Part shown: positions 1 through 64,000 of the stretch, one piece after another
Position numbering within the stretch: the stretch's first letter is position 1
Layout of the letters: each line of letters opens with the position of its first letter
Assembly (NCBI RefSeq): GCF_011044995.1
Contig: NZ_JAAKZW010000001.1
Location: forward strand, 1 to 64,000
Direction: 5' to 3'
DNA: 64,000 nucleotides
Source: Streptomyces mesophilus
Lineage (GTDB): Bacteria > Actinomycetota > Actinomycetes > Streptomycetales > Streptomycetaceae
The notes under the pieces: generated by a model
Databases searched by the model: none
Told to the model about the DNA's origin: nothing
Seen by the model: only the letters and a program-made list of their open reading frames with translations
Program-made: the position numbers and the translations under genes

Positions 1-581
1 GCCGGGGCGGGTGCAGGTGCCGGGGCGGCGGCGGGCGTCGCCTGCTGGGGTTCGTCGACGGTGATCCCGAAGTCGGTCGCCAGGCCTTCGAGTCCGCTGC
101 TGTACCCCTGGCCCACCGCGCGGAACTTCCACGCGCCCTGGCGCCGGTAGAGCTCACCCAGGACGAAGGCCGTCTCGACCGAGGCGTCCGCGCTGTCGTA
201 CCGCGCGATCTGCGCCCCGCTCGCCGCGTCCACCACGCGGATGTTCAGTCCCGGCACCTGCCCGAAGGTGCCGCCGTCGGCCGAGGCGGCGATCACGATC
301 GTTTCGATGGCCGGCTCCACGCGCCCGAGGTCCACGCTCAGGCTGTCGACGGTCTGCCCGCCCTCGGCTCGCTTGCCCTCGTACCGCACCGCACCCGACG
401 TGTGCGCGGCCTGGTTGTAGAAGACGAAGTCCGCGTCGCTGCGCACCTTGCCGGCCGCGAGCAGCAGCGCCGAGGCATCGGCGTCGGGCACGCCGGGGCC
501 CGACTGCCAGCCGATCTCGATCCGAACGGCGGGCGCGGGCACCGCAACGTTCGAGCCCTTAGGCATGGACTGCATGGACAT
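1..581 (-). CDS. TerD-family stress protein (3' end outside window)
   Basis: This is the N-terminal part of a TerD-domain (tellurite-resistance / calcium-binding stress) protein. I chose the ATG at 581 because a run of five G lies about 6 nt upstream; a second ATG five codons on (MPKGSNV) is an alternative start. The translation shows the usual TerD core: a strand ending in EIGWQSG, the acidic stretch DADASALLL, DADFVFYNQ, then SVDLGRVEPAIETIVI and FVLGELYRR with WKFRAVGQGY. After the domain (about residue 170) the chain enters an Ala-Pro linker (PAAAPAPAPAP) at the window edge, so a second domain probably follows. TerD domains bind Ca2+ through the acidic loops; the cellular role in Streptomyces is unsettled. 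Family confidence is high; full length is unknown. Confidence 0.85.
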   Translation of the reverse strand, partial: MSMQSMPKGSNVAVPAPAVRIEIGWQSGPGVPDADASALLLAAGKVRSDADFVFYNQAAHTSGAVRYEGKRAEGGQTVDSLSVDLGRVEPAIETIVIAASADGGTFGQVPGLNIRVVDAASGAQIARYDSADASVETAFVLGELYRRQGAWKFRAVGQGYSSGLEGLATDFGITVDEPQQATPAAAPAPAPAP

Positions 582-917
582 TCGTGCCCCCACTAGCGCG
601 TCGTCGCGTCGACAAGGTCCCCACCGGCGGGGCCACCGGGCATCGCCGCCGGTGGGACCCCGGATGTTCCCGCACAACTTAGCCCGACCGCCAGGTCCGG
701 CGCTTCCGGTCTTCACGGCAAATTCCTGGCCGGCCGGTGGTGGTACGGCGGGATTCACCGTCGTACGGCGATGCGGCGTTCATGGCATGTACGCCGGGTC
801 GTCATGGCGCATCCATCCGCGCGCGCGAGCCTGCGACACCCACAAGTGCCTTGCTCCCCCCACCACTTGGCTCCGCCGTTCGACGTTCACCGGTTCCGCG
901 CGAGACATGAGGTCACC
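582..917. other. intergenic region without gene, strong inverted repeat
   Basis: This 336-bp gap separates the divergent TerD and methyltransferase genes and must hold both promoters. I see no convincing coding sequence. It contains a perfect 11-bp inverted repeat (listed separately at 620-656). No clear -35/-10 pair could be assigned by eye. Confidence 0.5.
620..656. repeat. perfect 11-bp inverted repeat upstream of TerD gene
   Basis: The arms CCCACCGGCGG (620-630) and CCGCCGGTGGG (646-656) are exact reverse complements around a 15-nt loop. The repeat starts 38 nt upstream of the TerD start codon, so it could form a hairpin in the 5' leader of that mRNA or act as a protein-binding site. Only the symmetry is seen; the function is inferred. 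Confidence 0.45.
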
Positions 918-1916
918 ATGCCGACCCTCGGCCAGCTCTACCCGCAGCTCGACTCCGTCCAGCTGCCGGAGAACCTTCCGTACACCCAATGCAGCGCCTT
1001 CGAACTGCGCTTTCTCTACCTGCTCGGCAAGCACCGGCTGACCGGCGCACAGGGGGACCTGATCGAACTGGGCTCGGGCGGCGGGGGTTCCACTTACGCC
1101 GCCGCACTGGGTCTGAGCGAGAACCCCGAGTTCGACCGGAGTTCCGCGAAGCTGCACGCGTACGACTTCTTCCGCGTCGGAAAGGGCACTTTCGCCACCG
1201 AGAAGTTCTTCGCGGGCGGCAAGGCACCGGACGGGCAGAGTTCCTTCCTCGAGGACTTCCAAGAAGTCCTCGGCCCCTTCCTCGACTTCGTCGAGATACA
1301 CGCCGGCGACATCTGGGAGACCTCCGACCCCCACGAGAAGCGGCCCATCGAGTTCCTCCATGTCGACATCGCCAAGACGGCCCGGGTGTGGACCTGTGTG
1401 GCCGAGCGCTTTCTGCCGCGTCTTCGGCCCGGATCGGTGCTCCTTCACCAGGACTTCGCCGGTCCGCGGCTGCCCTGGCTGCACTACAGCACCGGTGCAC
1501 TGCTCCCCTACATCGAGATCGCGGGCCCGCCGATCCGCTCGACCCTGGCCTTCGAGGTCACCGAACGGATTCCGGACGAGGTGTTCCGGGCCATCGCCGA
1601 GGACGACTTCAGCATCGAGAAGAAGATCGATCTGATCTCCGCCGTACAGGAACAGATCGACCGCGATCACACGGACGGCATCCCTTTCCGGTCCGTACTG
1701 GAACTCGCCAAGGCCTTCGTGCTGCATTACGAGGGTGATCACCGACGGGCCTGGAAGATCGCGGAGCCGCTGACCGACGACGCGTATCTCGCCCGGACCC
1801 GCGCCGACCACTTCCGCCAGATCAAGGCCGAACTGCCCGCTCCGGCACCCGCCGTCCGGCGCTCCACCATGCGGCGCCGTCTGGGCCGGCTCGCCCGCAA
1901 GGCCGGGCTGCGCTGA
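918..1916 (+). CDS. class I SAM-dependent methyltransferase-like protein
   Basis: The protein is 332 aa from the ATG at 918, chosen because GAGG sits 5 nt upstream; the frame stays open further upstream. Motif I of a Rossmann-type methyltransferase is visible at about residues 48-55 (LIELGSGGGGS), followed by acidic strand ends (HAYDFFRVG, about residue 75) and by EFLHVDIAK and GSVLLHQDF, a pattern seen in the TylF/Methyltransf_24 group where a metal-bound Asp is used. An Arg-rich tail ends the protein. The substrate cannot be told. It stands alone between intergenic gaps, with no biosynthetic neighbours to hint at a role. The fold assignment is fairly safe; catalytic activity is not proven. 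Confidence 0.65.
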   Translation: MPTLGQLYPQLDSVQLPENLPYTQCSAFELRFLYLLGKHRLTGAQGDLIELGSGGGGSTYAAALGLSENPEFDRSSAKLHAYDFFRVGKGTFATEKFFAGGKAPDGQSSFLEDFQEVLGPFLDFVEIHAGDIWETSDPHEKRPIEFLHVDIAKTARVWTCVAERFLPRLRPGSVLLHQDFAGPRLPWLHYSTGALLPYIEIAGPPIRSTLAFEVTERIPDEVFRAIAEDDFSIEKKIDLISAVQEQIDRDHTDGIPFRSVLELAKAFVLHYEGDHRRAWKIAEPLTDDAYLARTRADHFRQIKAELPAPAPAVRRSTMRRRLGRLARKAGLR

Positions 1917-2344
1917 CGGCCAGTTACCGGATCCGGGTTCCCTGGTCACGGCGGCAGTCCGGCTCACCGTCCCGGGTGAACTTCCCGGGGGCGGCGAAGG
2001 GGGCAGCCGGCCACCCTTCGTGCGCCCCCTGTACGCGCCGGGCTCCCGCTCCTCGAGGCCGCCGGCTCGAACGGATCCGGAGCTTCGCCGCGCCACTTGT
2101 TCCTGCGGCCCGCGCCGCCCGAGTCCGAGGTTGCGCGGGCCGTGCCTGTCCCGTGGCCGGTTCCGTGAAACCAAACTGGACAATTGAGCGACATTTTGAC
2201 CGTTCGGATGCGACTTCGGGGCCGCCGAGTTGAGCCCATGGCTCGCAAAGCGAAACGGGTGCGTCAAGTCCTGATGATTTCCACACAAGCCCCACCGATG
2301 TCAGGGCTATCCAACCAGCACATCGTGGGCTTAACTTATGTGCC
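1917..2344. other. intergenic region without gene
   Basis: No coding sequence with Streptomyces-like codon use is evident in these 428 bp. The right half is clearly AT-richer than the surroundings (about 2165-2340). A TAACTT hexamer at 2332-2337 lies 7 nt before the ATG of the next gene, as in leaderless Streptomyces transcripts, but no good -35 box is visible. Confidence 0.45.
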
Positions 2345-2803
2345 ATGACCTCCCCCCGCTCCACCTACGGCGGCGGTTACTACTCCGCGCCGTCCTTCCC
2401 GGACACCCCGATCTACGACTCCCTCGTGGCCGAGCGGGGTACGCCGCAGATCGCCCCGATCCGGGTGCCTTCCGCGTACGACACGTCGGGCAGCTACCTG
2501 CCCGCCCTGCCGGCCGCGCTTCCCGCGCTGCCGGCCGCCCCTTCGCCAGGGCCCGCGCAGCACTCGTACTCCTACGGCCAGCAGCAGGCGCCCCTGCAGC
2601 ACGCGCCTGCCCCGTACATCCCGCAGCAGCCTTCGGTGCAGCGCGGCGGCTACGCCGGTGCGCAGCCCATGCCGCAGCCGCAGCGCCCGGTGGCGGGCTC
2701 CGGCTACGAGGCCATGCGGCCCGCCGCCCCGCGGCCCGCACCGGCGCCCGTGCCCTACGAGGACCCGTACTACCGCCAGCATCCTGGCGGCCGCGGTTAC
2801 TGA
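2345..2803 (+). CDS. DUF6643-type Tyr/Pro/Gln-rich protein
   Basis: A 152-aa low-complexity protein beginning MTSPRSTYGGGYYSAP. It is rich in Tyr, Pro, Ala and Gln, with no signal peptide or membrane segment. I recognise this as a small protein conserved across Streptomyces (DUF6643 family, to my memory), of unknown function. A motif-like N-terminal block (FPDTPIYDSLVAERGTPQIA) is followed by a disordered Pro/Ala/Gln region and a Tyr-rich end (YEDPYYRQHPGG). No Shine-Dalgarno is seen; a possible -10 (TAACTT) lies 7 nt upstream of the ATG, so leaderless translation is plausible. The gene is followed 46 bp later by the MOSC gene on the same strand. Confidence 0.8.
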   Translation: MTSPRSTYGGGYYSAPSFPDTPIYDSLVAERGTPQIAPIRVPSAYDTSGSYLPALPAALPALPAAPSPGPAQHSYSYGQQQAPLQHAPAPYIPQQPSVQRGGYAGAQPMPQPQRPVAGSGYEAMRPAAPRPAPAPVPYEDPYYRQHPGGRGY

Positions 2804-2849
2804 TCGACCGGCTGCGGGGGCCTGGGAGCGGACTGGCAGGATGGGTGTC

Positions 2850-3686
2850 ATGCCGACCGCGACATCGCATTCGATGACACTGCATTCGATTCATGTGCAC
2901 CCGTTGAAGGCGGCGCGAGGTTTCGCGCCGCCTTCAGCTGTGGTCGAACCCTGGGGTCTCGCCGGTGACCGGCGCTGGCTCCTGGTCGACACCGACGGTC
3001 GGCTGGTCACGCAGCGCGGGCAGCGTCAACTGGCTCTGGTCGAGCCGGAATTGACGACCGGCGGTGTGACGTTCATCGCGCCCGGACGCGCTACGCTGTC
3101 CGTCACCGTCCCCGCGTCCGACGAGACCGTGACGGTGGGGGTGTGGCAGGACAAGATCGAGGCCGTGCTCGCGGACGATGAGGCGCACGCCTGGTTCAGC
3201 GACTATCTGGGGACCGACGTCCGGCTGGTCCATCTCGACGATCCGGCCACCCGGCGGCCCATCGACCCCGAGTACTCCGAGCCCGGCGAGACGGTGTCGT
3301 TCGCGGACGGCTATCCGCTGCTACTCACGACGCTCGCCTCGCTCGACGCCCTCAACTCGCTGATCGCGCAGGGCGATCATGCCGATGAGGGTCCGCTGCC
3401 GATGAATCGTTTCCGCCCCAATGTGGTCATCGCGGGCACCGCCCCGTGGGCCGAGGACGACTTCCGGCGGGTCGCGATCGGGGAGGCCGTCTTCCGGTTC
3501 GTGAAGCCCTGCGGGCGCTGCGTCGTGACGACGACGGACCAGACGACCGCCGAGCGCGGCAAGGAGCCACTGCGCACGCTGGCCCGCCACCGCCGCTTCG
3601 ACGACCAACTCGTCTTCGGCCAGAACCTGATCCCCGAGACCACGGGCACGATCCGGGTGGGGGATACGGTGCGGGTGCTCGACTAG
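2850..3686 (+). CDS. MOSC domain protein (mARC/YiiM-like)
   Basis: A 278-aa protein with an N-terminal beta-barrel MOSC_N domain (about 1-115; HPLKAARG, GLAGDRRWLLVD) and a C-terminal MOSC domain. The conserved PCGRC motif is at residues 220-224 with Cys221 and Cys224, followed by TTTDQTT; in mARC-like proteins a Cys at this site ligates the molybdenum cofactor. Such proteins act as Moco-dependent reductases of N-hydroxylated compounds or in cofactor sulfur transfer. The ATG at 2850 is preferred because AGG lies about 9 nt upstream; ATGs at 2841 and 2874 are alternatives. A perfect 13-bp hairpin lies inside codons 19-29 (see 2906-2935). The gene is convergent with RidA. Confidence 0.85.
   Translation: MPTATSHSMTLHSIHVHPLKAARGFAPPSAVVEPWGLAGDRRWLLVDTDGRLVTQRGQRQLALVEPELTTGGVTFIAPGRATLSVTVPASDETVTVGVWQDKIEAVLADDEAHAWFSDYLGTDVRLVHLDDPATRRPIDPEYSEPGETVSFADGYPLLLTTLASLDALNSLIAQGDHADEGPLPMNRFRPNVVIAGTAPWAEDDFRRVAIGEAVFRFVKPCGRCVVTTTDQTTAERGKEPLRTLARHRRFDDQLVFGQNLIPETTGTIRVGDTVRVLD
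2906..2935. repeat. perfect 13-bp hairpin inside start of MOSC gene
   Basis: GAAGGCGGCGCGA (2906-2918) and its exact reverse complement (2923-2935) are separated by only GGTT. The hairpin would sit about 56 nt after the proposed start codon in the mRNA. It may simply follow from the sequence coding for KAARGFAPPS, or it may modulate translation. Confidence 0.4.
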
Positions 3687-3766
3687 CGGGCGCCTCCCTT
3701 GCGAGGGCAGCCGAGCCCGGCAGTACGCGTGCAGCTCAGCCCGCGCGGCCTTACCAGTACAGCCAA

Positions 3767-3790
3767 GCCCGGCGGTCTCCGCCGCCGGGC
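3767..3790. terminator. probable bidirectional terminator hairpin
   Basis: A perfect 9-bp GC stem (GCCCGGCGG / CCGCCGGGC) with a 6-nt loop, in the gap between the convergent MOSC and RidA genes. There is no U-tract, as is usual for Streptomyces terminators. Position and symmetry support a shared terminator. Confidence 0.5.
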
Positions 3791-3828
3791 AGGCTTGCCA
3801 GCCGGTCTTCCCTGCCCGGGCGCGCCCA

Positions 3829-4218
3829 TCAACCAGCCTGCCGGCGCGCGTACACCTCGATTTCGATCTTCATTCTCGGGTCGGCGAGGCCGCACATCAG
3901 CATCGTGGCGGCCGGGCGGATCTCGCCGAAGCAGCGGCGCAGGACGGGCCAGCAGGGCTCGAAGTCCTCGCGGTCGGGCAGCAGGTAGCGCACCCGCACC
4001 ACGTCGGCGAACGTGCACTGCGCCTCGGTCAGTGCGGCCTCGATGTTGCGCAGGCACTGCTCGGCCTGTTCCACCACCTCGTCGGAGATCGTCATCGTCG
4101 CGTAGTCGAAACCGGTCGTCCCGGACACGTGCACCCAGTCGCCGTCGACCACGGCGCGGGCATAGCCGATCTGTTCCTCGAAGGCCGAACCGCTGAGGAT
4201 CGCGCGTCGCTCTGTCAT
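3829..4218 (-). CDS. RidA/YjgF family protein
   Basis: A 129-aa protein of the Rid (YjgF/YER057c/UK114) superfamily. RidA members hydrolyse reactive enamine/imine intermediates made by PLP enzymes. The family features are visible: an N-terminal GYARAVVDGDWVHVSGTTG segment, EQAEQCLRNIEAALTEAQCT, and VVRVRYLLPDREDFE containing the Arg that binds the substrate carboxylate. The ATG at 4218 is chosen because the sequence from MTERRAIL on is family-like; the frame stays open upstream into the LysR gene. It is divergent from a LysR regulator with a 73-bp shared intergenic region, the usual sign that the regulator controls it. Confidence 0.88.
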   Translation of the reverse strand: MTERRAILSGSAFEEQIGYARAVVDGDWVHVSGTTGFDYATMTISDEVVEQAEQCLRNIEAALTEAQCTFADVVRVRYLLPDREDFEPCWPVLRRCFGEIRPAATMLMCGLADPRMKIEIEVYARRQAG

Positions 4219-4291
4219 GCGCCGAACGCTAAGCGGGCCGAAACCGATACGTCTAATACGTCTGTACGGATGCTCTGATATCCCTAGGCGT
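4219..4291. promoter_or_regulatory. divergent RidA/LysR control region with tandem ATACGTCT
   Basis: The short gap contains two head-to-tail copies of ATACGTCT (about 4247-4263) followed by GTACGGAT, in an AT-richer stretch. LysR proteins bind such shared intergenic regions and usually repress themselves. The repeat is seen; its role as LysR site is inferred. Confidence 0.35.
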
Positions 4292-5248
4292 ATGGAGCGC
4301 CCCGAACTCCCCCTCCCCCAGCTGCACGCCTTCGTCGTCCTCGCCGAGGAACTCCACTTCGGCCACGCGGCCGCACGGCTCGGCATCGCCCAGCCGCCGC
4401 TGAGCCAGCAGATCCGCCGCCTCGAGGACAAGGTCGGCCACGCGCTGTTCACCCGGGCTTCCGGTGGTGTCGCCCTGACCCCGGCCGGCCGCGAACTCCT
4501 GCCCGCCGCACGGCAGTCACTCGCCGCCCTGGCCAACGGCCTGTCCGCGGCCAGGGATGCCGGCAGCGGCCGGGCCGGCCGGCTGCGGATCGGCTTCGCC
4601 GCCTCCCTCGCCCTGACGGTCCTGCCCGGCCTACTGCGCACGTATCGCGACCGATTCCCCGGCGTGCAGTTGGACATTCACGAGATGACCACCGCTCCGC
4701 AGCTCGCCGCCCTGCACGAGGGGAGCATCGACGTCGGCCTGGTACGCGAACCCCCGACCGACGAGCCGGAGCTCCGCTTCAGGACGGTGCTCAGCGAACC
4801 CTTCGTGGCCGTGCTGCCGTCCGCCCATCCACTGGCCGCCCAACGGACCGTACGAATCGCGCAGTTGGCGGACTCACCGTTCGTGCTCCTGCCCCGCACC
4901 GTCGGTCCGACCCTGCACGACCGGATCATCGGTCTGTGCACCGCGGCGGGATTCACCCCCGAGGTGGTCCAGCACACGGTGGAGTGGCAGACCGTGTGCG
5001 CGCTCGTGGAGACCGGTCTCGGCGTCTCCCTGGCGCCCGCGAGCATCCGGCGCATCCGCCTCAAGGGCGTCGCGTTCCGCACGCTCGCACCCGGCACCGC
5101 CCGCACACACGTGGCCGTCGCCTGGCGCGCGAACGACCACAATCCGCTGGTCACCCACCTGTTGGAGACCGTCAGTCAGGATCCGTCGGACGAGCACCGG
5201 CCCGGACGACGAGCCGCTCGCCCCTCCGCAGGGAGCCGCGAAACCTGA
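4292..5248 (+). CDS. LysR-family transcriptional regulator
   Basis: A 318-aa protein. The N-terminal winged HTH (about 8-65) is typical: LHAFVVLAEELHFGHAAARL, then AQPPLSQQIRRLEDKVGHALF. The rest is the two-lobed effector-binding domain (about 95-300). The ATG at 4292 begins MERPELPLPQLHAF and fits the family's usual length. The gene is divergent from the RidA gene and probably regulates it; the inducer is unknown. A variable Arg-rich tail (HRPGRRAARPSAGSRET) follows the domain. Confidence 0.88.
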   Translation: MERPELPLPQLHAFVVLAEELHFGHAAARLGIAQPPLSQQIRRLEDKVGHALFTRASGGVALTPAGRELLPAARQSLAALANGLSAARDAGSGRAGRLRIGFAASLALTVLPGLLRTYRDRFPGVQLDIHEMTTAPQLAALHEGSIDVGLVREPPTDEPELRFRTVLSEPFVAVLPSAHPLAAQRTVRIAQLADSPFVLLPRTVGPTLHDRIIGLCTAAGFTPEVVQHTVEWQTVCALVETGLGVSLAPASIRRIRLKGVAFRTLAPGTARTHVAVAWRANDHNPLVTHLLETVSQDPSDEHRPGRRAARPSAGSRET

Positions 5249-5429
5249 CCCCGCTCTGGGAAACCGCAGGGGGACGGGGGAGAATCACAGACACGCGAAA
5301 TGCCCCGCGGCCGTGGCGGGCCCGGGGCGATCAAAAGGGGCGCCATCGCAGGGATGACGCCGTCCGTTATGGGCACCTGTTGTACTGAACCGTGCCGTGC
5401 CGTCACCGCGGACACGGAAGGGGTGCGCA

Positions 5430-6038
5430 GTGTTGCAAATGATCACAGGACTGTGGCGCTGGCGGGGAAATCCGCTGCGCCGCGCGACCGACGCCCTGGA
5501 GGCCTGGGTCGCACTGTCCGCCTTGCTCGCCATGCTCCTTGTGGCACCACTCGTCGGGGCCGCGGTCGGGGCATCGAGCAGTGCGGCGCTCAACCGTGCA
5601 GTACAAGTTCAGCATGACTCCCGGCATCGTGTACAGGCGACGGTAGACAAAATCTCCGGGCTGTACCGCGTCGATCCCGACCCCGAGACCTCGAGCGACC
5701 GGGACACCGGTGCCCGCGTCCAGGCCGACTGGCAGGCCCCGGACGGCACATGGCAACACGGCTCCGTGGCCAGCGGCAGGGCCCACCCGCAGGTGGGCGA
5801 CACGTTCACCCTCTGGGTCGACGACCAGGGCAAGCCCGTCGCACCGCCCATGGCCACCGGCACCGCCGGTGTCCATGCCGCGCTCGCCGGAATCGGTGCG
5901 GCCGGTCTCACGGTCGGCCTGATCGAGGGGCTGCGCCGGCTCGCCGTCTGGTCGATGCTGCGCCGCCGTTACGACCGGTGGGACACCGAGTGGGCGCAGG
6001 CGGGCCCCGACTGGGGACGTACCGGTACCGGCAGTTGA
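5430..6038 (+). CDS. Rv1733c-type membrane protein
   Basis: A 202-aa protein starting at the GTG at 5430, chosen because GGAAGGGG lies 6 nt upstream. It has one hydrophobic segment near residues 30-55 (LSALLAMLLVAPLVGAAVG) and a second near 150-172 (AALAGIGAAGLTVGLIEGL) with about 95 residues of extracytoplasmic domain between them, ending in an Arg-rich cytoplasmic tail. This two-TM plan with ADWQAPDGTWQHGSV and GDTFTLWVDDQGKP is that of the actinobacterial Rv1733c family, whose function is unknown. Several paralogues are usual in Streptomyces genomes. Confidence 0.75.
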   Translation: MLQMITGLWRWRGNPLRRATDALEAWVALSALLAMLLVAPLVGAAVGASSSAALNRAVQVQHDSRHRVQATVDKISGLYRVDPDPETSSDRDTGARVQADWQAPDGTWQHGSVASGRAHPQVGDTFTLWVDDQGKPVAPPMATGTAGVHAALAGIGAAGLTVGLIEGLRRLAVWSMLRRRYDRWDTEWAQAGPDWGRTGTGS

Positions 6039-6176
6039 GGCCACCGGCCACGCTCGGCGGTGTGGGTTCCTCGTCACGGTGACGACCTGGCCGACCGGTC
6101 AATGCGGTCGTCGCGCGCACGCTACGGTGGTGCGTCAGACGCGACGAATACGCAGAGGTGGGGGCTAAGCAGCGCC

Positions 6177-8570
6177 ATGGCTCAGGGCACGGTCCAGGTG
6201 ACGCACACCGGCACGTCGCGGTGGCGGCGCCGCACCGGCGAGTACGCCTCCCTCGCCGCCGCACTGGAGGCGGCGGGCGACGGCGATGTCCTGACCGTCG
6301 CCCCCGGCACGTATCGCGAGAACCTGGTGGTGCTGCGGGCCGTGACCCTGCGCGGCCCCGAAGGCTCGCCCGGTTCGGTGCGGCTCGCGCCCGTGGACGG
6401 GGTGCCTTTGACGGTAAGAGCCTCCGCCGTCGTACAGGATCTGCAGCTCGAAGGACAGGACACGGCGGCGCCCGCGCTGCTCGTGGAGGACGGGGCGCCC
6501 CAGCTCGCGGATCTGCGGATCGTGACGCGCTCGGCCAGCGGCCTCGAAGTGCGCGGAGGCGCGCGGCCCACCGTGCGGCGCTGCACCGTCGACAATCCGG
6601 CCGGCATCGGGATCGCCGTACTCGACGGTGGCGGCGGGGTGTTCGAGGAGTGCGAGGTCGTGGCCGCCGGCCAGACCGGTGTCGTGGTGCGCGGTGGTGC
6701 GCACCCGCGGCTCGAACGCTGCCGGGTGCACCACGCCTCGGGCGCGGGCCTGAGCGTCACCGGGGAGAACTCGGCGCTCGAGGCGCTGGGTTGCGAGGTG
6801 TACGAGATCAAGGGCGCGGGCGTCCAGATCACCTCGCGGGCCACCGCACATCTCACGGACTGCGATGTGCACCGCACGACCGCCGACGGGGTCACGCTCG
6901 ACACGGACGCGGTACTGACCCTCTCCGACTGCCGGTTGCACGACATCCCGGAGAACGCGGTGGATCTGCGCTCGCGTTCGGTGCTGACCCTGACGCGCTC
7001 CACGGTGAGCCGCTTCGGGCGCAACGGTCTGTCGGTGTGGGATCCGGGCACCCGCGTGGACGCCAACCAGTGTGAGATCCATGACAGTACGGGCGACTAT
7101 CCGGCGGTCTGGGTCAGCGACGGCGCCACGGCCGTGCTCGATGCCTGCCGCGTCCACGATGTACCGGACGCCTTGTTCGTCCTGGACCGCGGCTCGCGCG
7201 TCGAAGTGGTCGACTCCGATCTCTCCCAAGTACGCAACACCGCCGTGTCGGTGAGCGACGGCGCCACCGCCCAGCTCGACGACTGCCGGATCCGGGAGGC
7301 GGCGACCGGCGCCTGGTTCCGCGACCACGGCAGCGGCGGCACGCTGTCCGGCTGCACCATCGACGCCGCGCAGACCGGCGTGATCGTCACCAAGGGAGCC
7401 GATCCCTCGATCGAACGCTGCACGGTGACCTCGCCCGCGGAGGCTGGCTTCTATGTGTCGGCCGAGGGCCGCGGTTCGTTCCACGGCTGCCGTGTGACGG
7501 GCAGTGGCGGCTACGGCTTCCATGTCCTCGACGGCTGCCGCACGACACTGCGCAAATGCCGTACGGAGCGATGCGCCCGCGGCGGGTACGAGTTCGCCGA
7601 GGACGGTCCGCAGGTCGAGGACTGCACCAGCGACGAGAGCACGGTCACCCGCCCCGCCGTCCAGGAGGGAGCGGTGCAGACGGCGACGCAGACCGCCGGG
7701 CTGCTCGGCTCGATCCCGGGGCAGCGCAGCACGGAGCACGAACCGTCACCGGTGCCGGTGCGCACGTCGAACGCCGTGCTCGGTGAACTCGACAAGCTGG
7801 TGGGCCTGGAGAGCGTCAAACGGGAAGTGCGGGCGCTCACCGACATGATCGAGGTCGGCCGCAAGCGTCAGCAGGCCGGACTCAAGGCGGCTTCCGCGCG
7901 CCGGCACTTGGTGTTCACGGGATCCCCCGGCACCGGAAAGACCACGGTCGCGCGTCTTTACGGGGAGATCCTGGCCGCCCTTGGAGTCCTGGACAAGGGC
8001 CATCTCGTCGAGGTGTCCCGGGTCGATCTGGTCGGCGAACACATCGGATCGACCGCGATCCGCACCCAGGAGGCCTTCGAGAAGGCCCGCGGCGGTGTGC
8101 TGTTCATCGACGAGGCCTACGCCCTGTCCCCCGAGGACTCGGGACGCGACTTCGGCCGCGAGGCGATCGACACCCTGGTGAAGCTGATGGAGGACCACCG
8201 CGAGGCGGTCGTCGTGATCGTCGCGGGCTACACGGCCGAGATGGAGCGCTTCCTGTCCGTCAACCCCGGTGTGGCCTCGCGCTTTTCGCGCACCATCACC
8301 TTCGGCGACTACTCGCCCGAGGAGCTGCTCAGCATCGTGGAGCAGCAGGCCGAGGAGCACGAGTACCGGCTCGCGCCCCACACCGGTGAGGCGCTGCTCA
8401 AGTACTTCACCGTGCTGCCGAAGGGCCCGGCGTTCGGCAACGGCCGCAGCGCGCGCCAGACCTTCGAGGCGATGGTGGAACGGCATGCGGGACGGGTCGC
8501 CCAGCTCGCCGAGGTGGACACGGACGACCTGACCCTGCTCTACCCTGAGGACCTGCCCGAACTGCCCTGA
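6177..8570 (+). CDS. parallel beta-helix / CbxX-type AAA ATPase fusion
   Basis: A 797-aa protein. Residues about 25-490 form many short degenerate repeats of right-handed parallel beta-helix type (repeating L..C.V / A.L.DCRI.../ G..V..GA.P), as in pectate-lyase-like carbohydrate-binding folds. Residues about 520-797 are a CbxX/CfxQ-type AAA domain: Walker A GSPGTGKTT at 582-590, Walker B VLFIDEAYAL with Asp645-Glu646, and an ELLSIVEQQAEE helix. This AAA type is related to EccA of type VII secretion and to RuBisCO activases. The ATG at 6177 (MAQGTVQVTHTG) is preferred by homology memory, although the SD is weak (GGGGG 13 nt upstream). Its 3' end overlaps the convergent membrane protein gene by 31 bp. 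The target of remodelling is unknown. Confidence 0.82.
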   Translation: MAQGTVQVTHTGTSRWRRRTGEYASLAAALEAAGDGDVLTVAPGTYRENLVVLRAVTLRGPEGSPGSVRLAPVDGVPLTVRASAVVQDLQLEGQDTAAPALLVEDGAPQLADLRIVTRSASGLEVRGGARPTVRRCTVDNPAGIGIAVLDGGGGVFEECEVVAAGQTGVVVRGGAHPRLERCRVHHASGAGLSVTGENSALEALGCEVYEIKGAGVQITSRATAHLTDCDVHRTTADGVTLDTDAVLTLSDCRLHDIPENAVDLRSRSVLTLTRSTVSRFGRNGLSVWDPGTRVDANQCEIHDSTGDYPAVWVSDGATAVLDACRVHDVPDALFVLDRGSRVEVVDSDLSQVRNTAVSVSDGATAQLDDCRIREAATGAWFRDHGSGGTLSGCTIDAAQTGVIVTKGADPSIERCTVTSPAEAGFYVSAEGRGSFHGCRVTGSGGYGFHVLDGCRTTLRKCRTERCARGGYEFAEDGPQVEDCTSDESTVTRPAVQEGAVQTATQTAGLLGSIPGQRSTEHEPSPVPVRTSNAVLGELDKLVGLESVKREVRALTDMIEVGRKRQQAGLKAASARRHLVFTGSPGTGKTTVARLYGEILAALGVLDKGHLVEVSRVDLVGEHIGSTAIRTQEAFEKARGGVLFIDEAYALSPEDSGRDFGREAIDTLVKLMEDHREAVVVIVAGYTAEMERFLSVNPGVASRFSRTITFGDYSPEELLSIVEQQAEEHEYRLAPHTGEALLKYFTVLPKGPAFGNGRSARQTFEAMVERHAGRVAQLAEVDTDDLTLLYPEDLPELP

Positions 8571-10897
8571 GATCCCTCGGAGTCAGGCCCGGGCTGGGAC
8601 GGAACCGCACCGAGCCCCTGGGTCACGGCGGGCCGCAACCGCTGGAGCAGCTCCTCGCGCTCCTCGTCGAACGCGGGGTCGGCCTGGTATTCGGAGTGCC
8701 CGAGGATCGGCGCGGGCAGCGGATGCGTCTGCGTACGCCCGTACGCCAAGGGGTCCTTGAGCGGCGGATGGTCGACGGCCGGACCGCACTCTCCTTCGAG
8801 GCCGATCGGTCCGCCGATCGGATCGGTGGGCCGGTGCAGATTGCGCCAGCAGTCGACTTCGCGGTGCAGCGCGGTGAGTGCGGCGGGTCCGAAGTGGGCG
8901 GGGAACCAGCGCCCGTAGAGCCGCTGGAGCGGTGAGCCGTAGGTCAGCAACCCCACGCCCTTGCGGACCGCGGGGCTCAACTGCCAGGCGGCCGCGGCCG
9001 CGAGGACACTGCCCTGCGAATGCCCCGAGATGATCAGACGGCCCTCGGTCTTCTGCGTCCACGTGGCCATGCGCCAGGTGAGATCCGGCACCGCGCGCTC
9101 CGCGTAACAGGGCGGTGCGAACGGGTGCGCGGCCCGCGGCCAGAACGTGCCGACGTCCCACAGGATGCCGATAGTGCGGCGCGCGGAGGCGTCACGGTAG
9201 GCGCGCCGGCCCCAGGTGACGAACAGTATGAACCCGAAGCCGATCAGCCAGGATCCGAGCGCCTGCGCGGTCTGAGCGGCCCCACCTATGAAGCCGGGCG
9301 CGCCGGCCGCCGCCACTCCGGGCACCTCACCGGTCGTCCACGCCCCGGTCAGTGCGCCGGCGCCGAGCAGCAGCGTTATGGCCGCGACGCAGCCGATGAG
9401 CACCGGTGCGCTGTCGGTGAGGGCGGCGGTCGCGCGCACCCGGGCGATCTTCCGGGTGCGGGGCTCATGCGGCCGCTCCCCCGCGTACTCCCGTTCCACC
9501 CGGGCCTGTTCGAGACGGCGGCGGCGCAGCGTACGCACGCCGAAGACCAGGGCGAGCAGCAGCACCACGACGAGAAGCAGCGGGATCATGGCGGCCTGCC
9601 AGGACAGCAGGACGGGCGGGCCCGGCAGCGGTGCGTCGGCGTCGCCCGGTGTGGCCGACCCGTCCAGCCAGTCGCCGACGCGCTGGGCCACGCCGCCCGA
9701 CATCACTGAGCCGAGCGCGCAGGCCAGCATCGCCACGCAGGGGCCGCCGAGGCCGCGCAGGGCCGTGCTCGCCAACCGGTCGCTGCGGTACAGGACGGCC
9801 GCGGCGACGGCGAGCGCCAGCACAAGCAGCCCCTGCACCAGCGTGATCCCGCCGAAGGTCTGGTCGCCGGGAAGCCGGCCGGACGAGACCCAGCCGGGGC
9901 GGTCCCACCCCGCGTACAGGAGACAGAGCGCGAGGACGGCGAGGCAGGCGAGCGGCAGGACGGTGACGACCATACGGTCGAGATGCGCGTCCACCGTCGT
10001 GTCCTTGCGGCCTCGGCGGCACAGCACATAGACGACGATCAGGCCGCCCGCGATCAGGACGCCTTCGAGCACCCGGCCCGCGCCGTCGAGCAGCGCGGGT
10101 CCGCCGGCCTCACGGTCGTGGCGGGCCGCGGAGGTGGCGACCGCCGCGGCGACCGTGAGCAGTCCGGCCGCGGTGTGCGCGGCGCGCAGCCGGGCCACGA
10201 AGGGGCGGCCGTACCAGAAGCCGGGCCGGGAGAGCGCGCTGCGGTGCGGGTCCTCGTCCTGTTCCCGCTGCTGCGGATACGGCTGCGCCGATTCGTATGC
10301 GCTCCAGGTGCGATGCGAGAGATACCAGAGCAGTCCGGTGAGCGCGGCGGGCACGAGCGCGGCGAGTGAGAGCCGGCGTCCGGGCTGGCTCCACCAGCCG
10401 CCGCCGGACACCTCGGGCGAGAGGAATCCCAGCCATGCGCGGTCGTCGGCGCAGGACGGGGTGCCCGCACACTGCCAGGCCGTCAGATCGAGCGCGACCT
10501 CGCAGGCCGCGGCGACCAGGAGCACGGTCAGGGTGAGGCCGACGAGCCGGACCAGGACCCCGTACACGCGGATGGTGCGTCTGCGCCCGCGCGAGCTCGG
10601 GCGCATCCAGTGCGCGAGGTTGGCCACCATGAACGGCAGCAGGAGCAGCCACAGCGCGCGGGCGCCGTTGCCTGAGGTCAGGCCGCACCAGACGTAGGCC
10701 TCGGCGACGGGTTTGTCCCGGTAGTCCTCGGGGCGCTGTTCGGCGTCCGCGTCATCGGTGCGGCGGTATATGGCCGCGGTGTCGTCGCCGGTGATCCGCA
10801 CGGTGCGCGGGTCACCGAGCATCTTCTCGGGTGTGGCCCCGCCCACTCCGTGGACGAGCAGTTCAAGAGCGGTCTTCTCCGCCGTGGCACGCTGCAC
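8540..10897 (-). CDS. large integral membrane protein with lipase-like Ser motif
   Basis: A 785-aa protein from a GTG at 10897 with GGGGGAG about 10 nt upstream. An N-terminal ELLVHGVGGATPEKML segment resembles the oxyanion HG motif of alpha/beta hydrolases; about eight hydrophobic segments follow between residues 85 and 560, and a C-terminal cytoplasmic domain contains GHSQGS with Ser627 as a potential nucleophile. The split hydrolase motifs around membrane spans are typical of a Streptomyces membrane protein family of unknown function. No substrate can be assigned. The gene is convergent with and slightly overlaps the beta-helix/AAA gene. Confidence 0.75.
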   Translation of the reverse strand: MQRATAEKTALELLVHGVGGATPEKMLGDPRTVRITGDDTAAIYRRTDDADAEQRPEDYRDKPVAEAYVWCGLTSGNGARALWLLLLPFMVANLAHWMRPSSRGRRRTIRVYGVLVRLVGLTLTVLLVAAACEVALDLTAWQCAGTPSCADDRAWLGFLSPEVSGGGWWSQPGRRLSLAALVPAALTGLLWYLSHRTWSAYESAQPYPQQREQDEDPHRSALSRPGFWYGRPFVARLRAAHTAAGLLTVAAAVATSAARHDREAGGPALLDGAGRVLEGVLIAGGLIVVYVLCRRGRKDTTVDAHLDRMVVTVLPLACLAVLALCLLYAGWDRPGWVSSGRLPGDQTFGGITLVQGLLVLALAVAAAVLYRSDRLASTALRGLGGPCVAMLACALGSVMSGGVAQRVGDWLDGSATPGDADAPLPGPPVLLSWQAAMIPLLLVVVLLLALVFGVRTLRRRRLEQARVEREYAGERPHEPRTRKIARVRATAALTDSAPVLIGCVAAITLLLGAGALTGAWTTGEVPGVAAAGAPGFIGGAAQTAQALGSWLIGFGFILFVTWGRRAYRDASARRTIGILWDVGTFWPRAAHPFAPPCYAERAVPDLTWRMATWTQKTEGRLIISGHSQGSVLAAAAAWQLSPAVRKGVGLLTYGSPLQRLYGRWFPAHFGPAALTALHREVDCWRNLHRPTDPIGGPIGLEGECGPAVDHPPLKDPLAYGRTQTHPLPAPILGHSEYQADPAFDEEREELLQRLRPAVTQGLGAVPSQPGPDSEGSQGSSGRSSG

Positions 10898-11122
10898 CGG
10901 TCAGCAGCTCCCCCGTGAGTCACCTACGTACTGAGCGAACGTGTGCGAGATCAGGATCCCGCCACCACCGGCCCGTGTGCACCCCTCGTCACGGAATCTC
11001 CCCGCCGTGTACGGTTCCGTTCCCTCCCTCGGACCGCGGGGACGAGGACGCGGTGTCACGTGCAAAGATGAGGGCTCTTTCGCCCGAGGGGCGACGCGAC
11101 GGCAACAGGAGTGGGAGCGGGC

Positions 11123-11953
11123 GTGAGCGAGAACCAGAACCTCCTCGCGGAACAGCGCCGCGCCCTGATCCTCGACGAGGTCAGGCGCCGCGGCGGGGTC
11201 CGCGTCAATGAACTGACGCGCAAGCTCGGTGTCTCCGACATGACGGTGCGCCGCGACTTGGACGCGCTGGCCCGTCAGGGTGTCCTGGAGAAGGTGCACG
11301 GCGGCGCGGTGCCGGTGGTCGAGGCGTCCACGCACGAGCCCGGGTTCGAGGCCAAGTCGGGACTCGAACTCAGCGCCAAGGAGGACATCGCGCGCTCGGC
11401 CGCCGAACTCGTGGCGCCCGGCAGCGCGATCGCCCTGTCCGGCGGTACGACCACCTTCGCACTGGCGCACCGGCTGCTCGACGTCCCGGATCTGACCGTG
11501 GTCACCAACTCGGTGCGGGTGGCCGACGTGTTCCACGCGGCGCAGCGCGCCGGCAGCCAGGGACAGGGCGCGGCGACGGTGGTGCTGACCGGTGGCGTGC
11601 GCACTCCGTCGGACTCGCTGGTAGGGCCGGTCGCGGACCAGGCGATCGGCACGCTCCACTTCGATCTCCTCTTCCTCGGCGTTCACGGCATCTCCATTGA
11701 GGCCGGGCTGTCCACGCCGAACCTCGCCGAGGCCGAGACCAACCGCCGTCTGGTGCAGTCCGCGCGCCGTGTCGTGGTGGTCGCGGACCACACCAAGTGG
11801 GGCACGGTGGGCCTGAGTTCCTTCGCGCAGCTGGAACAGGTCGACACCTGGGTCACGGATGCGGGTCTGCCCGGCGAGGTGCGCGAGGAGATCGCGGACC
11901 GGGTGCAGCGGCTCGTGGTCGCGGGCAAGGACTCCGAAGAGACGCAGAGCTGA
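11123..11953 (+). CDS. DeoR/GlpR-family transcriptional regulator
   Basis: A 276-aa regulator starting at GTG 11123 with GGGAG 5 nt upstream. Residues about 8-62 are the DeoR HTH (RRALILDEVRRRGGVRVNEL, then LGVSDMTVRRDLDALARQG). Residues about 80-255 are the DeoRC sugar-phosphate sensor, with IALSGGTTTFALAHRL and LTVVTNSVRVADV, the typical phosphate-binding loops of the phosphosugar-isomerase-like fold. It probably represses a sugar catabolic operon, but no sugar genes adjoin it here, so the target is unknown. Gene boundaries are clear. Confidence 0.88.
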   Translation: MSENQNLLAEQRRALILDEVRRRGGVRVNELTRKLGVSDMTVRRDLDALARQGVLEKVHGGAVPVVEASTHEPGFEAKSGLELSAKEDIARSAAELVAPGSAIALSGGTTTFALAHRLLDVPDLTVVTNSVRVADVFHAAQRAGSQGQGAATVVLTGGVRTPSDSLVGPVADQAIGTLHFDLLFLGVHGISIEAGLSTPNLAEAETNRRLVQSARRVVVVADHTKWGTVGLSSFAQLEQVDTWVTDAGLPGEVREEIADRVQRLVVAGKDSEETQS

Positions 11954-12108
11954 ACGACCGCGCGGGCCGGGGCAGTTGCCGTCTGCGAACTGCGCCATGG
12001 CCAGTCGGTCGGCGAGTGCGGTCCTTCCGCATCTGACACACCCTCAGCTATGGTGACCGGGCCCGGCCCACGGGCGCTGAGCTGCTGGATTCAACTGGGG
12101 GGATTCCC

Positions 12109-12591
12109 ATGGCACGCCGACTGAGCCCGGTGGGGCTCGACTTTCTCGAGGTGGCGCCCGTACGTCTGGTGTTCGCGCGCGAGATCAGCGCGACGCCCGC
12201 CGAGGCGTACCACGCGATAGCCGAGGAAGTGGAGTCCCTGCCCACGTGGTTCCGGTCGGTCAAGCGGGCCACTCCGCACGACGAGGGTGCTCGGCGCACC
12301 GTTCAACTGGCGGGCGGTATCCGCTTCGAGGAGACGATCCTCGCCAAGGAGCCCGACGAGGTGTACGCGTACCGCGTGGACGAGACCAACGCCCCGGGCG
12401 TGCGTCATCTCGTCGAGGAGTGGCGGATCACTCCGGCCGGGACGGGCAGCCGTGTCCAGTGGACGTTCGCGGTGGACGGCGCGGCTCCGCTGCGCGCGTT
12501 CTTCAAGATCGCGTCGCCGGGGCTCGGCACGGCCTTCCGCGGAGCGGTGTCCTCGCTCGACAAGCAGCTCACCAAGGCGCGGACTTCGTAG
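12109..12591 (+). CDS. SRPBCC-fold (polyketide cyclase/START-like) protein
   Basis: A 160-aa protein with a strong SD (GGGGGGA, 5 nt before the ATG). Strand and helix order, with the N-terminal LVFAREISATPAEAYHAIAE and the C-terminal long helix FRGAVSSLDKQLTK, fits the SRPBCC superfamily that binds small hydrophobic ligands. A TATGGT -10-like hexamer lies at 12049-12054 with TTCCGC 18 bp before it, a plausible promoter. The ligand is unknown. It is followed by a YCII-like gene 41 bp downstream on the same strand. Confidence 0.75.
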   Translation: MARRLSPVGLDFLEVAPVRLVFAREISATPAEAYHAIAEEVESLPTWFRSVKRATPHDEGARRTVQLAGGIRFEETILAKEPDEVYAYRVDETNAPGVRHLVEEWRITPAGTGSRVQWTFAVDGAAPLRAFFKIASPGLGTAFRGAVSSLDKQLTKARTS

Positions 12592-12632
12592 CTCTTCGCC
12601 GGGCAACGCAGCTTCCCGAGTACCTTCTGCGC

Positions 12633-13172
12633 ATGCTGTTCTACGTGCACGCCACAGACGCTCCGGATGTCCAGGACCGGATGATCGCGCAGGGCGAGGC
12701 GCACTGGTCATACATGGACCGCTTCGCCGACCGGCTCGTCCTGCGCGGTCCGACGCTCTCGGCGGACGGCGAGGAGCACACCGGCAGCCTGCATGTCGTG
12801 GAGGTGGCGGACCGCGCCGCCGCCGAGCGTTTCGCGACGCAGGAGCCGTACTGGATCAGTGGTCTGTACCGGGACTTCACCGCGGACCGGATCATCGTGC
12901 GGCAGCAGGGCGAGATCAGCCGCGACGAGGACGCGACGCTGGTGACGGCCCGGTGGAGCGCACGGCCGCTCGACACCGGCGAACCGAAGCTTCCCCATGA
13001 CGTGTTGGGCTTCTTCGGCCTGCTCGTCGATGACGAGGGCGTACGGTCCACCGGTTGTGCCGCCGTCGTACGCACCCTCGTGGACAAGGAAGTTCAGGCC
13101 CTCGTCGACGAGATCGCGGACGAGGGCGTGACGGTCACGGCGCGGCGTTGGTGCCGGGGCGGACGCGCCTGA
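12633..13172 (+). CDS. YCII-related (dimeric alpha-beta barrel) protein
   Basis: A 179-aa protein. The first ~95 residues (MLFYVHATDAPDVQDRMIAQ, AHWSYMDRFADRLVLRGPTL, HVVEVADRAAAERFATQEPY) are a YCII domain, a ferredoxin-like dimeric fold. The C-terminal ~80 residues are not recognised. The ATG at 12633 lacks an obvious SD but matches the start of the domain exactly. Probably co-transcribed with the SRPBCC gene. No enzymatic function is assigned. Confidence 0.75.
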   Translation: MLFYVHATDAPDVQDRMIAQGEAHWSYMDRFADRLVLRGPTLSADGEEHTGSLHVVEVADRAAAERFATQEPYWISGLYRDFTADRIIVRQQGEISRDEDATLVTARWSARPLDTGEPKLPHDVLGFFGLLVDDEGVRSTGCAAVVRTLVDKEVQALVDEIADEGVTVTARRWCRGGRA

Positions 13173-13205
13173 GCAGTCACCCGCCGCGGGGCAGGGCCCG
13201 CCGCG

Positions 13206-14339
13206 TCAGCTGGGCCAGATGCCCGTCTCCAGGAAGGACTCGATGGCGGCGCTGTACGGGCCGATGTCCAGGCCCTGTTCGGCGAGCCAGCTGTCCGAGT
13301 AGTACTTGTCGAGATAGCGGTCGCCCGGGTCGCAGATGAGGGTGACGACACTGCCCTTCTCCCCCGCGGCGACCATCTCGGCGATGATCTTCAGCGCGCT
13401 CCACAGGCCGGTGCCGGTCGAGCCGCCCGCCTTGCGGCCGATCGCCGACTCGAGGGCGCGTACGGCCGCGACGCTCGCCGCGTCGGGCACCTTCATCATC
13501 CGGTCGATCGCTCCCGGCACGAAGCTGGGTTCCATCCGCGGTCGGCCGATGCCCTCGATACGGGAGCCGCAGTCGCTGGTGCAGCCCGGGTCGCCGTTCA
13601 GCCAGCCTTCGAAGAAACAGGAGTTCTCCGGGTCCGGTACGCAGATCCGGGTGTCGTGCTGCATGTAGTGCACATAGCGCGCGATCGTCGCCGAGGTGCC
13701 GCCGGTGCCCGCCGTGGCCACGATCCAGGCCGGCTCCGGGTAGCGCTCCAACTTCAGCTGCTGATAGATCGATTCGGCGATGTTGTTGTTGCCGCGCCAG
13801 TCGGTGGCCCGCTCCGCGTACGTGAACTGGTCCATGTAGTGGCCGCCGGTGCGCTCGGCGAGCGCGGCCGCCTCCTCGTACATGGCGCGCGAGTCGTCCA
13901 CGAAGTGGCACTGCCCGCCGTGGAATTCGATGAGTCGGCACTTCTCGGCGCTTGTCGTACGCGGCATCACCGCGATGAACGGCACCCCGATCAGCTTCGC
14001 GAAGTACGCCTCCGACACGGCGGTCGACCCGCTGGACGCCTCGATCACGGGGGCGTCGGGACGGATCCAGCCGTTGCACAGTCCGTAGAGGAACAGCGAA
14101 CGGGCCAGGCGGTGCTTGAGACTTCCCGTCGGGTGGGTCGACTCGTCCTTGAGGTACAGGTCGATGCCCCACTGCTCCGGCAGCGGGAAGCGCAGCAGAT
14201 GGGTGTCCGCCGAACGATTCGCGTCCGCCTGCACCTTGCGCACGGCCTCTTTCAGCCAGCGCCGGTACGCGAGATCGCTGCGGTCCACGTCGACGGTGGA
14301 CATCACCGCTGAGGTCTGAGGCTTCTCCACCGTGCTCAC
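13206..14339 (-). CDS. Cds1-like PLP enzyme (cysteine synthase family; cysteine desulfhydrase)
   Basis: A 377-aa fold-type II PLP enzyme. [15 protein letters not shown] near residues 71-85 carries the Schiff-base Lys75, and [19 protein letters not shown] forms the phosphate/substrate loop. These blocks, together with [10 protein letters not shown], are those of the actinobacterial Cds1 subgroup, shown in mycobacteria to degrade L-cysteine to pyruvate, H2S and ammonia; O-acetylserine-type synthase activity is the alternative. The GTG at 14339 is chosen for its SD (GGGAG, 8 nt spacing). The 5' region carries a short Cys-containing leader ORF with two competing hairpins (14462-14514), suggesting control by cysteine supply. 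Confidence 0.85.
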
Positions 14340-14461
14340 CGCGGACGCTCCCTTGGTTGCCGCATACCTGCCGGGTCTCCCGGCAGGCCCTTCCGGCCCG
14401 CTGAAAACGTCTCGGCGAAGCCGTTGCTCCGCCTCAAGCATAGACATCCAACCCACGCTTC

Positions 14462-14500
14462 TCACCTGCACAAACACCCCTTTGGGGAGCCCAAAGGCAC
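14462..14500 (-). CDS. putative cysteine leader peptide (12 aa)
   Basis: A 12-codon ORF, GTG start at 14500, reading [12 protein letters not shown] then TGA. It has an excellent SD (GGGGAG, 8 nt before the GTG). Two of its last four codons are Cys (TGT, TGC). It ends 122 nt upstream of the start of the Cds1-like gene. Short leader peptides with clustered Cys codons just before the stop are known to mediate cysteine-responsive attenuation in actinobacteria. The ORF overlaps two mutually exclusive hairpins, as expected for an attenuator. Coding status is inferred; it is far too short to judge by codon usage. Confidence 0.5.
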
Positions 14501-14514
14501 CCTTGGGGCTCCCC
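14479..14514 (-). promoter_or_regulatory. competing hairpins over Cys leader ORF (attenuator-like)
   Basis: On the minus-strand mRNA, hairpin A pairs CCTTTGGG with CCCAAAGG around a 3-nt loop (14479-14497, perfect 8 bp, inside the leader ORF). Hairpin B pairs GGGGAGCCCCAA with TTGGGCTCCCC (about 14484-14514, one bulge), which would bury the leader SD and GTG. The two share bases and cannot coexist. The pairing is seen in the sequence; control by cysteine is inferred. Confidence 0.45.
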
Positions 14515-14681
14515 ATTCGCACGCCCGCCATGCGCAACCGGGGCACAGGTGCGCGACGTCCTGAGGGGCACTGGTGCTCGAGCCGTATCGCGGGCAGACT
14601 GCCAGGACCGTCCCCCCGGCGGCCAGCCGTTCGCGGCGGGGGCGGACCACGGCGGATGCGGACAGCTTGGGGGCGAGCTTC

Positions 14682-15011
14682 ATGGCGGAGACGGAGTTTC
14701 GGGCCACGGGCGTGCGGATCGGCCGGCGGCTGCGCTCGCTCACGCGGGCCGGGCAGGTGCGCATCGCGGGTGGCCGCCTGGAATTGCTGACGAGCAGCGG
14801 CCGGGAGATCGACAGCGCGCCCCTGACCGAGGTGAGCGCCGGTCAGCCCTGGTTCGTGCCCGAGGACAAGGCTCTCGCCACCGTCAACGGCACCCGCTAT
14901 TCGCTGACGCTCGGTGAGCGCGACCCGGCTCCCGGCGAGGCGGGGCCGCCCGCCGCGAGCCGCTTCATCGAGGCCGTGCGCCAGGCCACCGGCCGTTTCA
15001 AGCGCAGCTGA
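14682..15011 (+). CDS. conserved hypothetical protein
   Basis: A 109-aa protein starting at ATG 14682 with GGGGGCGAG just upstream. It is basic at both ends ([24 protein letters not shown]) with a central strand-rich part ([19 protein letters not shown]). No domain, signal peptide or membrane segment is recognised. Codon use is normal for the region, and similar short proteins are, to my memory, common next to Streptomyces cysteine-metabolism genes. Function unknown. Confidence 0.65.
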
Positions 15012-15241
15012 CCCTCGGGGCCGACGGGGTCGCGCCCCGCCGTGTGACCTCGCGGTACGTCACGCAAGTTGCACAGCCGTATCCCCTGGGTCACCCTGGA
15101 CTCACCTCGCTACTCAGGGTTCAACGGCGGTCACGCTGCGACCCAGCCACCGCCCAGCAGACAGCCACTGTGGGACATCCGGAGGCGACTCCGGATGCGT
15201 CAGCCGTCTTCTTCCGGACCTCAATTCGGGGAGTCGCAGCC

Positions 15242-15721
15242 GTGATCAGCCAGCCAAGCAGGCACTGCACGGTGGAGCTCCAGGCCCTGCCGTCGCGGAT
15301 CGGGCAAGTCCGCAGAATCGTCTCGGCGCAGCTGCGCTACTGGCATCTCGATCCTCTGATCGACTGTGCCGCGCTCGCCGTCACCGAGTTGCTCACCAAC
15401 GTCCACCGGCATGCCGAGCCGGACAAGATGTGCACGGTCGAGATCGAGCTGCTGCTCGACCACCTCACCGTCTCCGTGCACGACCACGATCCCCGTGTGC
15501 CGCAGATCCGCACGGCCGATCCGCTGGCCACCTGCGGGCGCGGGCTCGCGATGGTCGCGGCCGTCAGCGAGAGCTGGGGTGTGCGGCCGCAGGGCCCGGC
15601 GGGCAAGACCGTGTGGTTCACCCTGCCGGCCCCGTCCCCGGCGGTGGCGCTCCCGGCGTACCCGATGCACGGCGCGATCCCCTTCACCGAGACTCCCGCC
15701 CGGCCGGCCGTGGTGGGCTGA
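15242..15721 (+). CDS. anti-sigma-factor-type ATP-binding protein (HATPase_c_2)
   Basis: A 159-aa protein from GTG 15242 with GGGGAG 8 nt upstream. It has the GHKL ATPase motifs of RsbW/SpoIIAB-like serine kinases: N-box AVTELLTNVHRHA (about residues 47-59), G1 VHDHDPRVP, and G2 GRGLAMV. The DNA-contacting partner is not encoded next to it. Streptomyces genomes carry dozens of such proteins regulating sigma-B-type factors or other partners. The C-terminal 35 residues are Pro/Ala-rich and probably unstructured. Confidence 0.82.
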   Translation: MISQPSRHCTVELQALPSRIGQVRRIVSAQLRYWHLDPLIDCAALAVTELLTNVHRHAEPDKMCTVEIELLLDHLTVSVHDHDPRVPQIRTADPLATCGRGLAMVAAVSESWGVRPQGPAGKTVWFTLPAPSPAVALPAYPMHGAIPFTETPARPAVVG

Positions 15722-15742
15722 CCGGGCGGTGATCTTTTTCTT

Positions 15743-15918
15743 GTACGGGGTGGACGCGCCCTCCTCCGTACGGGTTGGACGCGCTGTCCTTCGTACGGGT
15801 TGGGAGGGTTCTCCGCCGTAATGGTTGGGAGCGCCCTCCGCGGTAAGGGTGGGGAGTGCCCTTGCGCCGTACGGGGTAACGGCGCCCCCCTCCGTGCGAG
15901 GGGGACGCCGTCAGCCGC
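15743..15918. repeat. seven degenerate 25-bp tandem repeats
   Basis: Units begin at 15743, 15768, 15793, 15818, 15843, 15869 and 15894: six steps, five of exactly 25 bp and one of 26. The consensus starts GTACGGGTTGGA followed by CGCGCCCTCC. Units 1-3 are the most alike; unit 7 is the most worn. The array fills the gap between the convergent anti-sigma-type gene and the ABC permease gene. It lacks spacers, so it is not CRISPR. Possible roles are termination, protein binding, or a slipped-strand minisatellite. Confidence 0.75.
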
Positions 15919-15935
15919 TGGCGGGTGCCGCGCAG

Positions 15936-18500
15936 TCACTCCGCGGCGATGGCCCGCAGCACGTTCAGCCTTGCCGCCCGCCGGGCCGGTCGGAGGCCGG
16001 CCACCGCGCCCGCGGCGAGGCCCACCAGGGCCACCACCGTCAGCTGAAGCGGCGGCAGGGCGAAGGCGAACGCGCTGTCGCTCGCGCCGTCCGAGGCCTT
16101 GACCAGGATCCAGCCGAGGAAGCCGCCGAGCGCGAGCCCGCCCGCGGTGCCGAACGCGGCGACCAGGACCGATTCCCAGCGGACCATCGCGCGCAGTTGG
16201 GCGCGGGTCTGGCCGACGGAGCGCAACAGGCCCAGTTCGCGGGTGCGTTCGTGTACGGACAGGGTGAGGGTGTTGGCGATGCCGAGCAGGGCGATCAGGA
16301 CGGCCAGGGCGAGGAGGGCGTAGACCAGGGTGAGCATCATGTCGATGCCGCCGGCCGCGGACTGTGCGTACTCGTCGCGGGTCTGTACCTCGGGTCCGCC
16401 GTAAGCGGCCGCGGTCTTCTCGACCGCCGCGCGTCCCTCGGACGCGCTCACGCCGTCCTTGAAGGTGACCGCGATCAGGGTGTCGGAGTCCTGTGCGCGG
16501 TGCGGGGCCCAGGCCTCACGGGTGATCACGTAGTCGCCCGCGAGTTCGGACCGGTCGAAGACGGCTCGTACGGTGAAGGGTTCCTTCTTGCCGTCGGTGA
16601 AGGCGAGTTGGGCCGTGTCGCCGACGGTGAGGCCCCTCTTGTCGGCCTCGTCCCGGGCGATCGCGAGCCCGTCCGTGCCGAGGCTCCGGAGCGAGCCGTC
16701 GACGGTGCCGAGGTCGAAGCCCTTGGCCAGGTCCACCGGGTCGGTCACGGTCAACTGGCGTCCTGCGCCGTCGACTTCGGCCACCCCCCTGCCCAGGCCG
16801 ACGGAGTTGCCGACCTCGGGGAGCTCGGCGATGGCGGGTGCGAGCCGGGGGCTGAGTCCGCTGCCGCCCGCGCCGAAGGCTGGCGCGCTCACGGCGACAT
16901 CGCCCGCGAAGGAACGGGACACGGTCTGGTCCATGGTCGCCTTGAGGGAGGCGGCGAACACCGTGAAGAGACCGACGACCGCGACCCCGATCATCAGCGC
17001 ACTCGCGGTCGCCGCGGTCCGCTTGGGGCTGCGCAGTGCGTTGCGGCGGGCGAGGCCACCGGTGACGCCGCGCAGCCGGTCGAGGGGTCCGCCGAGGATC
17101 CGTACGGCGCGGCTGGACACGACCGGCCCGAGGACCACGAACGCGACGAGGGCGAGCACCGCTCCCGTGCCGGCCAGCCAGAGCGACGGGCTGACGAGGA
17201 CACCGACGAGCGTGATCGCCAGCGCCAGGACGCTCAGCGCACCGCCCGCGACCGCACGTCGGCGCGAGGCTCCGGAGTCGTCGACCTGGCTCTCGCGCAG
17301 GGCGGCGAGCGGCGCGGTGCGTCCGGCCCGTACGGCCGGCAGGAGCGCCGAGCCGAGGCAGACCACGATGCCCACGATCAGCGGCAGTGCCATCGAGAGG
17401 GCCTTGATCACCAAGTCGCCCTCGGGGAACGGGAATCCGATCGCCGGGAACAGCGCCTGCAGCCCGGCCGCGATGCCGATCCCGCCGAGAAGTCCGGCAG
17501 CGGAGGCGGCCACCGCGACGACGGCCGCCTCGACGAGGGTGGCGCCGAGCACCTGCTGACGCGAGGCGCCGAGCGCGCGGAGCAGCGCGTTCTCTCGGGT
17601 GCGCTGGGCGACGACGATCGCGAAGGTGTTGTGGATGGAGAAGGTCGCGACCAGGAGCGCGATGCCGCTGAAGACGAGCAGGAAGGTGGTGAACAGGTCG
17701 AGGAACTGCCCGGAGATCATATCCGTGTTCTCCTCGGCGGACGCCTGGCCCGTGATGGCCTCGACGCCCTGAGGCAGTACGGGAGTCAGCGCGTCCACCA
17801 GCTGCTGCTGGCTCACGTCGGGTCCCGCGCGGACCGAAATGGTCGCCGCTTCACCGGGGTTGGGAGTGAGGTACTTCTCCGCGTCGGCCTGCGTCATGCC
17901 CGTGAACGTCACCTGCGCCATACCGTCCGCGCCACCGAACGTCGCGAGGCCGACGACGGTCACCTTCACCGGGTCGGGGGTGCGCAGCGTCGTCGTATCG
18001 CCGATCTTCAGATCGCCGCTCTTCGCGGCGCCGCGGTTGATGACGACCTCGCCGGACTTCTGCGGGGCGCGTCCTTCCGCGAGTTGGTACGGGTTGAGCT
18101 CGGGGTCGGCGATCCAGTTGCCGGCCAGGGTGGGCGGGCCCGCCCCGCCGATCGGGTCACCGTTCTTGCCGACGAGCTGACCGGCGCCCTGGATGCTGGG
18201 CGCGGCAGCGGCCACACCGGGCACCTTCTCGATGCTGTCCACGAGCGCGGTATCCACCGGGCTGCGCACACCTTGGCTCTCGCCGGGTGTGGTGATGGTG
18301 TCGGCGCTGCGGACGACGGCGTCGGTGCCGCCGGCCGCGTTGCCGAACATCGAGCCGAAGCTCGCCTTGAGGGTGTCGCCCATCACGAGGGTGCCCGCGA
18401 GGAAGGCGACCCCGAGCAGCACCGCGGTGAACGTGCCGGCGAAGCGGCGCTTGTGGGCGCGGAGCGAGGAGAGGCTGATCCGCGCGGTGGCGGCGTTCAT
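15936..18500 (-). CDS. ABC transporter permease (FtsX/MacB type, two-module)
   Basis: An 854-aa permease with two FtsX modules. TM1 is at about residues 18-40, followed by a large extracytoplasmic MacB-type domain (about 45-260), TM segments around 275-400, a second TM group around 440-520, another periplasmic-type domain (about 530-710), and a final TM group 720-850. FSIHNTFAIVVAQRTRENALLRALG and its C-terminal counterpart (LTLSVHERTRELGLLRSVG) are the signature of this family. It overlaps the ATPase stop by ATGA, with GGAGG 6 nt upstream. Such pairs export peptides or lipophilic compounds or act in signalling; the substrate is unknown. Confidence 0.88.
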   Translation of the reverse strand: MNAATARISLSSLRAHKRRFAGTFTAVLLGVAFLAGTLVMGDTLKASFGSMFGNAAGGTDAVVRSADTITTPGESQGVRSPVDTALVDSIEKVPGVAAAAPSIQGAGQLVGKNGDPIGGAGPPTLAGNWIADPELNPYQLAEGRAPQKSGEVVINRGAAKSGDLKIGDTTTLRTPDPVKVTVVGLATFGGADGMAQVTFTGMTQADAEKYLTPNPGEAATISVRAGPDVSQQQLVDALTPVLPQGVEAITGQASAEENTDMISGQFLDLFTTFLLVFSGIALLVATFSIHNTFAIVVAQRTRENALLRALGASRQQVLGATLVEAAVVAVAASAAGLLGGIGIAAGLQALFPAIGFPFPEGDLVIKALSMALPLIVGIVVCLGSALLPAVRAGRTAPLAALRESQVDDSGASRRRAVAGGALSVLALAITLVGVLVSPSLWLAGTGAVLALVAFVVLGPVVSSRAVRILGGPLDRLRGVTGGLARRNALRSPKRTAATASALMIGVAVVGLFTVFAASLKATMDQTVSRSFAGDVAVSAPAFGAGGSGLSPRLAPAIAELPEVGNSVGLGRGVAEVDGAGRQLTVTDPVDLAKGFDLGTVDGSLRSLGTDGLAIARDEADKRGLTVGDTAQLAFTDGKKEPFTVRAVFDRSELAGDYVITREAWAPHRAQDSDTLIAVTFKDGVSASEGRAAVEKTAAAYGGPEVQTRDEYAQSAAGGIDMMLTLVYALLALAVLIALLGIANTLTLSVHERTRELGLLRSVGQTRAQLRAMVRWESVLVAAFGTAGGLALGGFLGWILVKASDGASDSAFAFALPPLQLTVVALVGLAAGAVAGLRPARRAARLNVLRAIAAE

Positions 18501-19267
18501 GACGCTCCTCCCTGATCCTTGGTGCGGCTGTCGAAGGCCTTCATGCGGTCGAGGACCTTGTCCGCGGTCGGCGCGGCCATCCGGTCGACGAGCCGGCCGT
18601 CGGCGAGGAAGACCACCTCGTCGGCGTGGGCGGCGGCCACCGGGTCGTGGGTGACCATGACGACGGTGCGGGCCATCTGCCGCACCGCGCGGCCGAGCAG
18701 TCCGAGGACCTCTTCGCCCGCGCGGGAGTCGAGGTTGCCGGTCGGCTCGTCGGCGAAGACGACGTCGGGCTGTCCGGCGAACGCCCTTGCCACGGCGACG
18801 CGTTGCTGCTGTCCGCCGGAGAGTTCGGTCGGCCGGTGGTGCAGCCGGTCGCCGAGACCGACCACATCGACCAGGGCGTCGATCCACTCGTGGTCGCGCC
18901 TGCCGCCCGCGAGGTCGATCGGCAGCGTGATGTTCTCCGCCACGGTGAGGGTCGGCAGCAGGTTGTACGCCTGGAACACGAACCCCACCCTGTCGCGTCG
19001 CAGCAGGGTGAGCCGCTTGTCGTCGAGGGCGCTGAGCTCCGTATCGCCGATGAACGCGGAACCGGAGCTGAGGGTGTCGAGGCCGGCGGCGCAGTGCATG
19101 AGCGTGGACTTGCCGGAGCCCGAGGGCCCCATGATCGCGGTGAAGCGGCCGGCCGTGAAGTCGACGCTCACCCCGTCAAGGGCCCTCACCTCGGTGTCGC
19201 CGGCGCCGTACACCTTCACGGCGTCGACGACCCGGGCGGCGGTGGCGGTCAGGGTCGCGGTGCTCAT
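18497..19267 (-). CDS. ABC transporter ATP-binding protein (MacB/LolD type)
   Basis: A 256-aa ATPase with Walker A GPSGSGKST (about residue 46), Q-loop FVFQAYNLLPTL, signature LSGGQQQR, Walker B VVFADEPTGNLD and the switch His in VTHDP. The EPTGNLD form marks the LolD/MacB subfamily that pairs with FtsX-type permeases. It overlaps the SHOCT gene upstream (ATGA) and the permease downstream (ATGA), so the three are translationally coupled. Confidence 0.92.
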   Translation of the reverse strand: MSTATLTATAARVVDAVKVYGAGDTEVRALDGVSVDFTAGRFTAIMGPSGSGKSTLMHCAAGLDTLSSGSAFIGDTELSALDDKRLTLLRRDRVGFVFQAYNLLPTLTVAENITLPIDLAGGRRDHEWIDALVDVVGLGDRLHHRPTELSGGQQQRVAVARAFAGQPDVVFADEPTGNLDSRAGEEVLGLLGRAVRQMARTVVMVTHDPVAAAHADEVVFLADGRLVDRMAAPTADKVLDRMKAFDSRTKDQGGAS

Positions 19268-19557
19268 GCCGCACCGCCCTTGCGGCCTTCGCGGAGCCCG
19301 AACTCCTCGTTCAGGACGGTCAGCCGCCGCCAGTACTCGTCCTCGTCGATCTCACCGGTCGCGAAGCGGTGGCCGAGCACGCTGATCGGGCTCTGCGCGT
19401 CGGGGCGCTCACGCCACGAGCCCCGCGGTCCGCGTCCGCGCCAGACGGTGCGGCGAAGGAGCGTGATCCCGCCGATCACGACGGCCGCCCAGATCAGCGG
19501 GAAGAGCAGAATCCACGGGCCGGGCCCGCCGTCGCCGAAGTGCGCCAGGGTCTGCAT
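19264..19557 (-). CDS. SHOCT-domain small membrane protein
   Basis: A 97-aa protein from ATG 19557; this ATG is preferred to one nine bases upstream because GAGGAG is 9 nt from it but adjoins the other. It has one hydrophobic segment (PWILLFPLIWAAVVIGGI, about 12-30) and a C-terminal SHOCT motif (LGHRFATGEIDEDEYWRRL). SHOCT modules mediate oligomerisation. It overlaps the ATPase gene by ATGA. A small SHOCT membrane protein heading an ABC operon is a common Streptomyces arrangement, perhaps as sensor or regulator. Confidence 0.75.
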   Translation of the reverse strand: MQTLAHFGDGGPGPWILLFPLIWAAVVIGGITLLRRTVWRGRGPRGSWRERPDAQSPISVLGHRFATGEIDEDEYWRRLTVLNEEFGLREGRKGGAA

Positions 19558-19882
19558 CCGAACCATCTCCTCGATGAGGTCTCATTGCTTCTCGATGCTT
19601 TGAGACTCGCTCGTGGACGGGGTCCGGGTCGTCGTACGGGCAGCGGCTGTCCGGCTGCTCCCCCGGGAGTACGCGGGGGCCCGAGCTGAGGCGGGAGCGC
19701 AGCTTCCGGTGGTCGCCCGGCTGGTGGGGGCCTGCGTCCATCCGCCTGCCATGGGAGTACGGCGTGCGGAGTCCTGCCTGCGTTGCCCGCTCACCGTGCA
19801 GGTCGACGGACGCGCGCGAGCCGCCCCGAGGGGCTGCCCACCTGGACAGCACCCGGAGCGGCTCGTTGTCCCCTGCCGCAGC
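19558..19882. other. intergenic region without gene
   Basis: No convincing gene lies in this 325-bp gap between the phosphoesterase stop and the SHOCT operon start, both on the minus strand. The inverted repeat at 19579-19606 is the only structured element I can point to. Codon use in the open frames crossing it is poor. Confidence 0.4.
19579..19606. promoter_or_regulatory. inverted repeat upstream of SHOCT/ABC operon
   Basis: GTCTCATTGC (19579-19588) and GCTTTGAGAC (19597-19606) match as an imperfect inverted repeat (8 of 10) with an 8-bp spacer. It lies about 21 bp upstream of the SHOCT start, where a repressor would block transcription. The regulator is not evident nearby. Confidence 0.35.
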
Positions 19883-20842
19883 TCAGACCGGGAGAGTGCG
19901 GATCACTCTGTTGCGCCGAAGATCGCGGGATTCGATGGTGAGCTTGCCGTCGGTGCCCTTCAGGACGCGCAGGCCCTGCGACTCGGCGCCGCTGATGGCC
20001 TTCTCGCCACCGTTGCCGTCGGGACCGTAAAGGGTCTGGATGAAGCCGGTGTTGACCACGGTGAAGCCGGCCGGGTCACCGCCCTCGACGATCTTGCGGG
20101 CGGCCCAGTCGCTGCGGGCGAGGTCCCAGTGGGTGTGGCCGGAGAAGAAGATGACGTTGGGGTGCCGGCCGAGGATGGTCAGCAGGTCGGTCTCGTCCAC
20201 GAAGTCCTGGTCGTAGAAGCCCGCCTTGTCGTCTCCGATGGTGCCGGACACGGTGCCCGGCAGGACGTGGTGGCTGAAGATGAGGACGTAGGGCTCGGCG
20301 GAGAGCTCGTTCAGGGTGGAGTCCAGCCAGCTCAGCTGGGATGCCCCGAGCGTCACGAACGGCGGGCTCGTGCCGTTGACGGCTGGTGCGGTGGTGCCGA
20401 TGAAGAGCAGCGGCAGCCCGGCCGCGGTCATCCGGAAGTACACATCGGGCATGCCGGTGTAGTCCAGGAACCGCTTGACCTGGGTGTCGAACGGGTCGGA
20501 GTTGTACTGCTCGTGGTTGCCCAGCGCGGCCAGTACCCGCTCGGGGTGGGGGTGGCCGGCAAGGGTGCCGTAGAGATCCTCGTACTGCTGCACGGTGCCC
20601 TGCGCCACCAGGTCGCCGGCGATGACCAGCGCCTCCGATGCGCCGAGGCCGGACAGGGTGTCCAATGCCTTGCCGAAGTCGGCGAGATCGCCCTGGATGT
20701 CGCTGATGACGTCCAGGGCGGCAGCGGGCGCCTGCGGCTTCCTGGCGGCGGCGGCCTCGGCGGCGGTCAGTCCACCCAGCGGCACGGTGGCCAGCGTGAG
20801 CCCACCCGCCGTGAGGAGCGTTCTCCGAGTGAGGGGAGTCAT
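19883..20842 (-). CDS. TAT-exported metallophosphoesterase
   Basis: A 319-aa calcineurin-like phosphoesterase. A twin-arginine signal begins the protein (TRRTLLTAGGLTLATVPLGG, followed by AEAAA). Metal-binding motifs are in order: SDIQGD (with Gln where DxH usually has His), GDLVAQGT, GNHEQ, FSHHV and SGHTHWD. It is therefore probably a folded, Sec-independent exported phosphatase or phosphodiesterase. The ATG at 20842 is chosen because it starts just before the twin Arg; the frame is open upstream. It stands alone, with no operon partner. Confidence 0.82.
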   Translation of the reverse strand: MTPLTRRTLLTAGGLTLATVPLGGLTAAEAAAARKPQAPAAALDVISDIQGDLADFGKALDTLSGLGASEALVIAGDLVAQGTVQQYEDLYGTLAGHPHPERVLAALGNHEQYNSDPFDTQVKRFLDYTGMPDVYFRMTAAGLPLLFIGTTAPAVNGTSPPFVTLGASQLSWLDSTLNELSAEPYVLIFSHHVLPGTVSGTIGDDKAGFYDQDFVDETDLLTILGRHPNVIFFSGHTHWDLARSDWAARKIVEGGDPAGFTVVNTGFIQTLYGPDGNGGEKAISGAESQGLRVLKGTDGKLTIESRDLRRNRVIRTLPV

Positions 20843-20923
20843 GGGGCGCAACGTAACGGGCGTGACCCTTGCGGTCCTTGGACAGGTGGTGCGGGATCTT
20901 GGACATTCCTGACCCGTGGCCCG

Positions 20924-20940
20924 GCCGGGATTCACCCGGC
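20924..20940 (-). terminator. small hairpin after LacI-type gene
   Basis: GCCGGG (20924-20929) pairs with CCCGGC (20935-20940) around a 5-nt loop, 30 nt past the stop of the minus-strand LacI gene. It is a weak candidate terminator judged on position only. Confidence 0.3.
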
Positions 20941-20969
20941 AACCCCCTTGGCTCGCAAGGGCGTTGCTC

Positions 20970-21980
20970 CTACGCCGACTCGCGCACCACAAGACGCGGT
21001 GTGAAGAGCACGTTCGGCTCCGGAACATCGTCTTGCCGCAGCCGGGCAAGCAGCAGGAGCGCTGCCTCGCGGCCCATGTCTTCGAGGGGCTGGTGGATCG
21101 AGGTGAGCGGAGGGTCGGCGGCCGCGGCGACCCAGGTGTCGTCGAAGCCCACGACGGCGACGTCGTCCGGTACGGTCCGTCCGGACTCCCGCAGTACGTC
21201 CACTGCGGCGGCGGCCATGAGGTCGTTCGCCGCGAACAGCGCGTCGAACTGCTCGCCGCCCGCGAGGAGTTGCCGCACGGCCTCCTCGCCGGAGACGCGC
21301 GAGAAGTCGCCCTGCGCGACCGGCCCGTGTGCCAGCCCTGCCTCGTCGAGCACGGCGCGAAAGCCGTGCCAGCGGTCGATGCTGGCGCGGATGCTGAGCG
21401 GTCCGGTGATGACGGCGATGCGACGACGGCCGCGTTCGATCAGGTGGTGCGCGGCGAGGCGCCCGCCGGCCGCGTTGTCGACATCGACGCCGTAGGCCGG
21501 TGTGTAGCCGGCGGGCGCCCCCACCAGCACGGTGGGTACGGCGCTCGCGTCGAGCCGCCCGAGCAGCGGATCACCCTCGTGCAGCGAACTGAGCAGCACG
21601 CCGTCGACGTGGCGCGCGCTGAGGAATGCGGTGAGCTGGGCGTGTTCCTGCCGGGACTGGGCGATGGCGAGAAGGAGCTGGATGCCTTCGGCGGCGAGGG
21701 CCGCGGACGCGCCGCGTACGAGGGGCGAGTAGAACGGGTCCTCCCAGAACCCGCGGTCGTCGGTCACCGCCGCGACGAAGGCCACGGTGTCCGTGCGCTG
21801 GCGCACCAGTGCGCGGGCGGCCGAGTTGGGGACGTAGCCGAGTTCCTCGACGGCGCGCAGGACGGCTGCGCGGGACTCCGGGCTGACGTGCCCGGACCCG
21901 TTGATCACCCGCGAAGCCGTACCCCGCCCGACCCTTGCCCGTGCCGCGACCGCCTCGAGCGTCGGCCTGTGCTCCTTCAT
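20970..21980 (-). CDS. LacI-family transcriptional regulator
   Basis: A 336-aa regulator. The HTH occupies about residues 6-55 (PTLEAVAARARVGRGTASRV, INGSGHVSPESRAAV), followed by the hinge helix (PNSAARALV) and a periplasmic-binding-protein-like sensor domain. ATG 21980 is chosen because MKEHRPTLEAVA fits the family start and AGGAGG lies 10 nt upstream. The effector is presumably a sugar. The genes downstream on the same strand do not reveal the target. Confidence 0.9.
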   Translation of the reverse strand: MKEHRPTLEAVAARARVGRGTASRVINGSGHVSPESRAAVLRAVEELGYVPNSAARALVRQRTDTVAFVAAVTDDRGFWEDPFYSPLVRGASAALAAEGIQLLLAIAQSRQEHAQLTAFLSARHVDGVLLSSLHEGDPLLGRLDASAVPTVLVGAPAGYTPAYGVDVDNAAGGRLAAHHLIERGRRRIAVITGPLSIRASIDRWHGFRAVLDEAGLAHGPVAQGDFSRVSGEEAVRQLLAGGEQFDALFAANDLMAAAAVDVLRESGRTVPDDVAVVGFDDTWVAAAADPPLTSIHQPLEDMGREAALLLLARLRQDDVPEPNVLFTPRLVVRESA

Positions 21981-22090
21981 CCGCCGGTCACCTCCTCCGG
22001 GCCGCTCCACCAGCCACTGTTGATCTCAAGCTAATCCGTACGGTGCTCCGAGGACGCCCCCTCCCGGAAAGAGGGCCGAGCGGACTTGGT

Positions 22091-22513
22091 TCAGTCGGCG
22101 GGCGGTGGGTCCACGCGATAGCCGGGGACCGATGGCCAGCGCACCGTCAGGACGACCGATTCCTCCTCCGCGTACCAGGAGTGGTCGACGCCCTTGCCCC
22201 ACAGGATGTACTCGCCCTGCTCGGCGAGGACCACGTCGCGGCCGGGGAATTGCATTCGGAAGCGGCCGCTGATCAGGACCAGGAGTGCCGTGCGGATCTC
22301 TCCGGTGGCCCATTGCGCACGTCGGTCACCCGCTGGATGGACGCCCCATTTGATCTCCAGCTCGGCGCAGTGTCGGGGGTCGGCCGGGTCCTTGAAGTGG
22401 CCGAGGAGCCAGCCGCGGTCGAGCGCGGCGTCGCGGTCGGCCCGGCCCACGTGCACGCCGTCCACGACCTCGTGGAACGCTGCATCGCCGCCCAACGCCT
22501 CGTCGTCGCTCAT
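22091..22513 (-). CDS. cupin-like conserved hypothetical protein
   Basis: A 140-aa protein with features of a single cupin beta-barrel: RTALLVLISGRFRMQFPG, DVVLAEQGEYILWGKGVDHSW and VLTVRWPS. The His of the last motif could be a metal ligand, but the full GxHxH set is not seen, so catalysis is uncertain. The ATG overlaps the stop of the ROK regulator (ATGA), so both are one operon, and the ROK protein might sense its product. Related Streptomyces proteins are sometimes mislabelled as signal peptidases. Confidence 0.65.
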   Translation of the reverse strand: MSDDEALGGDAAFHEVVDGVHVGRADRDAALDRGWLLGHFKDPADPRHCAELEIKWGVHPAGDRRAQWATGEIRTALLVLISGRFRMQFPGRDVVLAEQGEYILWGKGVDHSWYAEEESVVLTVRWPSVPGYRVDPPPAD

Positions 22514-23739
22514 GCGAGGACCCCCATCGGGTCGTCGAGTACGGGTTGCCAGGCCAACTCGGCCGCTCCGACCAGGGAGTTGTGGTCGAGCGTGCAGGCC
22601 AGGATGGGGACTCCCCCGCTGCGGCCCCACAGGCTGCGGTCGGCAACCACGGCGCGCAGTCGGTCGGGGTCGGCGTCCAGGAGGGCGCGGTGGAGGCCGC
22701 CGAGGATGATGCGGTCGGGGTTGAGGATGTTGACCAGGCCCGCGAGGCCAAGGCCCAGGCGGTCGATCATCTCCTCTGCCGCCATGCGCACCTGCGGCGC
22801 GGCATACGAGCCGCGCAGCAGATCGGTGGACTGCTGAAGGAGCGACACCTCGGGGCCGGGCTCGCGGCCCGCCGCCATGAGGAAGGCGAGCGGGTCGGCC
22901 TCGACGTCCAGACAGCCGCGGCTGCCGCAGTGGCAGGGCCGGCCCTCGGGGTTGACGGTGAGGTGGCCCACTTCGAGAGCGAGGCCCGAACTGCCCGTGT
23001 GCAGCCGTCCGTCGAGCACCAGCGCGCCGCCGACCCCGCGGTGGCCGGTGGCGACGCACAGCAGGTGCGCGGCGCCGCGGCCCGCGCCGTGGCGGTGTTC
23101 GGCGAGCGCGGCGAGGTTGACGTCGTTGCCGGTGAAGGCCTGCACGTCCAGGCCCGCGGCCTCGATGCGTTCGGCGAAGATGCGGCGTACGGGCGCGCCG
23201 ACCGGCCAGGCCAGGTGCAGCGGATTGAGGGCGAGTCCCTCGGGGTCCTCGACGGCGGAAGGGACGGCCAGACCGGCACCCGCGCATCTGCGGCCGGAGG
23301 CTTCCAGCAGTTCGGCTCCGGCGTCCACCACCGCGCCGATCACCTGTACGGGATCGGCGTCGACGCTCTCGCAGCCGGGCGTCGTCGCGACGATCCGCCC
23401 GCCGAGCCCGACGAGGGCGGCGCGGTATCCGTCGGCGTGCACCTGCGCGGCGAGTACGACGGGGCCGTCCTCGGCGACGGTGAGCCGGTGCGAGGGCCGG
23501 CCCTGCGATCCGCCGGCCGCACCGGGCTCGACGGTGATCAGCCCGAGCGCTTCGAGTTCCGCGGCGACCACTCCGGCGGTGGCCCGGGTGACGCCCAGTT
23601 CGGCGGTGAGCACGGAACGGGTCGGGGCACGCCCCGTGTGCACCAACTCCAACGCGGGGCCGAGCGCTCCGCGCCCTCGGTCCAGCCGGGAACGCGCGGA
23701 TCCTGACCGCACTTCACTGGGCGCCGCCTTGCCGTTCAT
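22510..23739 (-). CDS. ROK-family transcriptional regulator / sugar kinase
   Basis: A 409-aa protein with an N-terminal HTH of MarR type (about 25-85; LTAELGVTRATAGVVAAELE) and a C-terminal ROK domain. The zinc motif CHCGSRGCLDVE (CxCGxxGCxE-like) is present. The ATG at 23739 is chosen because GGGAG lies about 10 nt upstream; the frame is open for 17 codons more. Xylose- and glucose-type repressors (XylR, NagC) have this domain order. The 3' end overlaps the cupin-like gene. Confidence 0.85.
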   Translation of the reverse strand: MNGKAAPSEVRSGSARSRLDRGRGALGPALELVHTGRAPTRSVLTAELGVTRATAGVVAAELEALGLITVEPGAAGGSQGRPSHRLTVAEDGPVVLAAQVHADGYRAALVGLGGRIVATTPGCESVDADPVQVIGAVVDAGAELLEASGRRCAGAGLAVPSAVEDPEGLALNPLHLAWPVGAPVRRIFAERIEAAGLDVQAFTGNDVNLAALAEHRHGAGRGAAHLLCVATGHRGVGGALVLDGRLHTGSSGLALEVGHLTVNPEGRPCHCGSRGCLDVEADPLAFLMAAGREPGPEVSLLQQSTDLLRGSYAAPQVRMAAEEMIDRLGLGLAGLVNILNPDRIILGGLHRALLDADPDRLRAVVADRSLWGRSGGVPILACTLDHNSLVGAAELAWQPVLDDPMGVLA

Positions 23740-23874
23740 GGCGCCGAGTCTCCCATGATCCGCCGGGGGCTCAGCGGCAGGTTCCCTCACGTTCTCGCTC
23801 AGCGTTCGAGTTCCCTGACCCTCAAGGTGAGGTCGAGACTCTGGCGGAGGGAGCCTCGGGAGACCGGCCGGTGA

Positions 23875-25347
23875 TCATGACAGCAGGTCCCTCATCACGG
23901 TTGTCGGAAGAGCCGGATTGGCCGCGGCGTGAGCGCCCAGTTCGGCGTCGTCCAGGAGCGCCATCAGGCTGGGCGCGGGCAGCCGTGGATGTGCGGCAGC
24001 TCCGGCTCGGACGGCTGCGTCCGGGTCGTGGGTGAGCCGCTCGGCCGCGTCGGGCGCCAAGTCGGGGTCCAGGAGGGCGAGGTGGCGCTCGGCAGGCGTG
24101 TCGGCCGTCGCGAAGCGTCTGCCGAGGTCTGCGGTCGGGAAGTTCGGGTGCTCGGTGAGCAGGTCGCGGTGGTGGTCGGGGCCGGGGTGGGACAGGTAGC
24201 AGTCGAGGAGCAGGTCGGACGGGGCTGCCGGGTGGTGGTGGGCGAGCCGGAGTCGTACGCCTGCGTCGTCGTCCCGCGCGAGCAGGGTGACCAGTTCGGT
24301 GGGCAGGGCGGGGTCGGTGGCCGCCCGGCGGCGGAGCAGGGGGTGGCGCGAACGGGCGTGGGCCGCGGAGACGGCCGGGTCGGCGGGTGCGGAGGCATGG
24401 GGCTCCCACGGGACGCCCGTGTGCCGGTCGGGCTCCACGACGTAGTCGATCGCTGCCCGTTCGTCCTCGCTCAGTTCGGGCCGCAGGGAGACTTCGGTGC
24501 GCACCTGCGGGTCGGGGTCGCGCGCGAGGACCCGCACCAGGGCGGGTGGAAGGTCGTCGCGGCAGGCCAGTTGCCGGCGTACGTCGGGGTCGGGGTGCTC
24601 CATGAGCGAGGCGACCACGTCCGGCGGGGTGCTGTAGTTGTGCGCCAGGGTCCAGGCGGCGTCGCGATCGGGATCGTTCATCATCCAGTCGACGACTGTT
24701 CTGGGCAGACGGCAGTTCACCAGGAGGTGCGTGGTCCAGTGGTTGCGCGGCGGAGGCAGCGTGCCGAGCTCGCGTTCCGTCACCGCCTCGTCGTCCTCGT
24801 CACGCCGGCGTCGGACCGTGTTCTGAGCGGCCGCGCGAAGATCGGGGTCCGGGTCGTCGAGCAGCGCCGCCTGCTCCGCCTCGGTCAGCGAGCCCCACAC
24901 GTTCAGGGCGTACCGGCGGACGGCGGCCAGGGGGTGCCGAGCAAAGGAGAGCTGGACACGAAACGGGATCTGGCGCGAGGAGAACAGCTCGGACAGACAG
25001 TCGTTGTCATACGTCGTGAGCATCCGGTCGATCACCCGGTCGGGCAGGGGCCGCACCGGCCGGTTCCGGTCCGGGCGGCCCGCGAGCCACGCCTGGACGA
25101 TCCACTCGGGATCGTCCACGAGCAGCCCGCGCACCTCCGGTTCCACGTACGGATTGCGGGCCAGTGCCTTGCGGACGCGGACGTCCGGGTGCGCGACGAT
25201 CGCAGCCGCCACTTCCTCGGGGAACGAGGCGCGCCGGCCGGCAAGGGCGGACCAGGTGTCCTCGTGCTCAGGCGCCAGCAGCTTCAGCAGCACCTGCGCC
25301 GGCGCGGCCGGATTGACGGCCAGTCCACTCAAGCGCGCGTCGTTCAC
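23875..25347 (-). CDS. leucine-rich repeat variant (LRV) protein
   Basis: A 490-aa protein made of about 18 degenerate ~24-residue units (PDVRVRKALARNP, DPDPDLRAAAQNT, PDPDVRRQLACRD, DPDPQVRTEVSLRP), the LRV pattern. GTG 25353 is possible, but I chose the GTG at 25347 because GGAGG is then about 8 nt upstream rather than 2. Such repeats form an alpha-solenoid for protein binding. Its Cys content is low, so no N-terminal Fe-S cluster as in Azotobacter LRV is seen. The gene starts 16 bp downstream of the AlkB gene and may be co-transcribed. Function unknown. Confidence 0.75.
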   Translation of the reverse strand: MNDARLSGLAVNPAAPAQVLLKLLAPEHEDTWSALAGRRASFPEEVAAAIVAHPDVRVRKALARNPYVEPEVRGLLVDDPEWIVQAWLAGRPDRNRPVRPLPDRVIDRMLTTYDNDCLSELFSSRQIPFRVQLSFARHPLAAVRRYALNVWGSLTEAEQAALLDDPDPDLRAAAQNTVRRRRDEDDEAVTERELGTLPPPRNHWTTHLLVNCRLPRTVVDWMMNDPDRDAAWTLAHNYSTPPDVVASLMEHPDPDVRRQLACRDDLPPALVRVLARDPDPQVRTEVSLRPELSEDERAAIDYVVEPDRHTGVPWEPHASAPADPAVSAAHARSRHPLLRRRAATDPALPTELVTLLARDDDAGVRLRLAHHHPAAPSDLLLDCYLSHPGPDHHRDLLTEHPNFPTADLGRRFATADTPAERHLALLDPDLAPDAAERLTHDPDAAVRAGAAAHPRLPAPSLMALLDDAELGAHAAANPALPTTVMRDLLS

Positions 25348-25362
25348 CGACACCCTCCCCCG

Positions 25363-26019
25363 TCAGTCCGTCCACTCCAGGCCGCTCACCCGCAAGGTGA
25401 TGTTGAGCCGCCCCACAAGCCCCAGTTCAGCGGGGGCGGTTCCCCCGTGCACCCGCGGCACCCCGTGATAGTTCAGCCGTGACTTCCCGCCGAACACGAA
25501 CGCGTCTCCACTGCGCAGCTCCACGTCCGTATAAGGCTTGGCCCGTGTCTCGCCGTTCCCGAACCGGAAGACGCAGGTGTCGCCGAGGCTGAGCGACACT
25601 ACTGGATCAAGGGATTTCTCGTCCTGGTCGCGGTGCATGCCCATGCGGGCGTCCGCGTCGTAGAAGTTGATCAGGGCGATGTCGTACGGGGCGTCGGCGA
25701 ACTCCTCGCCTACGGCCGCTGCCGCCGTGCGTCGGCCCAACTCCACGAGCGCTTCGGGCATCGGCTTGACCGGTGCGCCGTCGCCGTCCACCGCGGTGCG
25801 CGCATAGCCGTACGGAAACCAGTGCCAGCCCAGGCCGAACTGACGGACGGACATCCGGCCGCCGCCCGGGGTGGCGACCTCGCGGAGCCCGGCGGGCGGG
25901 CGGGCCCAGGCGCGGCACTGCGCCAGGAGCGTGCGCTGCTCGGCAAGGTCCAGCCAGTCCGGGAGGTGTACGGCGCCGGGTGCGATGGTGCGGCGCGGGC
26001 GCCGGAACAGCTCGTCCAT
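25363..26019 (-). CDS. alkB: AlkB-like 2-oxoglutarate/Fe(II) DNA-repair dioxygenase
   Basis: A 218-aa AlkB homologue. The HxD of the facial triad is in MGMHRDQDE, the distal His in LNYHGVPR, and the 2-oxoglutarate-binding Arg set in RLNITLR near the C-terminus; the nucleotide-recognition lid has FGLGWHWFPYGY. AlkB removes methyl groups such as 1-methyladenine and 3-methylcytosine from DNA. ATG 26019 has no clear SD. It shares bases with the start of a small opposing ORF. The LRV gene follows closely. Confidence 0.88.
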   Translation of the reverse strand: MDELFRRPRRTIAPGAVHLPDWLDLAEQRTLLAQCRAWARPPAGLREVATPGGGRMSVRQFGLGWHWFPYGYARTAVDGDGAPVKPMPEALVELGRRTAAAAVGEEFADAPYDIALINFYDADARMGMHRDQDEKSLDPVVSLSLGDTCVFRFGNGETRAKPYTDVELRSGDAFVFGGKSRLNYHGVPRVHGGTAPAELGLVGRLNITLRVSGLEWTD

Positions 26020-26203
26020 GAGCCCGAGGCTACGACGACGCGCCGCCGCACCGATCGCCCAGGCCGCGAACGCCGTGGGCCTGACCGCCCTGGCCCACTT
26101 CGCCCGTGATCTCCAACCTCTCGGGGCGGAGCGCCGCGCCGCGTTCGAGGAGCTCCTCGCCGCTCAGCTCGCCCAGATCGAGACGGCGATCCACCGGAGC
26201 TGA
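26018..26203 (+). CDS. possible small ORF, unknown
   Basis: A 61-codon open frame (61 aa) from an ATG sharing bases with the AlkB start. Its C-terminal part (ALAHFARDLQPLGAERRAAF, EELLAAQLAQIE) is helical and looks more protein-like than a random frame. It could be a small regulator-like protein or the tail of a lost gene. No SD is evident. I do not recognise it. Confidence 0.25.
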   Translation: MSPRLRRRAAAPIAQAANAVGLTALAHFARDLQPLGAERRAAFEELLAAQLAQIETAIHRS

Positions 26204-26264
26204 CGGGCCGCTCCTGAGCCCGCGGACCCCAGAGGCCGCAAACTCCTGGCCCACGGGGCCCGTT

Positions 26265-26921
26265 CTACTCGGCGCCGGCCGCGTTGCGCCGATGCGCCGC
26301 GATCTTCGCCCGGCTGGTCGCGAGGTGCTGGGCGGCCAGTTCGTCGACGCGCTGCACGTCCCGCGCCTCGATGGCCAGGTACAGCTCTTCGTGCTCATGC
26401 GCGAAGACATCGAGATCGTCGTGCTGGCCGAGCAGCCAGCGCAGCCTGCTCTGCAGGATCCCGTCGAGCTCGCTGAGCAGTGCGTTGTCGGCGAGTTCGG
26501 TGACGGTCTGATGGAAGTCGGCGGCCTTGCGGCGGGCGGCGCCGCCGTCGCCCCTCTCCGACGCGGCCTGCTGCTCGTCCAGATCGGCGCGGAGTTTGGC
26601 CAGGCCGGCGCGGGTTCGGCGCTCGGCGGCGAGGCGGAATGCCAAGGTCTCCAGAGCGGAGCGCACCTCGTTGAGGTCGGAGACATCGGACTGGCTGAAC
26701 TCGCGCACCACGGCCCAGGTCCGGGGCCGCGGCGTGACCAGGCCTTCGCTGACGAGACTGCGCAGCGCATCACGTACGGGCAGCCGGCTGACGCCCAGCT
26801 CGGCGGCGATCTCACGCTCGACCAGCTTGCTGCCGGGAGCGCGCGTACCGTCGATGATCTCGTCGCGCAGGGTGTTCATGACCCGCTCCGACTCGGGGGT
26901 GAATTCCTCAGCCGTTGCCAT
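26265..26921 (-). CDS. GntR-family regulator with FCD domain
   Basis: A 218-aa FadR/VanR-type regulator. Its N-terminal winged HTH (about 10-75) has IIDGTRAPGSKLVEREIAAE, then LGVSRLPVRDALRSLVSEG. Its C-terminal FCD domain has the metal ligands of the family: Asp and His in ADFHQTV, His in AHEHEEL and His in QHLATS. It is divergent from the two amidohydrolase genes and their MFS transporter. GGTAT-type sites lie upstream of both downstream transcripts, so it is the likely repressor of this unit. The start MATAEEF at 26921 is preferred; an upstream in-frame ATG at 26981 overlaps the operator. Confidence 0.88.
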   Translation of the reverse strand: MATAEEFTPESERVMNTLRDEIIDGTRAPGSKLVEREIAAELGVSRLPVRDALRSLVSEGLVTPRPRTWAVVREFSQSDVSDLNEVRSALETLAFRLAAERRTRAGLAKLRADLDEQQAASERGDGGAARRKAADFHQTVTELADNALLSELDGILQSRLRWLLGQHDDLDVFAHEHEELYLAIEARDVQRVDELAAQHLATSRAKIAAHRRNAAGAE

Positions 26922-26983
26922 GCCGCCATTTTCGCATCCGAGATCGTCCGTGCGGCGCTCTGCGGGCATGTGGGTGGCCACAA

Positions 26984-26995
26984 TTTGTATACCGA
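26984..26995. promoter_or_regulatory. GntR-type operator candidate 1 (TTTGTATACCGA)
   Basis: TTTGTATACCGA contains the palindromic GTATAC core typical of FCD-GntR operators and lies 62 bp upstream of the GntR start, in the divergent region. A CCGA...TCGG imperfect symmetry follows it. It would serve autoregulation. Confidence 0.45.
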
Positions 26996-27072
26996 GTTAC
27001 TTATCGGCAAGCACGAAGGACCTGTGAATTCCGGCGAATCCCCATATCAGAGGCCAGCAAGGCCGCCGAATA

Positions 27073-27086
27073 TTTGGTATCCCAAG
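27073..27086. promoter_or_regulatory. GntR-type operator candidate 2 (TTTGGTATCCCAAG)
   Basis: TTGG and CCAA flank TATC as an inverted repeat. It lies 42 bp upstream of the first amidohydrolase start. The 12-bp core TTTGGTATCCCA is repeated exactly at 30105-30116 before the transporter gene. Confidence 0.5.
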
Positions 27087-27127
27087 TGTTAGGGTCCGGG
27101 AGTCGCCCTACCCACAGGAGGCTCCTC

Positions 27128-28600
27128 GTGCACACCCGCTGGCGTGCCGCCCATGTGCTCGCGTACCAGAACGGGCAGCATGCGCTGCTGCGCGACGGTG
27201 AGGTGGTGTGGCAGGACGACACCATCGCCCATGTGGGCCGCGGTTGGGAAGGGCCCGTGGATGAGGACGTGGACCTCGGCGACCGCCTGGTCATGCCGGG
27301 CCTGATCGACCTGGACGCCCTCACCGACATCGACCATCTGATCCTCGACTCGTGGCACTCCCCCGAGACCGGGCCCGGCCTTCAGTGGTCCCAGACGTAC
27401 GCCCGCACGAGCCGTGATGTCTTCACACGTGCCGAGCGCGCCGTGATCCGCGAGTACGCGCTGGTCCAGCTCGCGTTGCACGGCGTCACCACGTACATGC
27501 CGATCGCGTCCGAGGTGCACAGCTCCTGGGCGGAGAGCTTCGACGAGTTCGCGGACATGGCCGAGACCTCGCGGCGGATCGGACTGCGCGGCTATCTCGG
27601 GCCCAGCTACCGCTCCGCGGTCAATGTCGTCGATGCCGACGGCCGGCGCGATCTCCACTTCGACGAGGAGCGCGGACGCGCCGGCCTGCGGGACGCCGAG
27701 CGGTTCCTCGACCACGTCGAGCAGCTGGCCGACCCGCTGGTGCGCTCGGCCCTGCTGCCCTGCCGTATCGAGACGATGACCCCCGAGCTGTTGCGCGCCA
27801 CCGCCGCGCTCGCGCGCAGCCGCTCGGTCCCGGTCCGGCTGCACTGCCTCCAGGGCACCGTCGAGCGGGAACTCGTGCAGCGCCTGTACGGATGCACCCC
27901 GCTCGAACTCATCGAGCGGACCGGCCTGTTCGACGCGCATCTGCTCATCCCGCACGGCATCGTCATCGACCTCCACCCCTCCGTACACGGCGAGGACAAT
28001 GGCGATCTGGACACCCTCGTCCGGGCCGGCGTGTCCGTCATCCACTGTCCGCAGACCTCGCTGCGCTACGGCGATGTCCTGCATTCCTTCGGCGAGTACC
28101 GCCGCGCCGGGCTCAATCTCTGCCTCGGCACCGACTCCTTCCCGCCGGACCTGATCCGCGGCATGGACCTCGGCGTGCACCTCGCCAAGGTGGTCGACGG
28201 CCGCGCCGACGCCGCACCCGCCGAGGCCTATGTCGAGGCCGCGACGCTCGGCGGCGCCCGCGCGCTCGGCCGAGACGACCTGGGGCGGATCGCCCCGGGC
28301 GCCCGCGCCGATCTGGTGGCCTTCCGCCTCGACGACATCCGCGACGGTGTGCTCGACGACCCGGTGCGCACCTTGCTGCTCAACGGCACCGCCCGCAATG
28401 CCACCCACTCCGTGGTCGACGGCCGACCGGTCCTCGTCGACGGGTCGCTGCCCGGCGTCGACACAGGGGCGCTGCGCGTTCAGGCACAGGAACTCTTCGC
28501 CAAGATGCGGGCCGCGTACGGCGAACGGGACTTCAAGGGGCGCGACGCCGACGAGCTTTTCCCGGCCACGTTCCCGCCCTTCGTGGACGAGACGCGCTGA
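27128..28600 (+). CDS. amidohydrolase-superfamily protein lacking canonical HxH
   Basis: A 490-aa member of the TRZ/ATZ/cytosine-deaminase branch. GTG 27128 has AGGAGG 6 nt upstream. The urease-like beta domain and TIM barrel are visible: MPGLIDLDALTDIDH occupies the place of the usual GxxxxHxH motif, so both metal His are Asp or absent. RLHCLQG, LLIPHGIVIDLHP, IHCPQTSLRYG and the metal-site Asp in LCLGTDSFPPDLI are retained. Therefore the metal site must differ from that of classical deaminases, or the enzyme has a changed chemistry. It is followed by a second amidohydrolase and a transporter, pointing to uptake and hydrolysis of a nitrogen compound. Operator site 2 precedes it. Confidence 0.8.
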   Translation: MHTRWRAAHVLAYQNGQHALLRDGEVVWQDDTIAHVGRGWEGPVDEDVDLGDRLVMPGLIDLDALTDIDHLILDSWHSPETGPGLQWSQTYARTSRDVFTRAERAVIREYALVQLALHGVTTYMPIASEVHSSWAESFDEFADMAETSRRIGLRGYLGPSYRSAVNVVDADGRRDLHFDEERGRAGLRDAERFLDHVEQLADPLVRSALLPCRIETMTPELLRATAALARSRSVPVRLHCLQGTVERELVQRLYGCTPLELIERTGLFDAHLLIPHGIVIDLHPSVHGEDNGDLDTLVRAGVSVIHCPQTSLRYGDVLHSFGEYRRAGLNLCLGTDSFPPDLIRGMDLGVHLAKVVDGRADAAPAEAYVEAATLGGARALGRDDLGRIAPGARADLVAFRLDDIRDGVLDDPVRTLLLNGTARNATHSVVDGRPVLVDGSLPGVDTGALRVQAQELFAKMRAAYGERDFKGRDADELFPATFPPFVDETR

Positions 28601-28648
28601 TCCGCCTTCGTGGAAGGGATGCGCTCCTTCATGGACGAGACGCGCTGA
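28577..28648 (+). repeat. three-copy degenerate repeat at 3' end of amidohydrolase gene
   Basis: The last 21 bases before the stop (TTCGTGGACGAGACGCGCTG) recur twice just downstream: a worn copy from 28607 and a close one from 28628 that includes the TGA. Starts are 27 and 21 bp apart. It looks like a small tandem duplication of the gene's end. Confidence 0.6.
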
Positions 28649-28698
28649 ACCACCCCGCACAGGCACCACCCCCCGACCTCAGCGAGGAGCCACCACGC

Positions 28699-29904
28699 AT
28701 GCTCATCAGGAACGTCCGCCCGTGGGGCGGCGAGGCCTCCGACATAGAGCTGAAGGACGGCAAGATCGCCGCCGTACTGCCGCACGACCCCGCGCGCGCC
28801 GAGGCCGGCGAGAGCGTCGACGGCCGCGGCCGGCTCGCCCTGCCGACCTTCTCGGACGTCCACTGCCACCTCGACTCCAACCGCATCGGACTGCCGTTCC
28901 GCCCGCACACGGGCAAGCCGGGCGTCTGGGGCATGACGATGAACGACCGCGAGCACTGGCGCGAGGACGGCCCGGTCGCCGACCGCACCACGCGGCTGCT
29001 CGGCCGGATGATCGAGCGGGGCACCACCCGCGTCCGCAGTTACGCGCAGATCGACGCGGACTGCGGTCTCGAGCGCTTCGAGGGTGTGCTCGCCGCGAAG
29101 GAGGCGCACAAGGACCGCGCCGACCTCGAGATCATCGCGTTCCCGCAGGCCGGTCTGCTCCTGGAGAAGGGGGTGCCGGAACTGATGGACCAGGCGCTCG
29201 CCTCGGGCGCCGCGGTGGTCGGCGGTATCGACCCCTGCACGCTCGACCGCGACCCGGTCAAGCACCTCGACATCGTCTTCGGGCTCGCGGAGAAGCACCA
29301 GGCGCCCGTCGACATCCATCTGCACGAGCCAGGCCACCTGGGTGTGTTCAGCACCGACCTGATCCTGGAGCGCACCCGCGCGCTCGGCATGCAGGGCAAG
29401 GTCACGCTCTCCCACGCGTACGAGCTGGGCACGGTCGACGAGGCCACCACGCGCCGTCTGATCGAGGAGTTCGCGGACCTCGACATCTCGATGGCGACGA
29501 TCGCCCCGGCCCAGCAGCTCACCGCGCTGCCGCTCGTCGAGCTGACGAAGGCGGGCGTCCGCGTCGGTCTGGGCGAGGACGGTCAGCGGGACTTCTGGTC
29601 CCCGTACGGCAATGGCGACATGCTGGACCGCACTTGGCAGCTGGCGTTCACCAGCCGCTACCGCGCCGACGAACTGATCGAGCACGCCTGGGCGGTGGCC
29701 AGCCGCGGCGGTCACTCGATCCTCGATCCGTCGCTGCAGCGTCTCACCTCGACGGCCGACCGGCCGGGCGTGGACGCCGGTGACGCCGCCGATCTGATCC
29801 TCGTCGACGGCGACACCGTCTCGGCCGCCGTGATGGACCGCGGCTCGGACCGCACGGTGATCCACGCGGGCCGTGTCGTCGCGGACCGGCTCCAGCTCGT
29901 CTGA
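28699..29904 (+). CDS. cytosine-deaminase-like amidohydrolase
   Basis: A 401-aa metal-dependent hydrolase. HxH is present (DVHCHLDSN, about residues 52-60), with DIHLHEPG and LSHAYELG for the next metal and catalytic His, and GLGEDGQRDFWSPYGNGDM holding the final Asp, as in cytosine deaminase (whose equivalent is typically GTDNIRDFF). The start ATG 28699 has GAGGAG 9 nt upstream. A base, hydantoin- or ammelide-like substrate is likely. It is the second gene of the unit, and a strong terminator follows at 29921-29957. Confidence 0.88.
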   Translation: MLIRNVRPWGGEASDIELKDGKIAAVLPHDPARAEAGESVDGRGRLALPTFSDVHCHLDSNRIGLPFRPHTGKPGVWGMTMNDREHWREDGPVADRTTRLLGRMIERGTTRVRSYAQIDADCGLERFEGVLAAKEAHKDRADLEIIAFPQAGLLLEKGVPELMDQALASGAAVVGGIDPCTLDRDPVKHLDIVFGLAEKHQAPVDIHLHEPGHLGVFSTDLILERTRALGMQGKVTLSHAYELGTVDEATTRRLIEEFADLDISMATIAPAQQLTALPLVELTKAGVRVGLGEDGQRDFWSPYGNGDMLDRTWQLAFTSRYRADELIEHAWAVASRGGHSILDPSLQRLTSTADRPGVDAGDAADLILVDGDTVSAAVMDRGSDRTVIHAGRVVADRLQLV

Positions 29905-29920
29905 GCACCACCGAACAACG

Positions 29921-29957
29921 CCCCTGCCCCGGAACTGGCTTTTGGGGCAGGGGTTTT
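29921..29957 (+). terminator. rho-independent terminator
   Basis: A perfect 10-bp stem (CCCCTGCCCC / GGGGCAGGGG) with a 13-nt loop, followed directly by TTTT. It ends the amidohydrolase transcript 17 bp after its stop codon. Confidence 0.85.
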
Positions 29958-30104
29958 GCTCATACGGGGAGTAGGCGCCCTCGCCGCAGCGCACTCCAGC
30001 GTCAGCGTGGCAACGTCAATCCGCCCTCCCATGCCCCATATGCCCGGGGCGAATTGGAGCATTTCCGACTTCCGCATGGCGGGCGATCGTCACCCGCCCG
30101 AGCC

Positions 30105-30116
30105 TTTGGTATCCCA
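30105..30116. promoter_or_regulatory. GntR-type operator candidate 3 (TTTGGTATCCCA)
   Basis: An exact 12-bp copy of the core of site 2. It lies 22 bp upstream of the -35 box of the transporter promoter, consistent with control by the nearby GntR regulator. Confidence 0.5.
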
Positions 30117-30138
30117 TTTGCAGAGCGCGGGAATCCCC

Positions 30139-30167
30139 TTGTCCGAAACCGCCCACACCCCTACGCT
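30139..30167 (+). promoter_or_regulatory. sigma-70-type promoter of leaderless MFS gene
   Basis: TTGTCC (30139-30144) and TACGCT (30162-30167) are spaced 17 bp. The GTG of the transporter starts 8 nt after the -10 box, so the transcript would start at or next to the initiation codon, as in leaderless Streptomyces mRNAs. Confidence 0.55.
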
Positions 30168-30174
30168 GTGTTTT

Positions 30175-31371
30175 GTGCCGCTACTGAACAAACTAGGGTC
30201 CGGATCCACCACAACCACCAAGCCGCCGAGCGCCCTCACGCGCCTGCGCATCGTCCTGACCGTCTTCTTCGCTCTCGACGGATTCATCTTCGCGGGCTGG
30301 GTCGTCCGCATCCCGGCCATCAAGGAACAGACCGGCGCCTCGTCCAGCGCCCTCGGTCTCGCGCTGCTCGGCGTTTCGGTCGGCGCCGTCATCACGATGG
30401 TGTTCACGGGCCGTCTCTGCCGCCGCTACGGCAGCCACCCGGTCACAGTCGTCTGCGCGGTGCTGCTCTCGCTGAGCGTCGCACTGCCGCCGCTGACGCA
30501 CTCGGCGGCGGCACTGGCCGCGGTGCTCGTCATCTTCGGCATCGCGTACGGGGGCATAAATGTCGCCTTCAACAGCGCGGCCGTCGACCTCGTGGCCGCG
30601 CTGCGGCGCCCCATCATGCCGAGCTTCCACGCTGCGTTCAGCCTCGGCGGCATGGTCGGCGCGGGAGTAGGCGGACTGATAGCCGGCTCCCTCTCCCCCA
30701 CCCGCCACCTGCTCGGCCTCACCCTGATCGGCCTGGTCGTCACCGCCATCGCGGGACCCGCCCTCCTGCGGCTGTCACCCCCGGCGGCCCCAACTGATCA
30801 ACCGGCCAAGGGAAACGCCCCGCACCGCCTCGACGCCCATACCCGCCGCCTCGTCCTGATCTTCGGCTTCATCGCCCTGTGCACCGCCTTCGGCGAAGGA
30901 GCCCTCGCCGACTGGGGCGCACTCCATCTCGAACAGGACCTCAACGCCCACCCCGGCATGGCAGCCGCCGGCTACTCCCTCTTCGCCGGCGCCATGACGA
31001 TCGGCCGCCTCAGCGGAACCACCCTCCTCGAACGCCTCGGCCAGACCCGGGTCATCGTCGCGGGCGGGGCCACCGCCGCTGCCGGCATGCTCCTCGGCGC
31101 CCTCGCCCCCACCGTCTGGTTGGCGTTGGTCGGCTTCGCCATCACCGGCCTCGGACTCGCCAACATCTTCCCCGTCGCCGTCGAACGCGCCGGCGCCCTC
31201 GCCGGCCCCAGCGGCGTCGCCACCGCCTCCACCCTCGGCTACGGCGGCATGCTCCTCGGCCCACCCGCGATCGGGTTCATGGCGGACTGGTTCACGCTGC
31301 CGATCGCGCTGACCAGCGTCGCCGCACTCGCAGGTGTCGCCGCGCTGATCGGGTACACGACTCGGCGGTGA
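30175..31371 (+). CDS. MFS transporter (YbjJ-like)
   Basis: A 398-aa protein with 12 hydrophobic segments. The first is about residues 20-40 (LRIVLTVFFALDGFIFAGW); the central loop (about 185-215) is hydrophilic. The VRIPAIKEQTGASSSALGLAL motif after TM1 is characteristic of YbjJ-type MFS carriers. The start was set at GTG 30175 because it fits the promoter geometry; no SD is seen. It shares its operator core with the amidohydrolase gene, so it probably carries the amidohydrolase substrate or product. Confidence 0.85.
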   Translation: MPLLNKLGSGSTTTTKPPSALTRLRIVLTVFFALDGFIFAGWVVRIPAIKEQTGASSSALGLALLGVSVGAVITMVFTGRLCRRYGSHPVTVVCAVLLSLSVALPPLTHSAAALAAVLVIFGIAYGGINVAFNSAAVDLVAALRRPIMPSFHAAFSLGGMVGAGVGGLIAGSLSPTRHLLGLTLIGLVVTAIAGPALLRLSPPAAPTDQPAKGNAPHRLDAHTRRLVLIFGFIALCTAFGEGALADWGALHLEQDLNAHPGMAAAGYSLFAGAMTIGRLSGTTLLERLGQTRVIVAGGATAAAGMLLGALAPTVWLALVGFAITGLGLANIFPVAVERAGALAGPSGVATASTLGYGGMLLGPPAIGFMADWFTLPIALTSVAALAGVAALIGYTTRR

Positions 31372-31683
31372 ATGCACGGAAAGCAACAACGTCTGAGGCT
31401 TATCCCGTACGTGGTCTCCGAGCCGCCTCGGGCGTGGTGGACGCGCATGGAGTTACGGCGCGGCCTGGGTCCCGGGTAGCAGGGCACCGGAGCCGTCGCA
31501 CGCGTGGTGACTCCTCTGTCGGTGCCTGTCTTGAGGGCGACACGCTGCTCTCACTGCGATGCGCGAGGGATGCCCATACCTGGCAGGAAGCCGCAGGCAT
31601 GGCTTGCCGACTCCCGGATGCGCCGGGCACGTAGCCGTTCGACTATGGGTGAAACCGTGGGCCCGTTCATGGAGAGGTGTGTC
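31372..31683. other. intergenic region without gene
   Basis: No gene or clear promoter is visible in these 312 bp between the MFS gene and the phosphatase gene. The open frames crossing it show no plausible protein. Confidence 0.4.
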
Positions 31684-33456
31684 GTGAGTACCGACGCCTC
31701 CGCACGCAGGCCTCCGTTGTCCGGCGACGTCCAGGACGTTCTGGCCGATCCGCTGCGGCTGGCCGAGGAGTACGCGCTGCTGCGCGACGTGGTTGAGGGT
31801 ACTGAGGCGGCGGTGTCGATCCTCGACACTCAGCTGCGCTATCGGTACGTGAATCCGCAGATGGCGCGCATGAGCGGGCTTCCCGCCGACGCCCACCTGG
31901 GCCGACCGCTGAGCGCCGTGCTGCCGGGGGTGAAGCGGTCGGACGAGGTGTTGCGCAAGGTGCTGGCCGACGGCACGCCGCGGCAACTGGTGGTGAGTGG
32001 ACGGACCTGGGCGGACTCGCCGTACGACCGCCGTGTGTGGCGTGCCACCTATCACCGCTTGCAAGATCGGCAGGGACGCGTGCTCGGTCTGGTGGGGATC
32101 GCGCTGGAGGTCAGTGGACGGCGTCAGTATGTGGACGAGCTGGAGCGGGCCCATCGGCGTCTGGCCCTCCTCGACACGGCAGCCACGAAAATCGGCACCA
32201 CCTCGGACGTGGTGACGACCTGCACGGAGCTCGCCAACTTCGTGGTGCCTGAGCTGGCGGACGCGGCCGGGGTCGAGCTGCGTCTTGACGAGTCGGATGT
32301 ACGGTGGCGGGCACCTCAGGGCGTTCTGCGGCTGCGCCGTACGGCACTCGCCCTGCGGCCTGATCTCGTACCGCTCGCCCAGGCGGCGGCCAAGCCGGGC
32401 CAGCTGATCGACTACCAGCCCGGTGCAGCGATCCGGCAATGCCTGGAAACTGGCCGGTCCTGGTTGCGCAACAGGATCACACCACCCGAGTGGCGGGCGG
32501 TCGCAGCCCAGCCGGAGCTCGCGGACGGCTACATCGCCGCCGGCTACCACTCGGCATTGGTGGTGCCGCTGATCGCGGAAGGGCACGTGCTCGGCTCGCT
32601 GTCGCTGGCCAGGGCGAGCGGCTCGGCGCCGTTCTCCCGCGACGACGCGGTGGTGGCCAAGGAGCTGGCCGCCCGCGCCGCCCAGGGGTTGGCCCGGGCG
32701 ATGCGCTTCAGCCGCGAACACACCATGGCCCTCGAACTGCAGCGATCCCTTCTCGCCGAGCCCTCCCGCGCACACCAGAACTTGGAGACCGCGGCGCGCT
32801 ACCTACCGGCCGACGACCGCGCGCTGGTCGGCGGCGACTGGTACGACACCCTGTCCTTGAGCGGCGGTCGCACCCTACTCGTGATCGGTGACGTGATGGG
32901 ACACGGCGTGGAGGCGGCCGTGGCGATGAGCCACTACCGCTCCACGCTGCGCGCCCTGGCCCAGGCCGGCCTGAAGCCCCACCAGGTGCTGCGGCACGCC
33001 GACCGCATGGTCGCCGAATCCGGCTTCGACCGGGTCGCCACCTGCCTGCTCGCCCTGGCCGACCCCCGCGACGGGAGCGTCACCTACGCCAGCGCGGGAC
33101 ATCTGCCGCCGCTCGCGCTCACCTTCGACCAGCGTGCCCGTCTGATCTCCGTGCCGGTCGGCCCGCCGCTGGGCACAGGGCTGGGCGGGTACGCCTCCTC
33201 GACCGTGTCTTGCCCCGCGGGCGGCGTCCTGCTCCTTTACACCGACGGACTGATCGAACATCGCGACGAGGACATTGACACCTCCCTGTACCGCCTCACC
33301 CGCCTGCGCCTTCCCACCACGGGCCCGCTGATGCGCATCATCGACAAGGCCCTCGAGTCCCTGACCCCTGAGGGCACTGACGACATCGCCCTGCTCGCCG
33401 CCCGGTTGGAATGCCCGGCCACGGCTTCGATCAGCCGCACCCACGGCGAGCTGTAG
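31684..33456 (+). CDS. PAS-GAF-PP2C (SpoIIE-type) serine phosphatase
   Basis: A 590-aa signalling protein. The start at GTG 31684 has GGAGAGG 6 nt upstream. PAS domain at about residues 35-145 (ALLRDVVEGTEAAVSILDTQ, QLRYRYVNPQMARMSG), GAF at about 165-345 (ATKIGTTSDVVTTCTELANF, GYHSALVVPLIAEG), and PP2C_SIG at about 360-580 with metal-binding motifs GGDWYD, VIGDVMGHGVEAA, ASAGHLPPL and EGTDDIALLAAR. Such proteins dephosphorylate anti-anti-sigma factors. The chaperoning partner (STAS protein) is not nearby. Confidence 0.9.
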   Translation: MSTDASARRPPLSGDVQDVLADPLRLAEEYALLRDVVEGTEAAVSILDTQLRYRYVNPQMARMSGLPADAHLGRPLSAVLPGVKRSDEVLRKVLADGTPRQLVVSGRTWADSPYDRRVWRATYHRLQDRQGRVLGLVGIALEVSGRRQYVDELERAHRRLALLDTAATKIGTTSDVVTTCTELANFVVPELADAAGVELRLDESDVRWRAPQGVLRLRRTALALRPDLVPLAQAAAKPGQLIDYQPGAAIRQCLETGRSWLRNRITPPEWRAVAAQPELADGYIAAGYHSALVVPLIAEGHVLGSLSLARASGSAPFSRDDAVVAKELAARAAQGLARAMRFSREHTMALELQRSLLAEPSRAHQNLETAARYLPADDRALVGGDWYDTLSLSGGRTLLVIGDVMGHGVEAAVAMSHYRSTLRALAQAGLKPHQVLRHADRMVAESGFDRVATCLLALADPRDGSVTYASAGHLPPLALTFDQRARLISVPVGPPLGTGLGGYASSTVSCPAGGVLLLYTDGLIEHRDEDIDTSLYRLTRLRLPTTGPLMRIIDKALESLTPEGTDDIALLAARLECPATASISRTHGEL

Positions 33457-33913
33457 CCGCCGGCCCTCGCGAGACCCCACTGGTGCCCGGGGCCCGAACC
33501 GTGCAGGTGTTGCGGATTCCAGGACGTCGCGGTTCGTGCGCTCATCCTGCGGACTGGTCTTCCGGCATGGGCGATTGCCGGCCAGGTAAGCGCCGCACTG
33601 GGCGGTGGTGATCAGGTAGCAGACGAGTCCGAGGAAGGCTTCGCGGATGACCCGCCGTGCGGACACGGCCACCGGGGCCGTTGCCAGCTCATCGTGTCAG
33701 GCGATCTCAAGTCGCCGCCCGCTCCAGGAGAGTGACGTTCCCTCACCAGCACACATTGCGAAGTCTTGAAGATCTGAGATTCAACGCCTTCACGCGTTAG
33801 CCGTCGAACTCTCTATCGCGCACTACGCAGTTGATGATTCATTGAATTGTCGCCACGGACCAGTTCCCCCCTGACGACACATTGACTGCCTTGCAGCGAC
33901 GGAGAGGTTTGAC
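33457..33913. promoter_or_regulatory. intergenic upstream of biosynthetic cluster
   Basis: The last 200 bp are AT-richer than the rest of the window. They hold TTGAA (33766-33770) and TTCAA (33780-33784), an inverted repeat with a 9-bp spacer, and a perfect 11-bp palindrome ATTCATTGAAT (33837-33847). Both are plausible sites for a cluster regulator. The left half shows a minus-strand open frame (MAVSARRVIREAFLGLVCYL) that I could not assign. Confidence 0.4.
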
Positions 33914-34972
33914 GTGACGCGGAATGCCGTGATTTCCGGAATGGGTGGCTGCCTACCGTCGCGAGTCGTCGACAACGACCAACTCGCAACGGAATTGGGT
34001 GTCTCCGATGAGTGGATCCGCTCCCGTACAGGCATTTCCACCAGGCGTCGCGTCGAACCCGGAATGGGCACCGCCGATCTCGCGGTGTCCGCCGGGCTTG
34101 CCGCGCTCGAGTCCGCCGACGCACGTGAGGTGGGGATGGTCATCGTGGCCACGACGACCCCGGACCGCACATGTCCTTCCACTGCACCCGAAGTGGCTTG
34201 GCGCCTCGGGCTCGGCAACACACCGGCCGTCGATCTCAACGCGGCATGCTCGGGTTTCGTCTATGCCTTGACGATGGCTTCCGCCCAGATCAGGTCCGGC
34301 GAACAGGACAGCATTCTGGTCATTGGCGCCGATGCTTTCTCCACGATCGTCGACCCGCTCGACCGGAACACGGCGATCGTCTTCGGCGACGGCGCCGGGG
34401 CGGTGGTGGTCCGCCACGGCGACATGGACGAGCCCGGGGCCGTACTCGCCACGCACTTGGGGAGCGACGGCAGCGGGAGCGACTTCGCAGCCGTGGCGGC
34501 GGGCGGGTCACGCATGCCCCGGCCCGATGACACCATTCCCCGGCAGCTGCGCTACGTCGACCTCAACGGGCGCCAGATCTATCTGCAGGCGATCCGCCGC
34601 ATGACCGCGTCCACCCTGGCCGTCCTGGAGCGTGTCGACTGGACCACGGACAAGCTGGAAGCACTCGTCGCCCACCAAGCGAACCAGCGCATCCTCGACG
34701 CGGTGGGAAAGAAGCTCGGACTGCCCGGACATCTACTCATCGGCAACATCCGCGAAGTCGGCAACACGGCGGCCGGTTCCGTGCCGCTCGCCATGACCGA
34801 CGCGGCCTCCCGGGGCGCCGTCGACGCCGGCGCCCGCACGGTGCTGACCGCCTTCGGCGCGGGACTCACCTGGGGAGCGATCGCGCTCAGCTGGCCGGAC
34901 CTTCGCCCCGTGGTGCACGCACCCCAGCTCCGGCACCCGTCCGAACAGAGCTGCCCCGCCGGGCATTCCTGA
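33914..34972 (+). CDS. beta-ketoacyl-ACP synthase III (FabH-like) 1
   Basis: A 352-aa KASIII. The GTG at 33914 has GAGAGG 6 nt upstream. Catalytic triad: Cys112 (NAACSGF), His254 (AHQANQRI) and Asn284 (VGNTAAGS), as in FabH. The N-terminal SRTGISTRRRV and the end GAGLTWGAIALSW are typical. A C-terminal tail of about 24 residues (beginning PDLRPVVHAP) goes past the usual end. In the cluster it should condense an acyl-CoA with malonyl-ACP, starting a rightward operon of supply genes. The substrate is unknown. Confidence 0.88.
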   Translation: MTRNAVISGMGGCLPSRVVDNDQLATELGVSDEWIRSRTGISTRRRVEPGMGTADLAVSAGLAALESADAREVGMVIVATTTPDRTCPSTAPEVAWRLGLGNTPAVDLNAACSGFVYALTMASAQIRSGEQDSILVIGADAFSTIVDPLDRNTAIVFGDGAGAVVVRHGDMDEPGAVLATHLGSDGSGSDFAAVAAGGSRMPRPDDTIPRQLRYVDLNGRQIYLQAIRRMTASTLAVLERVDWTTDKLEALVAHQANQRILDAVGKKLGLPGHLLIGNIREVGNTAAGSVPLAMTDAASRGAVDAGARTVLTAFGAGLTWGAIALSWPDLRPVVHAPQLRHPSEQSCPAGHS

Positions 34973-35036
34973 CCCCGGCCCGCCCATATCCGCCTCGAAA
35001 AGGTAGTTCCAGCACCGAAGAGAGACGAGGAATGCC

Positions 35037-35276
35037 GTGAGTACCGTGATCTCCCAACTCACCGCCATGCTGACGGAAAGGCTCGGCATCGAGCCGTCGA
35101 AAGTGCAGTCCGACGCCACCTTCGAACAACTCGACCTGGACTCGCTCGCCGTAGTGGAACTCACGGAGATGCTGCAGGACGAATTCCAGGTGACTCTCTC
35201 CGACGACGACATCACCCACACCAATTCCCTGTCGGACGTCATCGCGCTCCTGCACAGCAGGGGTGTGCTCGCCTGA
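35037..35276 (+). CDS. free acyl carrier protein
   Basis: A 79-aa ACP with phosphopantetheine Ser36 in LDLDSLAVVELTEMLQD. The DSL motif and acidic helix II are as expected. It is in the same operon as KASIII-1 (65 bp upstream) and the SDR (13 bp downstream). The PPTase encoded in the cluster (39344-39916) probably activates it. GTG start with GAGG nearby. Confidence 0.9.
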   Translation: MSTVISQLTAMLTERLGIEPSKVQSDATFEQLDLDSLAVVELTEMLQDEFQVTLSDDDITHTNSLSDVIALLHSRGVLA

Positions 35277-35288
35277 AGGAGAACCGTC

Positions 35289-36044
35289 GTGTCCGAACGA
35301 TTCGAAGGAAAAGTAGCCCTGGTCACCGGCGGGGGTTCGGGAATCGGTGCTGCCTGTGTGCGGCAGCTTGCACGCGAGGGTGCCCATGTCGTGGCCCTGG
35401 ACACGGACAAGGACGGCGCCCAGCGCGTAGCCGCGTACGACAAGGTTCGTATCCGCGCAGTCCATGCGGACGTCACTGACGCCGACGCCATGCGCCATGC
35501 GGTCGACGACCTGATGTCCGAGCACGGAAGGCTCGACATCGCGGTGAACAATGCCGGCGTGCTCGGCGGCCTCGCACCGGTCCACGAACTGGCGTACAAC
35601 GCGTTCCAGCACGTCCTCGAAGTGAACCTCGGGGGCGTTTTCCACGGTATGCGGTACGAGATCCCGGCGATGCTCGCGTCCGGCGGCGGAGTCGTCGTCA
35701 ACATGGCGTCGGTGGGGTCCGCCTCCGGATTCGCCGGCGCCTCCGCCTACTGCGCCGCAAAGCACGCGGTGTTGGGCCTCACCCGCAGTGCCGCTCTGGA
35801 GTACGCAGCGCACGGGGTGCGCGTCGTCGCGGTGGCGCCGGCCTTCGTCGACACGGCGATCGGTCACCGGCTGCCCCCGGAGCAGAGCGCGGCCCTGGCT
35901 CAGCAGTTGGTCTCGGCCCAGGGCATCCAACGACCGGGAACCGCCGAGGAAGTCGCCGAGCTCACATGCTTCCTGGCCTCGGACGCCGCGTCCTTCGTCA
36001 CCGGCTCGTTCCACCCCGTAGACGCCGGGTATCTGGCGCACTGA
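35289..36044 (+). CDS. SDR-family dehydrogenase/reductase (FabG-like) in supply operon
   Basis: A 251-aa classical SDR. GTG 35289. NAD(P)-binding TGGGSGIGAA (about 13-22), NNAGV, and the catalytic Ser-Tyr-Lys set with YCAAK. Its position between ACP and CCR suggests that it reduces a 3-ketoacyl-ACP or -CoA made by KASIII. The Asp in VVALDTDKD after strand 2 suggests NAD rather than NADP preference. Confidence 0.85.
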   Translation: MSERFEGKVALVTGGGSGIGAACVRQLAREGAHVVALDTDKDGAQRVAAYDKVRIRAVHADVTDADAMRHAVDDLMSEHGRLDIAVNNAGVLGGLAPVHELAYNAFQHVLEVNLGGVFHGMRYEIPAMLASGGGVVVNMASVGSASGFAGASAYCAAKHAVLGLTRSAALEYAAHGVRVVAVAPAFVDTAIGHRLPPEQSAALAQQLVSAQGIQRPGTAEEVAELTCFLASDAASFVTGSFHPVDAGYLAH

Positions 36045-36061
36045 GAAGGTGAGGCTGACTC

Positions 36062-37396
36062 ATGGAAAGTCTGTCGACAGCCGTCCTCGCAGCCGCACCG
36101 GCGGACGAGTTGCTCCGCGCGGCCATCCCCGCCCAGTACACGGCGGCACACCTGCGCATCGAGGACACCAAGATCTTCGACGCCGTCGCGGACGGCGACG
36201 ACAGGGACGTGAGCCGCTCGCTCCACGTCGGCGAGGTTCCTATGCCTCAACTGGCCCCGGACGAGGCCCTCGTGGCCGTGATGGCCAGTTCGATCAACTA
36301 CAACACGGTGTGGTCGGCGACCTTCGAACCCCTGCCCACCTTCGACTTCCTGCGCCGTTACGCCCGGGAAGGGGCCTTCGCGCAACGCCACGACCAGCCC
36401 TTCCACGTCGTGGGCTCGGACGCGGCCGGTGTGGTGGTACGCACCGGCGCCGGCGTCACCCGCTGGCGCTGCGGCGACCACGTCATCATCTCGCCCGTCC
36501 AGGTGGACGATCACGAACCCATGACCCACGCGGACAGCATGCTCGGCGCGCGCCAGCGGGCCTGGGGATACGAGACGAACTACGGCGGCCTCGCCCAGTA
36601 CGCCGTCGTCAAGGCCAGCCAGCTGCTGACCAAGCCAGGGCATCTGACCTGGGAGGAGTCGGCGGTCACCATGCTCACTGCGGCGACCGCGTACCGCATG
36701 CTCATCGGCAGCAAAGGGGCACGGATCAAACTCGGTGACATCGTGCTGATCTGGGGTGCCACCGGCGGCCTTGGCGCATACGCCGTGCAGTTGGTGAAGA
36801 ACGCGGGCGGCATCCCTGTGGGGGTGGTGGGTTCCCGGGACAAGGAGAAGGCCGCGCGTGCCCTCGGCTGCGACGTGGTCATCAACCGCCATGACATCGG
36901 GCTCACCGGCGCCCGCACCACCCAGGAGGCCGTCGAGCAGGGCAAGCGTCTGGGCAGCGCGGTCCGCGAACAGGTCGGCGAGGACCCGCACGTCGCGTTC
37001 GACTACGTCGGCAAGGAGACGTTCGGGCTGTCCGTCTTCGCCGTACGCCGCGGTGGGACCGTGGTGACCTGCGGGTCGAGCACCGGCTACGAGCACCTCT
37101 ACGACAACCGCTATCTGTGGATGAACTCCAAGCGGATCATCGGCAGCCACGGCGCCAACCTCCAGGAACACGCCGAGTGCAGCCGCCTGTTCAGCCTCGG
37201 AAAGATCATGCCGGCCCTCTCCGCAGTCTTCCCGCTGGCCGACGTCGCCAAGGCTGCCCGGCTGGTGCAGACGAACCGGCACACCGGCAAGGTCGGCGTG
37301 CTGTGCCTCGCCCCGCAGGAAGGACTCGGCGTCACCGACCCGGAGCTGCGCGCGCGGATCGGGGAGGCACGCCTCAATCCCCTGCGAACCGTCTAG
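36062..37396 (+). CDS. ccr: crotonyl-CoA carboxylase/reductase
   Basis: A 444-aa medium-chain dehydrogenase/reductase. The WGYETNYGG motif with the CO2-binding aromatic-Glu pair, SSINYNTVW with Asn, VVGSDAAGVVVRTGAGV and LIWGATGGLGAYAVQL (NADPH site) are those of the CCR family that reductively carboxylates 2-enoyl-CoAs to alkylmalonyl-CoAs. The start ATG 36062 is 18 bp after the SDR. A CCR next to KASIII and 3-hydroxyacyl-CoA dehydrogenase genes is the usual arrangement for making unusual polyketide extender units. The acyl chain length cannot be told from sequence. Confidence 0.9.
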   Translation: MESLSTAVLAAAPADELLRAAIPAQYTAAHLRIEDTKIFDAVADGDDRDVSRSLHVGEVPMPQLAPDEALVAVMASSINYNTVWSATFEPLPTFDFLRRYAREGAFAQRHDQPFHVVGSDAAGVVVRTGAGVTRWRCGDHVIISPVQVDDHEPMTHADSMLGARQRAWGYETNYGGLAQYAVVKASQLLTKPGHLTWEESAVTMLTAATAYRMLIGSKGARIKLGDIVLIWGATGGLGAYAVQLVKNAGGIPVGVVGSRDKEKAARALGCDVVINRHDIGLTGARTTQEAVEQGKRLGSAVREQVGEDPHVAFDYVGKETFGLSVFAVRRGGTVVTCGSSTGYEHLYDNRYLWMNSKRIIGSHGANLQEHAECSRLFSLGKIMPALSAVFPLADVAKAARLVQTNRHTGKVGVLCLAPQEGLGVTDPELRARIGEARLNPLRTV

Positions 37397-37459
37397 GGAT
37401 CCGGCGCCACACGGGAGATGCCCCTCGTACCCGCATTCACCGTCCAGGAAGGCACGTTC

Positions 37460-38458
37460 ATGCCCACGCGACCGATCGGCATCCTCGGCACCGGTTCCTA
37501 CGTCCCTCGGTCGAATATCACCAACGCTGAACTGGCGGCGCGCGTAGGCGTCGACGAGGAGTGGATCCACCGGCAGACCCGCATCACGGGGCGCCGCTAC
37601 GCCGCGGACGACGAGGCGACCTCCGATCTCGCGACGCACGCTGCCCGCACGGCACTTGACCGGGCCGGCATCGACGCCGGCCGACTCGACCACCTCATCG
37701 TGGCAACGTCCACACCCGACTCACCCCAGCCGCCCACAGCTCACCGCGTCCAGCACGCGTTGGGAGCGCAGGGCGCGGCCTGCTTCGACATCAACGCAGC
37801 CTGCAGCGGCTTCGTCTACGGTCTCGCGCTGGCCCGGAGTCTCGTCGCACAGCGCCGGGACAGCCGCATCCTGGTCGTCGCGGCGGATGTCTGCTCGCGC
37901 TTCCTCGACTTCAGCGACCGGCGGACCGCCGTCCTGATGGGGGACGGAGCTGGCGCGGTCGTGGTGGGTCCCGTAGAGGAGGGGCACGGTTTCCTGGACT
38001 TCGAGCTGGCCGGCCGCGGCCACGCCGCCAGGCTGATCAGGGTGGACGCCGGCGGCAGCAGGCTGCCGGCCTCGGCCCGGACGGTCGAGGCCGGGGCGCA
38101 CTTTCTGCGCATGGACGGCCGTGGTGTCGTCGAGTTCCTGCTGCGGGAATTCCCCCCCTTCATCGACGCGTTGCTACGCCGCGCCGGTGTCACGGCCGAT
38201 CAGGTAGACCACTTCGTTCCGCATCAGCCCAACGGAGTGCTTCTGAGCAGGCTCGTGGAACGCGCCGGGCTGACCAAGGCACGCACCCACCGCACCGTGG
38301 AGGAGTACGGCAACACCGGTGCTGCCTCCGTACCGCTGACGCTCGACATCGCCCACCGCACCCGGGAGTTGCGCCACGGCGATCTGGTACTGCTCGCCGG
38401 CTTCGGCAGCGGCATGTCGCTTGGCGCATCGCTGATGCGCTGGACGGAGGTCTCATGA
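37460..38458 (+). CDS. beta-ketoacyl-ACP synthase III (FabH-like) 2
   Basis: A 332-aa KASIII with Cys115 (NAACSGF), His255 (PHQPNG) and Asn285 (YGNTGAAS). ATG 37460 is preferred because AGGAAGG lies about 7 nt upstream; the frame stays open further. It is distinct from KASIII-1 outside the active-site blocks. Its stop overlaps the start of the dehydrogenase gene (ATGA). Together with the CCR it is expected to build a 3-ketoacyl thioester from a starter acyl-CoA. Confidence 0.88.
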   Translation: MPTRPIGILGTGSYVPRSNITNAELAARVGVDEEWIHRQTRITGRRYAADDEATSDLATHAARTALDRAGIDAGRLDHLIVATSTPDSPQPPTAHRVQHALGAQGAACFDINAACSGFVYGLALARSLVAQRRDSRILVVAADVCSRFLDFSDRRTAVLMGDGAGAVVVGPVEEGHGFLDFELAGRGHAARLIRVDAGGSRLPASARTVEAGAHFLRMDGRGVVEFLLREFPPFIDALLRRAGVTADQVDHFVPHQPNGVLLSRLVERAGLTKARTHRTVEEYGNTGAASVPLTLDIAHRTRELRHGDLVLLAGFGSGMSLGASLMRWTEVS

Positions 38459-39369
38459 ACACGCATGTCCCCGACGACGCATCCATCAGCCGCGTAGGTG
38501 TGGTGGGCTGCGGAATCATGGGTGCGGGAATCGCCGAGGTCTGCGCGCGGTCCGGACTGCACGTGCGGATCGTCGTCTCCCGGCCCAGTGCACTGGGGCG
38601 CGCCGCCGGACAGCTGCACGCCTCGCTGGACCGGGCCGTGGCGAAGGGGCGGATCTCGGAGGCCGAACGGGAGCGCGCCGTCGGTGCTGCAGAGTTCACG
38701 GCCGACCTGGCGGACCTCGCGGACCGGCAGTTCATCGTGGAGGCCGTGCCCGAGGACGCGTCCGTCAAAGCGGGGGTCTTCCGTACCCTGGACAGCCTGC
38801 TCGGCGATTCCCCGGCCATTCTTGCCTCCACCACGTCCTCGCTGCCCATCGGCCGGATCGCCGAAGCCACGTCCCGCCCCGGGCGGGTGCTCGGCACGCA
38901 CTTCTTCAGTCCGGTCCCGGTGGCACCGCTCGTCGAGTTGGTGGGAACACGGTTCACGGAGCCTGCGCTCCTGGACCGGACCGAGTCCCTGCTGACGGTA
39001 ACGCTGGGCAAGGAGGTCATCCGGGCCGGGGACCGCAGCTGCTTCGTGGTGAACGCTCTGCTGGTGCCGTATGTCATCTCTGCCATCCGCATGGTCGAGT
39101 CCGGATTCGCCCGCGTCGAGGACGTGGACCGCGGCATGGTCCTTGGGTGCGGCCATCCCATGGGGCCCTTACGGCTCGCGGATCTGGTCGGACTCGACAC
39201 CGTCGCCGCCACCGCGCGTTCGCTGTGCGAGGACTCGGGGGAATCCCTGCACGCACCTCCGGCACTGCTCGAGCGCATGGTCGAAGAGGGACGGCTGGGG
39301 CGCAAAACCGGCACGGGCTTCTACGAGGACTACCGGTCGGGCGTCACCGATCGCGCATCTGGACACTGA
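38455..39369 (+). CDS. 3-hydroxyacyl-CoA dehydrogenase
   Basis: A 304-aa protein of the HAD/3-hydroxybutyryl-CoA dehydrogenase family. NAD-binding VGVVGCGIMGAGIAEV (about 13-28), catalytic His in GTHFFSPVPVAPLVELV, and the C-terminal helical domain (CFVVNALLVPYVISAIRMVE) are as expected. ATG overlaps the KASIII-2 stop, so they are coupled. It should reduce the KASIII product to a 3-hydroxyacyl-CoA, which after dehydration feeds the CCR. The 3' end overlaps the convergent PPTase gene by 26 bp. Confidence 0.9.
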   Translation: MNTHVPDDASISRVGVVGCGIMGAGIAEVCARSGLHVRIVVSRPSALGRAAGQLHASLDRAVAKGRISEAERERAVGAAEFTADLADLADRQFIVEAVPEDASVKAGVFRTLDSLLGDSPAILASTTSSLPIGRIAEATSRPGRVLGTHFFSPVPVAPLVELVGTRFTEPALLDRTESLLTVTLGKEVIRAGDRSCFVVNALLVPYVISAIRMVESGFARVEDVDRGMVLGCGHPMGPLRLADLVGLDTVAATARSLCEDSGESLHAPPALLERMVEEGRLGRKTGTGFYEDYRSGVTDRASGH

Positions 39370-39916
39370 AGTTCGCCGGCCCGGCGCAGGCGACCGCCAG
39401 CACGTACGGGCCATAGCGCAGGTCCCGTACTCGGTGCACGGCGCCGCTGCGACCGACGGCGAAATGAAGCCGTCCGTTCCCGCCGACCGGTACCGGCCAG
39501 TCCCGCGGGTCGGCCCACAGCCCGGCTCCCACCGCCTTGAGCACCGCCTCTTTACGTACCCACCAGGGCACGAGCGCTTCGGCGCCGCACCGCGCGGCCT
39601 CCCGGCGCTCGTCCAAGGTCATGAACCGTCCGAACGCGTCCGGGTCCGGCTGCTGAGCGGCCGGTTCGGCGTCCACACCCAGCTCCCGCGGACCGCCGAC
39701 AGCTACGGCCAGCAGTCCGGGGCAGTGCGTGAGCGAGAAGCGCAGGCCGGGGCCGGCCGGCGCTTGGACGTACGGTTTTCCCCTACTGGTGCGCGCCAGG
39801 ACGAGTTCGTCCCGGCTGCACCCCAACTGCGCGGCCAGCAGGGCCCGTACGAGATCCTGGTGTCGGCGGCGCGGCACGTACGGACGCAGATGCAGTACGA
39901 CTCGGTCCTCAGTCAC
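39344..39916 (-). CDS. 4'-phosphopantetheinyl transferase (Sfp type)
   Basis: A 190-aa PPTase. The GVDAE and WVRKEAVLKAVG motifs (Mg2+ and CoA binding) are intact, and FSLTHC precedes them. It is the last gene of the leftward operon and its GTG overlaps the stop of the hotdog gene by 8 nt. The cluster thus carries its own activator for the free ACP and the AT-ACP protein. Confidence 0.9.
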   Translation of the reverse strand: MTEDRVVLHLRPYVPRRRHQDLVRALLAAQLGCSRDELVLARTSRGKPYVQAPAGPGLRFSLTHCPGLLAVAVGGPRELGVDAEPAAQQPDPDAFGRFMTLDERREAARCGAEALVPWWVRKEAVLKAVGAGLWADPRDWPVPVGGNGRLHFAVGRSGAVHRVRDLRYGPYVLAVACAGPANFSVQMRDR

Positions 39917-40337
39917 CGACGGTCGCACCCTGCACCGTCGCCTCGGGCCGGTGTACGGGGTCCGGCGGCAAGGAGCAGCCGACCGTGCCGCGGCCCAGCA
40001 AGTCGCCGTGCTGGTTGCGGAGGGTGAAGTCCGCGTTGAGCAGGACACCCAGCTGTCCGCCTGACTGGACGTCGGTGATCTCGATCCTGGTCTCCACCAC
40101 GTCACCGGCGTACGCGGGGGCCATGAGCTCGACAGTGATCCGGTGGCCCAGGGCGCTGCGGCCGCCGAGCATGGACAGCGCGGCCAGCAGATAGGCGCCG
40201 TGCGCGACGGGGCGTTCCACCGCAGGTGACACATGGTGGGCCGCGAGATCCGCGGTGAGTTCGCCGAAGGCGCGGATCATCGAGGCGCTGATGCGGCGGC
40301 GCACCACATGGACATCGCCCACGCGCGGCCCGGTCAC
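39909..40337 (-). CDS. MaoC-like hotdog protein
   Basis: A 142-aa single-hotdog protein. MIRAFGELTADLAAHHVS and PVAHGAYLLAALS resemble the MaoC/R-hydratase active-site region (D..H..). GTG overlaps the stop of KS-CLF-DH protein 2 (GTGA). It may perform dehydration of a 3-hydroxyacyl thioester, or hydratase, in the pathway. It could supply the dehydration step missing from the supply operon, or assist the DH domains. Confidence 0.75.
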   Translation of the reverse strand: MTGPRVGDVHVVRRRISASMIRAFGELTADLAAHHVSPAVERPVAHGAYLLAALSMLGGRSALGHRITVELMAPAYAGDVVETRIEITDVQSGGQLGVLLNADFTLRNQHGDLLGRGTVGCSLPPDPVHRPEATVQGATVGD

Positions 40338-43300
40338 CGCGCGCCCCCGGACGCGCGCGTGTAGAGCCGCAGCCCGCGCACTTCCGCCAGGACTGTGCCG
40401 TCGGGCGCAATGGCCCGTTGCAGGCGATCCGTCGCTCCGCCGGTTGCGGCCGGCCGATGGTGCAGTGTCACTCCCGAGCCGAACAGGCCGGCCAGGGCGA
40501 GGTCGTTCGCCTGCGTGTACAGGGTGAGTTCGCTCAGGCCGACCGGCATGGGCGGTTCGTGGGCGAGATGGTGCTCACCGTTCAGCTGCCCGGTGCGGAA
40601 CATGGCGTCCAGGAGCACGGCGGGAGTCCGGAACTTTGAGAAGGCCGGGTGGTCCGGTGCGATGGTGCACCGCCAGAGCGCCGTCCCTCCGCGGTGGTGT
40701 GCACGCAGTCGACGCAGCGAGTCGAAAGTACCGCTGAGCAGATGCGGTCGGTTGGGGCGGCAGTAGACGTCGGGGAGTTCCGGTGCGTCGGACGAGGGCT
40801 CCGGGAGGTCGTCGGCGTAGGGACGTTGGCCGATGAACGAGGACAGCCGAACCTGGGCGGACATATGGATCCGGTCGGCCTGGATGACCTTGCCGTCGGG
40901 CAGCGTCACATCGCTCAGGAGGCGCACAAAGACCGTGGCCCCCGCGTCGTCGCAGTGCAGGACTTCGGCGTCTGCCTTGAGCGTCAGGGGCGGTCGCCCC
41001 GTGTCAGGGAGGCGTACGAACGCCTCGAACTCCACCTGGGCGAAGGACTGCGGCAGGAAGCGCGGCACCAGTGCGGTCGCGGCCTCGGCTGCCAGCTCCA
41101 GCATCAACGTGCCGGGCATCGTGGGCCGTCCGTCCACCCGGTGCTCCGAGAGGAAGCCGTCCCGGTCCCTGTCCAATGGCACCCGCCAGCGAGCGCGCTC
41201 GGCACTCCGCTCGACGGTTTCCCGAAGGTAGAACGCCTCCACAGCTCTGGGCGGTTGCTTCGGTACGGATGTCGGGTGCGCTGCAGCCAGTCGAAGCGCC
41301 GGCAGGTGCCGGTCCTGCTCGGGTGCGATGACAGCATCCCCGGCGTCGGAGGCAGTGGCGCGCAGGATTCTGACGGCGCTGTCGGCTCCCAGGAATCCGG
41401 TGTGTGCTGCGGGCCGCGGCTCGGTCGGCGGCTGCCTCTTGCCCTGTGTCCTCTCAAGGCGACGCAGAACCGGGAGCTTCAGTCGTTGTGCGGTGGAGCG
41501 GCGGGTCAGGGCCAACGCGAACGCTCCTTCGCGCAGTCGCCGCCCCCGCGCGAGACCGAGCAGCGCGTCGCCGTGCTCCGCGTTGCCCGCCACCGCGAAG
41601 ACCAGCGCGAACTCCACTCCCCCGGTGACGAGTTGCAGACGGGCCGCTTCGAGTGCGGCGAGCGCGGAGTCGGGTCCCGCCTCGAAACTGAGGGCGGGTC
41701 CGTGCAGGTCGTACTGCACGGCCACGCGCGAGGCCATGATGCAGCACAGCAGCCCGGTGTAGGTGTCGGAGATGCCGCGCGGCACCTGTCCACGCACTTC
41801 CTCGGCGAGCCGACGGGCGGTGAGCTGCCGGGTGCCCGGCAGCGGATCGTCACCCGTCCTGCGCCGGAAGTCGTCCATCGAGGCGCGCAGTGCATAGGCG
41901 ACGCTGCCCGCGGTCGGCCCCATGTGACCAAGGAAGACGCCTGTCTCCGCGGCCAGTTGTCGCCAGGCTCCGCCGAGCTCGCGGTCGAGTCCGTGGGCGC
42001 TGTCGAGGATCATCAGGTGCGAGCGGTCAAGGGTGTCGAAGGTGGCCGGAGGGAGCCGGCACGCCGCGAAGGGCGGTGGCGGATACGGGGTGGGGAAGGC
42101 ATCGGCCCATGTCTGTGCACCGGTGGACAGCCATCGCTCGACGGCTGCGCGGTGCGGAGCGCCGGGCAGGTGCGCGTACCAGGCGGTGACCACCACGTCG
42201 TCGGCGGATGGCACGGATGCGGTCGCTTCGCCGGCGTGTGCCGAACGGGCCTCAGGCGTCGTTTCAACAGCGAGCGGCCCATCGCTGATGACCGCACACC
42301 CGTTGACACCACCGAGACCGTAGGCGCACACGGCCGCGATACGCGGTGCGCTCTGCGTACGGCGCCGCCACGCCACGTCCTCGGTGGGGATGGCCAGCGC
42401 GCCACCGCGGAGCAGCGCCGGGTCGGTCACCTCGTCGAACTGCCGCTGTGCGGGGATGAGTTCATGTTCCATAGCGAGCAGGCCGTGGATGACGGAGGCG
42501 ACGCCGGCCGTCCAGCCGGTGTGTCCGATGAGCGCCTTGTTGGAACTCACCTGCCAGCGCGCGCCGTCCACCAGTTCGCCGAGCATGCGCAGTTCGGCGG
42601 CGTCACCGGCCCGGGTGCCGGTGCCGTGGGCGATGATCCACTGCACGTTTGCGGGCACGATCCCGGCCTGCCGCAGGGCGCGCCGGACGGCAAGCTGCTG
42701 TCCCTTGGGGTTCGGTGTGACGATCGACGTGCCGGGCCCGTCCGTCGATGCGCCCGTGCCGAGCAGCACGCCGTGGATGCGGTCACCGTCTGCCACGGCC
42801 CGGTCGTAGCGTTTGAGCGTCAGCAGTCCGGCTCCCTCGCTGAACACGGTGCCGTCGGCGCCCTTGTCGAAGGGGCGGACACCGCCGGTACGGGGCGCGG
42901 CCCGCATCACGGAGCACAGCACATTGGTCAGTCGGTTCAGCACGAAGGTGCTGCCGCAAACGGCGATGTCGCACTCGCCCGACCTCAGGGCCCTGAGTCC
43001 GGCGTCCAGGGCCTGCAGGGAACCCGAACAGGCCCCTTGGAGCACCGAGATCTGGATGTCGTCGGGCAGGACCCCGGACGCTGCTGCTTCCACCTGACGC
43101 GGAGCGAGGTAGGAGGCGGGGGTTGCTCTTGCCTGCGGATAGTGGTCCTGCAGGCTGCGGCGCACCTCGTCGACCCTGCGCCCGTCCTCGCAGAGCAGCG
43201 TGGCCACCCTGTCGACGACCAAGGACTCCTCCAGGCGCTGGGAGGATTCCGCCGCCGCCCCCACGGCAAGCAGCCAGCGGTCCGCTTCCTCGCGCCCGAT

Positions 43301-43612
43301 CCCTTCGGTCGCCTGCAGCAGACAGTGGCGCAGCCACCGTCCGGCCTCGGAGTCGAGGTCCGCCGGCGCACCGCGATCGATGTCCGCGTGCGGGCGAAAC
43401 CCGGTGACGTACCCCATCTCCCGCCGGTAGACCCGGTCTTCGGCTGTCAGCTCGGGAGCGAAGAGTGTCTCCAGGTCCCACCGCTCATCCGGCGGGCCGA
43501 ACTGTGGCTCGTCCTGGCACAACACCCGCCAGAACTCCTGGGGCGAACTGGCGCCCGGCACCACGAGCCCCATCCCGACGACGGCGACGGCTTCGCCGCG
43601 GTGCGCGCTCAC
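40334..43612 (-). CDS. KS-CLF-DH polyketide/PUFA-like synthase protein 2
   Basis: A 1092-aa multidomain protein. KS at about residues 1-420: Cys195 (QGACSGS), His329 (AHGTGT) and His364 (IGHTGW), a complete triad. A shorter KS-like domain follows (about 445-720; DTYTGLLCCIMASRVAVQYD) with Pro647 at the Cys position and no HGTGT, so it is a chain-length-factor-like pseudo-KS. A DH hotdog region occupies about 800-1092, with His824 in SEHRVDGRPTMPG. This KS-CLF-DH order is that of PfaC from polyunsaturated fatty acid synthases. GTG 43612 overlaps the AT-ACP stop (GTGA). It has no ACP, AT or KR. Confidence 0.82.
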   Translation of the reverse strand: MSAHRGEAVAVVGMGLVVPGASSPQEFWRVLCQDEPQFGPPDERWDLETLFAPELTAEDRVYRREMGYVTGFRPHADIDRGAPADLDSEAGRWLRHCLLQATEGIGREEADRWLLAVGAAAESSQRLEESLVVDRVATLLCEDGRRVDEVRRSLQDHYPQARATPASYLAPRQVEAAASGVLPDDIQISVLQGACSGSLQALDAGLRALRSGECDIAVCGSTFVLNRLTNVLCSVMRAAPRTGGVRPFDKGADGTVFSEGAGLLTLKRYDRAVADGDRIHGVLLGTGASTDGPGTSIVTPNPKGQQLAVRRALRQAGIVPANVQWIIAHGTGTRAGDAAELRMLGELVDGARWQVSSNKALIGHTGWTAGVASVIHGLLAMEHELIPAQRQFDEVTDPALLRGGALAIPTEDVAWRRRTQSAPRIAAVCAYGLGGVNGCAVISDGPLAVETTPEARSAHAGEATASVPSADDVVVTAWYAHLPGAPHRAAVERWLSTGAQTWADAFPTPYPPPPFAACRLPPATFDTLDRSHLMILDSAHGLDRELGGAWRQLAAETGVFLGHMGPTAGSVAYALRASMDDFRRRTGDDPLPGTRQLTARRLAEEVRGQVPRGISDTYTGLLCCIMASRVAVQYDLHGPALSFEAGPDSALAALEAARLQLVTGGVEFALVFAVAGNAEHGDALLGLARGRRLREGAFALALTRRSTAQRLKLPVLRRLERTQGKRQPPTEPRPAAHTGFLGADSAVRILRATASDAGDAVIAPEQDRHLPALRLAAAHPTSVPKQPPRAVEAFYLRETVERSAERARWRVPLDRDRDGFLSEHRVDGRPTMPGTLMLELAAEAATALVPRFLPQSFAQVEFEAFVRLPDTGRPPLTLKADAEVLHCDDAGATVFVRLLSDVTLPDGKVIQADRIHMSAQVRLSSFIGQRPYADDLPEPSSDAPELPDVYCRPNRPHLLSGTFDSLRRLRAHHRGGTALWRCTIAPDHPAFSKFRTPAVLLDAMFRTGQLNGEHHLAHEPPMPVGLSELTLYTQANDLALAGLFGSGVTLHHRPAATGGATDRLQRAIAPDGTVLAEVRGLRLYTRASGGAR

Positions 43613-44880
43613 TTTCCGGCCCCGGGAGCGGGGGCCGCGTGGGCCCGTACGAACTCCAGGATCTCGCCCATCGTCGGGTAGGCGGAGACGGCGAAACTGT
43701 CCGGCAGGTCGGCGAGTTCGAACCGGTTGAGCACCTTGCCCAGGATTTCGGTCTGCCGCATGGAGGTGATGCCGAGGTCGGCCTCCAGATCGGTTTCGGG
43801 CTCGAACGCCTCCGGCGGGTAGCCGAGCGCCTCGACGTACACCGCACGCAGCTCGTCGAAGGTGCAGGTCTCGCCGGGCGGAGCCGGTGCGGCGACGGGA
43901 ATCTCGGGGGCAGGCAACGCGGTCTCCCGACGCTGCTGGGGAGGTACGCTGCGGCGCTCCGCGGGCTCCGTGCGGGCCGGAGCACCAGGTGTCAGGACGG
44001 TGGCGATGAGCGGGGTGAGCAGAGGGCGCGCGGCGCACTCGATGAACTCCTCCACTCCCGTGCTGTGCAGGAGCTGCAGGGCGGTACGCAGCCGCACCGG
44101 GCGGGAGATGTGGTCCGCGACGGCGCGCGCCAGGTCTTCGCCGTCCCGGTAGAAGCCGCCGCTGATCGGCGAGTACACGGGTTCGCGCAGCGGGCGCTGC
44201 GGCAGGCCTTTGATGTCATGCCAGAGGCGGTCGCTCACGTGCTGATAGGACGGATGGTGCGACGCGAACGGCGTGGCGATCCGGCTGGCCCGCAAGCCCA
44301 ACTGCTGGGCCAGGTCATGAAGTTCACCGACCGCGGTGGCCGGGCCACAGACGACGGTCTGTGTCGCGGTGTTCTCCACCGCCACCGCGAGCGACGGGTT
44401 TCCGAGTGCCGCCAGGAGGTGCTCCGCGCGTTCCGCGTCCGCCTCCAGGACCACCGCTCCCGTGTCCTCACCCAGCAGATCGCACAGGAGCCGGGTGCGG
44501 TGCGCGACGATGCGGGCACCGGACACGACGTCATACGCGCCGCCCGCCACCAGCGCCATCACCTCGCCGAGGCTGAGCCCCAGGAGAATCCTTCGATGGC
44601 CTTCTGGCCGTTCGGGCAGAGCGCGGTAGGCGGCCAGCGCACCCGCGTAGATGGCCAGATGGAAGGCGATCGGATCCTCGCGCATCAGGGTCGGCAGATC
44701 ACGCTCCCCGCGTTCGAGCAGCGGTCCGGTCACCGGTCCGCCGTCGAACTCCTGAGAGACCTCGTCGATGACGGACAGGAACCCGCGCACCGTGCCGTCC
44801 TTTTCGGCGAGGGAAGCAAGTGCCCCGGGCTGATAGGAGGCAGCCCCGGGAAAGGCGATCAACGTCGGTGAGTCACTCAT
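43609..44880 (-). CDS. acyltransferase-ACP didomain protein
   Basis: A 423-aa protein. The AT domain (about 1-300) has Ser103 in GLSLGEV and His208-His209 in FASHHPSYQ; the usual GHSxG His is Leu here. After an Ala/Pro-rich linker (about 300-340), a single ACP occupies about 345-415 with Ser373 in DLGITSMRQT. It lies between the ketoreductase SDR and KS-CLF-DH protein 2 and probably loads malonyl (or alkylmalonyl) units for both KS-CLF-DH proteins. Start ATG 44880. Confidence 0.85.
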   Translation of the reverse strand: MSDSPTLIAFPGAASYQPGALASLAEKDGTVRGFLSVIDEVSQEFDGGPVTGPLLERGERDLPTLMREDPIAFHLAIYAGALAAYRALPERPEGHRRILLGLSLGEVMALVAGGAYDVVSGARIVAHRTRLLCDLLGEDTGAVVLEADAERAEHLLAALGNPSLAVAVENTATQTVVCGPATAVGELHDLAQQLGLRASRIATPFASHHPSYQHVSDRLWHDIKGLPQRPLREPVYSPISGGFYRDGEDLARAVADHISRPVRLRTALQLLHSTGVEEFIECAARPLLTPLIATVLTPGAPARTEPAERRSVPPQQRRETALPAPEIPVAAPAPPGETCTFDELRAVYVEALGYPPEAFEPETDLEADLGITSMRQTEILGKVLNRFELADLPDSFAVSAYPTMGEILEFVRAHAAPAPGAGK

Positions 44881-44966
44881 GCCTGTCTCCGATCCGGCGG
44901 ACCGAAATCCCCCAGTCTTTCCTGTCGGTACGCGAAGAACCGCGGTGTGTTCCGCACCGGCACCCG

Positions 44967-45716
44967 TCAGCCACGCCCCAGCACCGCCCCACCGTTGACC
45001 TGCAGGATCTGGCCGGTGACGTACGAGGCGTCGGGGGACGCGAGCCAGCGCACCGCCGAGGCGACCTCTTCGGGGCGGCCGGGCCTGCGCAGCAGCACCT
45101 GTTCGATGGCCTTGCCGCGTGCCGCGGCGCCCGCGCCGACCGCCGCGGCGTTCTCGGTGCCTTCGATGAAGCCGGGGGCGATGGTGTTGACGGTGACCCC
45201 CTTGCCGCCCAGTTCCGCGGCGAGGGAGTACATCCAGGTGTGCAGGGCCGCTTTGGCCGAGGCGTACGGAGCGTTTCCCGGAAGGAACGCACCGTACGAG
45301 CTGATCGTGATGACCCGCCCGCCGGGTCGTCGCAGGCGTGTCCGCAGCGCACTGGTCATCAGTACGGACGGCATCACATTGGCGCGCCACTGCCGCTCCC
45401 AGTGTTCCGCGAGAGCGGCAAGTCCCCAGGCGGGACGGTCCTCCGTGACACCGGCATTGTTGACCAGGATGTCCACCGTGCCGCCGCAGTCGTGCAAGGC
45501 GTCCTCGACCGCCCTCTCGACCGATGGGGGCAGCGTGAGGTCGCTTTGGTACCAGCGCGCGGCGCCGCCCTCGGCGGCCACCTGGTCCGCGGCACGTTTC
45601 AGTGGCTCGCGACGACGTCCGAACAGCGCGACGTCGATGCCGTCCCGCGCCAGAGCCAGCGCGCAGGCGAGACCGATGCCGGTGCCCGCGCCGGAGATGA
45701 AGGCGGTTCTGTTCAT
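44967..45716 (-). CDS. discrete ketoreductase (SDR) of the PKS operon
   Basis: A 249-aa classical SDR: GAGTGIG (about 9-15), NNAGV, SSYGAF with catalytic Ser, and YASAK (Tyr, Lys). ATG overlaps the stop of KS-CLF-DH protein 1 (ATGA). FGRRREP after strand 2 carries Arg residues that suggest NADPH use. It should provide the beta-keto reduction that is built into PfaA in PUFA synthases but is not present in the KS-CLF-DH proteins here. Confidence 0.88.
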   Translation of the reverse strand: MNRTAFISGAGTGIGLACALALARDGIDVALFGRRREPLKRAADQVAAEGGAARWYQSDLTLPPSVERAVEDALHDCGGTVDILVNNAGVTEDRPAWGLAALAEHWERQWRANVMPSVLMTSALRTRLRRPGGRVITISSYGAFLPGNAPYASAKAALHTWMYSLAAELGGKGVTVNTIAPGFIEGTENAAAVGAGAAARGKAIEQVLLRRPGRPEEVASAVRWLASPDASYVTGQILQVNGGAVLGRG

Positions 45717-48700
45717 CGCCACGATCCCGTTGCCAGACCTCGGGTACGAGGCACCTGCACCAGGCTGAGCCCCCTTGCCTCCACGAGGACATGTCCCGTG
45801 GCGGCAACCGCTCGCAGGTGACGCACAGCCGTCCCGCCGTGGTCCCCGGTCAGGTCCCACAGCTTGACCGTCGCAGGGTCGGGCGGGTCAGATGCTCCGC
45901 CATCTCCCGCGGTGTACAGGCGCAGGCTCCGCAGCGCGACGGGAACGCAGTCGGCATGTGCGGTTGCGGATTGGGGCCAGGTGCGGAGCAGGGCCTCGAT
46001 GAGGCCGACGGGGATGCGCAGCCTCCACTGAGCCGTCGGCGGAACCGGAAGACAGTACGTCGTGGCCGGCACCTGCGCGGTGTCGCTGCCGTCGGGCCGC
46101 TCCTGGGGTGGTGGTTGGCCGTTCGGTCCGCCCATGCGCACGCTCATCCGGGCATGGAGGGGTTGGCGCCGGAGCATTCTGCCGCCGGGCAGTGTCAAGT
46201 CCCGGGTGATGGCCACGTCCACGACGGCCGCGCCCTCACTCGTCTCGCGGACGTGGGACGAGAGGATCACTTCGGGTGGCGCGAGCCCCGAACGCTGGGG
46301 CGGGAGCCTGACGAACGACTCAAAGGTGACGTCAGTGAACTCCCTCACCACCAGATCGGGCACGAGGTCCGCCGCAGCCTCTGCGGCCATCTCCAGGAGC
46401 GCCGCTGCCGGCACCGTGGGCCTGCCGTCCACCGAGTGCCCGTACAGACACTCGTCGTCAGGCGTGCCGAGCGGAACGGACCATACGGATTCCCGTTCTC
46501 CACGCGAGATCCGACGCCGTAGAAAGAACGCATCCGTGTCCGCTGCGGCCCGTGGTGAGGCCGACCGTGCGCAGGCCGGTGGAAGGGTCAGCACGATGCC
46601 GGGTGTCAGCCGGTCCTCGCCCGGGCCCAGGACGGCCCGCGGAAGCCGTTCGTGCAGTGCCCGCAGCAGACGGACAGCGCTCTCGGCGCCCAGGAAGCCC
46701 GCGTGGCCCGGAAGGACCGGCACCGGAGTGCCCCTTTGGGCCTCGGCCGTGCCGATCTCCGCCAAAAGGGGCAATCCCAACGCGCCGGCCCGGCTCGCCC
46801 GGGTCAGCACCAGGGTGAACACGCCCTCGCGCAGGGGACCTTCCGGTTCGCCGTCCAGGAGCAGCGCGCCGGACGCCGTGTTCGCCGACACGGCAAGCAC
46901 CAGGGCGAAGTCGATGTCGCCCGCTTCGAGGCATCGGCGGGCCGCATGCAGTGCCGCCAGGGCTGCGTCACGACCGGCGTCCAGGGCCAGCGCCGGCCCG
47001 TGCAGGTCGAATTGGACGGCGACGCGTGAGGCGATGACATTGCAGATGAAGCCGGTGTACGTGTCCGAGTCTGCGCGGCGGACCCTTTCCCGTACGGCCG
47101 CGGCGAACTCCGCGGCGGTCATCGACAGGCCCTCGACCCCGGCGTCCTCGATGCGGCGGCCCAGATCGTCGGCGCCCACGCGCAGTGTGTACTCGATGCT
47201 GCCCTTGGTCGGCCCCAGGTGACCGACGAACACCCCTGTCCGTTCACCGTCGTTGGCCCACGGCGGATCCCTGTGACCGGCCAGCTCGTGCATCGCGTGC
47301 ATCGTCATGAGGTGGGAGCGGTCGAGTGACGGATGTGTGGCCGGCGGCAGCGTCGTCACCTCGGCGCGGAGCGCCGGGTACGGATCGGCGAAGGCATCCG
47401 GCCAGGTGGAGGCACCGGTGCCCAGCCAGGCCTCCACCTCTGCCCGCGGCGGCTTGCCCGGCAGGTGTGCGTGCCAGTCCGTCACGACGATCGCATCGTG
47501 CGGGAGGTGTCGGCGGGCCGGCCCGCGCGCCGCGGGCGTCGGCTGGTCCGGCGGATCACCTACGAGTACACAGCAGTTGCTTCCGCCAAGTCCGTACGAA
47601 CACACTCCTGCCACGCGCGAATGCCCCGTGTCCGACCGAACCCAGGCCACGGGCTCCGTCGGTACCACGAGGGCTCCCCCGAGCAGCGCGGGACGCGCCG
47701 GCTCGACGAAGCGGCGCTGCGCGGGAATCACACCGTGCCGCAAGGCGAGCAGCGCATGGATCACCGAGACGATGCCGGCGGCCCAACCGGTGTGTCCAAT
47801 CAGGGACTTGTTGGAGGTCACCTGCCAGCGGGCACGGTCGCCGGCGGCGGTGGACAGCATCTCCAGCTCCCGCGCGTCGCCCACCTTCGTCCCGGTGCCG
47901 TGGCCCACGATCCACTGCAGGTCCTCGGGCTCGAGGCCGGCTCGGTCCAAGGTGCGTCTGAATGCCCGCAGTTGACCCTTGGGATTCGGCGCCATGATCC
48001 CCTTGCCCCGGCCGTCGGTCGAACCCCCGACGGCGTGCACGATGCCGTGGATGGGATCTCCGTCGGCGAGCGCCCTGTCGTAGCGCTTGAGGATGACGAC
48101 GGCGGCGCCGTCGCTGAAGAGCGTCCCCGCCGCATCCCGGTCGAACGACCGCAGGTCGCCGGACGGCGCGTAGCCGCCCATCTCGGAGAACAGCACGTTG
48201 GTGCGCCGACCGAGTACGAACGACGCACCGCACACGGCCACGTCGTACTCCCCGGCCACCAGCGACTTCCACCCGCTGTCCAACGCGTAGGAGGCGGTCG
48301 AGCAGGCAGCGTCGACCACCGACACCTCGCACAGTTCGGGCAGCAGACCTGCTACCGCTGCCCGGACCTGGCGATAGGGCAAGTAAGTTGTCGGCGGCGC
48401 ATCCGCGTGCGGATAGAGCGCTCGCAGCGCACCACGAACCCGGTCCGCAGGGCCTGCCCCGTTGAGCATGTCGGCGGCGAGCGTGGCCGTCAGACTCTCC
48501 TCGAGCCGCTGGCTGCCCTCGGCCGACGCACCCACCGACACCAGACAACGGTCGGCCGCAGCGAGATGCACCCCTTCCAGCGCCTGCAGTACGGAGTGGC
48601 GCAGCCAACGGCCCAACTCGTCGAGCCCTTCGGCCCCTTCCGTGTCCGTACGCGGATGCGCCGGAAAGTCACGGTGGATGTAGCCCATCTTGCGGTGCCG

Positions 48701-48883
48701 CACGCGGTCTTGCGCGTCCGGACGGTCCGAGTGCAGCGTGCCCAGGTCCCAACGGTCGTCCGGTTCGCTGAACTGCGGTTCGTGTTGTTGCAGGACCTGC
48801 CAGAAGTCGTCCGGGGACGCACACCCCGGCACGACCATGCCCATACCGACCACTGCGATGGCCGGCTCCGGTGCGCTGGTCAT
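45713..48883 (-). CDS. KS-CLF-DH polyketide/PUFA-like synthase protein 1
   Basis: A 1056-aa paralogue of protein 2 with the same order. KS at about residues 1-420 with Cys194 (DAACSTAS), His328 (GHGTGT) and His364 (IGHTGW). The CLF-like domain (about 445-700) has Arg638 in place of the Cys. The DH hotdog region (about 790-1056) has His816 in GHSVDGRPTVP. The two proteins align along their length but are clearly diverged. ATG overlaps the SnoaL-like stop (ATGA). Active Cys in both KS domains suggests two condensing modules rather than an active/inactive pair. Confidence 0.82.
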   Translation of the reverse strand: MTSAPEPAIAVVGMGMVVPGCASPDDFWQVLQQHEPQFSEPDDRWDLGTLHSDRPDAQDRVRHRKMGYIHRDFPAHPRTDTEGAEGLDELGRWLRHSVLQALEGVHLAAADRCLVSVGASAEGSQRLEESLTATLAADMLNGAGPADRVRGALRALYPHADAPPTTYLPYRQVRAAVAGLLPELCEVSVVDAACSTASYALDSGWKSLVAGEYDVAVCGASFVLGRRTNVLFSEMGGYAPSGDLRSFDRDAAGTLFSDGAAVVILKRYDRALADGDPIHGIVHAVGGSTDGRGKGIMAPNPKGQLRAFRRTLDRAGLEPEDLQWIVGHGTGTKVGDARELEMLSTAAGDRARWQVTSNKSLIGHTGWAAGIVSVIHALLALRHGVIPAQRRFVEPARPALLGGALVVPTEPVAWVRSDTGHSRVAGVCSYGLGGSNCCVLVGDPPDQPTPAARGPARRHLPHDAIVVTDWHAHLPGKPPRAEVEAWLGTGASTWPDAFADPYPALRAEVTTLPPATHPSLDRSHLMTMHAMHELAGHRDPPWANDGERTGVFVGHLGPTKGSIEYTLRVGADDLGRRIEDAGVEGLSMTAAEFAAAVRERVRRADSDTYTGFICNVIASRVAVQFDLHGPALALDAGRDAALAALHAARRCLEAGDIDFALVLAVSANTASGALLLDGEPEGPLREGVFTLVLTRASRAGALGLPLLAEIGTAEAQRGTPVPVLPGHAGFLGAESAVRLLRALHERLPRAVLGPGEDRLTPGIVLTLPPACARSASPRAAADTDAFFLRRRISRGERESVWSVPLGTPDDECLYGHSVDGRPTVPAAALLEMAAEAAADLVPDLVVREFTDVTFESFVRLPPQRSGLAPPEVILSSHVRETSEGAAVVDVAITRDLTLPGGRMLRRQPLHARMSVRMGGPNGQPPPQERPDGSDTAQVPATTYCLPVPPTAQWRLRIPVGLIEALLRTWPQSATAHADCVPVALRSLRLYTAGDGGASDPPDPATVKLWDLTGDHGGTAVRHLRAVAATGHVLVEARGLSLVQVPRTRGLATGSWR

Positions 48884-49305
48884 CGGGCAGCCAGATCCGC
48901 GGTGTTCCAGTAGTCACGGTGTACCCGGATCCGGCCGTCAGGACCGAGTTCGTCGATGCACGCGCCACGCAGCCGGATCGGCGTAGCGGCAGGCGCCGGG
49001 CCCGATCCCCCTCCGTCGGCTGCCGCCTCGGCACGCGTCACCGTCAGTTCCCATTCCGTGACCCCCACCGTCCCGAGCGACGTCACCGACAGCAACTCGG
49101 CTCGCGTGCTGGGGAATTCGGCAACCCAGTCCAGGAAGAGAGTGCGCAGTTCCTCGCGACCCTGGCCGGTCCGTTTCATCGCCACGTCCTCGAATTGAAC
49201 GTCCTCCGTGAAGTGCAACACCATCCCGTCGATGTCCTGAGCGTTGATGGAATCCACCCAAGCCTTCATCAGTTCCCCGTACGTGGGCACGTCCGGCTCT
49301 CCCAT
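48880..49305 (-). CDS. SnoaL-like (NTF2-fold) protein
   Basis: A 141-aa protein of the SnoaL/NTF2 superfamily (ELMKAWVDSINAQDIDGMVL, ELLSVTSLGTVGVTEWELTV). The ATG at 49305 is chosen for its excellent SD (AGGAGG, 7 nt). In polyketide clusters such proteins are cyclases, hydroxylases or isomerases. The usual catalytic acid/His pair cannot be assigned by eye. It overlaps KS-CLF-DH protein 1. Confidence 0.78.
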   Translation of the reverse strand: MGEPDVPTYGELMKAWVDSINAQDIDGMVLHFTEDVQFEDVAMKRTGQGREELRTLFLDWVAEFPSTRAELLSVTSLGTVGVTEWELTVTRAEAAADGGGSGPAPAATPIRLRGACIDELGPDGRIRVHRDYWNTADLAAR

Positions 49306-49365
49306 TTCCCAACCTCCTGGCACGAGTTGCGGCATTCACGGCTTGGACGGATCGGCTGCACCGAC

Positions 49366-50655
49366 CTACGCTGTTCGCCAACGAATCGGCAGATGCTTGA
49401 GACCGTTGACGAAGTTCGACGTCATCCGGACAGGGGGGCTCGCGATTTCCAGGTCCGGCAGCCTCTCGATGGTCTGACGGATCATGGCCTTCAGTTCGAT
49501 GCGCGCGATGTGGGCGCCGCTGCAGTAGTGCGGCCCGTACCCGAAGCTGATGTGGTCGTTGGGCGTTCGCGCGATGTCGAACCGGTCGGGTTCCACGAAT
49601 GCGGCCTCATCGCGATTCGCCGAAACCATGTAGACACCGACCTTGTCCCCGCTGCGGATTCGTTGACCGGCGAGTTCCGTATCACGTGTGCAGGTACGTC
49701 TGAACATGATGCCCGGGGACCAGAAGCGCAGCATCTCCTCGACCGCGGAGTCGAGCAATTCGGGTTGTGCACGCAGGCGTTGGAATTCCTGCGGATGCGT
49801 GAGCAGCGCGTGCAGCCCGCCGGGCGCACTGGCGCGGATGGTCGCGTTGCCGGCCAGGATGAGCCCGAAGAACATGAGCTCGAACTCCTCGCGGTTGAGA
49901 CCGCCTTCCTGCATCCGCGCCATCAAGCTGCCCGGCCGTGGGGCATCGGCGAGGGCATGGGCGTACGCGAAGATGTCGGCGAGCGCGGCACGCGAGCGTG
50001 GATTGACCGGTGCCCCGCCGGAACGCGGTGCCGGGACGGTGCGCAGCGCGAGGGACATGCGGCCGATGTCGGTGAGCGATTCGGGGTCCACGCGCGCCCC
50101 GCCCGCATAGTCCGCGTCCTGATATCCGATCACACGGTTGGTCCAGTCGTAGATCAGCGGACAGTCCTGCTGCGGCATGCCGAGGATGTGGCACAGCGCC
50201 CAGATGGGCAGGTCGGCGACGAGCTCGGCGAAGTCGACGGCTCCGGAGTCCGCGACCGAGTCGACCAGATGCGCGGCGCGCTCCTCGATCGCATCCGCCA
50301 GTTCTCGTACGGCACGCGGCGAGAAGGCCGCCGCGATGCTGCGCCGCAGCCGACTGTGCTCCGGCGGATCCTGATTCACGATCATGGACCGCAGGAACTC
50401 CAGGTCCTCCGGGGTGTCGGGGTCACGCAGTTGCGCACCGCCCGCGTACGAAGAGAAGGTCTCGTAGTCCTGCAGCACCTTCTTGACGTCCGCATGCCGA
50501 ACAACGGCCCAGTAACCGGGTCCGGCCGGCCAAGCTCCCACCGGACGCTCAGGAATCCACGTCACCGGATGGTGTGCGCGCAATTCGCGGAAGAGATCGT
50601 ACGGAACCCCTCGGGCGAATGTTTCCGGCAGGAAAATATCGGTTGCGGTCGCCAT
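49366..50655 (-). CDS. cytochrome P450
   Basis: A 429-aa bacterial P450. Heme motif FGYGPHYCSGAHIARIE with Cys378; ExxR in EEMLRFWSP; the I-helix has LILAGNATIRAS, which keeps the conserved Thr but has Ala for the preceding acid and Ile for the second Thr. It is the first gene of the leftward operon (60 bp upstream of the SnoaL-like gene). Probably oxidises the acyl product late in the pathway. A ferredoxin is not encoded nearby. Confidence 0.9.
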   Translation of the reverse strand: MATATDIFLPETFARGVPYDLFRELRAHHPVTWIPERPVGAWPAGPGYWAVVRHADVKKVLQDYETFSSYAGGAQLRDPDTPEDLEFLRSMIVNQDPPEHSRLRRSIAAAFSPRAVRELADAIEERAAHLVDSVADSGAVDFAELVADLPIWALCHILGMPQQDCPLIYDWTNRVIGYQDADYAGGARVDPESLTDIGRMSLALRTVPAPRSGGAPVNPRSRAALADIFAYAHALADAPRPGSLMARMQEGGLNREEFELMFFGLILAGNATIRASAPGGLHALLTHPQEFQRLRAQPELLDSAVEEMLRFWSPGIMFRRTCTRDTELAGQRIRSGDKVGVYMVSANRDEAAFVEPDRFDIARTPNDHISFGYGPHYCSGAHIARIELKAMIRQTIERLPDLEIASPPVRMTSNFVNGLKHLPIRWRTA

Positions 50656-51068
50656 ATCCCTGAACTCCCCTACCAGTGGCTCGATCGGGGGCAGGCATAC
50701 CGTTTCGGCCCGGCAACCACCTCCCTGGAACACATGGATACGGTGCCCGAGCCGCAGCACGGTCCGCAATACACAACGAGACCGGCAGCGTGAACGCGTT
50801 GAATCACCAGCGCCGCACTCTCACGTCAACTCGACGGGTTTCAGCACGCCCCCAAATGCACCCGCCTGCGTGCCGTTTAGCCGCGCGGACCTGAGGGAAA
50901 CCACCTGACTGTCCACCGCCGAACTACCGTCACACTCGCAGGTTTCACCACCGGGTGCAGGACTCGCCGCACGACTGCGGCCCGAAGTGCAGGTGCCCTC
51001 AGACACCCTTTCCGACTTCCTCACCCCTCGCGCATCCTTGGCGCGCATGAACCACGTTCAGGAATGAA
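50656..51068. promoter_or_regulatory. divergent promoter region, P450 operon and regulator
   Basis: A 413-bp gap with no plausible gene. It must hold the promoters of the leftward biosynthetic operon and of the rightward HTH/TPR regulator. No convincing operator or -35/-10 could be singled out by eye. Confidence 0.45.
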
Positions 51069-52472
51069 ATGGCTCACCCGAAGAGGGCCAATAGCGCCCT
51101 GCCCATTCTGCTGCGCGAAACCGGTTTGACCGGCGGCGAATTGGCCCGTCACGTCAATGAACTCGGCCGATCCCAAGGAATACGACTCAACTACGACCGC
51201 ACCACCGTCGCCCACTGGCTCACCGGATCACGACCGCGCCCACCGGTCCCGGCTTTGGTGGCTCAGGTGCTCAGCCGCAAGGCCGGCCGGCTGATCCGTC
51301 CGACGGACACTGGGCTCGTCGAGCACACCCCGGAGCCCGACAGCCCCCCTTCGGCGGGACCTTTCGCGGGACGGCCCGACCCTGTCGATCAACTGCTCGA
51401 ACTCTGCAGGACGGATGCCGACCCGGTCCGCTGCGGCATCCTCACGCGCGCCCTCTACGAGTTGCCGGACTCCCCCACCGAGCGGTGGCCGGCCGATGCG
51501 CTGCCGGATCTGCAGCAGTCTGCCGCGGTCCCGCTCGTGGGGCGGGCGCGCACCGCCGACGCCGATTTCCTGCACGGACTCGTCGAGATCTTCGCCCAGC
51601 TCGACGAGCGATACGGCGGAGGGCGGGGGCGCCAGGCACTGGCCGCCTGCCTGCGGCACGACGCGGTGCGCTACTTGGTGTCCGTGGCGCCGCCGGAGCT
51701 CGGAGCCCGCCTCCTCACAGCGACGGCACAACTGACACACCGGCTGGCCGGGATGCACCTCGACATGTCGGCGCACGGAGCCGCACAGCAATATCATCGT
51801 GCCGCGCTCGCCCTCGCGCATCGTGCGGACGACCGTGACACCTACGCCAGGATTCTGAGCAGCATGAGCGAGCAGGCCTCGCTGCTGCGCCACGACCACT
51901 ACGCGCTGGAACTGGCTGTCGCCGCCGTCGACTCGGCAGGGACCTTCGTGGCCGCTGACACCCACGCGCTCGTCCTGACACGGCGCGGAGTGGCCCGTGC
52001 CGTGTGTGGGGACATGCCCGGTGCGATGGCCGACATGTACCGCGCCGCAAGCCATCTCGATCCGGACGCGAGGACGCCGGAATCTCCGCTCGCCCATCCC
52101 CGGTCCGACCTCTATCACCAATGGGCACGGCTGTACGAGTCACAAGGCAGTCACCCGCGTGCCGCGACAGCCCTGCAGTCCTCGCTTCAGCACCGCAACG
52201 ATCCGTGGAGCCGCACCTACGCCCTCACCCAAGCACGGCTCGCTCGACTACTGGTCCGAATCGGCCACTTGGAGGCCGCATGCAAGCACACGGCCGCGTT
52301 TCTCGACCAGCAGCATCACTTCGACTCTGCACAAGTTCGCCAGACGCTCGCCCAGCTCCACCAGCAGTTCCGGCCGTTTCACCGTCAGGCATCTGCCCGC
52401 ACCGTACTTCAGCGACTGGACGCAGCACAGGCTGCATATACCGATGCCGTACGGGCTGTCGCGCTTTCCTGA
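51069..52472 (+). CDS. HTH/TPR-type transcriptional regulator
   Basis: A 467-aa protein with an N-terminal XRE-like HTH (about 8-60; LLRETGLTGGELARHVNELG, TTVAHWLTGSRPRPPVP) followed by a long alpha-helical TPR region. Such regulators (NsdA-like) are frequent in Streptomyces and often influence secondary metabolism and differentiation. It is divergent to the biosynthetic operon, so it is the likely cluster-situated regulator. AGGA lies 6 nt before the ATG. Confidence 0.8.
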   Translation: MAHPKRANSALPILLRETGLTGGELARHVNELGRSQGIRLNYDRTTVAHWLTGSRPRPPVPALVAQVLSRKAGRLIRPTDTGLVEHTPEPDSPPSAGPFAGRPDPVDQLLELCRTDADPVRCGILTRALYELPDSPTERWPADALPDLQQSAAVPLVGRARTADADFLHGLVEIFAQLDERYGGGRGRQALAACLRHDAVRYLVSVAPPELGARLLTATAQLTHRLAGMHLDMSAHGAAQQYHRAALALAHRADDRDTYARILSSMSEQASLLRHDHYALELAVAAVDSAGTFVAADTHALVLTRRGVARAVCGDMPGAMADMYRAASHLDPDARTPESPLAHPRSDLYHQWARLYESQGSHPRAATALQSSLQHRNDPWSRTYALTQARLARLLVRIGHLEAACKHTAAFLDQQHHFDSAQVRQTLAQLHQQFRPFHRQASARTVLQRLDAAQAAYTDAVRAVALS

Positions 52473-52669
52473 CGGTGGTACGCGGCATCGATCTGCGAGG
52501 CCTCGCCATGTACTTGATCTCGCTGCACCGGCTCGCGACTGGTTGCCGGGCTGGCCTCGCGCAGGTGTTGCCGCCGCTCAGCAGGTCGGCCCGGCGTTTC
52601 AGGTCAGCCGCGTCCGATCAACACGTGACGTCCCACGGACCGAGTTCGATTGCTTGACCGGCCGCGTAC

Positions 52670-53208
52670 GTGGTGTGGGTGAGAACGTCCTCCGCGGCGG
52701 TGAAGCTCGCGCCGGACGCACTCGGCGACTTCGAGTGCATGACGCAGGCACAGATCGACGAGCGGCTCGGCATGCTCCGCTATGCCACCGAGAAGTTCCG
52801 CGAGAAGGCGCCCAAAACGTACGCCTATCTCGATGGCGGCAACGCCGACTGGGTCGCGGCGGGCACCACGCCCGACCAGCTCGAGGCGGCGGGCATCCGC
52901 AATGTGTGGGGCTTCGCGGTCAACGTGTCGAACTACTACACCACTTCGGCCTCCGCCTCCTACGCCCAGAACGTCGCCGGCGGGCTCGGCTACGACGCGA
53001 AATTCGTCATCGACACCACCGCAACGGCAACGGTTCGAACGGCTCGCCAGGCAGAGTGCAAGCGGAACCCCAGCAACTCCCTCCACGTCTACGCCGCCGG
53101 GGCCGCGGCATTGTCGCCCGCCCGCGTCCGCATGGGGCGAAAGCACAGGGCCAGGGGGCGAGGGGGGCGCCATACGTGCACGTCAAAGACGCGTTGTGCT
53201 TCGGCTAA
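52670..53208 (+). pseudogene. remnant of GH6 cellulase (frameshifted)
   Basis: A fragment of a glycoside hydrolase family 6 catalytic domain. PDALGDFECMTQAQIDERLG, KTYAYLDGGNADWVAAGTT and GFAVNVSNYYTTSAS are characteristic. After VIDT the frame breaks: the expected RNGNGSNGSPG continues in the +1 frame, and further indels follow. The N-terminal half with signal peptide and catalytic Asp region is missing. It is therefore a non-functional remnant. Confidence 0.8.
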
Positions 53209-53411
53209 GGCCGGATCGCGGCGGCGGAGCGATGTCGACGATCGCCGCGTCGTGCAGTCGACCCCAGATGGTCTCTGCGCCGACTTTCACCTGAATATCC
53301 CTCTTTGGTAGGCGATTACAACCCTTTGACCTTCAGGATGGCCGTGGCCCTTTAGCGTCTGTTTCGGTCACTCCACCCGGATGGACGGTGGGGAACGCAA
53401 CCCGGGGAGAC

Positions 53412-53788
53412 ATGCGCATGCGTAACGCACGTACCGCAGCCGTCGCCGTTTCGGCGGGGCTGATGTTGAGCGGACTCATTGCGGCTCCGGCTGGTCGCCG
53501 GATTCGACAACGGTCAAGGGCTACGTCCAGGTCCAGTGCTCGGACTCACTCGACGACGCCAACACCCGCGCAAAGGTTCAGATCTTCCGGGACGGTGGCT
53601 GGAAGAATCACGGCGCGGGAGTCACCAGCTACTCCACGGCCAAGGTCATTCACGTCAACGACTCGGCACCGAAGCGGACCAGTAACTGGCGCTACCGCAC
53701 CAAGGGCACGCACTTCGGCCGGCACGGCAACATCTTCACGCTGCCGACCTTCTACTCTCCGACCCGAATGCTGTGGAGGCAGGGCTAG
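53412..53788 (+). pseudogene. small secreted protein, frameshifted after signal peptide
   Basis: Frame 1 starts MRMRNARTAAVAVSAGLM and LSGLIAAPA, a Sec signal. The mature part lies in another frame from 53483: GSGWSPDSTTVKGYVQVQCS, ending PTFYSPTRMLWRQG and TAG at 53788. The shift is at about 53480-53490. The mature part has no known domain. A sequencing error or a true deletion could explain the shift; the surrounding decay favours the latter. Confidence 0.7.
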
Positions 53789-53790
53789 TC

Positions 53791-54084
53791 ATGCGGAAGA
53801 TGTCCGAGAATGCTCGGGACCTGCTGATGACCGCCAGCGACCTCGCAAGACTGCGTGACGGCGCGGAGCTGTCTCCACGGGATCTCGCCATGGCGGTCAT
53901 CGTGCACCGATGGGAGCGGCGGGAAGAGGCCCTCCCCTCCCTGTCCCCGGAACAGCTTCACATGGCGGACTCAGTCGAGCGTGTACTCACGGGGGCCCGG
54001 GGGCCGGTTGATCTAGCCGAGTTGGTGGACCTGGCTGCTGCAGAGAACCCGGATCTCGCGGAATACCTGGGGCATGGCGGATGA
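53791..54084 (+). CDS. hypothetical small protein
   Basis: A 97-aa helical protein (MRKMSENARDLLMTASDLAR ...). It starts 2 nt after the stop of the frameshifted secreted gene, so it was translated as an operon with it. AGGG lies about 6 nt upstream. No domain recognised; there is no signal peptide. Its stop overlaps the start of the lipoprotein remnant (ATGA). Confidence 0.55.
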   Translation: MRKMSENARDLLMTASDLARLRDGAELSPRDLAMAVIVHRWERREEALPSLSPEQLHMADSVERVLTGARGPVDLAELVDLAAAENPDLAEYLGHGG

Positions 54085-54406
54085 GGTGTCGGACATCCAT
54101 TGCAGGGCTGCTGTGCGCTGTCACCATGACGGCGTGCACGGCCCTGTACGAGGCGCTGGCGAACCTTGGAGAGGGCAAGGCCCGGGGCTTCAAGAACGCC
54201 GGCGGGACGCATCTCTGACGCGGGACGTAAACGGCGGAGAACTGGCCGGAACCGTCAAGGACGCCGCTCAGACGTGCACGACGATGCGCGTGGAGTACGA
54301 CACAGTCCACGTGGCCTACCGAATCGAGCCCACATGCTGGTTCGCGTCAACGCCCAGGAGGGGAAGACTCGGCTCGTACGCGTCCGGAACAGCAACCTTT
54401 CCCTGA
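54081..54406 (+). pseudogene. remnant of small lipoprotein (multiple frameshifts)
   Basis: Starts MRCRTSIAGLLCAVTMTACT with a lipobox-like TMTAC, then stops at 54218 after 45 codons. Protein-like sequence continues in another frame (DVNGGELAGTVKDAAQTCTT, YDTVHVAYRIEP) and then in a third (VRVNAQEGKTRLVRVRNSN). Two frameshifts therefore separate the parts. Probably one decayed lipoprotein gene of the same operon as its two upstream neighbours. Confidence 0.5.
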
Positions 54407-54524
54407 CGCCCCCAGTACGCCGTGATGGTTCGACGCCATTGACGCGCTGAAGCCACGGGCCCCTCGACTGCCGGGGCTGTGACACTGGCCGGATGCGTGC
54501 CCCCCCCCACTCGGCGACGACGGG

Positions 54525-54830
54525 TTGCGGTCCGCGGTGCAGCTGCGCAAGGAGTTCCCCGGACTGCCGGTGCTCGTCCTCCGTCAGTACGTGGAGCGCT
54601 CCTACGCACTGCGCCTGCTGGACTCAGGCGGCGGCGCCGGGGTGGGCTATCTGCTCAAGGAACGGGTCAGCGGGGTGACCGACTTCATGGCCGCGGGCGG
54701 CACGGTGGTGGACCCCGAGGTGATCCACCAACTGGTCCGGCTTCGTCATGACCCGCTGGAGCGGCTGAGCCCCCGCGAGCGTGAGGTCCTCGCCTACCTG
54801 CGGTCCTGCCCCGGAACGCCGGTCCGCTAG
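54525..54830 (+). pseudogene. response-regulator fragment (NarL type)
   Basis: Encodes the C-terminal half of a receiver (LRKEFPGLPVLVLRQYVERS, GVGYLLKERVSGVTDFM) and the start of a LuxR HTH ([13 protein letters not shown]), then ends. The phospho-Asp region and most of the HTH are missing. A fragment only, lying tail-to-tail with another damaged response regulator. Confidence 0.7.
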
Positions 54831-55362
54831 CGCTCCCCGGCTCTGACCAGCCCGTTCTCGTACGCGATGACCACCAGCTGCGCCCGGTCACGCTCCCCGA
54901 GTTTCGCCATGGCACGGCTGACATATGTCTTCGCCGTCAGCGGCGACATAATCAGTTCCTTGCCGATCTCCTCGTTGCTAAGTCCGGCCGCGACCAGGGC
55001 CAAAACGTCGCGCTCCCGGTCGGTGAGCGGTGCGAGGCGTTCGGCGCCCGCGGCCCCGGGGGGTTTGAGGTTTGCGAACTCCTCCACGACACAGCGGGTG
55101 ACGGCCGGAGCGAGGAGGCTGCCTCCGAAGGCGACGTCGCGGATCGCCGCCCTCAGGTCGTCCGGCTCGATGTCCTTGAGCTGGAAGCCCGCCGCTCTGT
55201 GGCGCAGGGCTTCAAAGACGTAGGCGTCGACCTGGTACGTGGTCAGCATGATCACGCGGACGCCGTCAAGAATGCGGTCGGCCGCGATCCGGCGGGTGGC
55301 CTCGATGCCGTCGATGACGGGCATGCGGATGTCCATCAGGACCACATCCGGCCGCCTGTCAG
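54827..55362 (-). pseudogene. response regulator (NarL/LuxR) lacking receiver N-terminus
   Basis: From [20 protein letters not shown] on, this is an ordinary NarL-type protein: phospho-Asp in LMDIRMP, switch LTTY, Lys in QLKDI, and a complete LuxR HTH ([36 protein letters not shown]). The first ~45 receiver residues, with the acidic pair, are missing; the open frame instead runs on to 55492 antisense to an MMPL remnant. The break is near 55362. Unlikely to be phosphorylated normally. Confidence 0.7.
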
Positions 55363-55419
55363 GTTTCCGTCGCCGGAGTCGCTGCCCGAGGCTCCTGGCG
55401 TTCCGCGCAGGCCGAGTTC

Positions 55420-55893
55420 GTCCAGGAGCGCGAGCAACTTCCCGGGCTGCACGCGGCCATGCGCACCGCGCTGTGCCGCTCCGGCCCCGCAATCCACGCC
55501 CCCGCCGGCACCATCGCCGTCGGACTCGCGTGCCTGGCCTTCGCCGGCATCAACGTGTCCCGCTCCCTGGGCCTGGTCGGCGCGGTGGGTGTGGTCTGCG
55601 GCTTCCTCGCCATGGTCACGGTGCTCCCGGCTCTCCTTGTGATCGCCGGGCGCCGGGTGTTCTGGCCGTTCGTGCCGCGCTTCGGCACACCCGCCCGTAA
55701 GACGAAGACGATCTGGTCGCGCATCGGCGCGGCAGTCGCAAAGCGGCCCCGCTGGGCCTGGATGATGTCCGTCGCCGTCACCGGCGTACTCGCCCTCAGC
55801 GCGCCCGGCATCCACATAGGCCTCACCCAGTCCGAGATGTTCCAGGACAAACCCGAGTCGGTCGGCGCGCAGGAGCAGGTTCCGCGACCTCTT
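55420..55893 (+). pseudogene. MMPL-family transporter remnant
   Basis: Encodes part of the first TM module of an MMPL exporter: [20 protein letters not shown], then [20 protein letters not shown] and [20 protein letters not shown], ending at SEMFQDKPES and VGAQEQV, where homology is cut by the LacI gene. Both ends are missing. The left end fuses antisense to the truncated response regulator. Confidence 0.7.
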
Positions 55894-55910
55894 CTTGCCC
55901 GGCGCCCGGC

Positions 55911-56918
55911 TCAGCCACCGGACCGTAGGCCGTGGCCCCTGGGCGCCGCCGTGCTGTCCCGCACCACCAAGGTCGTCGCGAGTTCCACCTGGTACGGCTG
56001 GACCGCGCTGCCCGCGGCGGCGAGCCGGAGCATGCGGAAAGCCGTCGCCGCCATGGCCTCCAGCGGCTGACTCACCGTCGTGAGCGCGGGCGCCGCCCAC
56101 GCGGCCACCGACACGTCGTCGAACCCGGTCACACTCATGTCCGCCGGCGCCCGCAGTCCTCGTTCGGCCAGCGCCTGGAGCACGCCGAACGCCTGCCCGT
56201 CGTTGCCCGCGACGATCGCGGTCGGCGGCTCGGGCAGGTCCAGCAGCGCCAGCGCCTGGGCGTGGCCGGCCGCGGGACAGAACTCACCGCTGCGCACCAG
56301 CGCCTCGTCCACGCCCACCGACGCCTGAAGCAGGGCGGCGCGGTACCCGTCCAGGCGGGCACGGGCCGACCAGACGCTCAACAGCCCCGAGATCACGGCG
56401 ATACGGCGATGGCCGAGCTCGAGCAGATGACGGGTCGCGCTCAGCCCGCCCTGCCAGTTGGTGGAGGCCACCGACCGCACCGAGGGTTCGGGCTCCACCG
56501 GGGGGTCGATCACCACCAGCGGAACTCCCTTGGCCGCCAGCCGCTCGCGGACGGCCGCGTCGGGCAGGTGGTGCACGGTCAGCAGGCCGTCCGTGCCGCG
56601 GGCGGCGATCTTGTCCAGGACCGCGCCGAGGCCTTCACCGTGCGGTGGCGCGGTGTTGACCACGATGCGGCAGTCCTGCTCGGCGCCCGCGCTCACCGCC
56701 CCTGCCACCAGGGCGTCCGCCCAGGGGCTGTGCAGTGTGCCGATGACGAGGTCGACCAGGCCGCTGCGGCGCGGGGTGCGATAGCCGTGTTCGGCCAGCA
56801 GCCGGCCCACGCGTTCCCTGGTCGAAGGGGCCACGTCGGTGCGGCCGTTGAGGACCTTCGACACCGTCGACACGGACACACCCGCCTGCACCGCGAGCTC
56901 GCTCAGGGTGGACCGCAT
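55911..56918 (-). CDS. LacI-family regulator of sugar catabolic pair
   Basis: A 335-aa regulator. HTH about residues 3-50 (LSELAVQAGVSVSTVSKVLN), then a short linker (HGYRTPRRSGL) and an effector domain. The ATG at 56918 has GGAG about 9 nt upstream. It is divergent from the isomerase and oxidoreductase genes; a perfect palindrome lies 22 bp upstream of its start. The 3' end lies just past the MMPL remnant, so the unit seems to have been inserted or preserved amid decayed genes. Confidence 0.9.
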   Translation of the reverse strand: MRSTLSELAVQAGVSVSTVSKVLNGRTDVAPSTRERVGRLLAEHGYRTPRRSGLVDLVIGTLHSPWADALVAGAVSAGAEQDCRIVVNTAPPHGEGLGAVLDKIAARGTDGLLTVHHLPDAAVRERLAAKGVPLVVIDPPVEPEPSVRSVASTNWQGGLSATRHLLELGHRRIAVISGLLSVWSARARLDGYRAALLQASVGVDEALVRSGEFCPAAGHAQALALLDLPEPPTAIVAGNDGQAFGVLQALAERGLRAPADMSVTGFDDVSVAAWAAPALTTVSQPLEAMAATAFRMLRLAAAGSAVQPYQVELATTLVVRDSTAAPRGHGLRSGG

Positions 56919-56939
56919 ACACCGCTCCTCGCCATGGCA

Positions 56940-56953
56940 GTTTTTCGAAAAAC
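56940..56953. promoter_or_regulatory. LacI operator candidate, perfect 14-bp palindrome
   Basis: GTTTTTCGAAAAAC is a perfect palindrome centred on CG, typical of LacI-family operators and strikingly AT-rich here. A related half-site (TATCGAAAAG) lies at about 57021-57030, just before the isomerase gene's SD. Two sites about 75 bp apart would let the regulator control both divergent transcripts. Confidence 0.7.
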
Positions 56954-57038
56954 TTCCGTGCACTGTACGCCCGTTGACCTGGACACAGCAGCTCCGTACC
57001 GTCGAAAGCGAGCGAAAATTTATCGAAAAGAGAGGTCA

Positions 57039-57794
57039 ATGGCCGCACCCCTTACGGCAGTTCAGCTCTACTCGCTGCGCGACCAGCTCACCGCCGACCG
57101 CAAAGGCACGCTCGGCGCCCTCGCCTCCTTCGGATACCGGGCCGTCGAGTGCCACGACGCCCTGAGCGACCCCCGGGCCCTGCGCGCCGATCTGGACGCC
57201 GCCGGGCTCGTCGCCTGCAGCGCCCATGTGCCCGCCCTGACCGACCAGGCGCAGGCCGCCTTCCGCGGGGCCCGCACCCTCGGTGCGACGAGCGTCGTCG
57301 TGCCGTTCCAGCCGCCCGAGCGGTTCACGGACACCGATGGCGTACGAGATCTCGCGCGCGAACTGAACGATGCGGCCGCCCGGGCCGCCGACCACGGCCT
57401 CGAACTCGGCTACCACAACCACGACTTCGAGCTCGCTCAGCACATCGACGGCGTCCCCGCCCTGGAAGTGCTCGCGGACCATCTGGACGAGGCAGTGTTC
57501 CTCGAGGTCGACATCTACTGGGCCGCCGTCGGCGGCCAGGACGTCCCCGCGCTGCTGCGCCGCCTCGGCGAGCGGGTCACCCATCTGCACGTCAAGGACG
57601 GCCCCGTCACCAAGGACGATCCGATGACGGCCGTCGGCGCCGGCCGGATGCCGATCGCCGACATCCTCGCGGCCCAGCCGTCCGTACGCCGGCACATCGT
57701 CGAACTCGACCGGTGCGCCACCGACATGCTCACCGCCGTCAAGGAGAGCTACGACTGGCTGCAGGACCATCACAACGCGCGGGGGCCACGATGA
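57039..57794 (+). CDS. sugar phosphate isomerase/epimerase (AP endonuclease 2-like TIM barrel)
   Basis: A 251-aa xylose-isomerase-like TIM barrel protein. LGYHNHDFEL, FLEVDIYWAA, THLHVKDGP and HIVELDRC supply the metal-binding Glu, Asp and His residues of the family. ATG 57039 is preceded by GAGAGG. The stop overlaps the next gene (ATGA). Probably interconverts a keto-sugar or inositol derivative with the oxidoreductase encoded next to it. Confidence 0.85.
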   Translation: MAAPLTAVQLYSLRDQLTADRKGTLGALASFGYRAVECHDALSDPRALRADLDAAGLVACSAHVPALTDQAQAAFRGARTLGATSVVVPFQPPERFTDTDGVRDLARELNDAAARAADHGLELGYHNHDFELAQHIDGVPALEVLADHLDEAVFLEVDIYWAAVGGQDVPALLRRLGERVTHLHVKDGPVTKDDPMTAVGAGRMPIADILAAQPSVRRHIVELDRCATDMLTAVKESYDWLQDHHNARGPR

Positions 57795-58888
57795 GCGATC
57801 CACTCGGCATCGCCGTGATCGGCTGCGGCACGATCAGCGACCAGTACCTGCGCAACCTCACCGCGTTCGCGGACCTGCGCGTCCTGTTCTGCGCCGACCT
57901 CGACACCGAACGCGCCCGCGCGCAGGCCCAGGCGTACGGGGTTCCGGGACATGGCAGCGCCCAGGAGGCACTCGCCCACCCGGGCGTCGAGCTGGTCGTC
58001 AACCTGACGATCCCGGCCGCCCACTACGAGGTCGCCGCCGCCGCCATCGCCGCCGGCAAACACGTATGGAACGAAAAGCCCCTCGCCCTCGACCCGGACA
58101 CGGGCCGCAAACTCCTCGATGAAGCGGCCGACGCGGGCGTACGGCTCGGCTGCGCGCCGGACACCTTCCTGGGCGCCGGGCTGCAGACCGCACGACGGCT
58201 CGTCGACGCGGGGCACATCGGCGTACCGCAGAACGCACTCGCTCTGCTGCAGGGACCCGGACCGGAACGCTGGCACCCGTACCCGGAGTTCTACTACCGG
58301 CGCGGCGGCGGACCGTTGTACGACATGGGCCCCTACTACCTGACCGCGCTCGCCACCCTCCTCGGTCCCGCCGAACGCGTCGCCGCGGTGGCCCGGCGCG
58401 CCCGGGAGGTGCGCACCACCGGCGCCGGACCGAGGGCGGGCACCGAGTTCCCGGTCGAGGTGGACACTCATGTCACCGCGCTGGTGGAGTACCAGTCCGG
58501 GCCGGTCGCCTCGCTGGTGTTCAGCTTCGACTCACCACTCCCCCGAAACGGCTTCCTGGAACTCACCGGCACGGAGGCAACGCTCGCCCTGCCCGACCCG
58601 AACACCTTCACCGGACCGCTGCGGCTGCGCCGCGCCGGAAGCGACGAGTGGACCGTCATCGAGGCAGAAGGCTCCACGGCGGGCCGCGGTCTGGGCGTAC
58701 TCGACATGGCCCGTGCGCTGCACACCGGCGCGGCCCACCGGGCCTCGGCCGAACTCGCCCAGCATGTCCTGGAGACGATGGACGCCATCGAACGCTCCGC
58801 AGGATCAGGCCAGTTCACCACCATCGGCGGCGCCTTCGACATCCCCGCACCGCTACCGGACGGGTGGACACCTCATCGGGATGCCTGA
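57791..58888 (+). CDS. Gfo/Idh/MocA-family oxidoreductase
   Basis: A 365-aa dehydrogenase. Rossmann motif IAVIGCGTISDQY (about residues 7-19), the EKP motif in WNEKPLALD (catalytic Lys), and the C-terminal alpha/beta domain (GGPLYDMGPYYLTAL) are typical. It uses NAD(P) to oxidise or reduce sugars or inositols. Translationally coupled to the isomerase. The LacI protein upstream presumably represses both. Confidence 0.9.
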   Translation: MSDPLGIAVIGCGTISDQYLRNLTAFADLRVLFCADLDTERARAQAQAYGVPGHGSAQEALAHPGVELVVNLTIPAAHYEVAAAAIAAGKHVWNEKPLALDPDTGRKLLDEAADAGVRLGCAPDTFLGAGLQTARRLVDAGHIGVPQNALALLQGPGPERWHPYPEFYYRRGGGPLYDMGPYYLTALATLLGPAERVAAVARRAREVRTTGAGPRAGTEFPVEVDTHVTALVEYQSGPVASLVFSFDSPLPRNGFLELTGTEATLALPDPNTFTGPLRLRRAGSDEWTVIEAEGSTAGRGLGVLDMARALHTGAAHRASAELAQHVLETMDAIERSAGSGQFTTIGGAFDIPAPLPDGWTPHRDA

Positions 58889-58980
58889 GAGCGCGGCGCA
58901 GGCGCACCACGTGGACGGTCCTTCCGTGGTCGGGCCACCGTGAGGTGGGGGCGATAACCGAGGTCCGGCGGCGGGCCGGC

Positions 58981-59442
58981 TCAAGGGATGACGATGTTGA
59001 ACTGCGGGTCGAAGGTGTCGGTGACGCCGGCGAGGATCTCCAGTACGGAGACGTCGCCGTCGGTGGGCAGGGAGTGCTTGGCGATGGTTTCAGCCGCATG
59101 GCCGGGGTCCAGCAGGAGGGCCACGAGGGCGGCCTTGGGTCCGGTGACGGTGAGCTGGGCGTCGTCCGCCTGCCCGGGGCGGGCGTTGAGAACGCCGTGC
59201 CGCACCCACATGTGCCACGGTTCGCCACTCTGGCTGCCCGGAGCAACGAAGTTGAGGTTGATTCGCAGGTCAACGCCCTCTGCGGCCTTGCCGTTGATGT
59301 GCACGGCGGCGAAGTCGAAGAGCAGGTCGGCCGGCATCGCCAGAACCGTGTCGAGATTGTCGGTGTGGACGACGCATATGAGGCACCCCCTGTGCCCGCG
59401 ACTCCACGCAGGTTTCCCAAGTTCGGACAAGCGGACGAACAC
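58981..59442 (-). pseudogene. alkylsulfatase C-terminal (SCP2-like) domain remnant
   Basis: From about residue 27 the protein reads NLDTVLAMPADLLFDFAAVH, INGKAAEGVDLRINLNFVA and WHMWVRHGVLNARPG, the C-terminal SCP2-like domain of BDS1/SdsA-type alkylsulfatases. The metallo-beta-lactamase and dimerisation domains (about 500 residues) are absent. The first ~26 residues are unrelated. It may be a truncated remnant or, less likely, a free SCP2 protein. Confidence 0.55.
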
Positions 59443-59641
59443 CTCAGGGCTCAGTCAGGCACCGATAAGCGGCGAGTGGAAAACGGCAGCCATAGCGGCG
59501 GCCAGTCGCCCGAAGGCCACGACGCAGCCATTCGGGTGAACTGCCGTTCGAGAGCCGTTGGCACGGTGATCCGTCCGGCGCGGAACCAACCCCTCCCCCT
59601 GGCGTCAACCGGCCCGGAACCGGCTGGTTATGGTGTGCGCC

Positions 59642-62600
59642 ATGTCAGGACCGGCCGGCCCCTCACCCGCACCGCAGTTGTCGCTGAACCTTCTCGGCGG
59701 GTTCGCGGCAGTGCGCGAGGACGGCGTTGACATACCCAGGCGCTGGCGGCGCAGCACTGCCCAGACCCTGGTGAAGCTCCTGGCCGTCGCCCCCGGCCTG
59801 CGGCGCCATCGCGAACACGTGATGGATCTGCTCTGGCCGGGAGTGCCGATGGAAGCGGCCGCCAGAAACCTTCGTGTCACTTTGCACGCCGCACGTCATG
59901 CCCTGGAGCCGGATCTCGCCCCCCGCAGCCCCTCTTCGTACCTCCTGTCCGACGGGGACCTGCTCCTCCTGGCGCCCGGCCGTGTACGGGTCGACACGGA
60001 AGAGGCCGAGGTTGCGGCACGCACCGCGCTGGCCTCAGGCGACGCCGATGCCCTGGCCGCGGTAGTGGAGGTCCTGAGGTACGAGCTGCTGCCGGAGGAC
60101 CGGTACGCCGATTGGGCGGCCGAGCGGCGGCGGCACATCGAGGTGCTGCGCGAACGGCTCGTACGGACCCTCGCGGAACGTCTCCTGGCTGCTGGACGTA
60201 CAGACGAAGCTGTCGATGTCCTGCTGGAGGCGGTGGAGCGCACGCCGACCGACGAGGCCGCTCACCTTCTGCTGGCCCGCACCTGGTGCCGCATGGGTCG
60301 GCCACGCCAGGCCATCCGCCAGTACCACGCCTGTCGTGAGGCCCTCGCGGACGAGTTGGGCATGCGGCCCGGAACTGAGTTCGAGAACGTGCACCGCGAC
60401 GCCCTGGCCGCACTCGACGCCCCGTCGACCCGGGCCGCCGCACGGCCCGTTCCGCTTCCCGCAGCCATTCGAAGACCCGAGCCGCTCCCTTTGTTCGGGC
60501 GCGAACGACCGCTGGACCTCCTCGTGCGGCACGCGACCTCGAACCCCGACGACACCCCTCTCGTCGTGCTGCGGGGTGAGGCCGGGATCGGGAAGACCCG
60601 CCTTGCCGCCGAAGCGGCACGCCGCGCAGCCGAGGCAGGGGTGCAGGTGCTGTGGGGCACGGGCCACGAAGCCGAGGGGCAGACTCCCTACGGGGTCTTC
60701 GCGGACGCGCTCGACGGTCATCTCGTGCAGTGCGGCGCCGACGAACGCGCGCGGCTGAGCGCCGAACATGTGGGCCTGGCAGCGCTCGTCCCAGCCCTGG
60801 GTGCGGGACCGCTCGCGGCCGCGACGCCGGAAGAGGAACGAGCGCGGCTGTTCCGGGCAGTCGACGGCGTACTGGCCGACCTTGCGAGCGGCGGGCCGGT
60901 CCTCGTCGTCCTGGACGACCTCCACGCGGCCGATATCGAGTCCCTGGGACTGCTGCACCACTTGGTGCGGACCACTCACACCCAGCGCCGTCGGTTCATC
61001 GCCACGTACCGCGACGACATGCTTGAACCGGACGCCCCCCGCCGACATGTCCTCGACGGCATCAACCGACAGCGCATGGCAGTTGATGTCGACCTGCTGA
61101 GGCTGAGCCGCGCCGACTGTGCAGGGCTCGCCTCCGCCGCATCGAACCGCTCCGGCCGTGACATCGACCGCAAGGCCGGATCACAACTCTTCAGACTGTC
61201 GCTCGGCAACCCCCTCTTCGCCTTGGAGCTGGCCACCGGTCCGGCCGTCGATCTGGCACGCCTCGCCCCCGCCTACCCCACCCCCGGTGAGCCGGTCCCG
61301 GACGCCGTCCCGGACAACATCCGCCGACTCGTGCGCGGCCGGCTCGCCCGACTCCCCGACGACACACGGCGCATACTGCACGCCCTGTCCCTTGCCGCAG
61401 GCGCCGCCGTGTCGCTCACCGCGATCGAGGCCGTCGCGGAGCGCGGGCTTCACCCGCCGCTCAGCGGGCCGGAGGTGACCGTCGCGCTCGACGCCGCAGT
61501 GCTCGTCGGGGTGATCGAGGAGCGGGATGTCGTACTCGGTGGCCGGTCGACGCTCGGATACGCATTCCGGCACCCCTTGGTACGCCTCGCCTGTGCGGAA
61601 CAGATGAGCCGGGCGAGTCGACGAAGGATCCACCAGGCCTACGCCGACGTGGTGTTGCGCCTGCGCCCTGACGCCGTCGACGCTCTCGCGCACCACATGA
61701 CGCTGGCGGAGGACGCCCGCGCCCCTGTCCACCTGCGAGCCGCCGCCGACCGCGCGGCCTCCCTCTTCGCCAATGACAGCGCGTGCGCCTACTACCGGGA
61801 ACTGGTGGACCTCCTGGACGCGCGCGACCCGTCCGCGGCTCCCGAGGCACGCCTTGCCTGGGGACTCGTACTGCGCCGCGCCGCCCGCTATGCCGAGGCG
61901 GAAGCCGTACTGCGCAGGGCCTACGACGATCTGATGGCCGCCGCCGACCATGTCCAAGCCCTCCGGGTAGCCGTCTCCTTGGCCGAGGCGCTCGGTCGCG
62001 CCGGACGGCCGCTGGAGGGCCTCGAGGTCCTCGAGGCAGCGCCCCAGTCCTCCCTGTCCGAGGCGTCCGATCGTGCAGGCCGGGACCTCGCCTGCGGGGC
62101 GCTCAACTTCAACGCGGGCCGTTACGACGAGGCACTGGCAGCCCTCGGCCGGGCCGAGGACGAGACCGTGAACCTCGACGAAAACGGGCGCGCCCCCCTT
62201 CGCGCACGGCTGTTCACGATCCGCGCCGCCGCACACCTGGTCTCAGGGCGCCTCCGCGAGAGCCGTGCGGCCACCGAAGAGGCCCTACGCACCGCCGAGG
62301 CGACGCAGGACGCCACGCTGCTCTCCGGCGCCTTGTCCGTCGTCGGGGAACTCGCCCGCGAAGAGGGCCGGGTGGAAGACGCACGGGACATCGCACGGCG
62401 CGCCGTGACCACGGCGCGCCGGACAGGCGACCCGACCCTGCTCGCCTTCGATCAGAGCAATCTCGCCGGAGCAGAGCTCCTCGCAGGTGACCAGGTCCGG
62501 GCCACGGCCCTGTCCAACTCCGCTGTCCGACTGGCGCGTTCACTCGGCCCTTCATGGGTGCTGCCCTACGCGCTGGTGTGCCGCGCGGAGGTGGAACTGA

Positions 62601-62755
62601 GGTGCGGTCGGCTGCCGGAGGCGGAAGCGGCGTTGGAGGAGTGCGCCGAGGCAGTGGAACTCACCCGCGACCCACAGGTGCTCGAAGGAATGCGTCGCCT
62701 GTCGGTCGAGCTCTCCGCCGCCCGCAGCGGCAGCCGGCACCCGGGTCACCGGTAA
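59642..62755 (+). CDS. SARP-type regulator with AAA ATPase and TPR domains
   Basis: A 1037-aa regulator. DNA-binding wHTH of OmpR type (about 12-95), BTAD (about 100-255; YADWAAERRRHIEVLRERLV, ADELGMRPGTEF), ATPase with Walker A GEAGIGKT at 312-319 and Walker B VLVVLDDLH, then a TPR-rich C-terminal half. Such large SARP-LAL-like proteins are pathway-specific or pleiotropic activators. ATG 59642 is preferred: a TATGGT -10-like hexamer ends 7 nt before it, suggesting a leaderless mRNA; ATG 59630 is the alternative. No obvious target nearby; the biosynthetic cluster is 9 kb away. Confidence 0.85.
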   Translation: MSGPAGPSPAPQLSLNLLGGFAAVREDGVDIPRRWRRSTAQTLVKLLAVAPGLRRHREHVMDLLWPGVPMEAAARNLRVTLHAARHALEPDLAPRSPSSYLLSDGDLLLLAPGRVRVDTEEAEVAARTALASGDADALAAVVEVLRYELLPEDRYADWAAERRRHIEVLRERLVRTLAERLLAAGRTDEAVDVLLEAVERTPTDEAAHLLLARTWCRMGRPRQAIRQYHACREALADELGMRPGTEFENVHRDALAALDAPSTRAAARPVPLPAAIRRPEPLPLFGRERPLDLLVRHATSNPDDTPLVVLRGEAGIGKTRLAAEAARRAAEAGVQVLWGTGHEAEGQTPYGVFADALDGHLVQCGADERARLSAEHVGLAALVPALGAGPLAAATPEEERARLFRAVDGVLADLASGGPVLVVLDDLHAADIESLGLLHHLVRTTHTQRRRFIATYRDDMLEPDAPRRHVLDGINRQRMAVDVDLLRLSRADCAGLASAASNRSGRDIDRKAGSQLFRLSLGNPLFALELATGPAVDLARLAPAYPTPGEPVPDAVPDNIRRLVRGRLARLPDDTRRILHALSLAAGAAVSLTAIEAVAERGLHPPLSGPEVTVALDAAVLVGVIEERDVVLGGRSTLGYAFRHPLVRLACAEQMSRASRRRIHQAYADVVLRLRPDAVDALAHHMTLAEDARAPVHLRAAADRAASLFANDSACAYYRELVDLLDARDPSAAPEARLAWGLVLRRAARYAEAEAVLRRAYDDLMAAADHVQALRVAVSLAEALGRAGRPLEGLEVLEAAPQSSLSEASDRAGRDLACGALNFNAGRYDEALAALGRAEDETVNLDENGRAPLRARLFTIRAAAHLVSGRLRESRAATEEALRTAEATQDATLLSGALSVVGELAREEGRVEDARDIARRAVTTARRTGDPTLLAFDQSNLAGAELLAGDQVRATALSNSAVRLARSLGPSWVLPYALVCRAEVELRCGRLPEAEAALEECAEAVELTRDPQVLEGMRRLSVELSAARSGSRHPGHR

Positions 62756-62832
62756 TACCGGGGTAACAGCGCCTGCCTACCGTGCGGGCCAGCCCCGTCC
62801 CCCGGGGAACATCCCGTCGCCGGAGAAACCCC

Positions 62833-63192
62833 GTGTCTGCCACCTCGCTGCCTCTCCCGCCAGGCGCACCCCCGCCGGACGATCCGCCCCGCGTCGTCGT
62901 CGACGCGGGCGGAGAACCGTGGGCCCGCCTGCTCAGCCTGCTGGAGAGGCGGCGTAGTGAACTCCCCGCCGGCAGCGTCCTGCAGATCCACAGCGCCAAT
63001 CCGCTGATCCGTGGGCCTTTGTGGGCCTGGTGCCGCTCCACCGGCTGCGCTCTCACGGCCGAGACGGAATCGCGCGCGGCGGAAACCGGCGACCAGAGCA
63101 CCTACCGCATCACCCTGTCCCCCGCGCCCGCCGCGCGGGCGGGGTGGCTGCCCCCGTCCTTCGAGCACGTCGAGAACCCGGAGCAATCATGA
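62833..63192 (+). CDS. small TusA/SirA-fold-like protein
   Basis: A 119-aa protein from GTG 62833 with GGAG 7 nt upstream. [40 protein letters not shown] and [15 protein letters not shown] have the spacing of the TusA fold, but the catalytic CPxP is missing, so sulfur transfer is unlikely. It overlaps the S8 protease start (ATGA). Confidence 0.5.
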
Positions 63193-64000
63193 GACCCCTC
63201 GCCCGCGCCAGACTCACGGCCGCGATCAGTATCGCCGCCCTGTGCAGCCCGGCGGTGATACCCACCGCGACGGCGAGTGCCGCCGCGCCGTCCGTGACCG
63301 CCAAGGACGGCTCCGTACACCACACCGTCACGCTCATCACCGGCGACCGGGTGACTGTCACCACGATGAAGGACGGCAAGAAGGCGTACAGCGCTGTGCC
63401 TGCGGAAGGTTCGGCACCCGGCACGGTGCTGATGCGTACGGAAATCGACGGCGACGCGTACTTCTACCCGAGTGACGTCATCGACAAGGTCGGCTCGCTC
63501 CTCGACCCACGGCTGTTCAATGTCGACGGCCTGGTGCGCGACGGTTACGACGACTCGCATTCCGAAGCGCTCCCCGTCATCGTGCGGCGCACCGGCGCGG
63601 AGCGCCCCGAAGCGCTCGCCGCCGACGGGCTGCTCCCCGCGAAACGGGACTTCCGTTCGGTGAAGGCGAGCACGGCCGTCGTCGACAAGGACGACGCCGA
63701 CGAGGTCGGTGCGGCACTCGACGGCAAGGACGAGGCCGGGACGCTGGAGGGAGTCAAGTCCATCTGGCTGGACGGCAAGGTGCGCGCCGACGCCCTTGAC
63801 CGCAACCTCACCCAGATCGGCGCCGACAGCGCCTGGGACTCCGGTCGTACGGGCAAGGGCGTGAAGGTCGCCGTCCTCGACACCGGAGCAGATGCCACCC
63901 ACCCCGATCTGGCGGGCCGCATCAGCGCGGCCAAGGACTTCTCCGGCAGCGGCAGCACGCTCGACAAGAAGGGGCACGGCACCCACGTCGCGGCGACCGT
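63189..64000 (+). CDS. secreted S8 (subtilisin-like) protease, 5' part
   Basis: The first 270 residues of a secreted serine protease. A Sec signal ([20 protein letters not shown] ... TASAAA), a propeptide-like region, then the catalytic domain with Asp231 (VAVLDTGAD) and His266 (GHGTHV). The Ser is beyond the window edge. Streptomyces S8 proteases of this layout often continue beyond 1000 residues. Translationally coupled to the TusA-like gene. Confidence 0.88.

What the first reader, a model, noticed from the sequence alone, without database searches (positions are those of the whole stretch)
33914..50655. Dissociated PUFA-synthase-like cluster with two KS-CLF-DH proteins and its own extender-unit operon
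Seen: two paralogous proteins with order KS, Cys-less short KS, DH (Cys195/194, His329/328, His364/364; Pro647/Arg638 in the second KS-like domain; DH His824/816), with a separate KR-like SDR, an AT-ACP didomain, a MaoC-like protein and a PPTase in one overlapping operon. Known: KS-CLF-DH is the order in PfaC; PfaA carries the AT, ACPs and KR, and PfaD the enoyl reductase. Inferred: a split synthase lacking ER, so a polyene-like acyl product, with the rightward KASIII/CCR operon supplying an alkylmalonyl or starter unit and the P450 as tailoring enzyme. No thioesterase is visible.
Basis: partly seen in the sequence, partly recalled or inferred. Interest (0 to 1): 0.88.

Follow-up and report, generated by a model that had tools for sequence, protein, structure and literature searches.

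The report
Split lipid-like synthase, twin condensing proteins
A soil bacterium carries a small, split-up chain-building enzyme set whose two twin condensing proteins look like those that make omega-3 fatty acids but belong to a separate, apparently undescribed family, next to genes that probably make an unusual branched building block.

Summary
Two paralogous proteins (KCD1 45713-48883, KCD2 40334-43612; 49% identical) each carry an intact ketosynthase (KS), a Cys-less truncated KS-like domain (CLF) and a dehydratase (DH), in one tight operon with KR, AT-ACP, hotdog protein, PPTase, SnoaL-like protein and P450.

The PUFA-synthase filing fails. The KSs fall in a clade of their own (100/99, 27 rows); holding KCD1/2 with PfaC KSs is rejected (p-AU 0.00011). 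The cluster has no PfaA or PfaD homologue, while the same genome holds a real PfaA elsewhere. KCD1-like proteins occur in 23 of 199 genomes of the genus.

The extender-unit idea is supported: the CCR is nearest the octenoyl-CoA enzyme 4a0s (634.8 against at most 474.7 bits), and the AT reads FASH where 13 of 17 aligned ATs have F before the His. Most likely product: an alkyl-branched unsaturated acyl chain, not a PUFA or polyene. Product, release step and division of labour between the twins are unproven.

The parts
45713..48883 (-). KCD1: KS (1-450), truncated CLF-like KS (about 460-715), DH (about 785-1056)
40334..43612 (-). KCD2: second KS-CLF-DH, sister of KCD1 in the KS tree
43609..44880 (-). 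AT-ACP didomain; AT motifs GLSLGE and FASH
   Evidence: PF00698, PF00550; of 199 genus genomes 15 have a match at E 1e-40, all 15 beside the KS-CLF gene
44967..45722 (-). SDR-type ketoreductase (YASAK active site, read from the sequence)
39909..40337 (-). hotdog protein, weakly R-hydratase (PhaJ/MaoC) like
   Evidence: 1iq6, E 5.1e-5; no Pfam match
39344..39916 (-). phosphopantetheinyl transferase
   Evidence: PF01648, 42 bits
48880..49335 (-). SnoaL-like (NTF2 fold) protein
   Evidence: PF12680, PF07366; weakly near polyether epoxide hydrolases
49366..50655 (-). cytochrome P450, nearest CYP125/CYP124 type
33914..34972 (+). KASIII-A
   Evidence: PF00550, 49.4 bits
35289..36044 (+). FabG-like SDR
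36062..37396 (+). CCR of medium-chain (octenoyl) type, GSHGAN motif
   Evidence: (TIGR01751)
37418..38458 (+). KASIII-B
38455..39369 (+). 3-hydroxyacyl-CoA dehydrogenase

Best explanation
A dissociated iterative polyketide synthase of a KS clade that is separate from PUFA synthases, modular PKSs and type II PKSs, and whose core is AT-ACP plus KS-CLF. Shown: gene content, intact KS triads, truncated Cys-less CLF, clade placement, CCR kinship. Inferred: the PPTase activates the AT-ACP and the discrete ACP. KASIII-A, the discrete ACP and the SDR make a 3-hydroxyacyl starter. KASIII-B, the dehydrogenase and the CCR turn a medium-chain acyl-CoA into an alkylmalonyl-CoA, about C6 side chain by analogy with 4a0s. 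The AT loads that unit on the ACP. The two KS-CLF proteins condense in turn or on different chain lengths, the shared KR reduces, and the KCD2 DH (perhaps also KCD1 DH or the hotdog protein) removes water, giving an alkyl-branched 2-enoyl chain. The P450 oxidises it, and the SnoaL-like protein may open or cyclise an epoxide. Release without a thioesterase is unexplained.
For: Clade placement. KS triad 27 of 27, CLF Cys missing 27 of 27. CLF is KS-like (control). AT-ACP: 15 of 199 genus genomes match at E 1e-40, and all 15 are among the 23 with a KCD1 match, within about 2.1 kb of it by the coordinates listed. CCR nearest 4a0s by 160 bits, sharing GSHGAN where the four crotonyl-type chains shown have GSHFAN. 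The genome's other CCR lies on C221 among genes that look like the ethylmalonyl-CoA pathway and has GSHFAN. AT motif FASH against F before His in 13 of 17, window included; YASH is the methylmalonyl and HAFH the malonyl signature (PMC6164871, passages). P450 near CYP125/CYP124 entries, titled steroid C26-monooxygenase and methyl-branched lipid omega-hydroxylase.
Against: No assay or product. One residue in an AT motif is weak evidence for specificity, and the same AT has Leu for the His of GHSxG (15 of 17 have His). Of 22 relative loci and five, only L045 has a clear CCR beside the KS-CLF (L026 has a 27% match 6.6 kb off), none shows a KASIII match, and only L055 and L078 show the dehydrogenase, so the link between the two operons is not conserved. 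The KCD1 DH has Glu for Asp. Eight of the 23 genomes with a KCD1 match gave no AT-ACP match at E 1e-40, though looser tblastn found the AT in six of them (G037, G047, G089, G100, G102, G105). The operons converge rather than share a promoter.
Confidence: 0.42

Rival explanations
1. Extender-unit factory, as in FK506: AT-ACP, KS-CLF-DH and KR build a short 2-enoyl-ACP, the CCR carboxylates it, and the alkylmalonyl unit leaves for a modular PKS elsewhere, for example the NRPS-PKS on contig C333.
For: TcsA (AT-ACP) and TcsB (KS), with the fatty acid synthase pathway, make trans-2-pentenyl-ACP for TcsC (CCR) (PMC9728173, passages; PMC11959593, passages). L045 has AT-ACP, KS-CLF and CCR side by side (KS-CLF and CCR overlap by 4 bases, AT-ACP 8 bases away) and its KS is in the same clade. 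One of four C333 ATs has VPAH, neither YASH nor HAFH.
Against: KASIII-B plus dehydrogenase already give a CCR substrate route. The cluster has its own P450 and SnoaL-like protein. Apart from KCD1 and KCD2, contig C111 shows only two fragmentary 21-bit PF00109 matches in frames of about 400 aa, so no modular PKS is linked. The AT differs from that of L045 (GPFH).
Confidence: 0.25
2. The KS-CLF synthase uses malonyl-CoA only and the alkylmalonyl operon is a separate neighbour with another purpose.
For: Operons converge and overlap by 26 bases only at their ends. None of 22 relative loci shows a KASIII match and one a clear CCR.
Against: AT motif FASH; no modular PKS seen on the contig to use the extender.
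Confidence: 0.18
3. A split PUFA or polyene synthase.
For: KS-CLF-DH order as in PfaC; KR, AT, ACP and PPTase present.
Against: KS clade; no PfaA (TIGR02813 at most 155.7 bits on the ten window proteins scanned against a cut-off of 1010); no ER match in 14 cluster proteins; one ACP domain in place of a tandem array.
Confidence: 0.07

Closest known systems
PfaC of PUFA synthases (6riw, named ORF10; that it is Moritella PfaC is recalled)
   Same: Order KS, CLF, DH; KS matched at E 4e-47 (KCD1) and 4.4e-44 (KCD2)
   Different: KS clade separate, AU p 0.00011; single DH; truncated CLF; no PfaA, PfaB or PfaD partner in the cluster
FK506 allylmalonyl genes tcsA/allA, tcsB/allK, tcsC/allR
   Same: AT-ACP didomain, separate KS protein, CCR (passages)
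AT-ACP plus KS-CLF proteins of Streptomyces, other actinomycetes and Paraburkholderia (L026-L027, L036-L055, L077-L078, L120-L122), no name found
   Same: Same KS clade for the 25 relatives in the tree, truncated CLF, DH His in all 24 DHs aligned
   Different: 14 of 22 have an SDR ahead of the KS and those checked have a KR before the DH; here the KR is free, the KS protein is duplicated and KASIII/CCR genes adjoin
Octenoyl-CoA carboxylase/reductase 4a0s (the name CinF is recalled)
   Same: Closest solved relative of the CCR, same GSHGAN motif
   Different: Its cinnabaramide context is a modular assembly line (recalled)
Type II PKS KS/CLF pairs
   Same: KS with Cys-less partner
   Different: Separate proteins, different clade; CLF profile match only 8.7% probability

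Membership tests
PUFA (Pfa) synthase | KS-CLF-DH protein (PfaC order) | tested here: met
PUFA (Pfa) synthase | KS of PfaC clade | tested here: not met
   p-AU 0.00011
PUFA (Pfa) synthase | PfaA with KS-MAT-tandem ACPs-KR | tested here: not met
   TIGR02813 54.3-155.7 bits on AT-ACP, KCD2 and KCD1 against cut-off 1010; control PfaA on C200 scores 1209.7
PUFA (Pfa) synthase | PfaD enoyl reductase | tested here: not met
   no nitronate-monooxygenase-type ER among 14 cluster proteins (Pfam, E 0.001)
Type II PKS | separate KS-alpha and KS-beta in the type II clades | tested here: not met
AT-ACP / KS-CLF clade (unnamed) | KS in the clade, intact Cys-His-His, truncated Cys-less CLF | tested here: met
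AT-ACP / KS-CLF clade (unnamed) | adjacent AT-ACP protein | tested here: met
   AT match beside the KS-CLF in 21 of 22 loci (L040 starts inside the gene), five of five
FK506 TcsABCD-type pathway | AT-ACP, KS protein and CCR together | tested here: met
FK506 TcsABCD-type pathway | sequence kinship of KCD1/2 to TcsB | not testable with these tools
   no named TcsB sequence found here; paper PMC3030623 not held
FK506 TcsABCD-type pathway | TcsD acyl-CoA dehydrogenase | tested here: not met
   no such match among 14 cluster proteins
Medium-chain CCR | closest to octenoyl-CoA enzyme with Gly in the GSHxAN motif | tested here: met
   activity not tested

The most novel reading that the evidence does not exclude
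An iterative synthase that uses a medium-chain alkylmalonyl-CoA, made by its own operon, as its regular extender, with two duplicated KS-CLF-DH proteins assigned to different rounds (one possibly without working dehydratase), so that twin condensing proteins on one AT-ACP program a multiply alkyl-branched lipid without modules.
Probability: 0.2. Interest if true: 0.75.

Novelty: new variant of a known kind. Interest (0 to 1): 0.52.

Why it matters
About one in nine sampled genomes of the genus (23 of 199 at E 1e-60) carries a KCD1-like KS-CLF protein, and searches of the held papers for its domain strings showed no description of this clade in the listings (open-licence papers only, most listed papers not opened). 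The window member is the most dissected one seen here, so each part can be expressed alone. It would let the role of a truncated CLF, and the programming of chain length by duplicated KS-CLF proteins, be tested directly, and it may yield a new branched lipid.

Tried and rejected
PfaC kinship was tested by tree and rejected. Elasnin was considered, since it is built from alkylated units (recalled); no paper with its gene cluster was found (listings, passages). AlphaFold on the two-sequence alignment gave pLDDT 30.6 and no fold search was run; the relatives come from the genome search and the plasmid collection, which are not in the tool's list of allowed sources, so none was added and the second job was not used. 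The single genome-contig scan chose N-terminal motifs and returned only a 29% locus of a Kuenenia MAG, so organism names of close relatives are lacking; the genus is inferred as Streptomyces because the G019:C2 match coincides in coordinates with NZ_CP108509.1 of Streptomyces sp. NBC_01237. L045 stands in for TcsA-TcsB-TcsC by gene order only. A phage search gave only weak matches below 60% identity, none covering 80% of KCD2.

Rows left out. KS tree: of the 23 genus genomes with a match, 17 are in the tree by their own locus and G019 probably as L078; G024, G037 (L048, no KS in the frame chosen), G055, G058 and G165 are not; L077 and the second KS protein of L026 were also left out. Labels of the reference KSs (type II, highly reducing type II, modular) are mine, from gene layout. 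AT table: window plus 14 relatives, PfaA_C200 and one C333 AT; L042, L049 and L050 were entered but gave no blastp hit (probably wrong frame), and L037, L040, L046, L052 and L054 were not entered. Of the 27 CLF rows hhalign used 25.
Full report
What is there. The window is the first 64 kb of contig C111 of an 8.99 Mb genome. A leftward operon runs from the P450 (49366-50655) through a SnoaL-like protein, KCD1, an SDR-type KR, AT-ACP, KCD2 and a hotdog protein to the PPTase (39344). With the starts chosen here, five neighbouring pairs overlap by 4-10 bases; the gaps are 86 bases between KR and AT-ACP and 30 between P450 and SnoaL-like gene (coordinates). A rightward operon, 33914-39369, carries KASIII-A, a discrete ACP, an SDR, a CCR, KASIII-B and a hydroxyacyl-CoA dehydrogenase. 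The two converge and overlap by 26 bases. Identities come from Pfam and NCBIfam.

The twin proteins. KCD1 and KCD2 are 49% identical along their length. Both KSs keep Cys, two His and Lys, as do all 27 family KSs compared; the Cys position of the second domain is never Cys in 27. A profile of the second domains matches Pfa-type KSs at probability 99.7 over 241 columns (E 1.1e-26), FabF and type II KSs at 96.8 (233 columns), the family's own KSs at 96.8 but over only 85 columns, and type II CLFs at only 8.7; the Pfa match ends at KS position 287 of 452. A control against ATs gave 0.19. In KCD1 only about 70 residues then remain before the DH, so the CLF there is a KS relative that has lost roughly its C-terminal third. 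The DH has its catalytic His in 24 of 24 and Asp in 21 of 24 (KCD1 Glu, L120 Glu, L044 Cys); four residues on, 21 of 24 have Arg, L036 Gln, L055 and L120 His, where active DHs are described with Dxxx(Q/H) (PMC6273641, passage).

Not a PUFA synthase. In a tree of 58 KS and CLF domains, 27 family rows form one clade (100/99) apart from PfaA KSs, PfaC KSs, modular KSs, FabF and type II KS and CLF; KCD1 and KCD2 are sisters (100/100). A smaller tree of 27 rows agrees, and forcing KCD1/2 together with three PfaC KSs costs 140.6 log units, p-AU 0.00011. The same genome holds a PfaA homologue on C200 that scores 1209.7 against a cut-off of 1010, so the model finds the real thing when present. PfaA, PfaD and a tandem ACP array are missing from this cluster. 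Shulse and Allen (PMC3098273; section 7 in full and passages; figures not held) list secondary lipid synthase types A to T; in the parts that I read none has two KS-CLF-DH proteins with a lone AT-ACP.

The family. Full-length KCD1 matches 23 of 199 genomes of the genus at E 1e-60, own genome included, and 13 of 150 relatives, partly the same genomes. Its CLF-DH half matches 7 of 394 genomes of the class at E 1e-15. A Paraburkholderia plasmid carries one too. In 20 fetched regions and two plasmid loci an AT match lies beside the KS-CLF in 21 of 22, an SDR match ahead of the KS in 14 of 22 and a DH match downstream in 21 of 22; a KR before the DH was confirmed by Pfam in the four loci looked at (L041, L042, L026, L053). 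An independent search with AT-ACP found it in 15 of 199 genomes at E 1e-40, all among the 23 and within about 2.1 kb of the KS-CLF match; the other eight fell below that cut-off. KS-CLF-DH without a KR between was seen in KCD1, KCD2 and L036. Two KS-CLF proteins in one locus were seen here and in L026. Neighbours of relatives include P450, SnoaL-like and FAD proteins (L041), NRPS-like genes (L053; recognised from the protein start by eye) and, in L036, a NAD_binding_4 reductase.

The extender operon. The CCR matches the octenoyl-CoA carboxylase/reductase 4a0s with 634.8 bits and crotonyl enzymes with at most 474.7. At the pocket motif it has GSHGAN like 4a0s; the crotonyl-type chains shown and the genome's other CCR have GSHFAN; L045 has GSHMAN. 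That the F-to-G change widens the pocket is recalled, not tested. The other CCR lies on C221 beside two dehydrogenase matches and genes that look, from their protein starts by eye, like the mutase and lyase of the ethylmalonyl-CoA pathway. The window CCR is therefore probably an extra copy for specialised metabolism. KASIII-B and the dehydrogenase directly follow it. Among relatives only L045 has a clear CCR, and none of 22 shows a KASIII match, so this pairing of operons is not conserved.

The AT. The window AT reads FASH where 13 of 17 aligned ATs (12 of 14 family relatives) have F before the His, and GLSLGE where 15 of 17 have His; Ser, an Arg (taken from memory as the carboxylate-binding one) and the final His are kept in 17 of 17. 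YASH marks methylmalonyl and HAFH malonyl ATs (PMC6164871, passages). This suggests, but does not show, a branched extender.

Tailoring. The P450 is nearest CYP125/CYP124 entries (371.6 bits for the top one). Its I-helix reads AGNAT, lacking the usual acid before Thr (read from the sequence; consensus recalled). The SnoaL-like protein is weakly nearest MonBI/MonBII and LasB (best E 4.8e-5), epoxide hydrolases of polyether pathways (the first two recalled).

Function. Two readings fit: the alkylmalonyl unit feeds this synthase (best explanation), or the synthase helps make an extender for another PKS as TcsA and TcsB do in FK506 (passages). The presence of a full KASIII-B/dehydrogenase/CCR set, of tailoring genes and of the FASH motif favours the first; the L045 layout and the VPAH AT on C333 keep the second alive. 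A PUFA or polyene product has no support beyond domain content and order. Novelty claims rest on listings of open-licence papers only.

Noticed in passing
own genome, contigs C200, C53 and C312 (L057-L059): PUFA-synthase-type proteins (PfaA 1209.7 bits on C200; FabK-type ER fused to KS on C53; KS protein on C312), frames running to contig ends.
   Followed up: partly
own genome, C333:119072-137567 (L060, L126): PKS genes within an NRPS-PKS neighbourhood; one of four ATs has VPAH, neither the malonyl nor the methylmalonyl signature, while two have YASH and one HAFH.
   Followed up: partly
window 38455-39369: The dehydrogenase gene has one TTA codon (codon 239); none of the other 14 genes checked has one, so bldA-type control is possible.
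   Followed up: no
window 51069-52472: 467-aa protein without Pfam match, starting like a helix-turn-helix regulator (by eye), divergent from the P450 operon.
   Followed up: no
window 59678-62755: 1025-aa protein whose start resembles a large AfsR-type regulator (by eye).
   Followed up: no
L026 6716-16301 (Streptomyces sp. BHT-5-2 plasmid p1): Second locus with two KS-CLF proteins, in opposite directions around one AT-ACP.
   Followed up: partly
L036 6807-13451: SDR-KS-CLF-DH with a separate KR and a NAD_binding_4 reductase next to it, suggesting reductive chain release in a relative.
   Followed up: no
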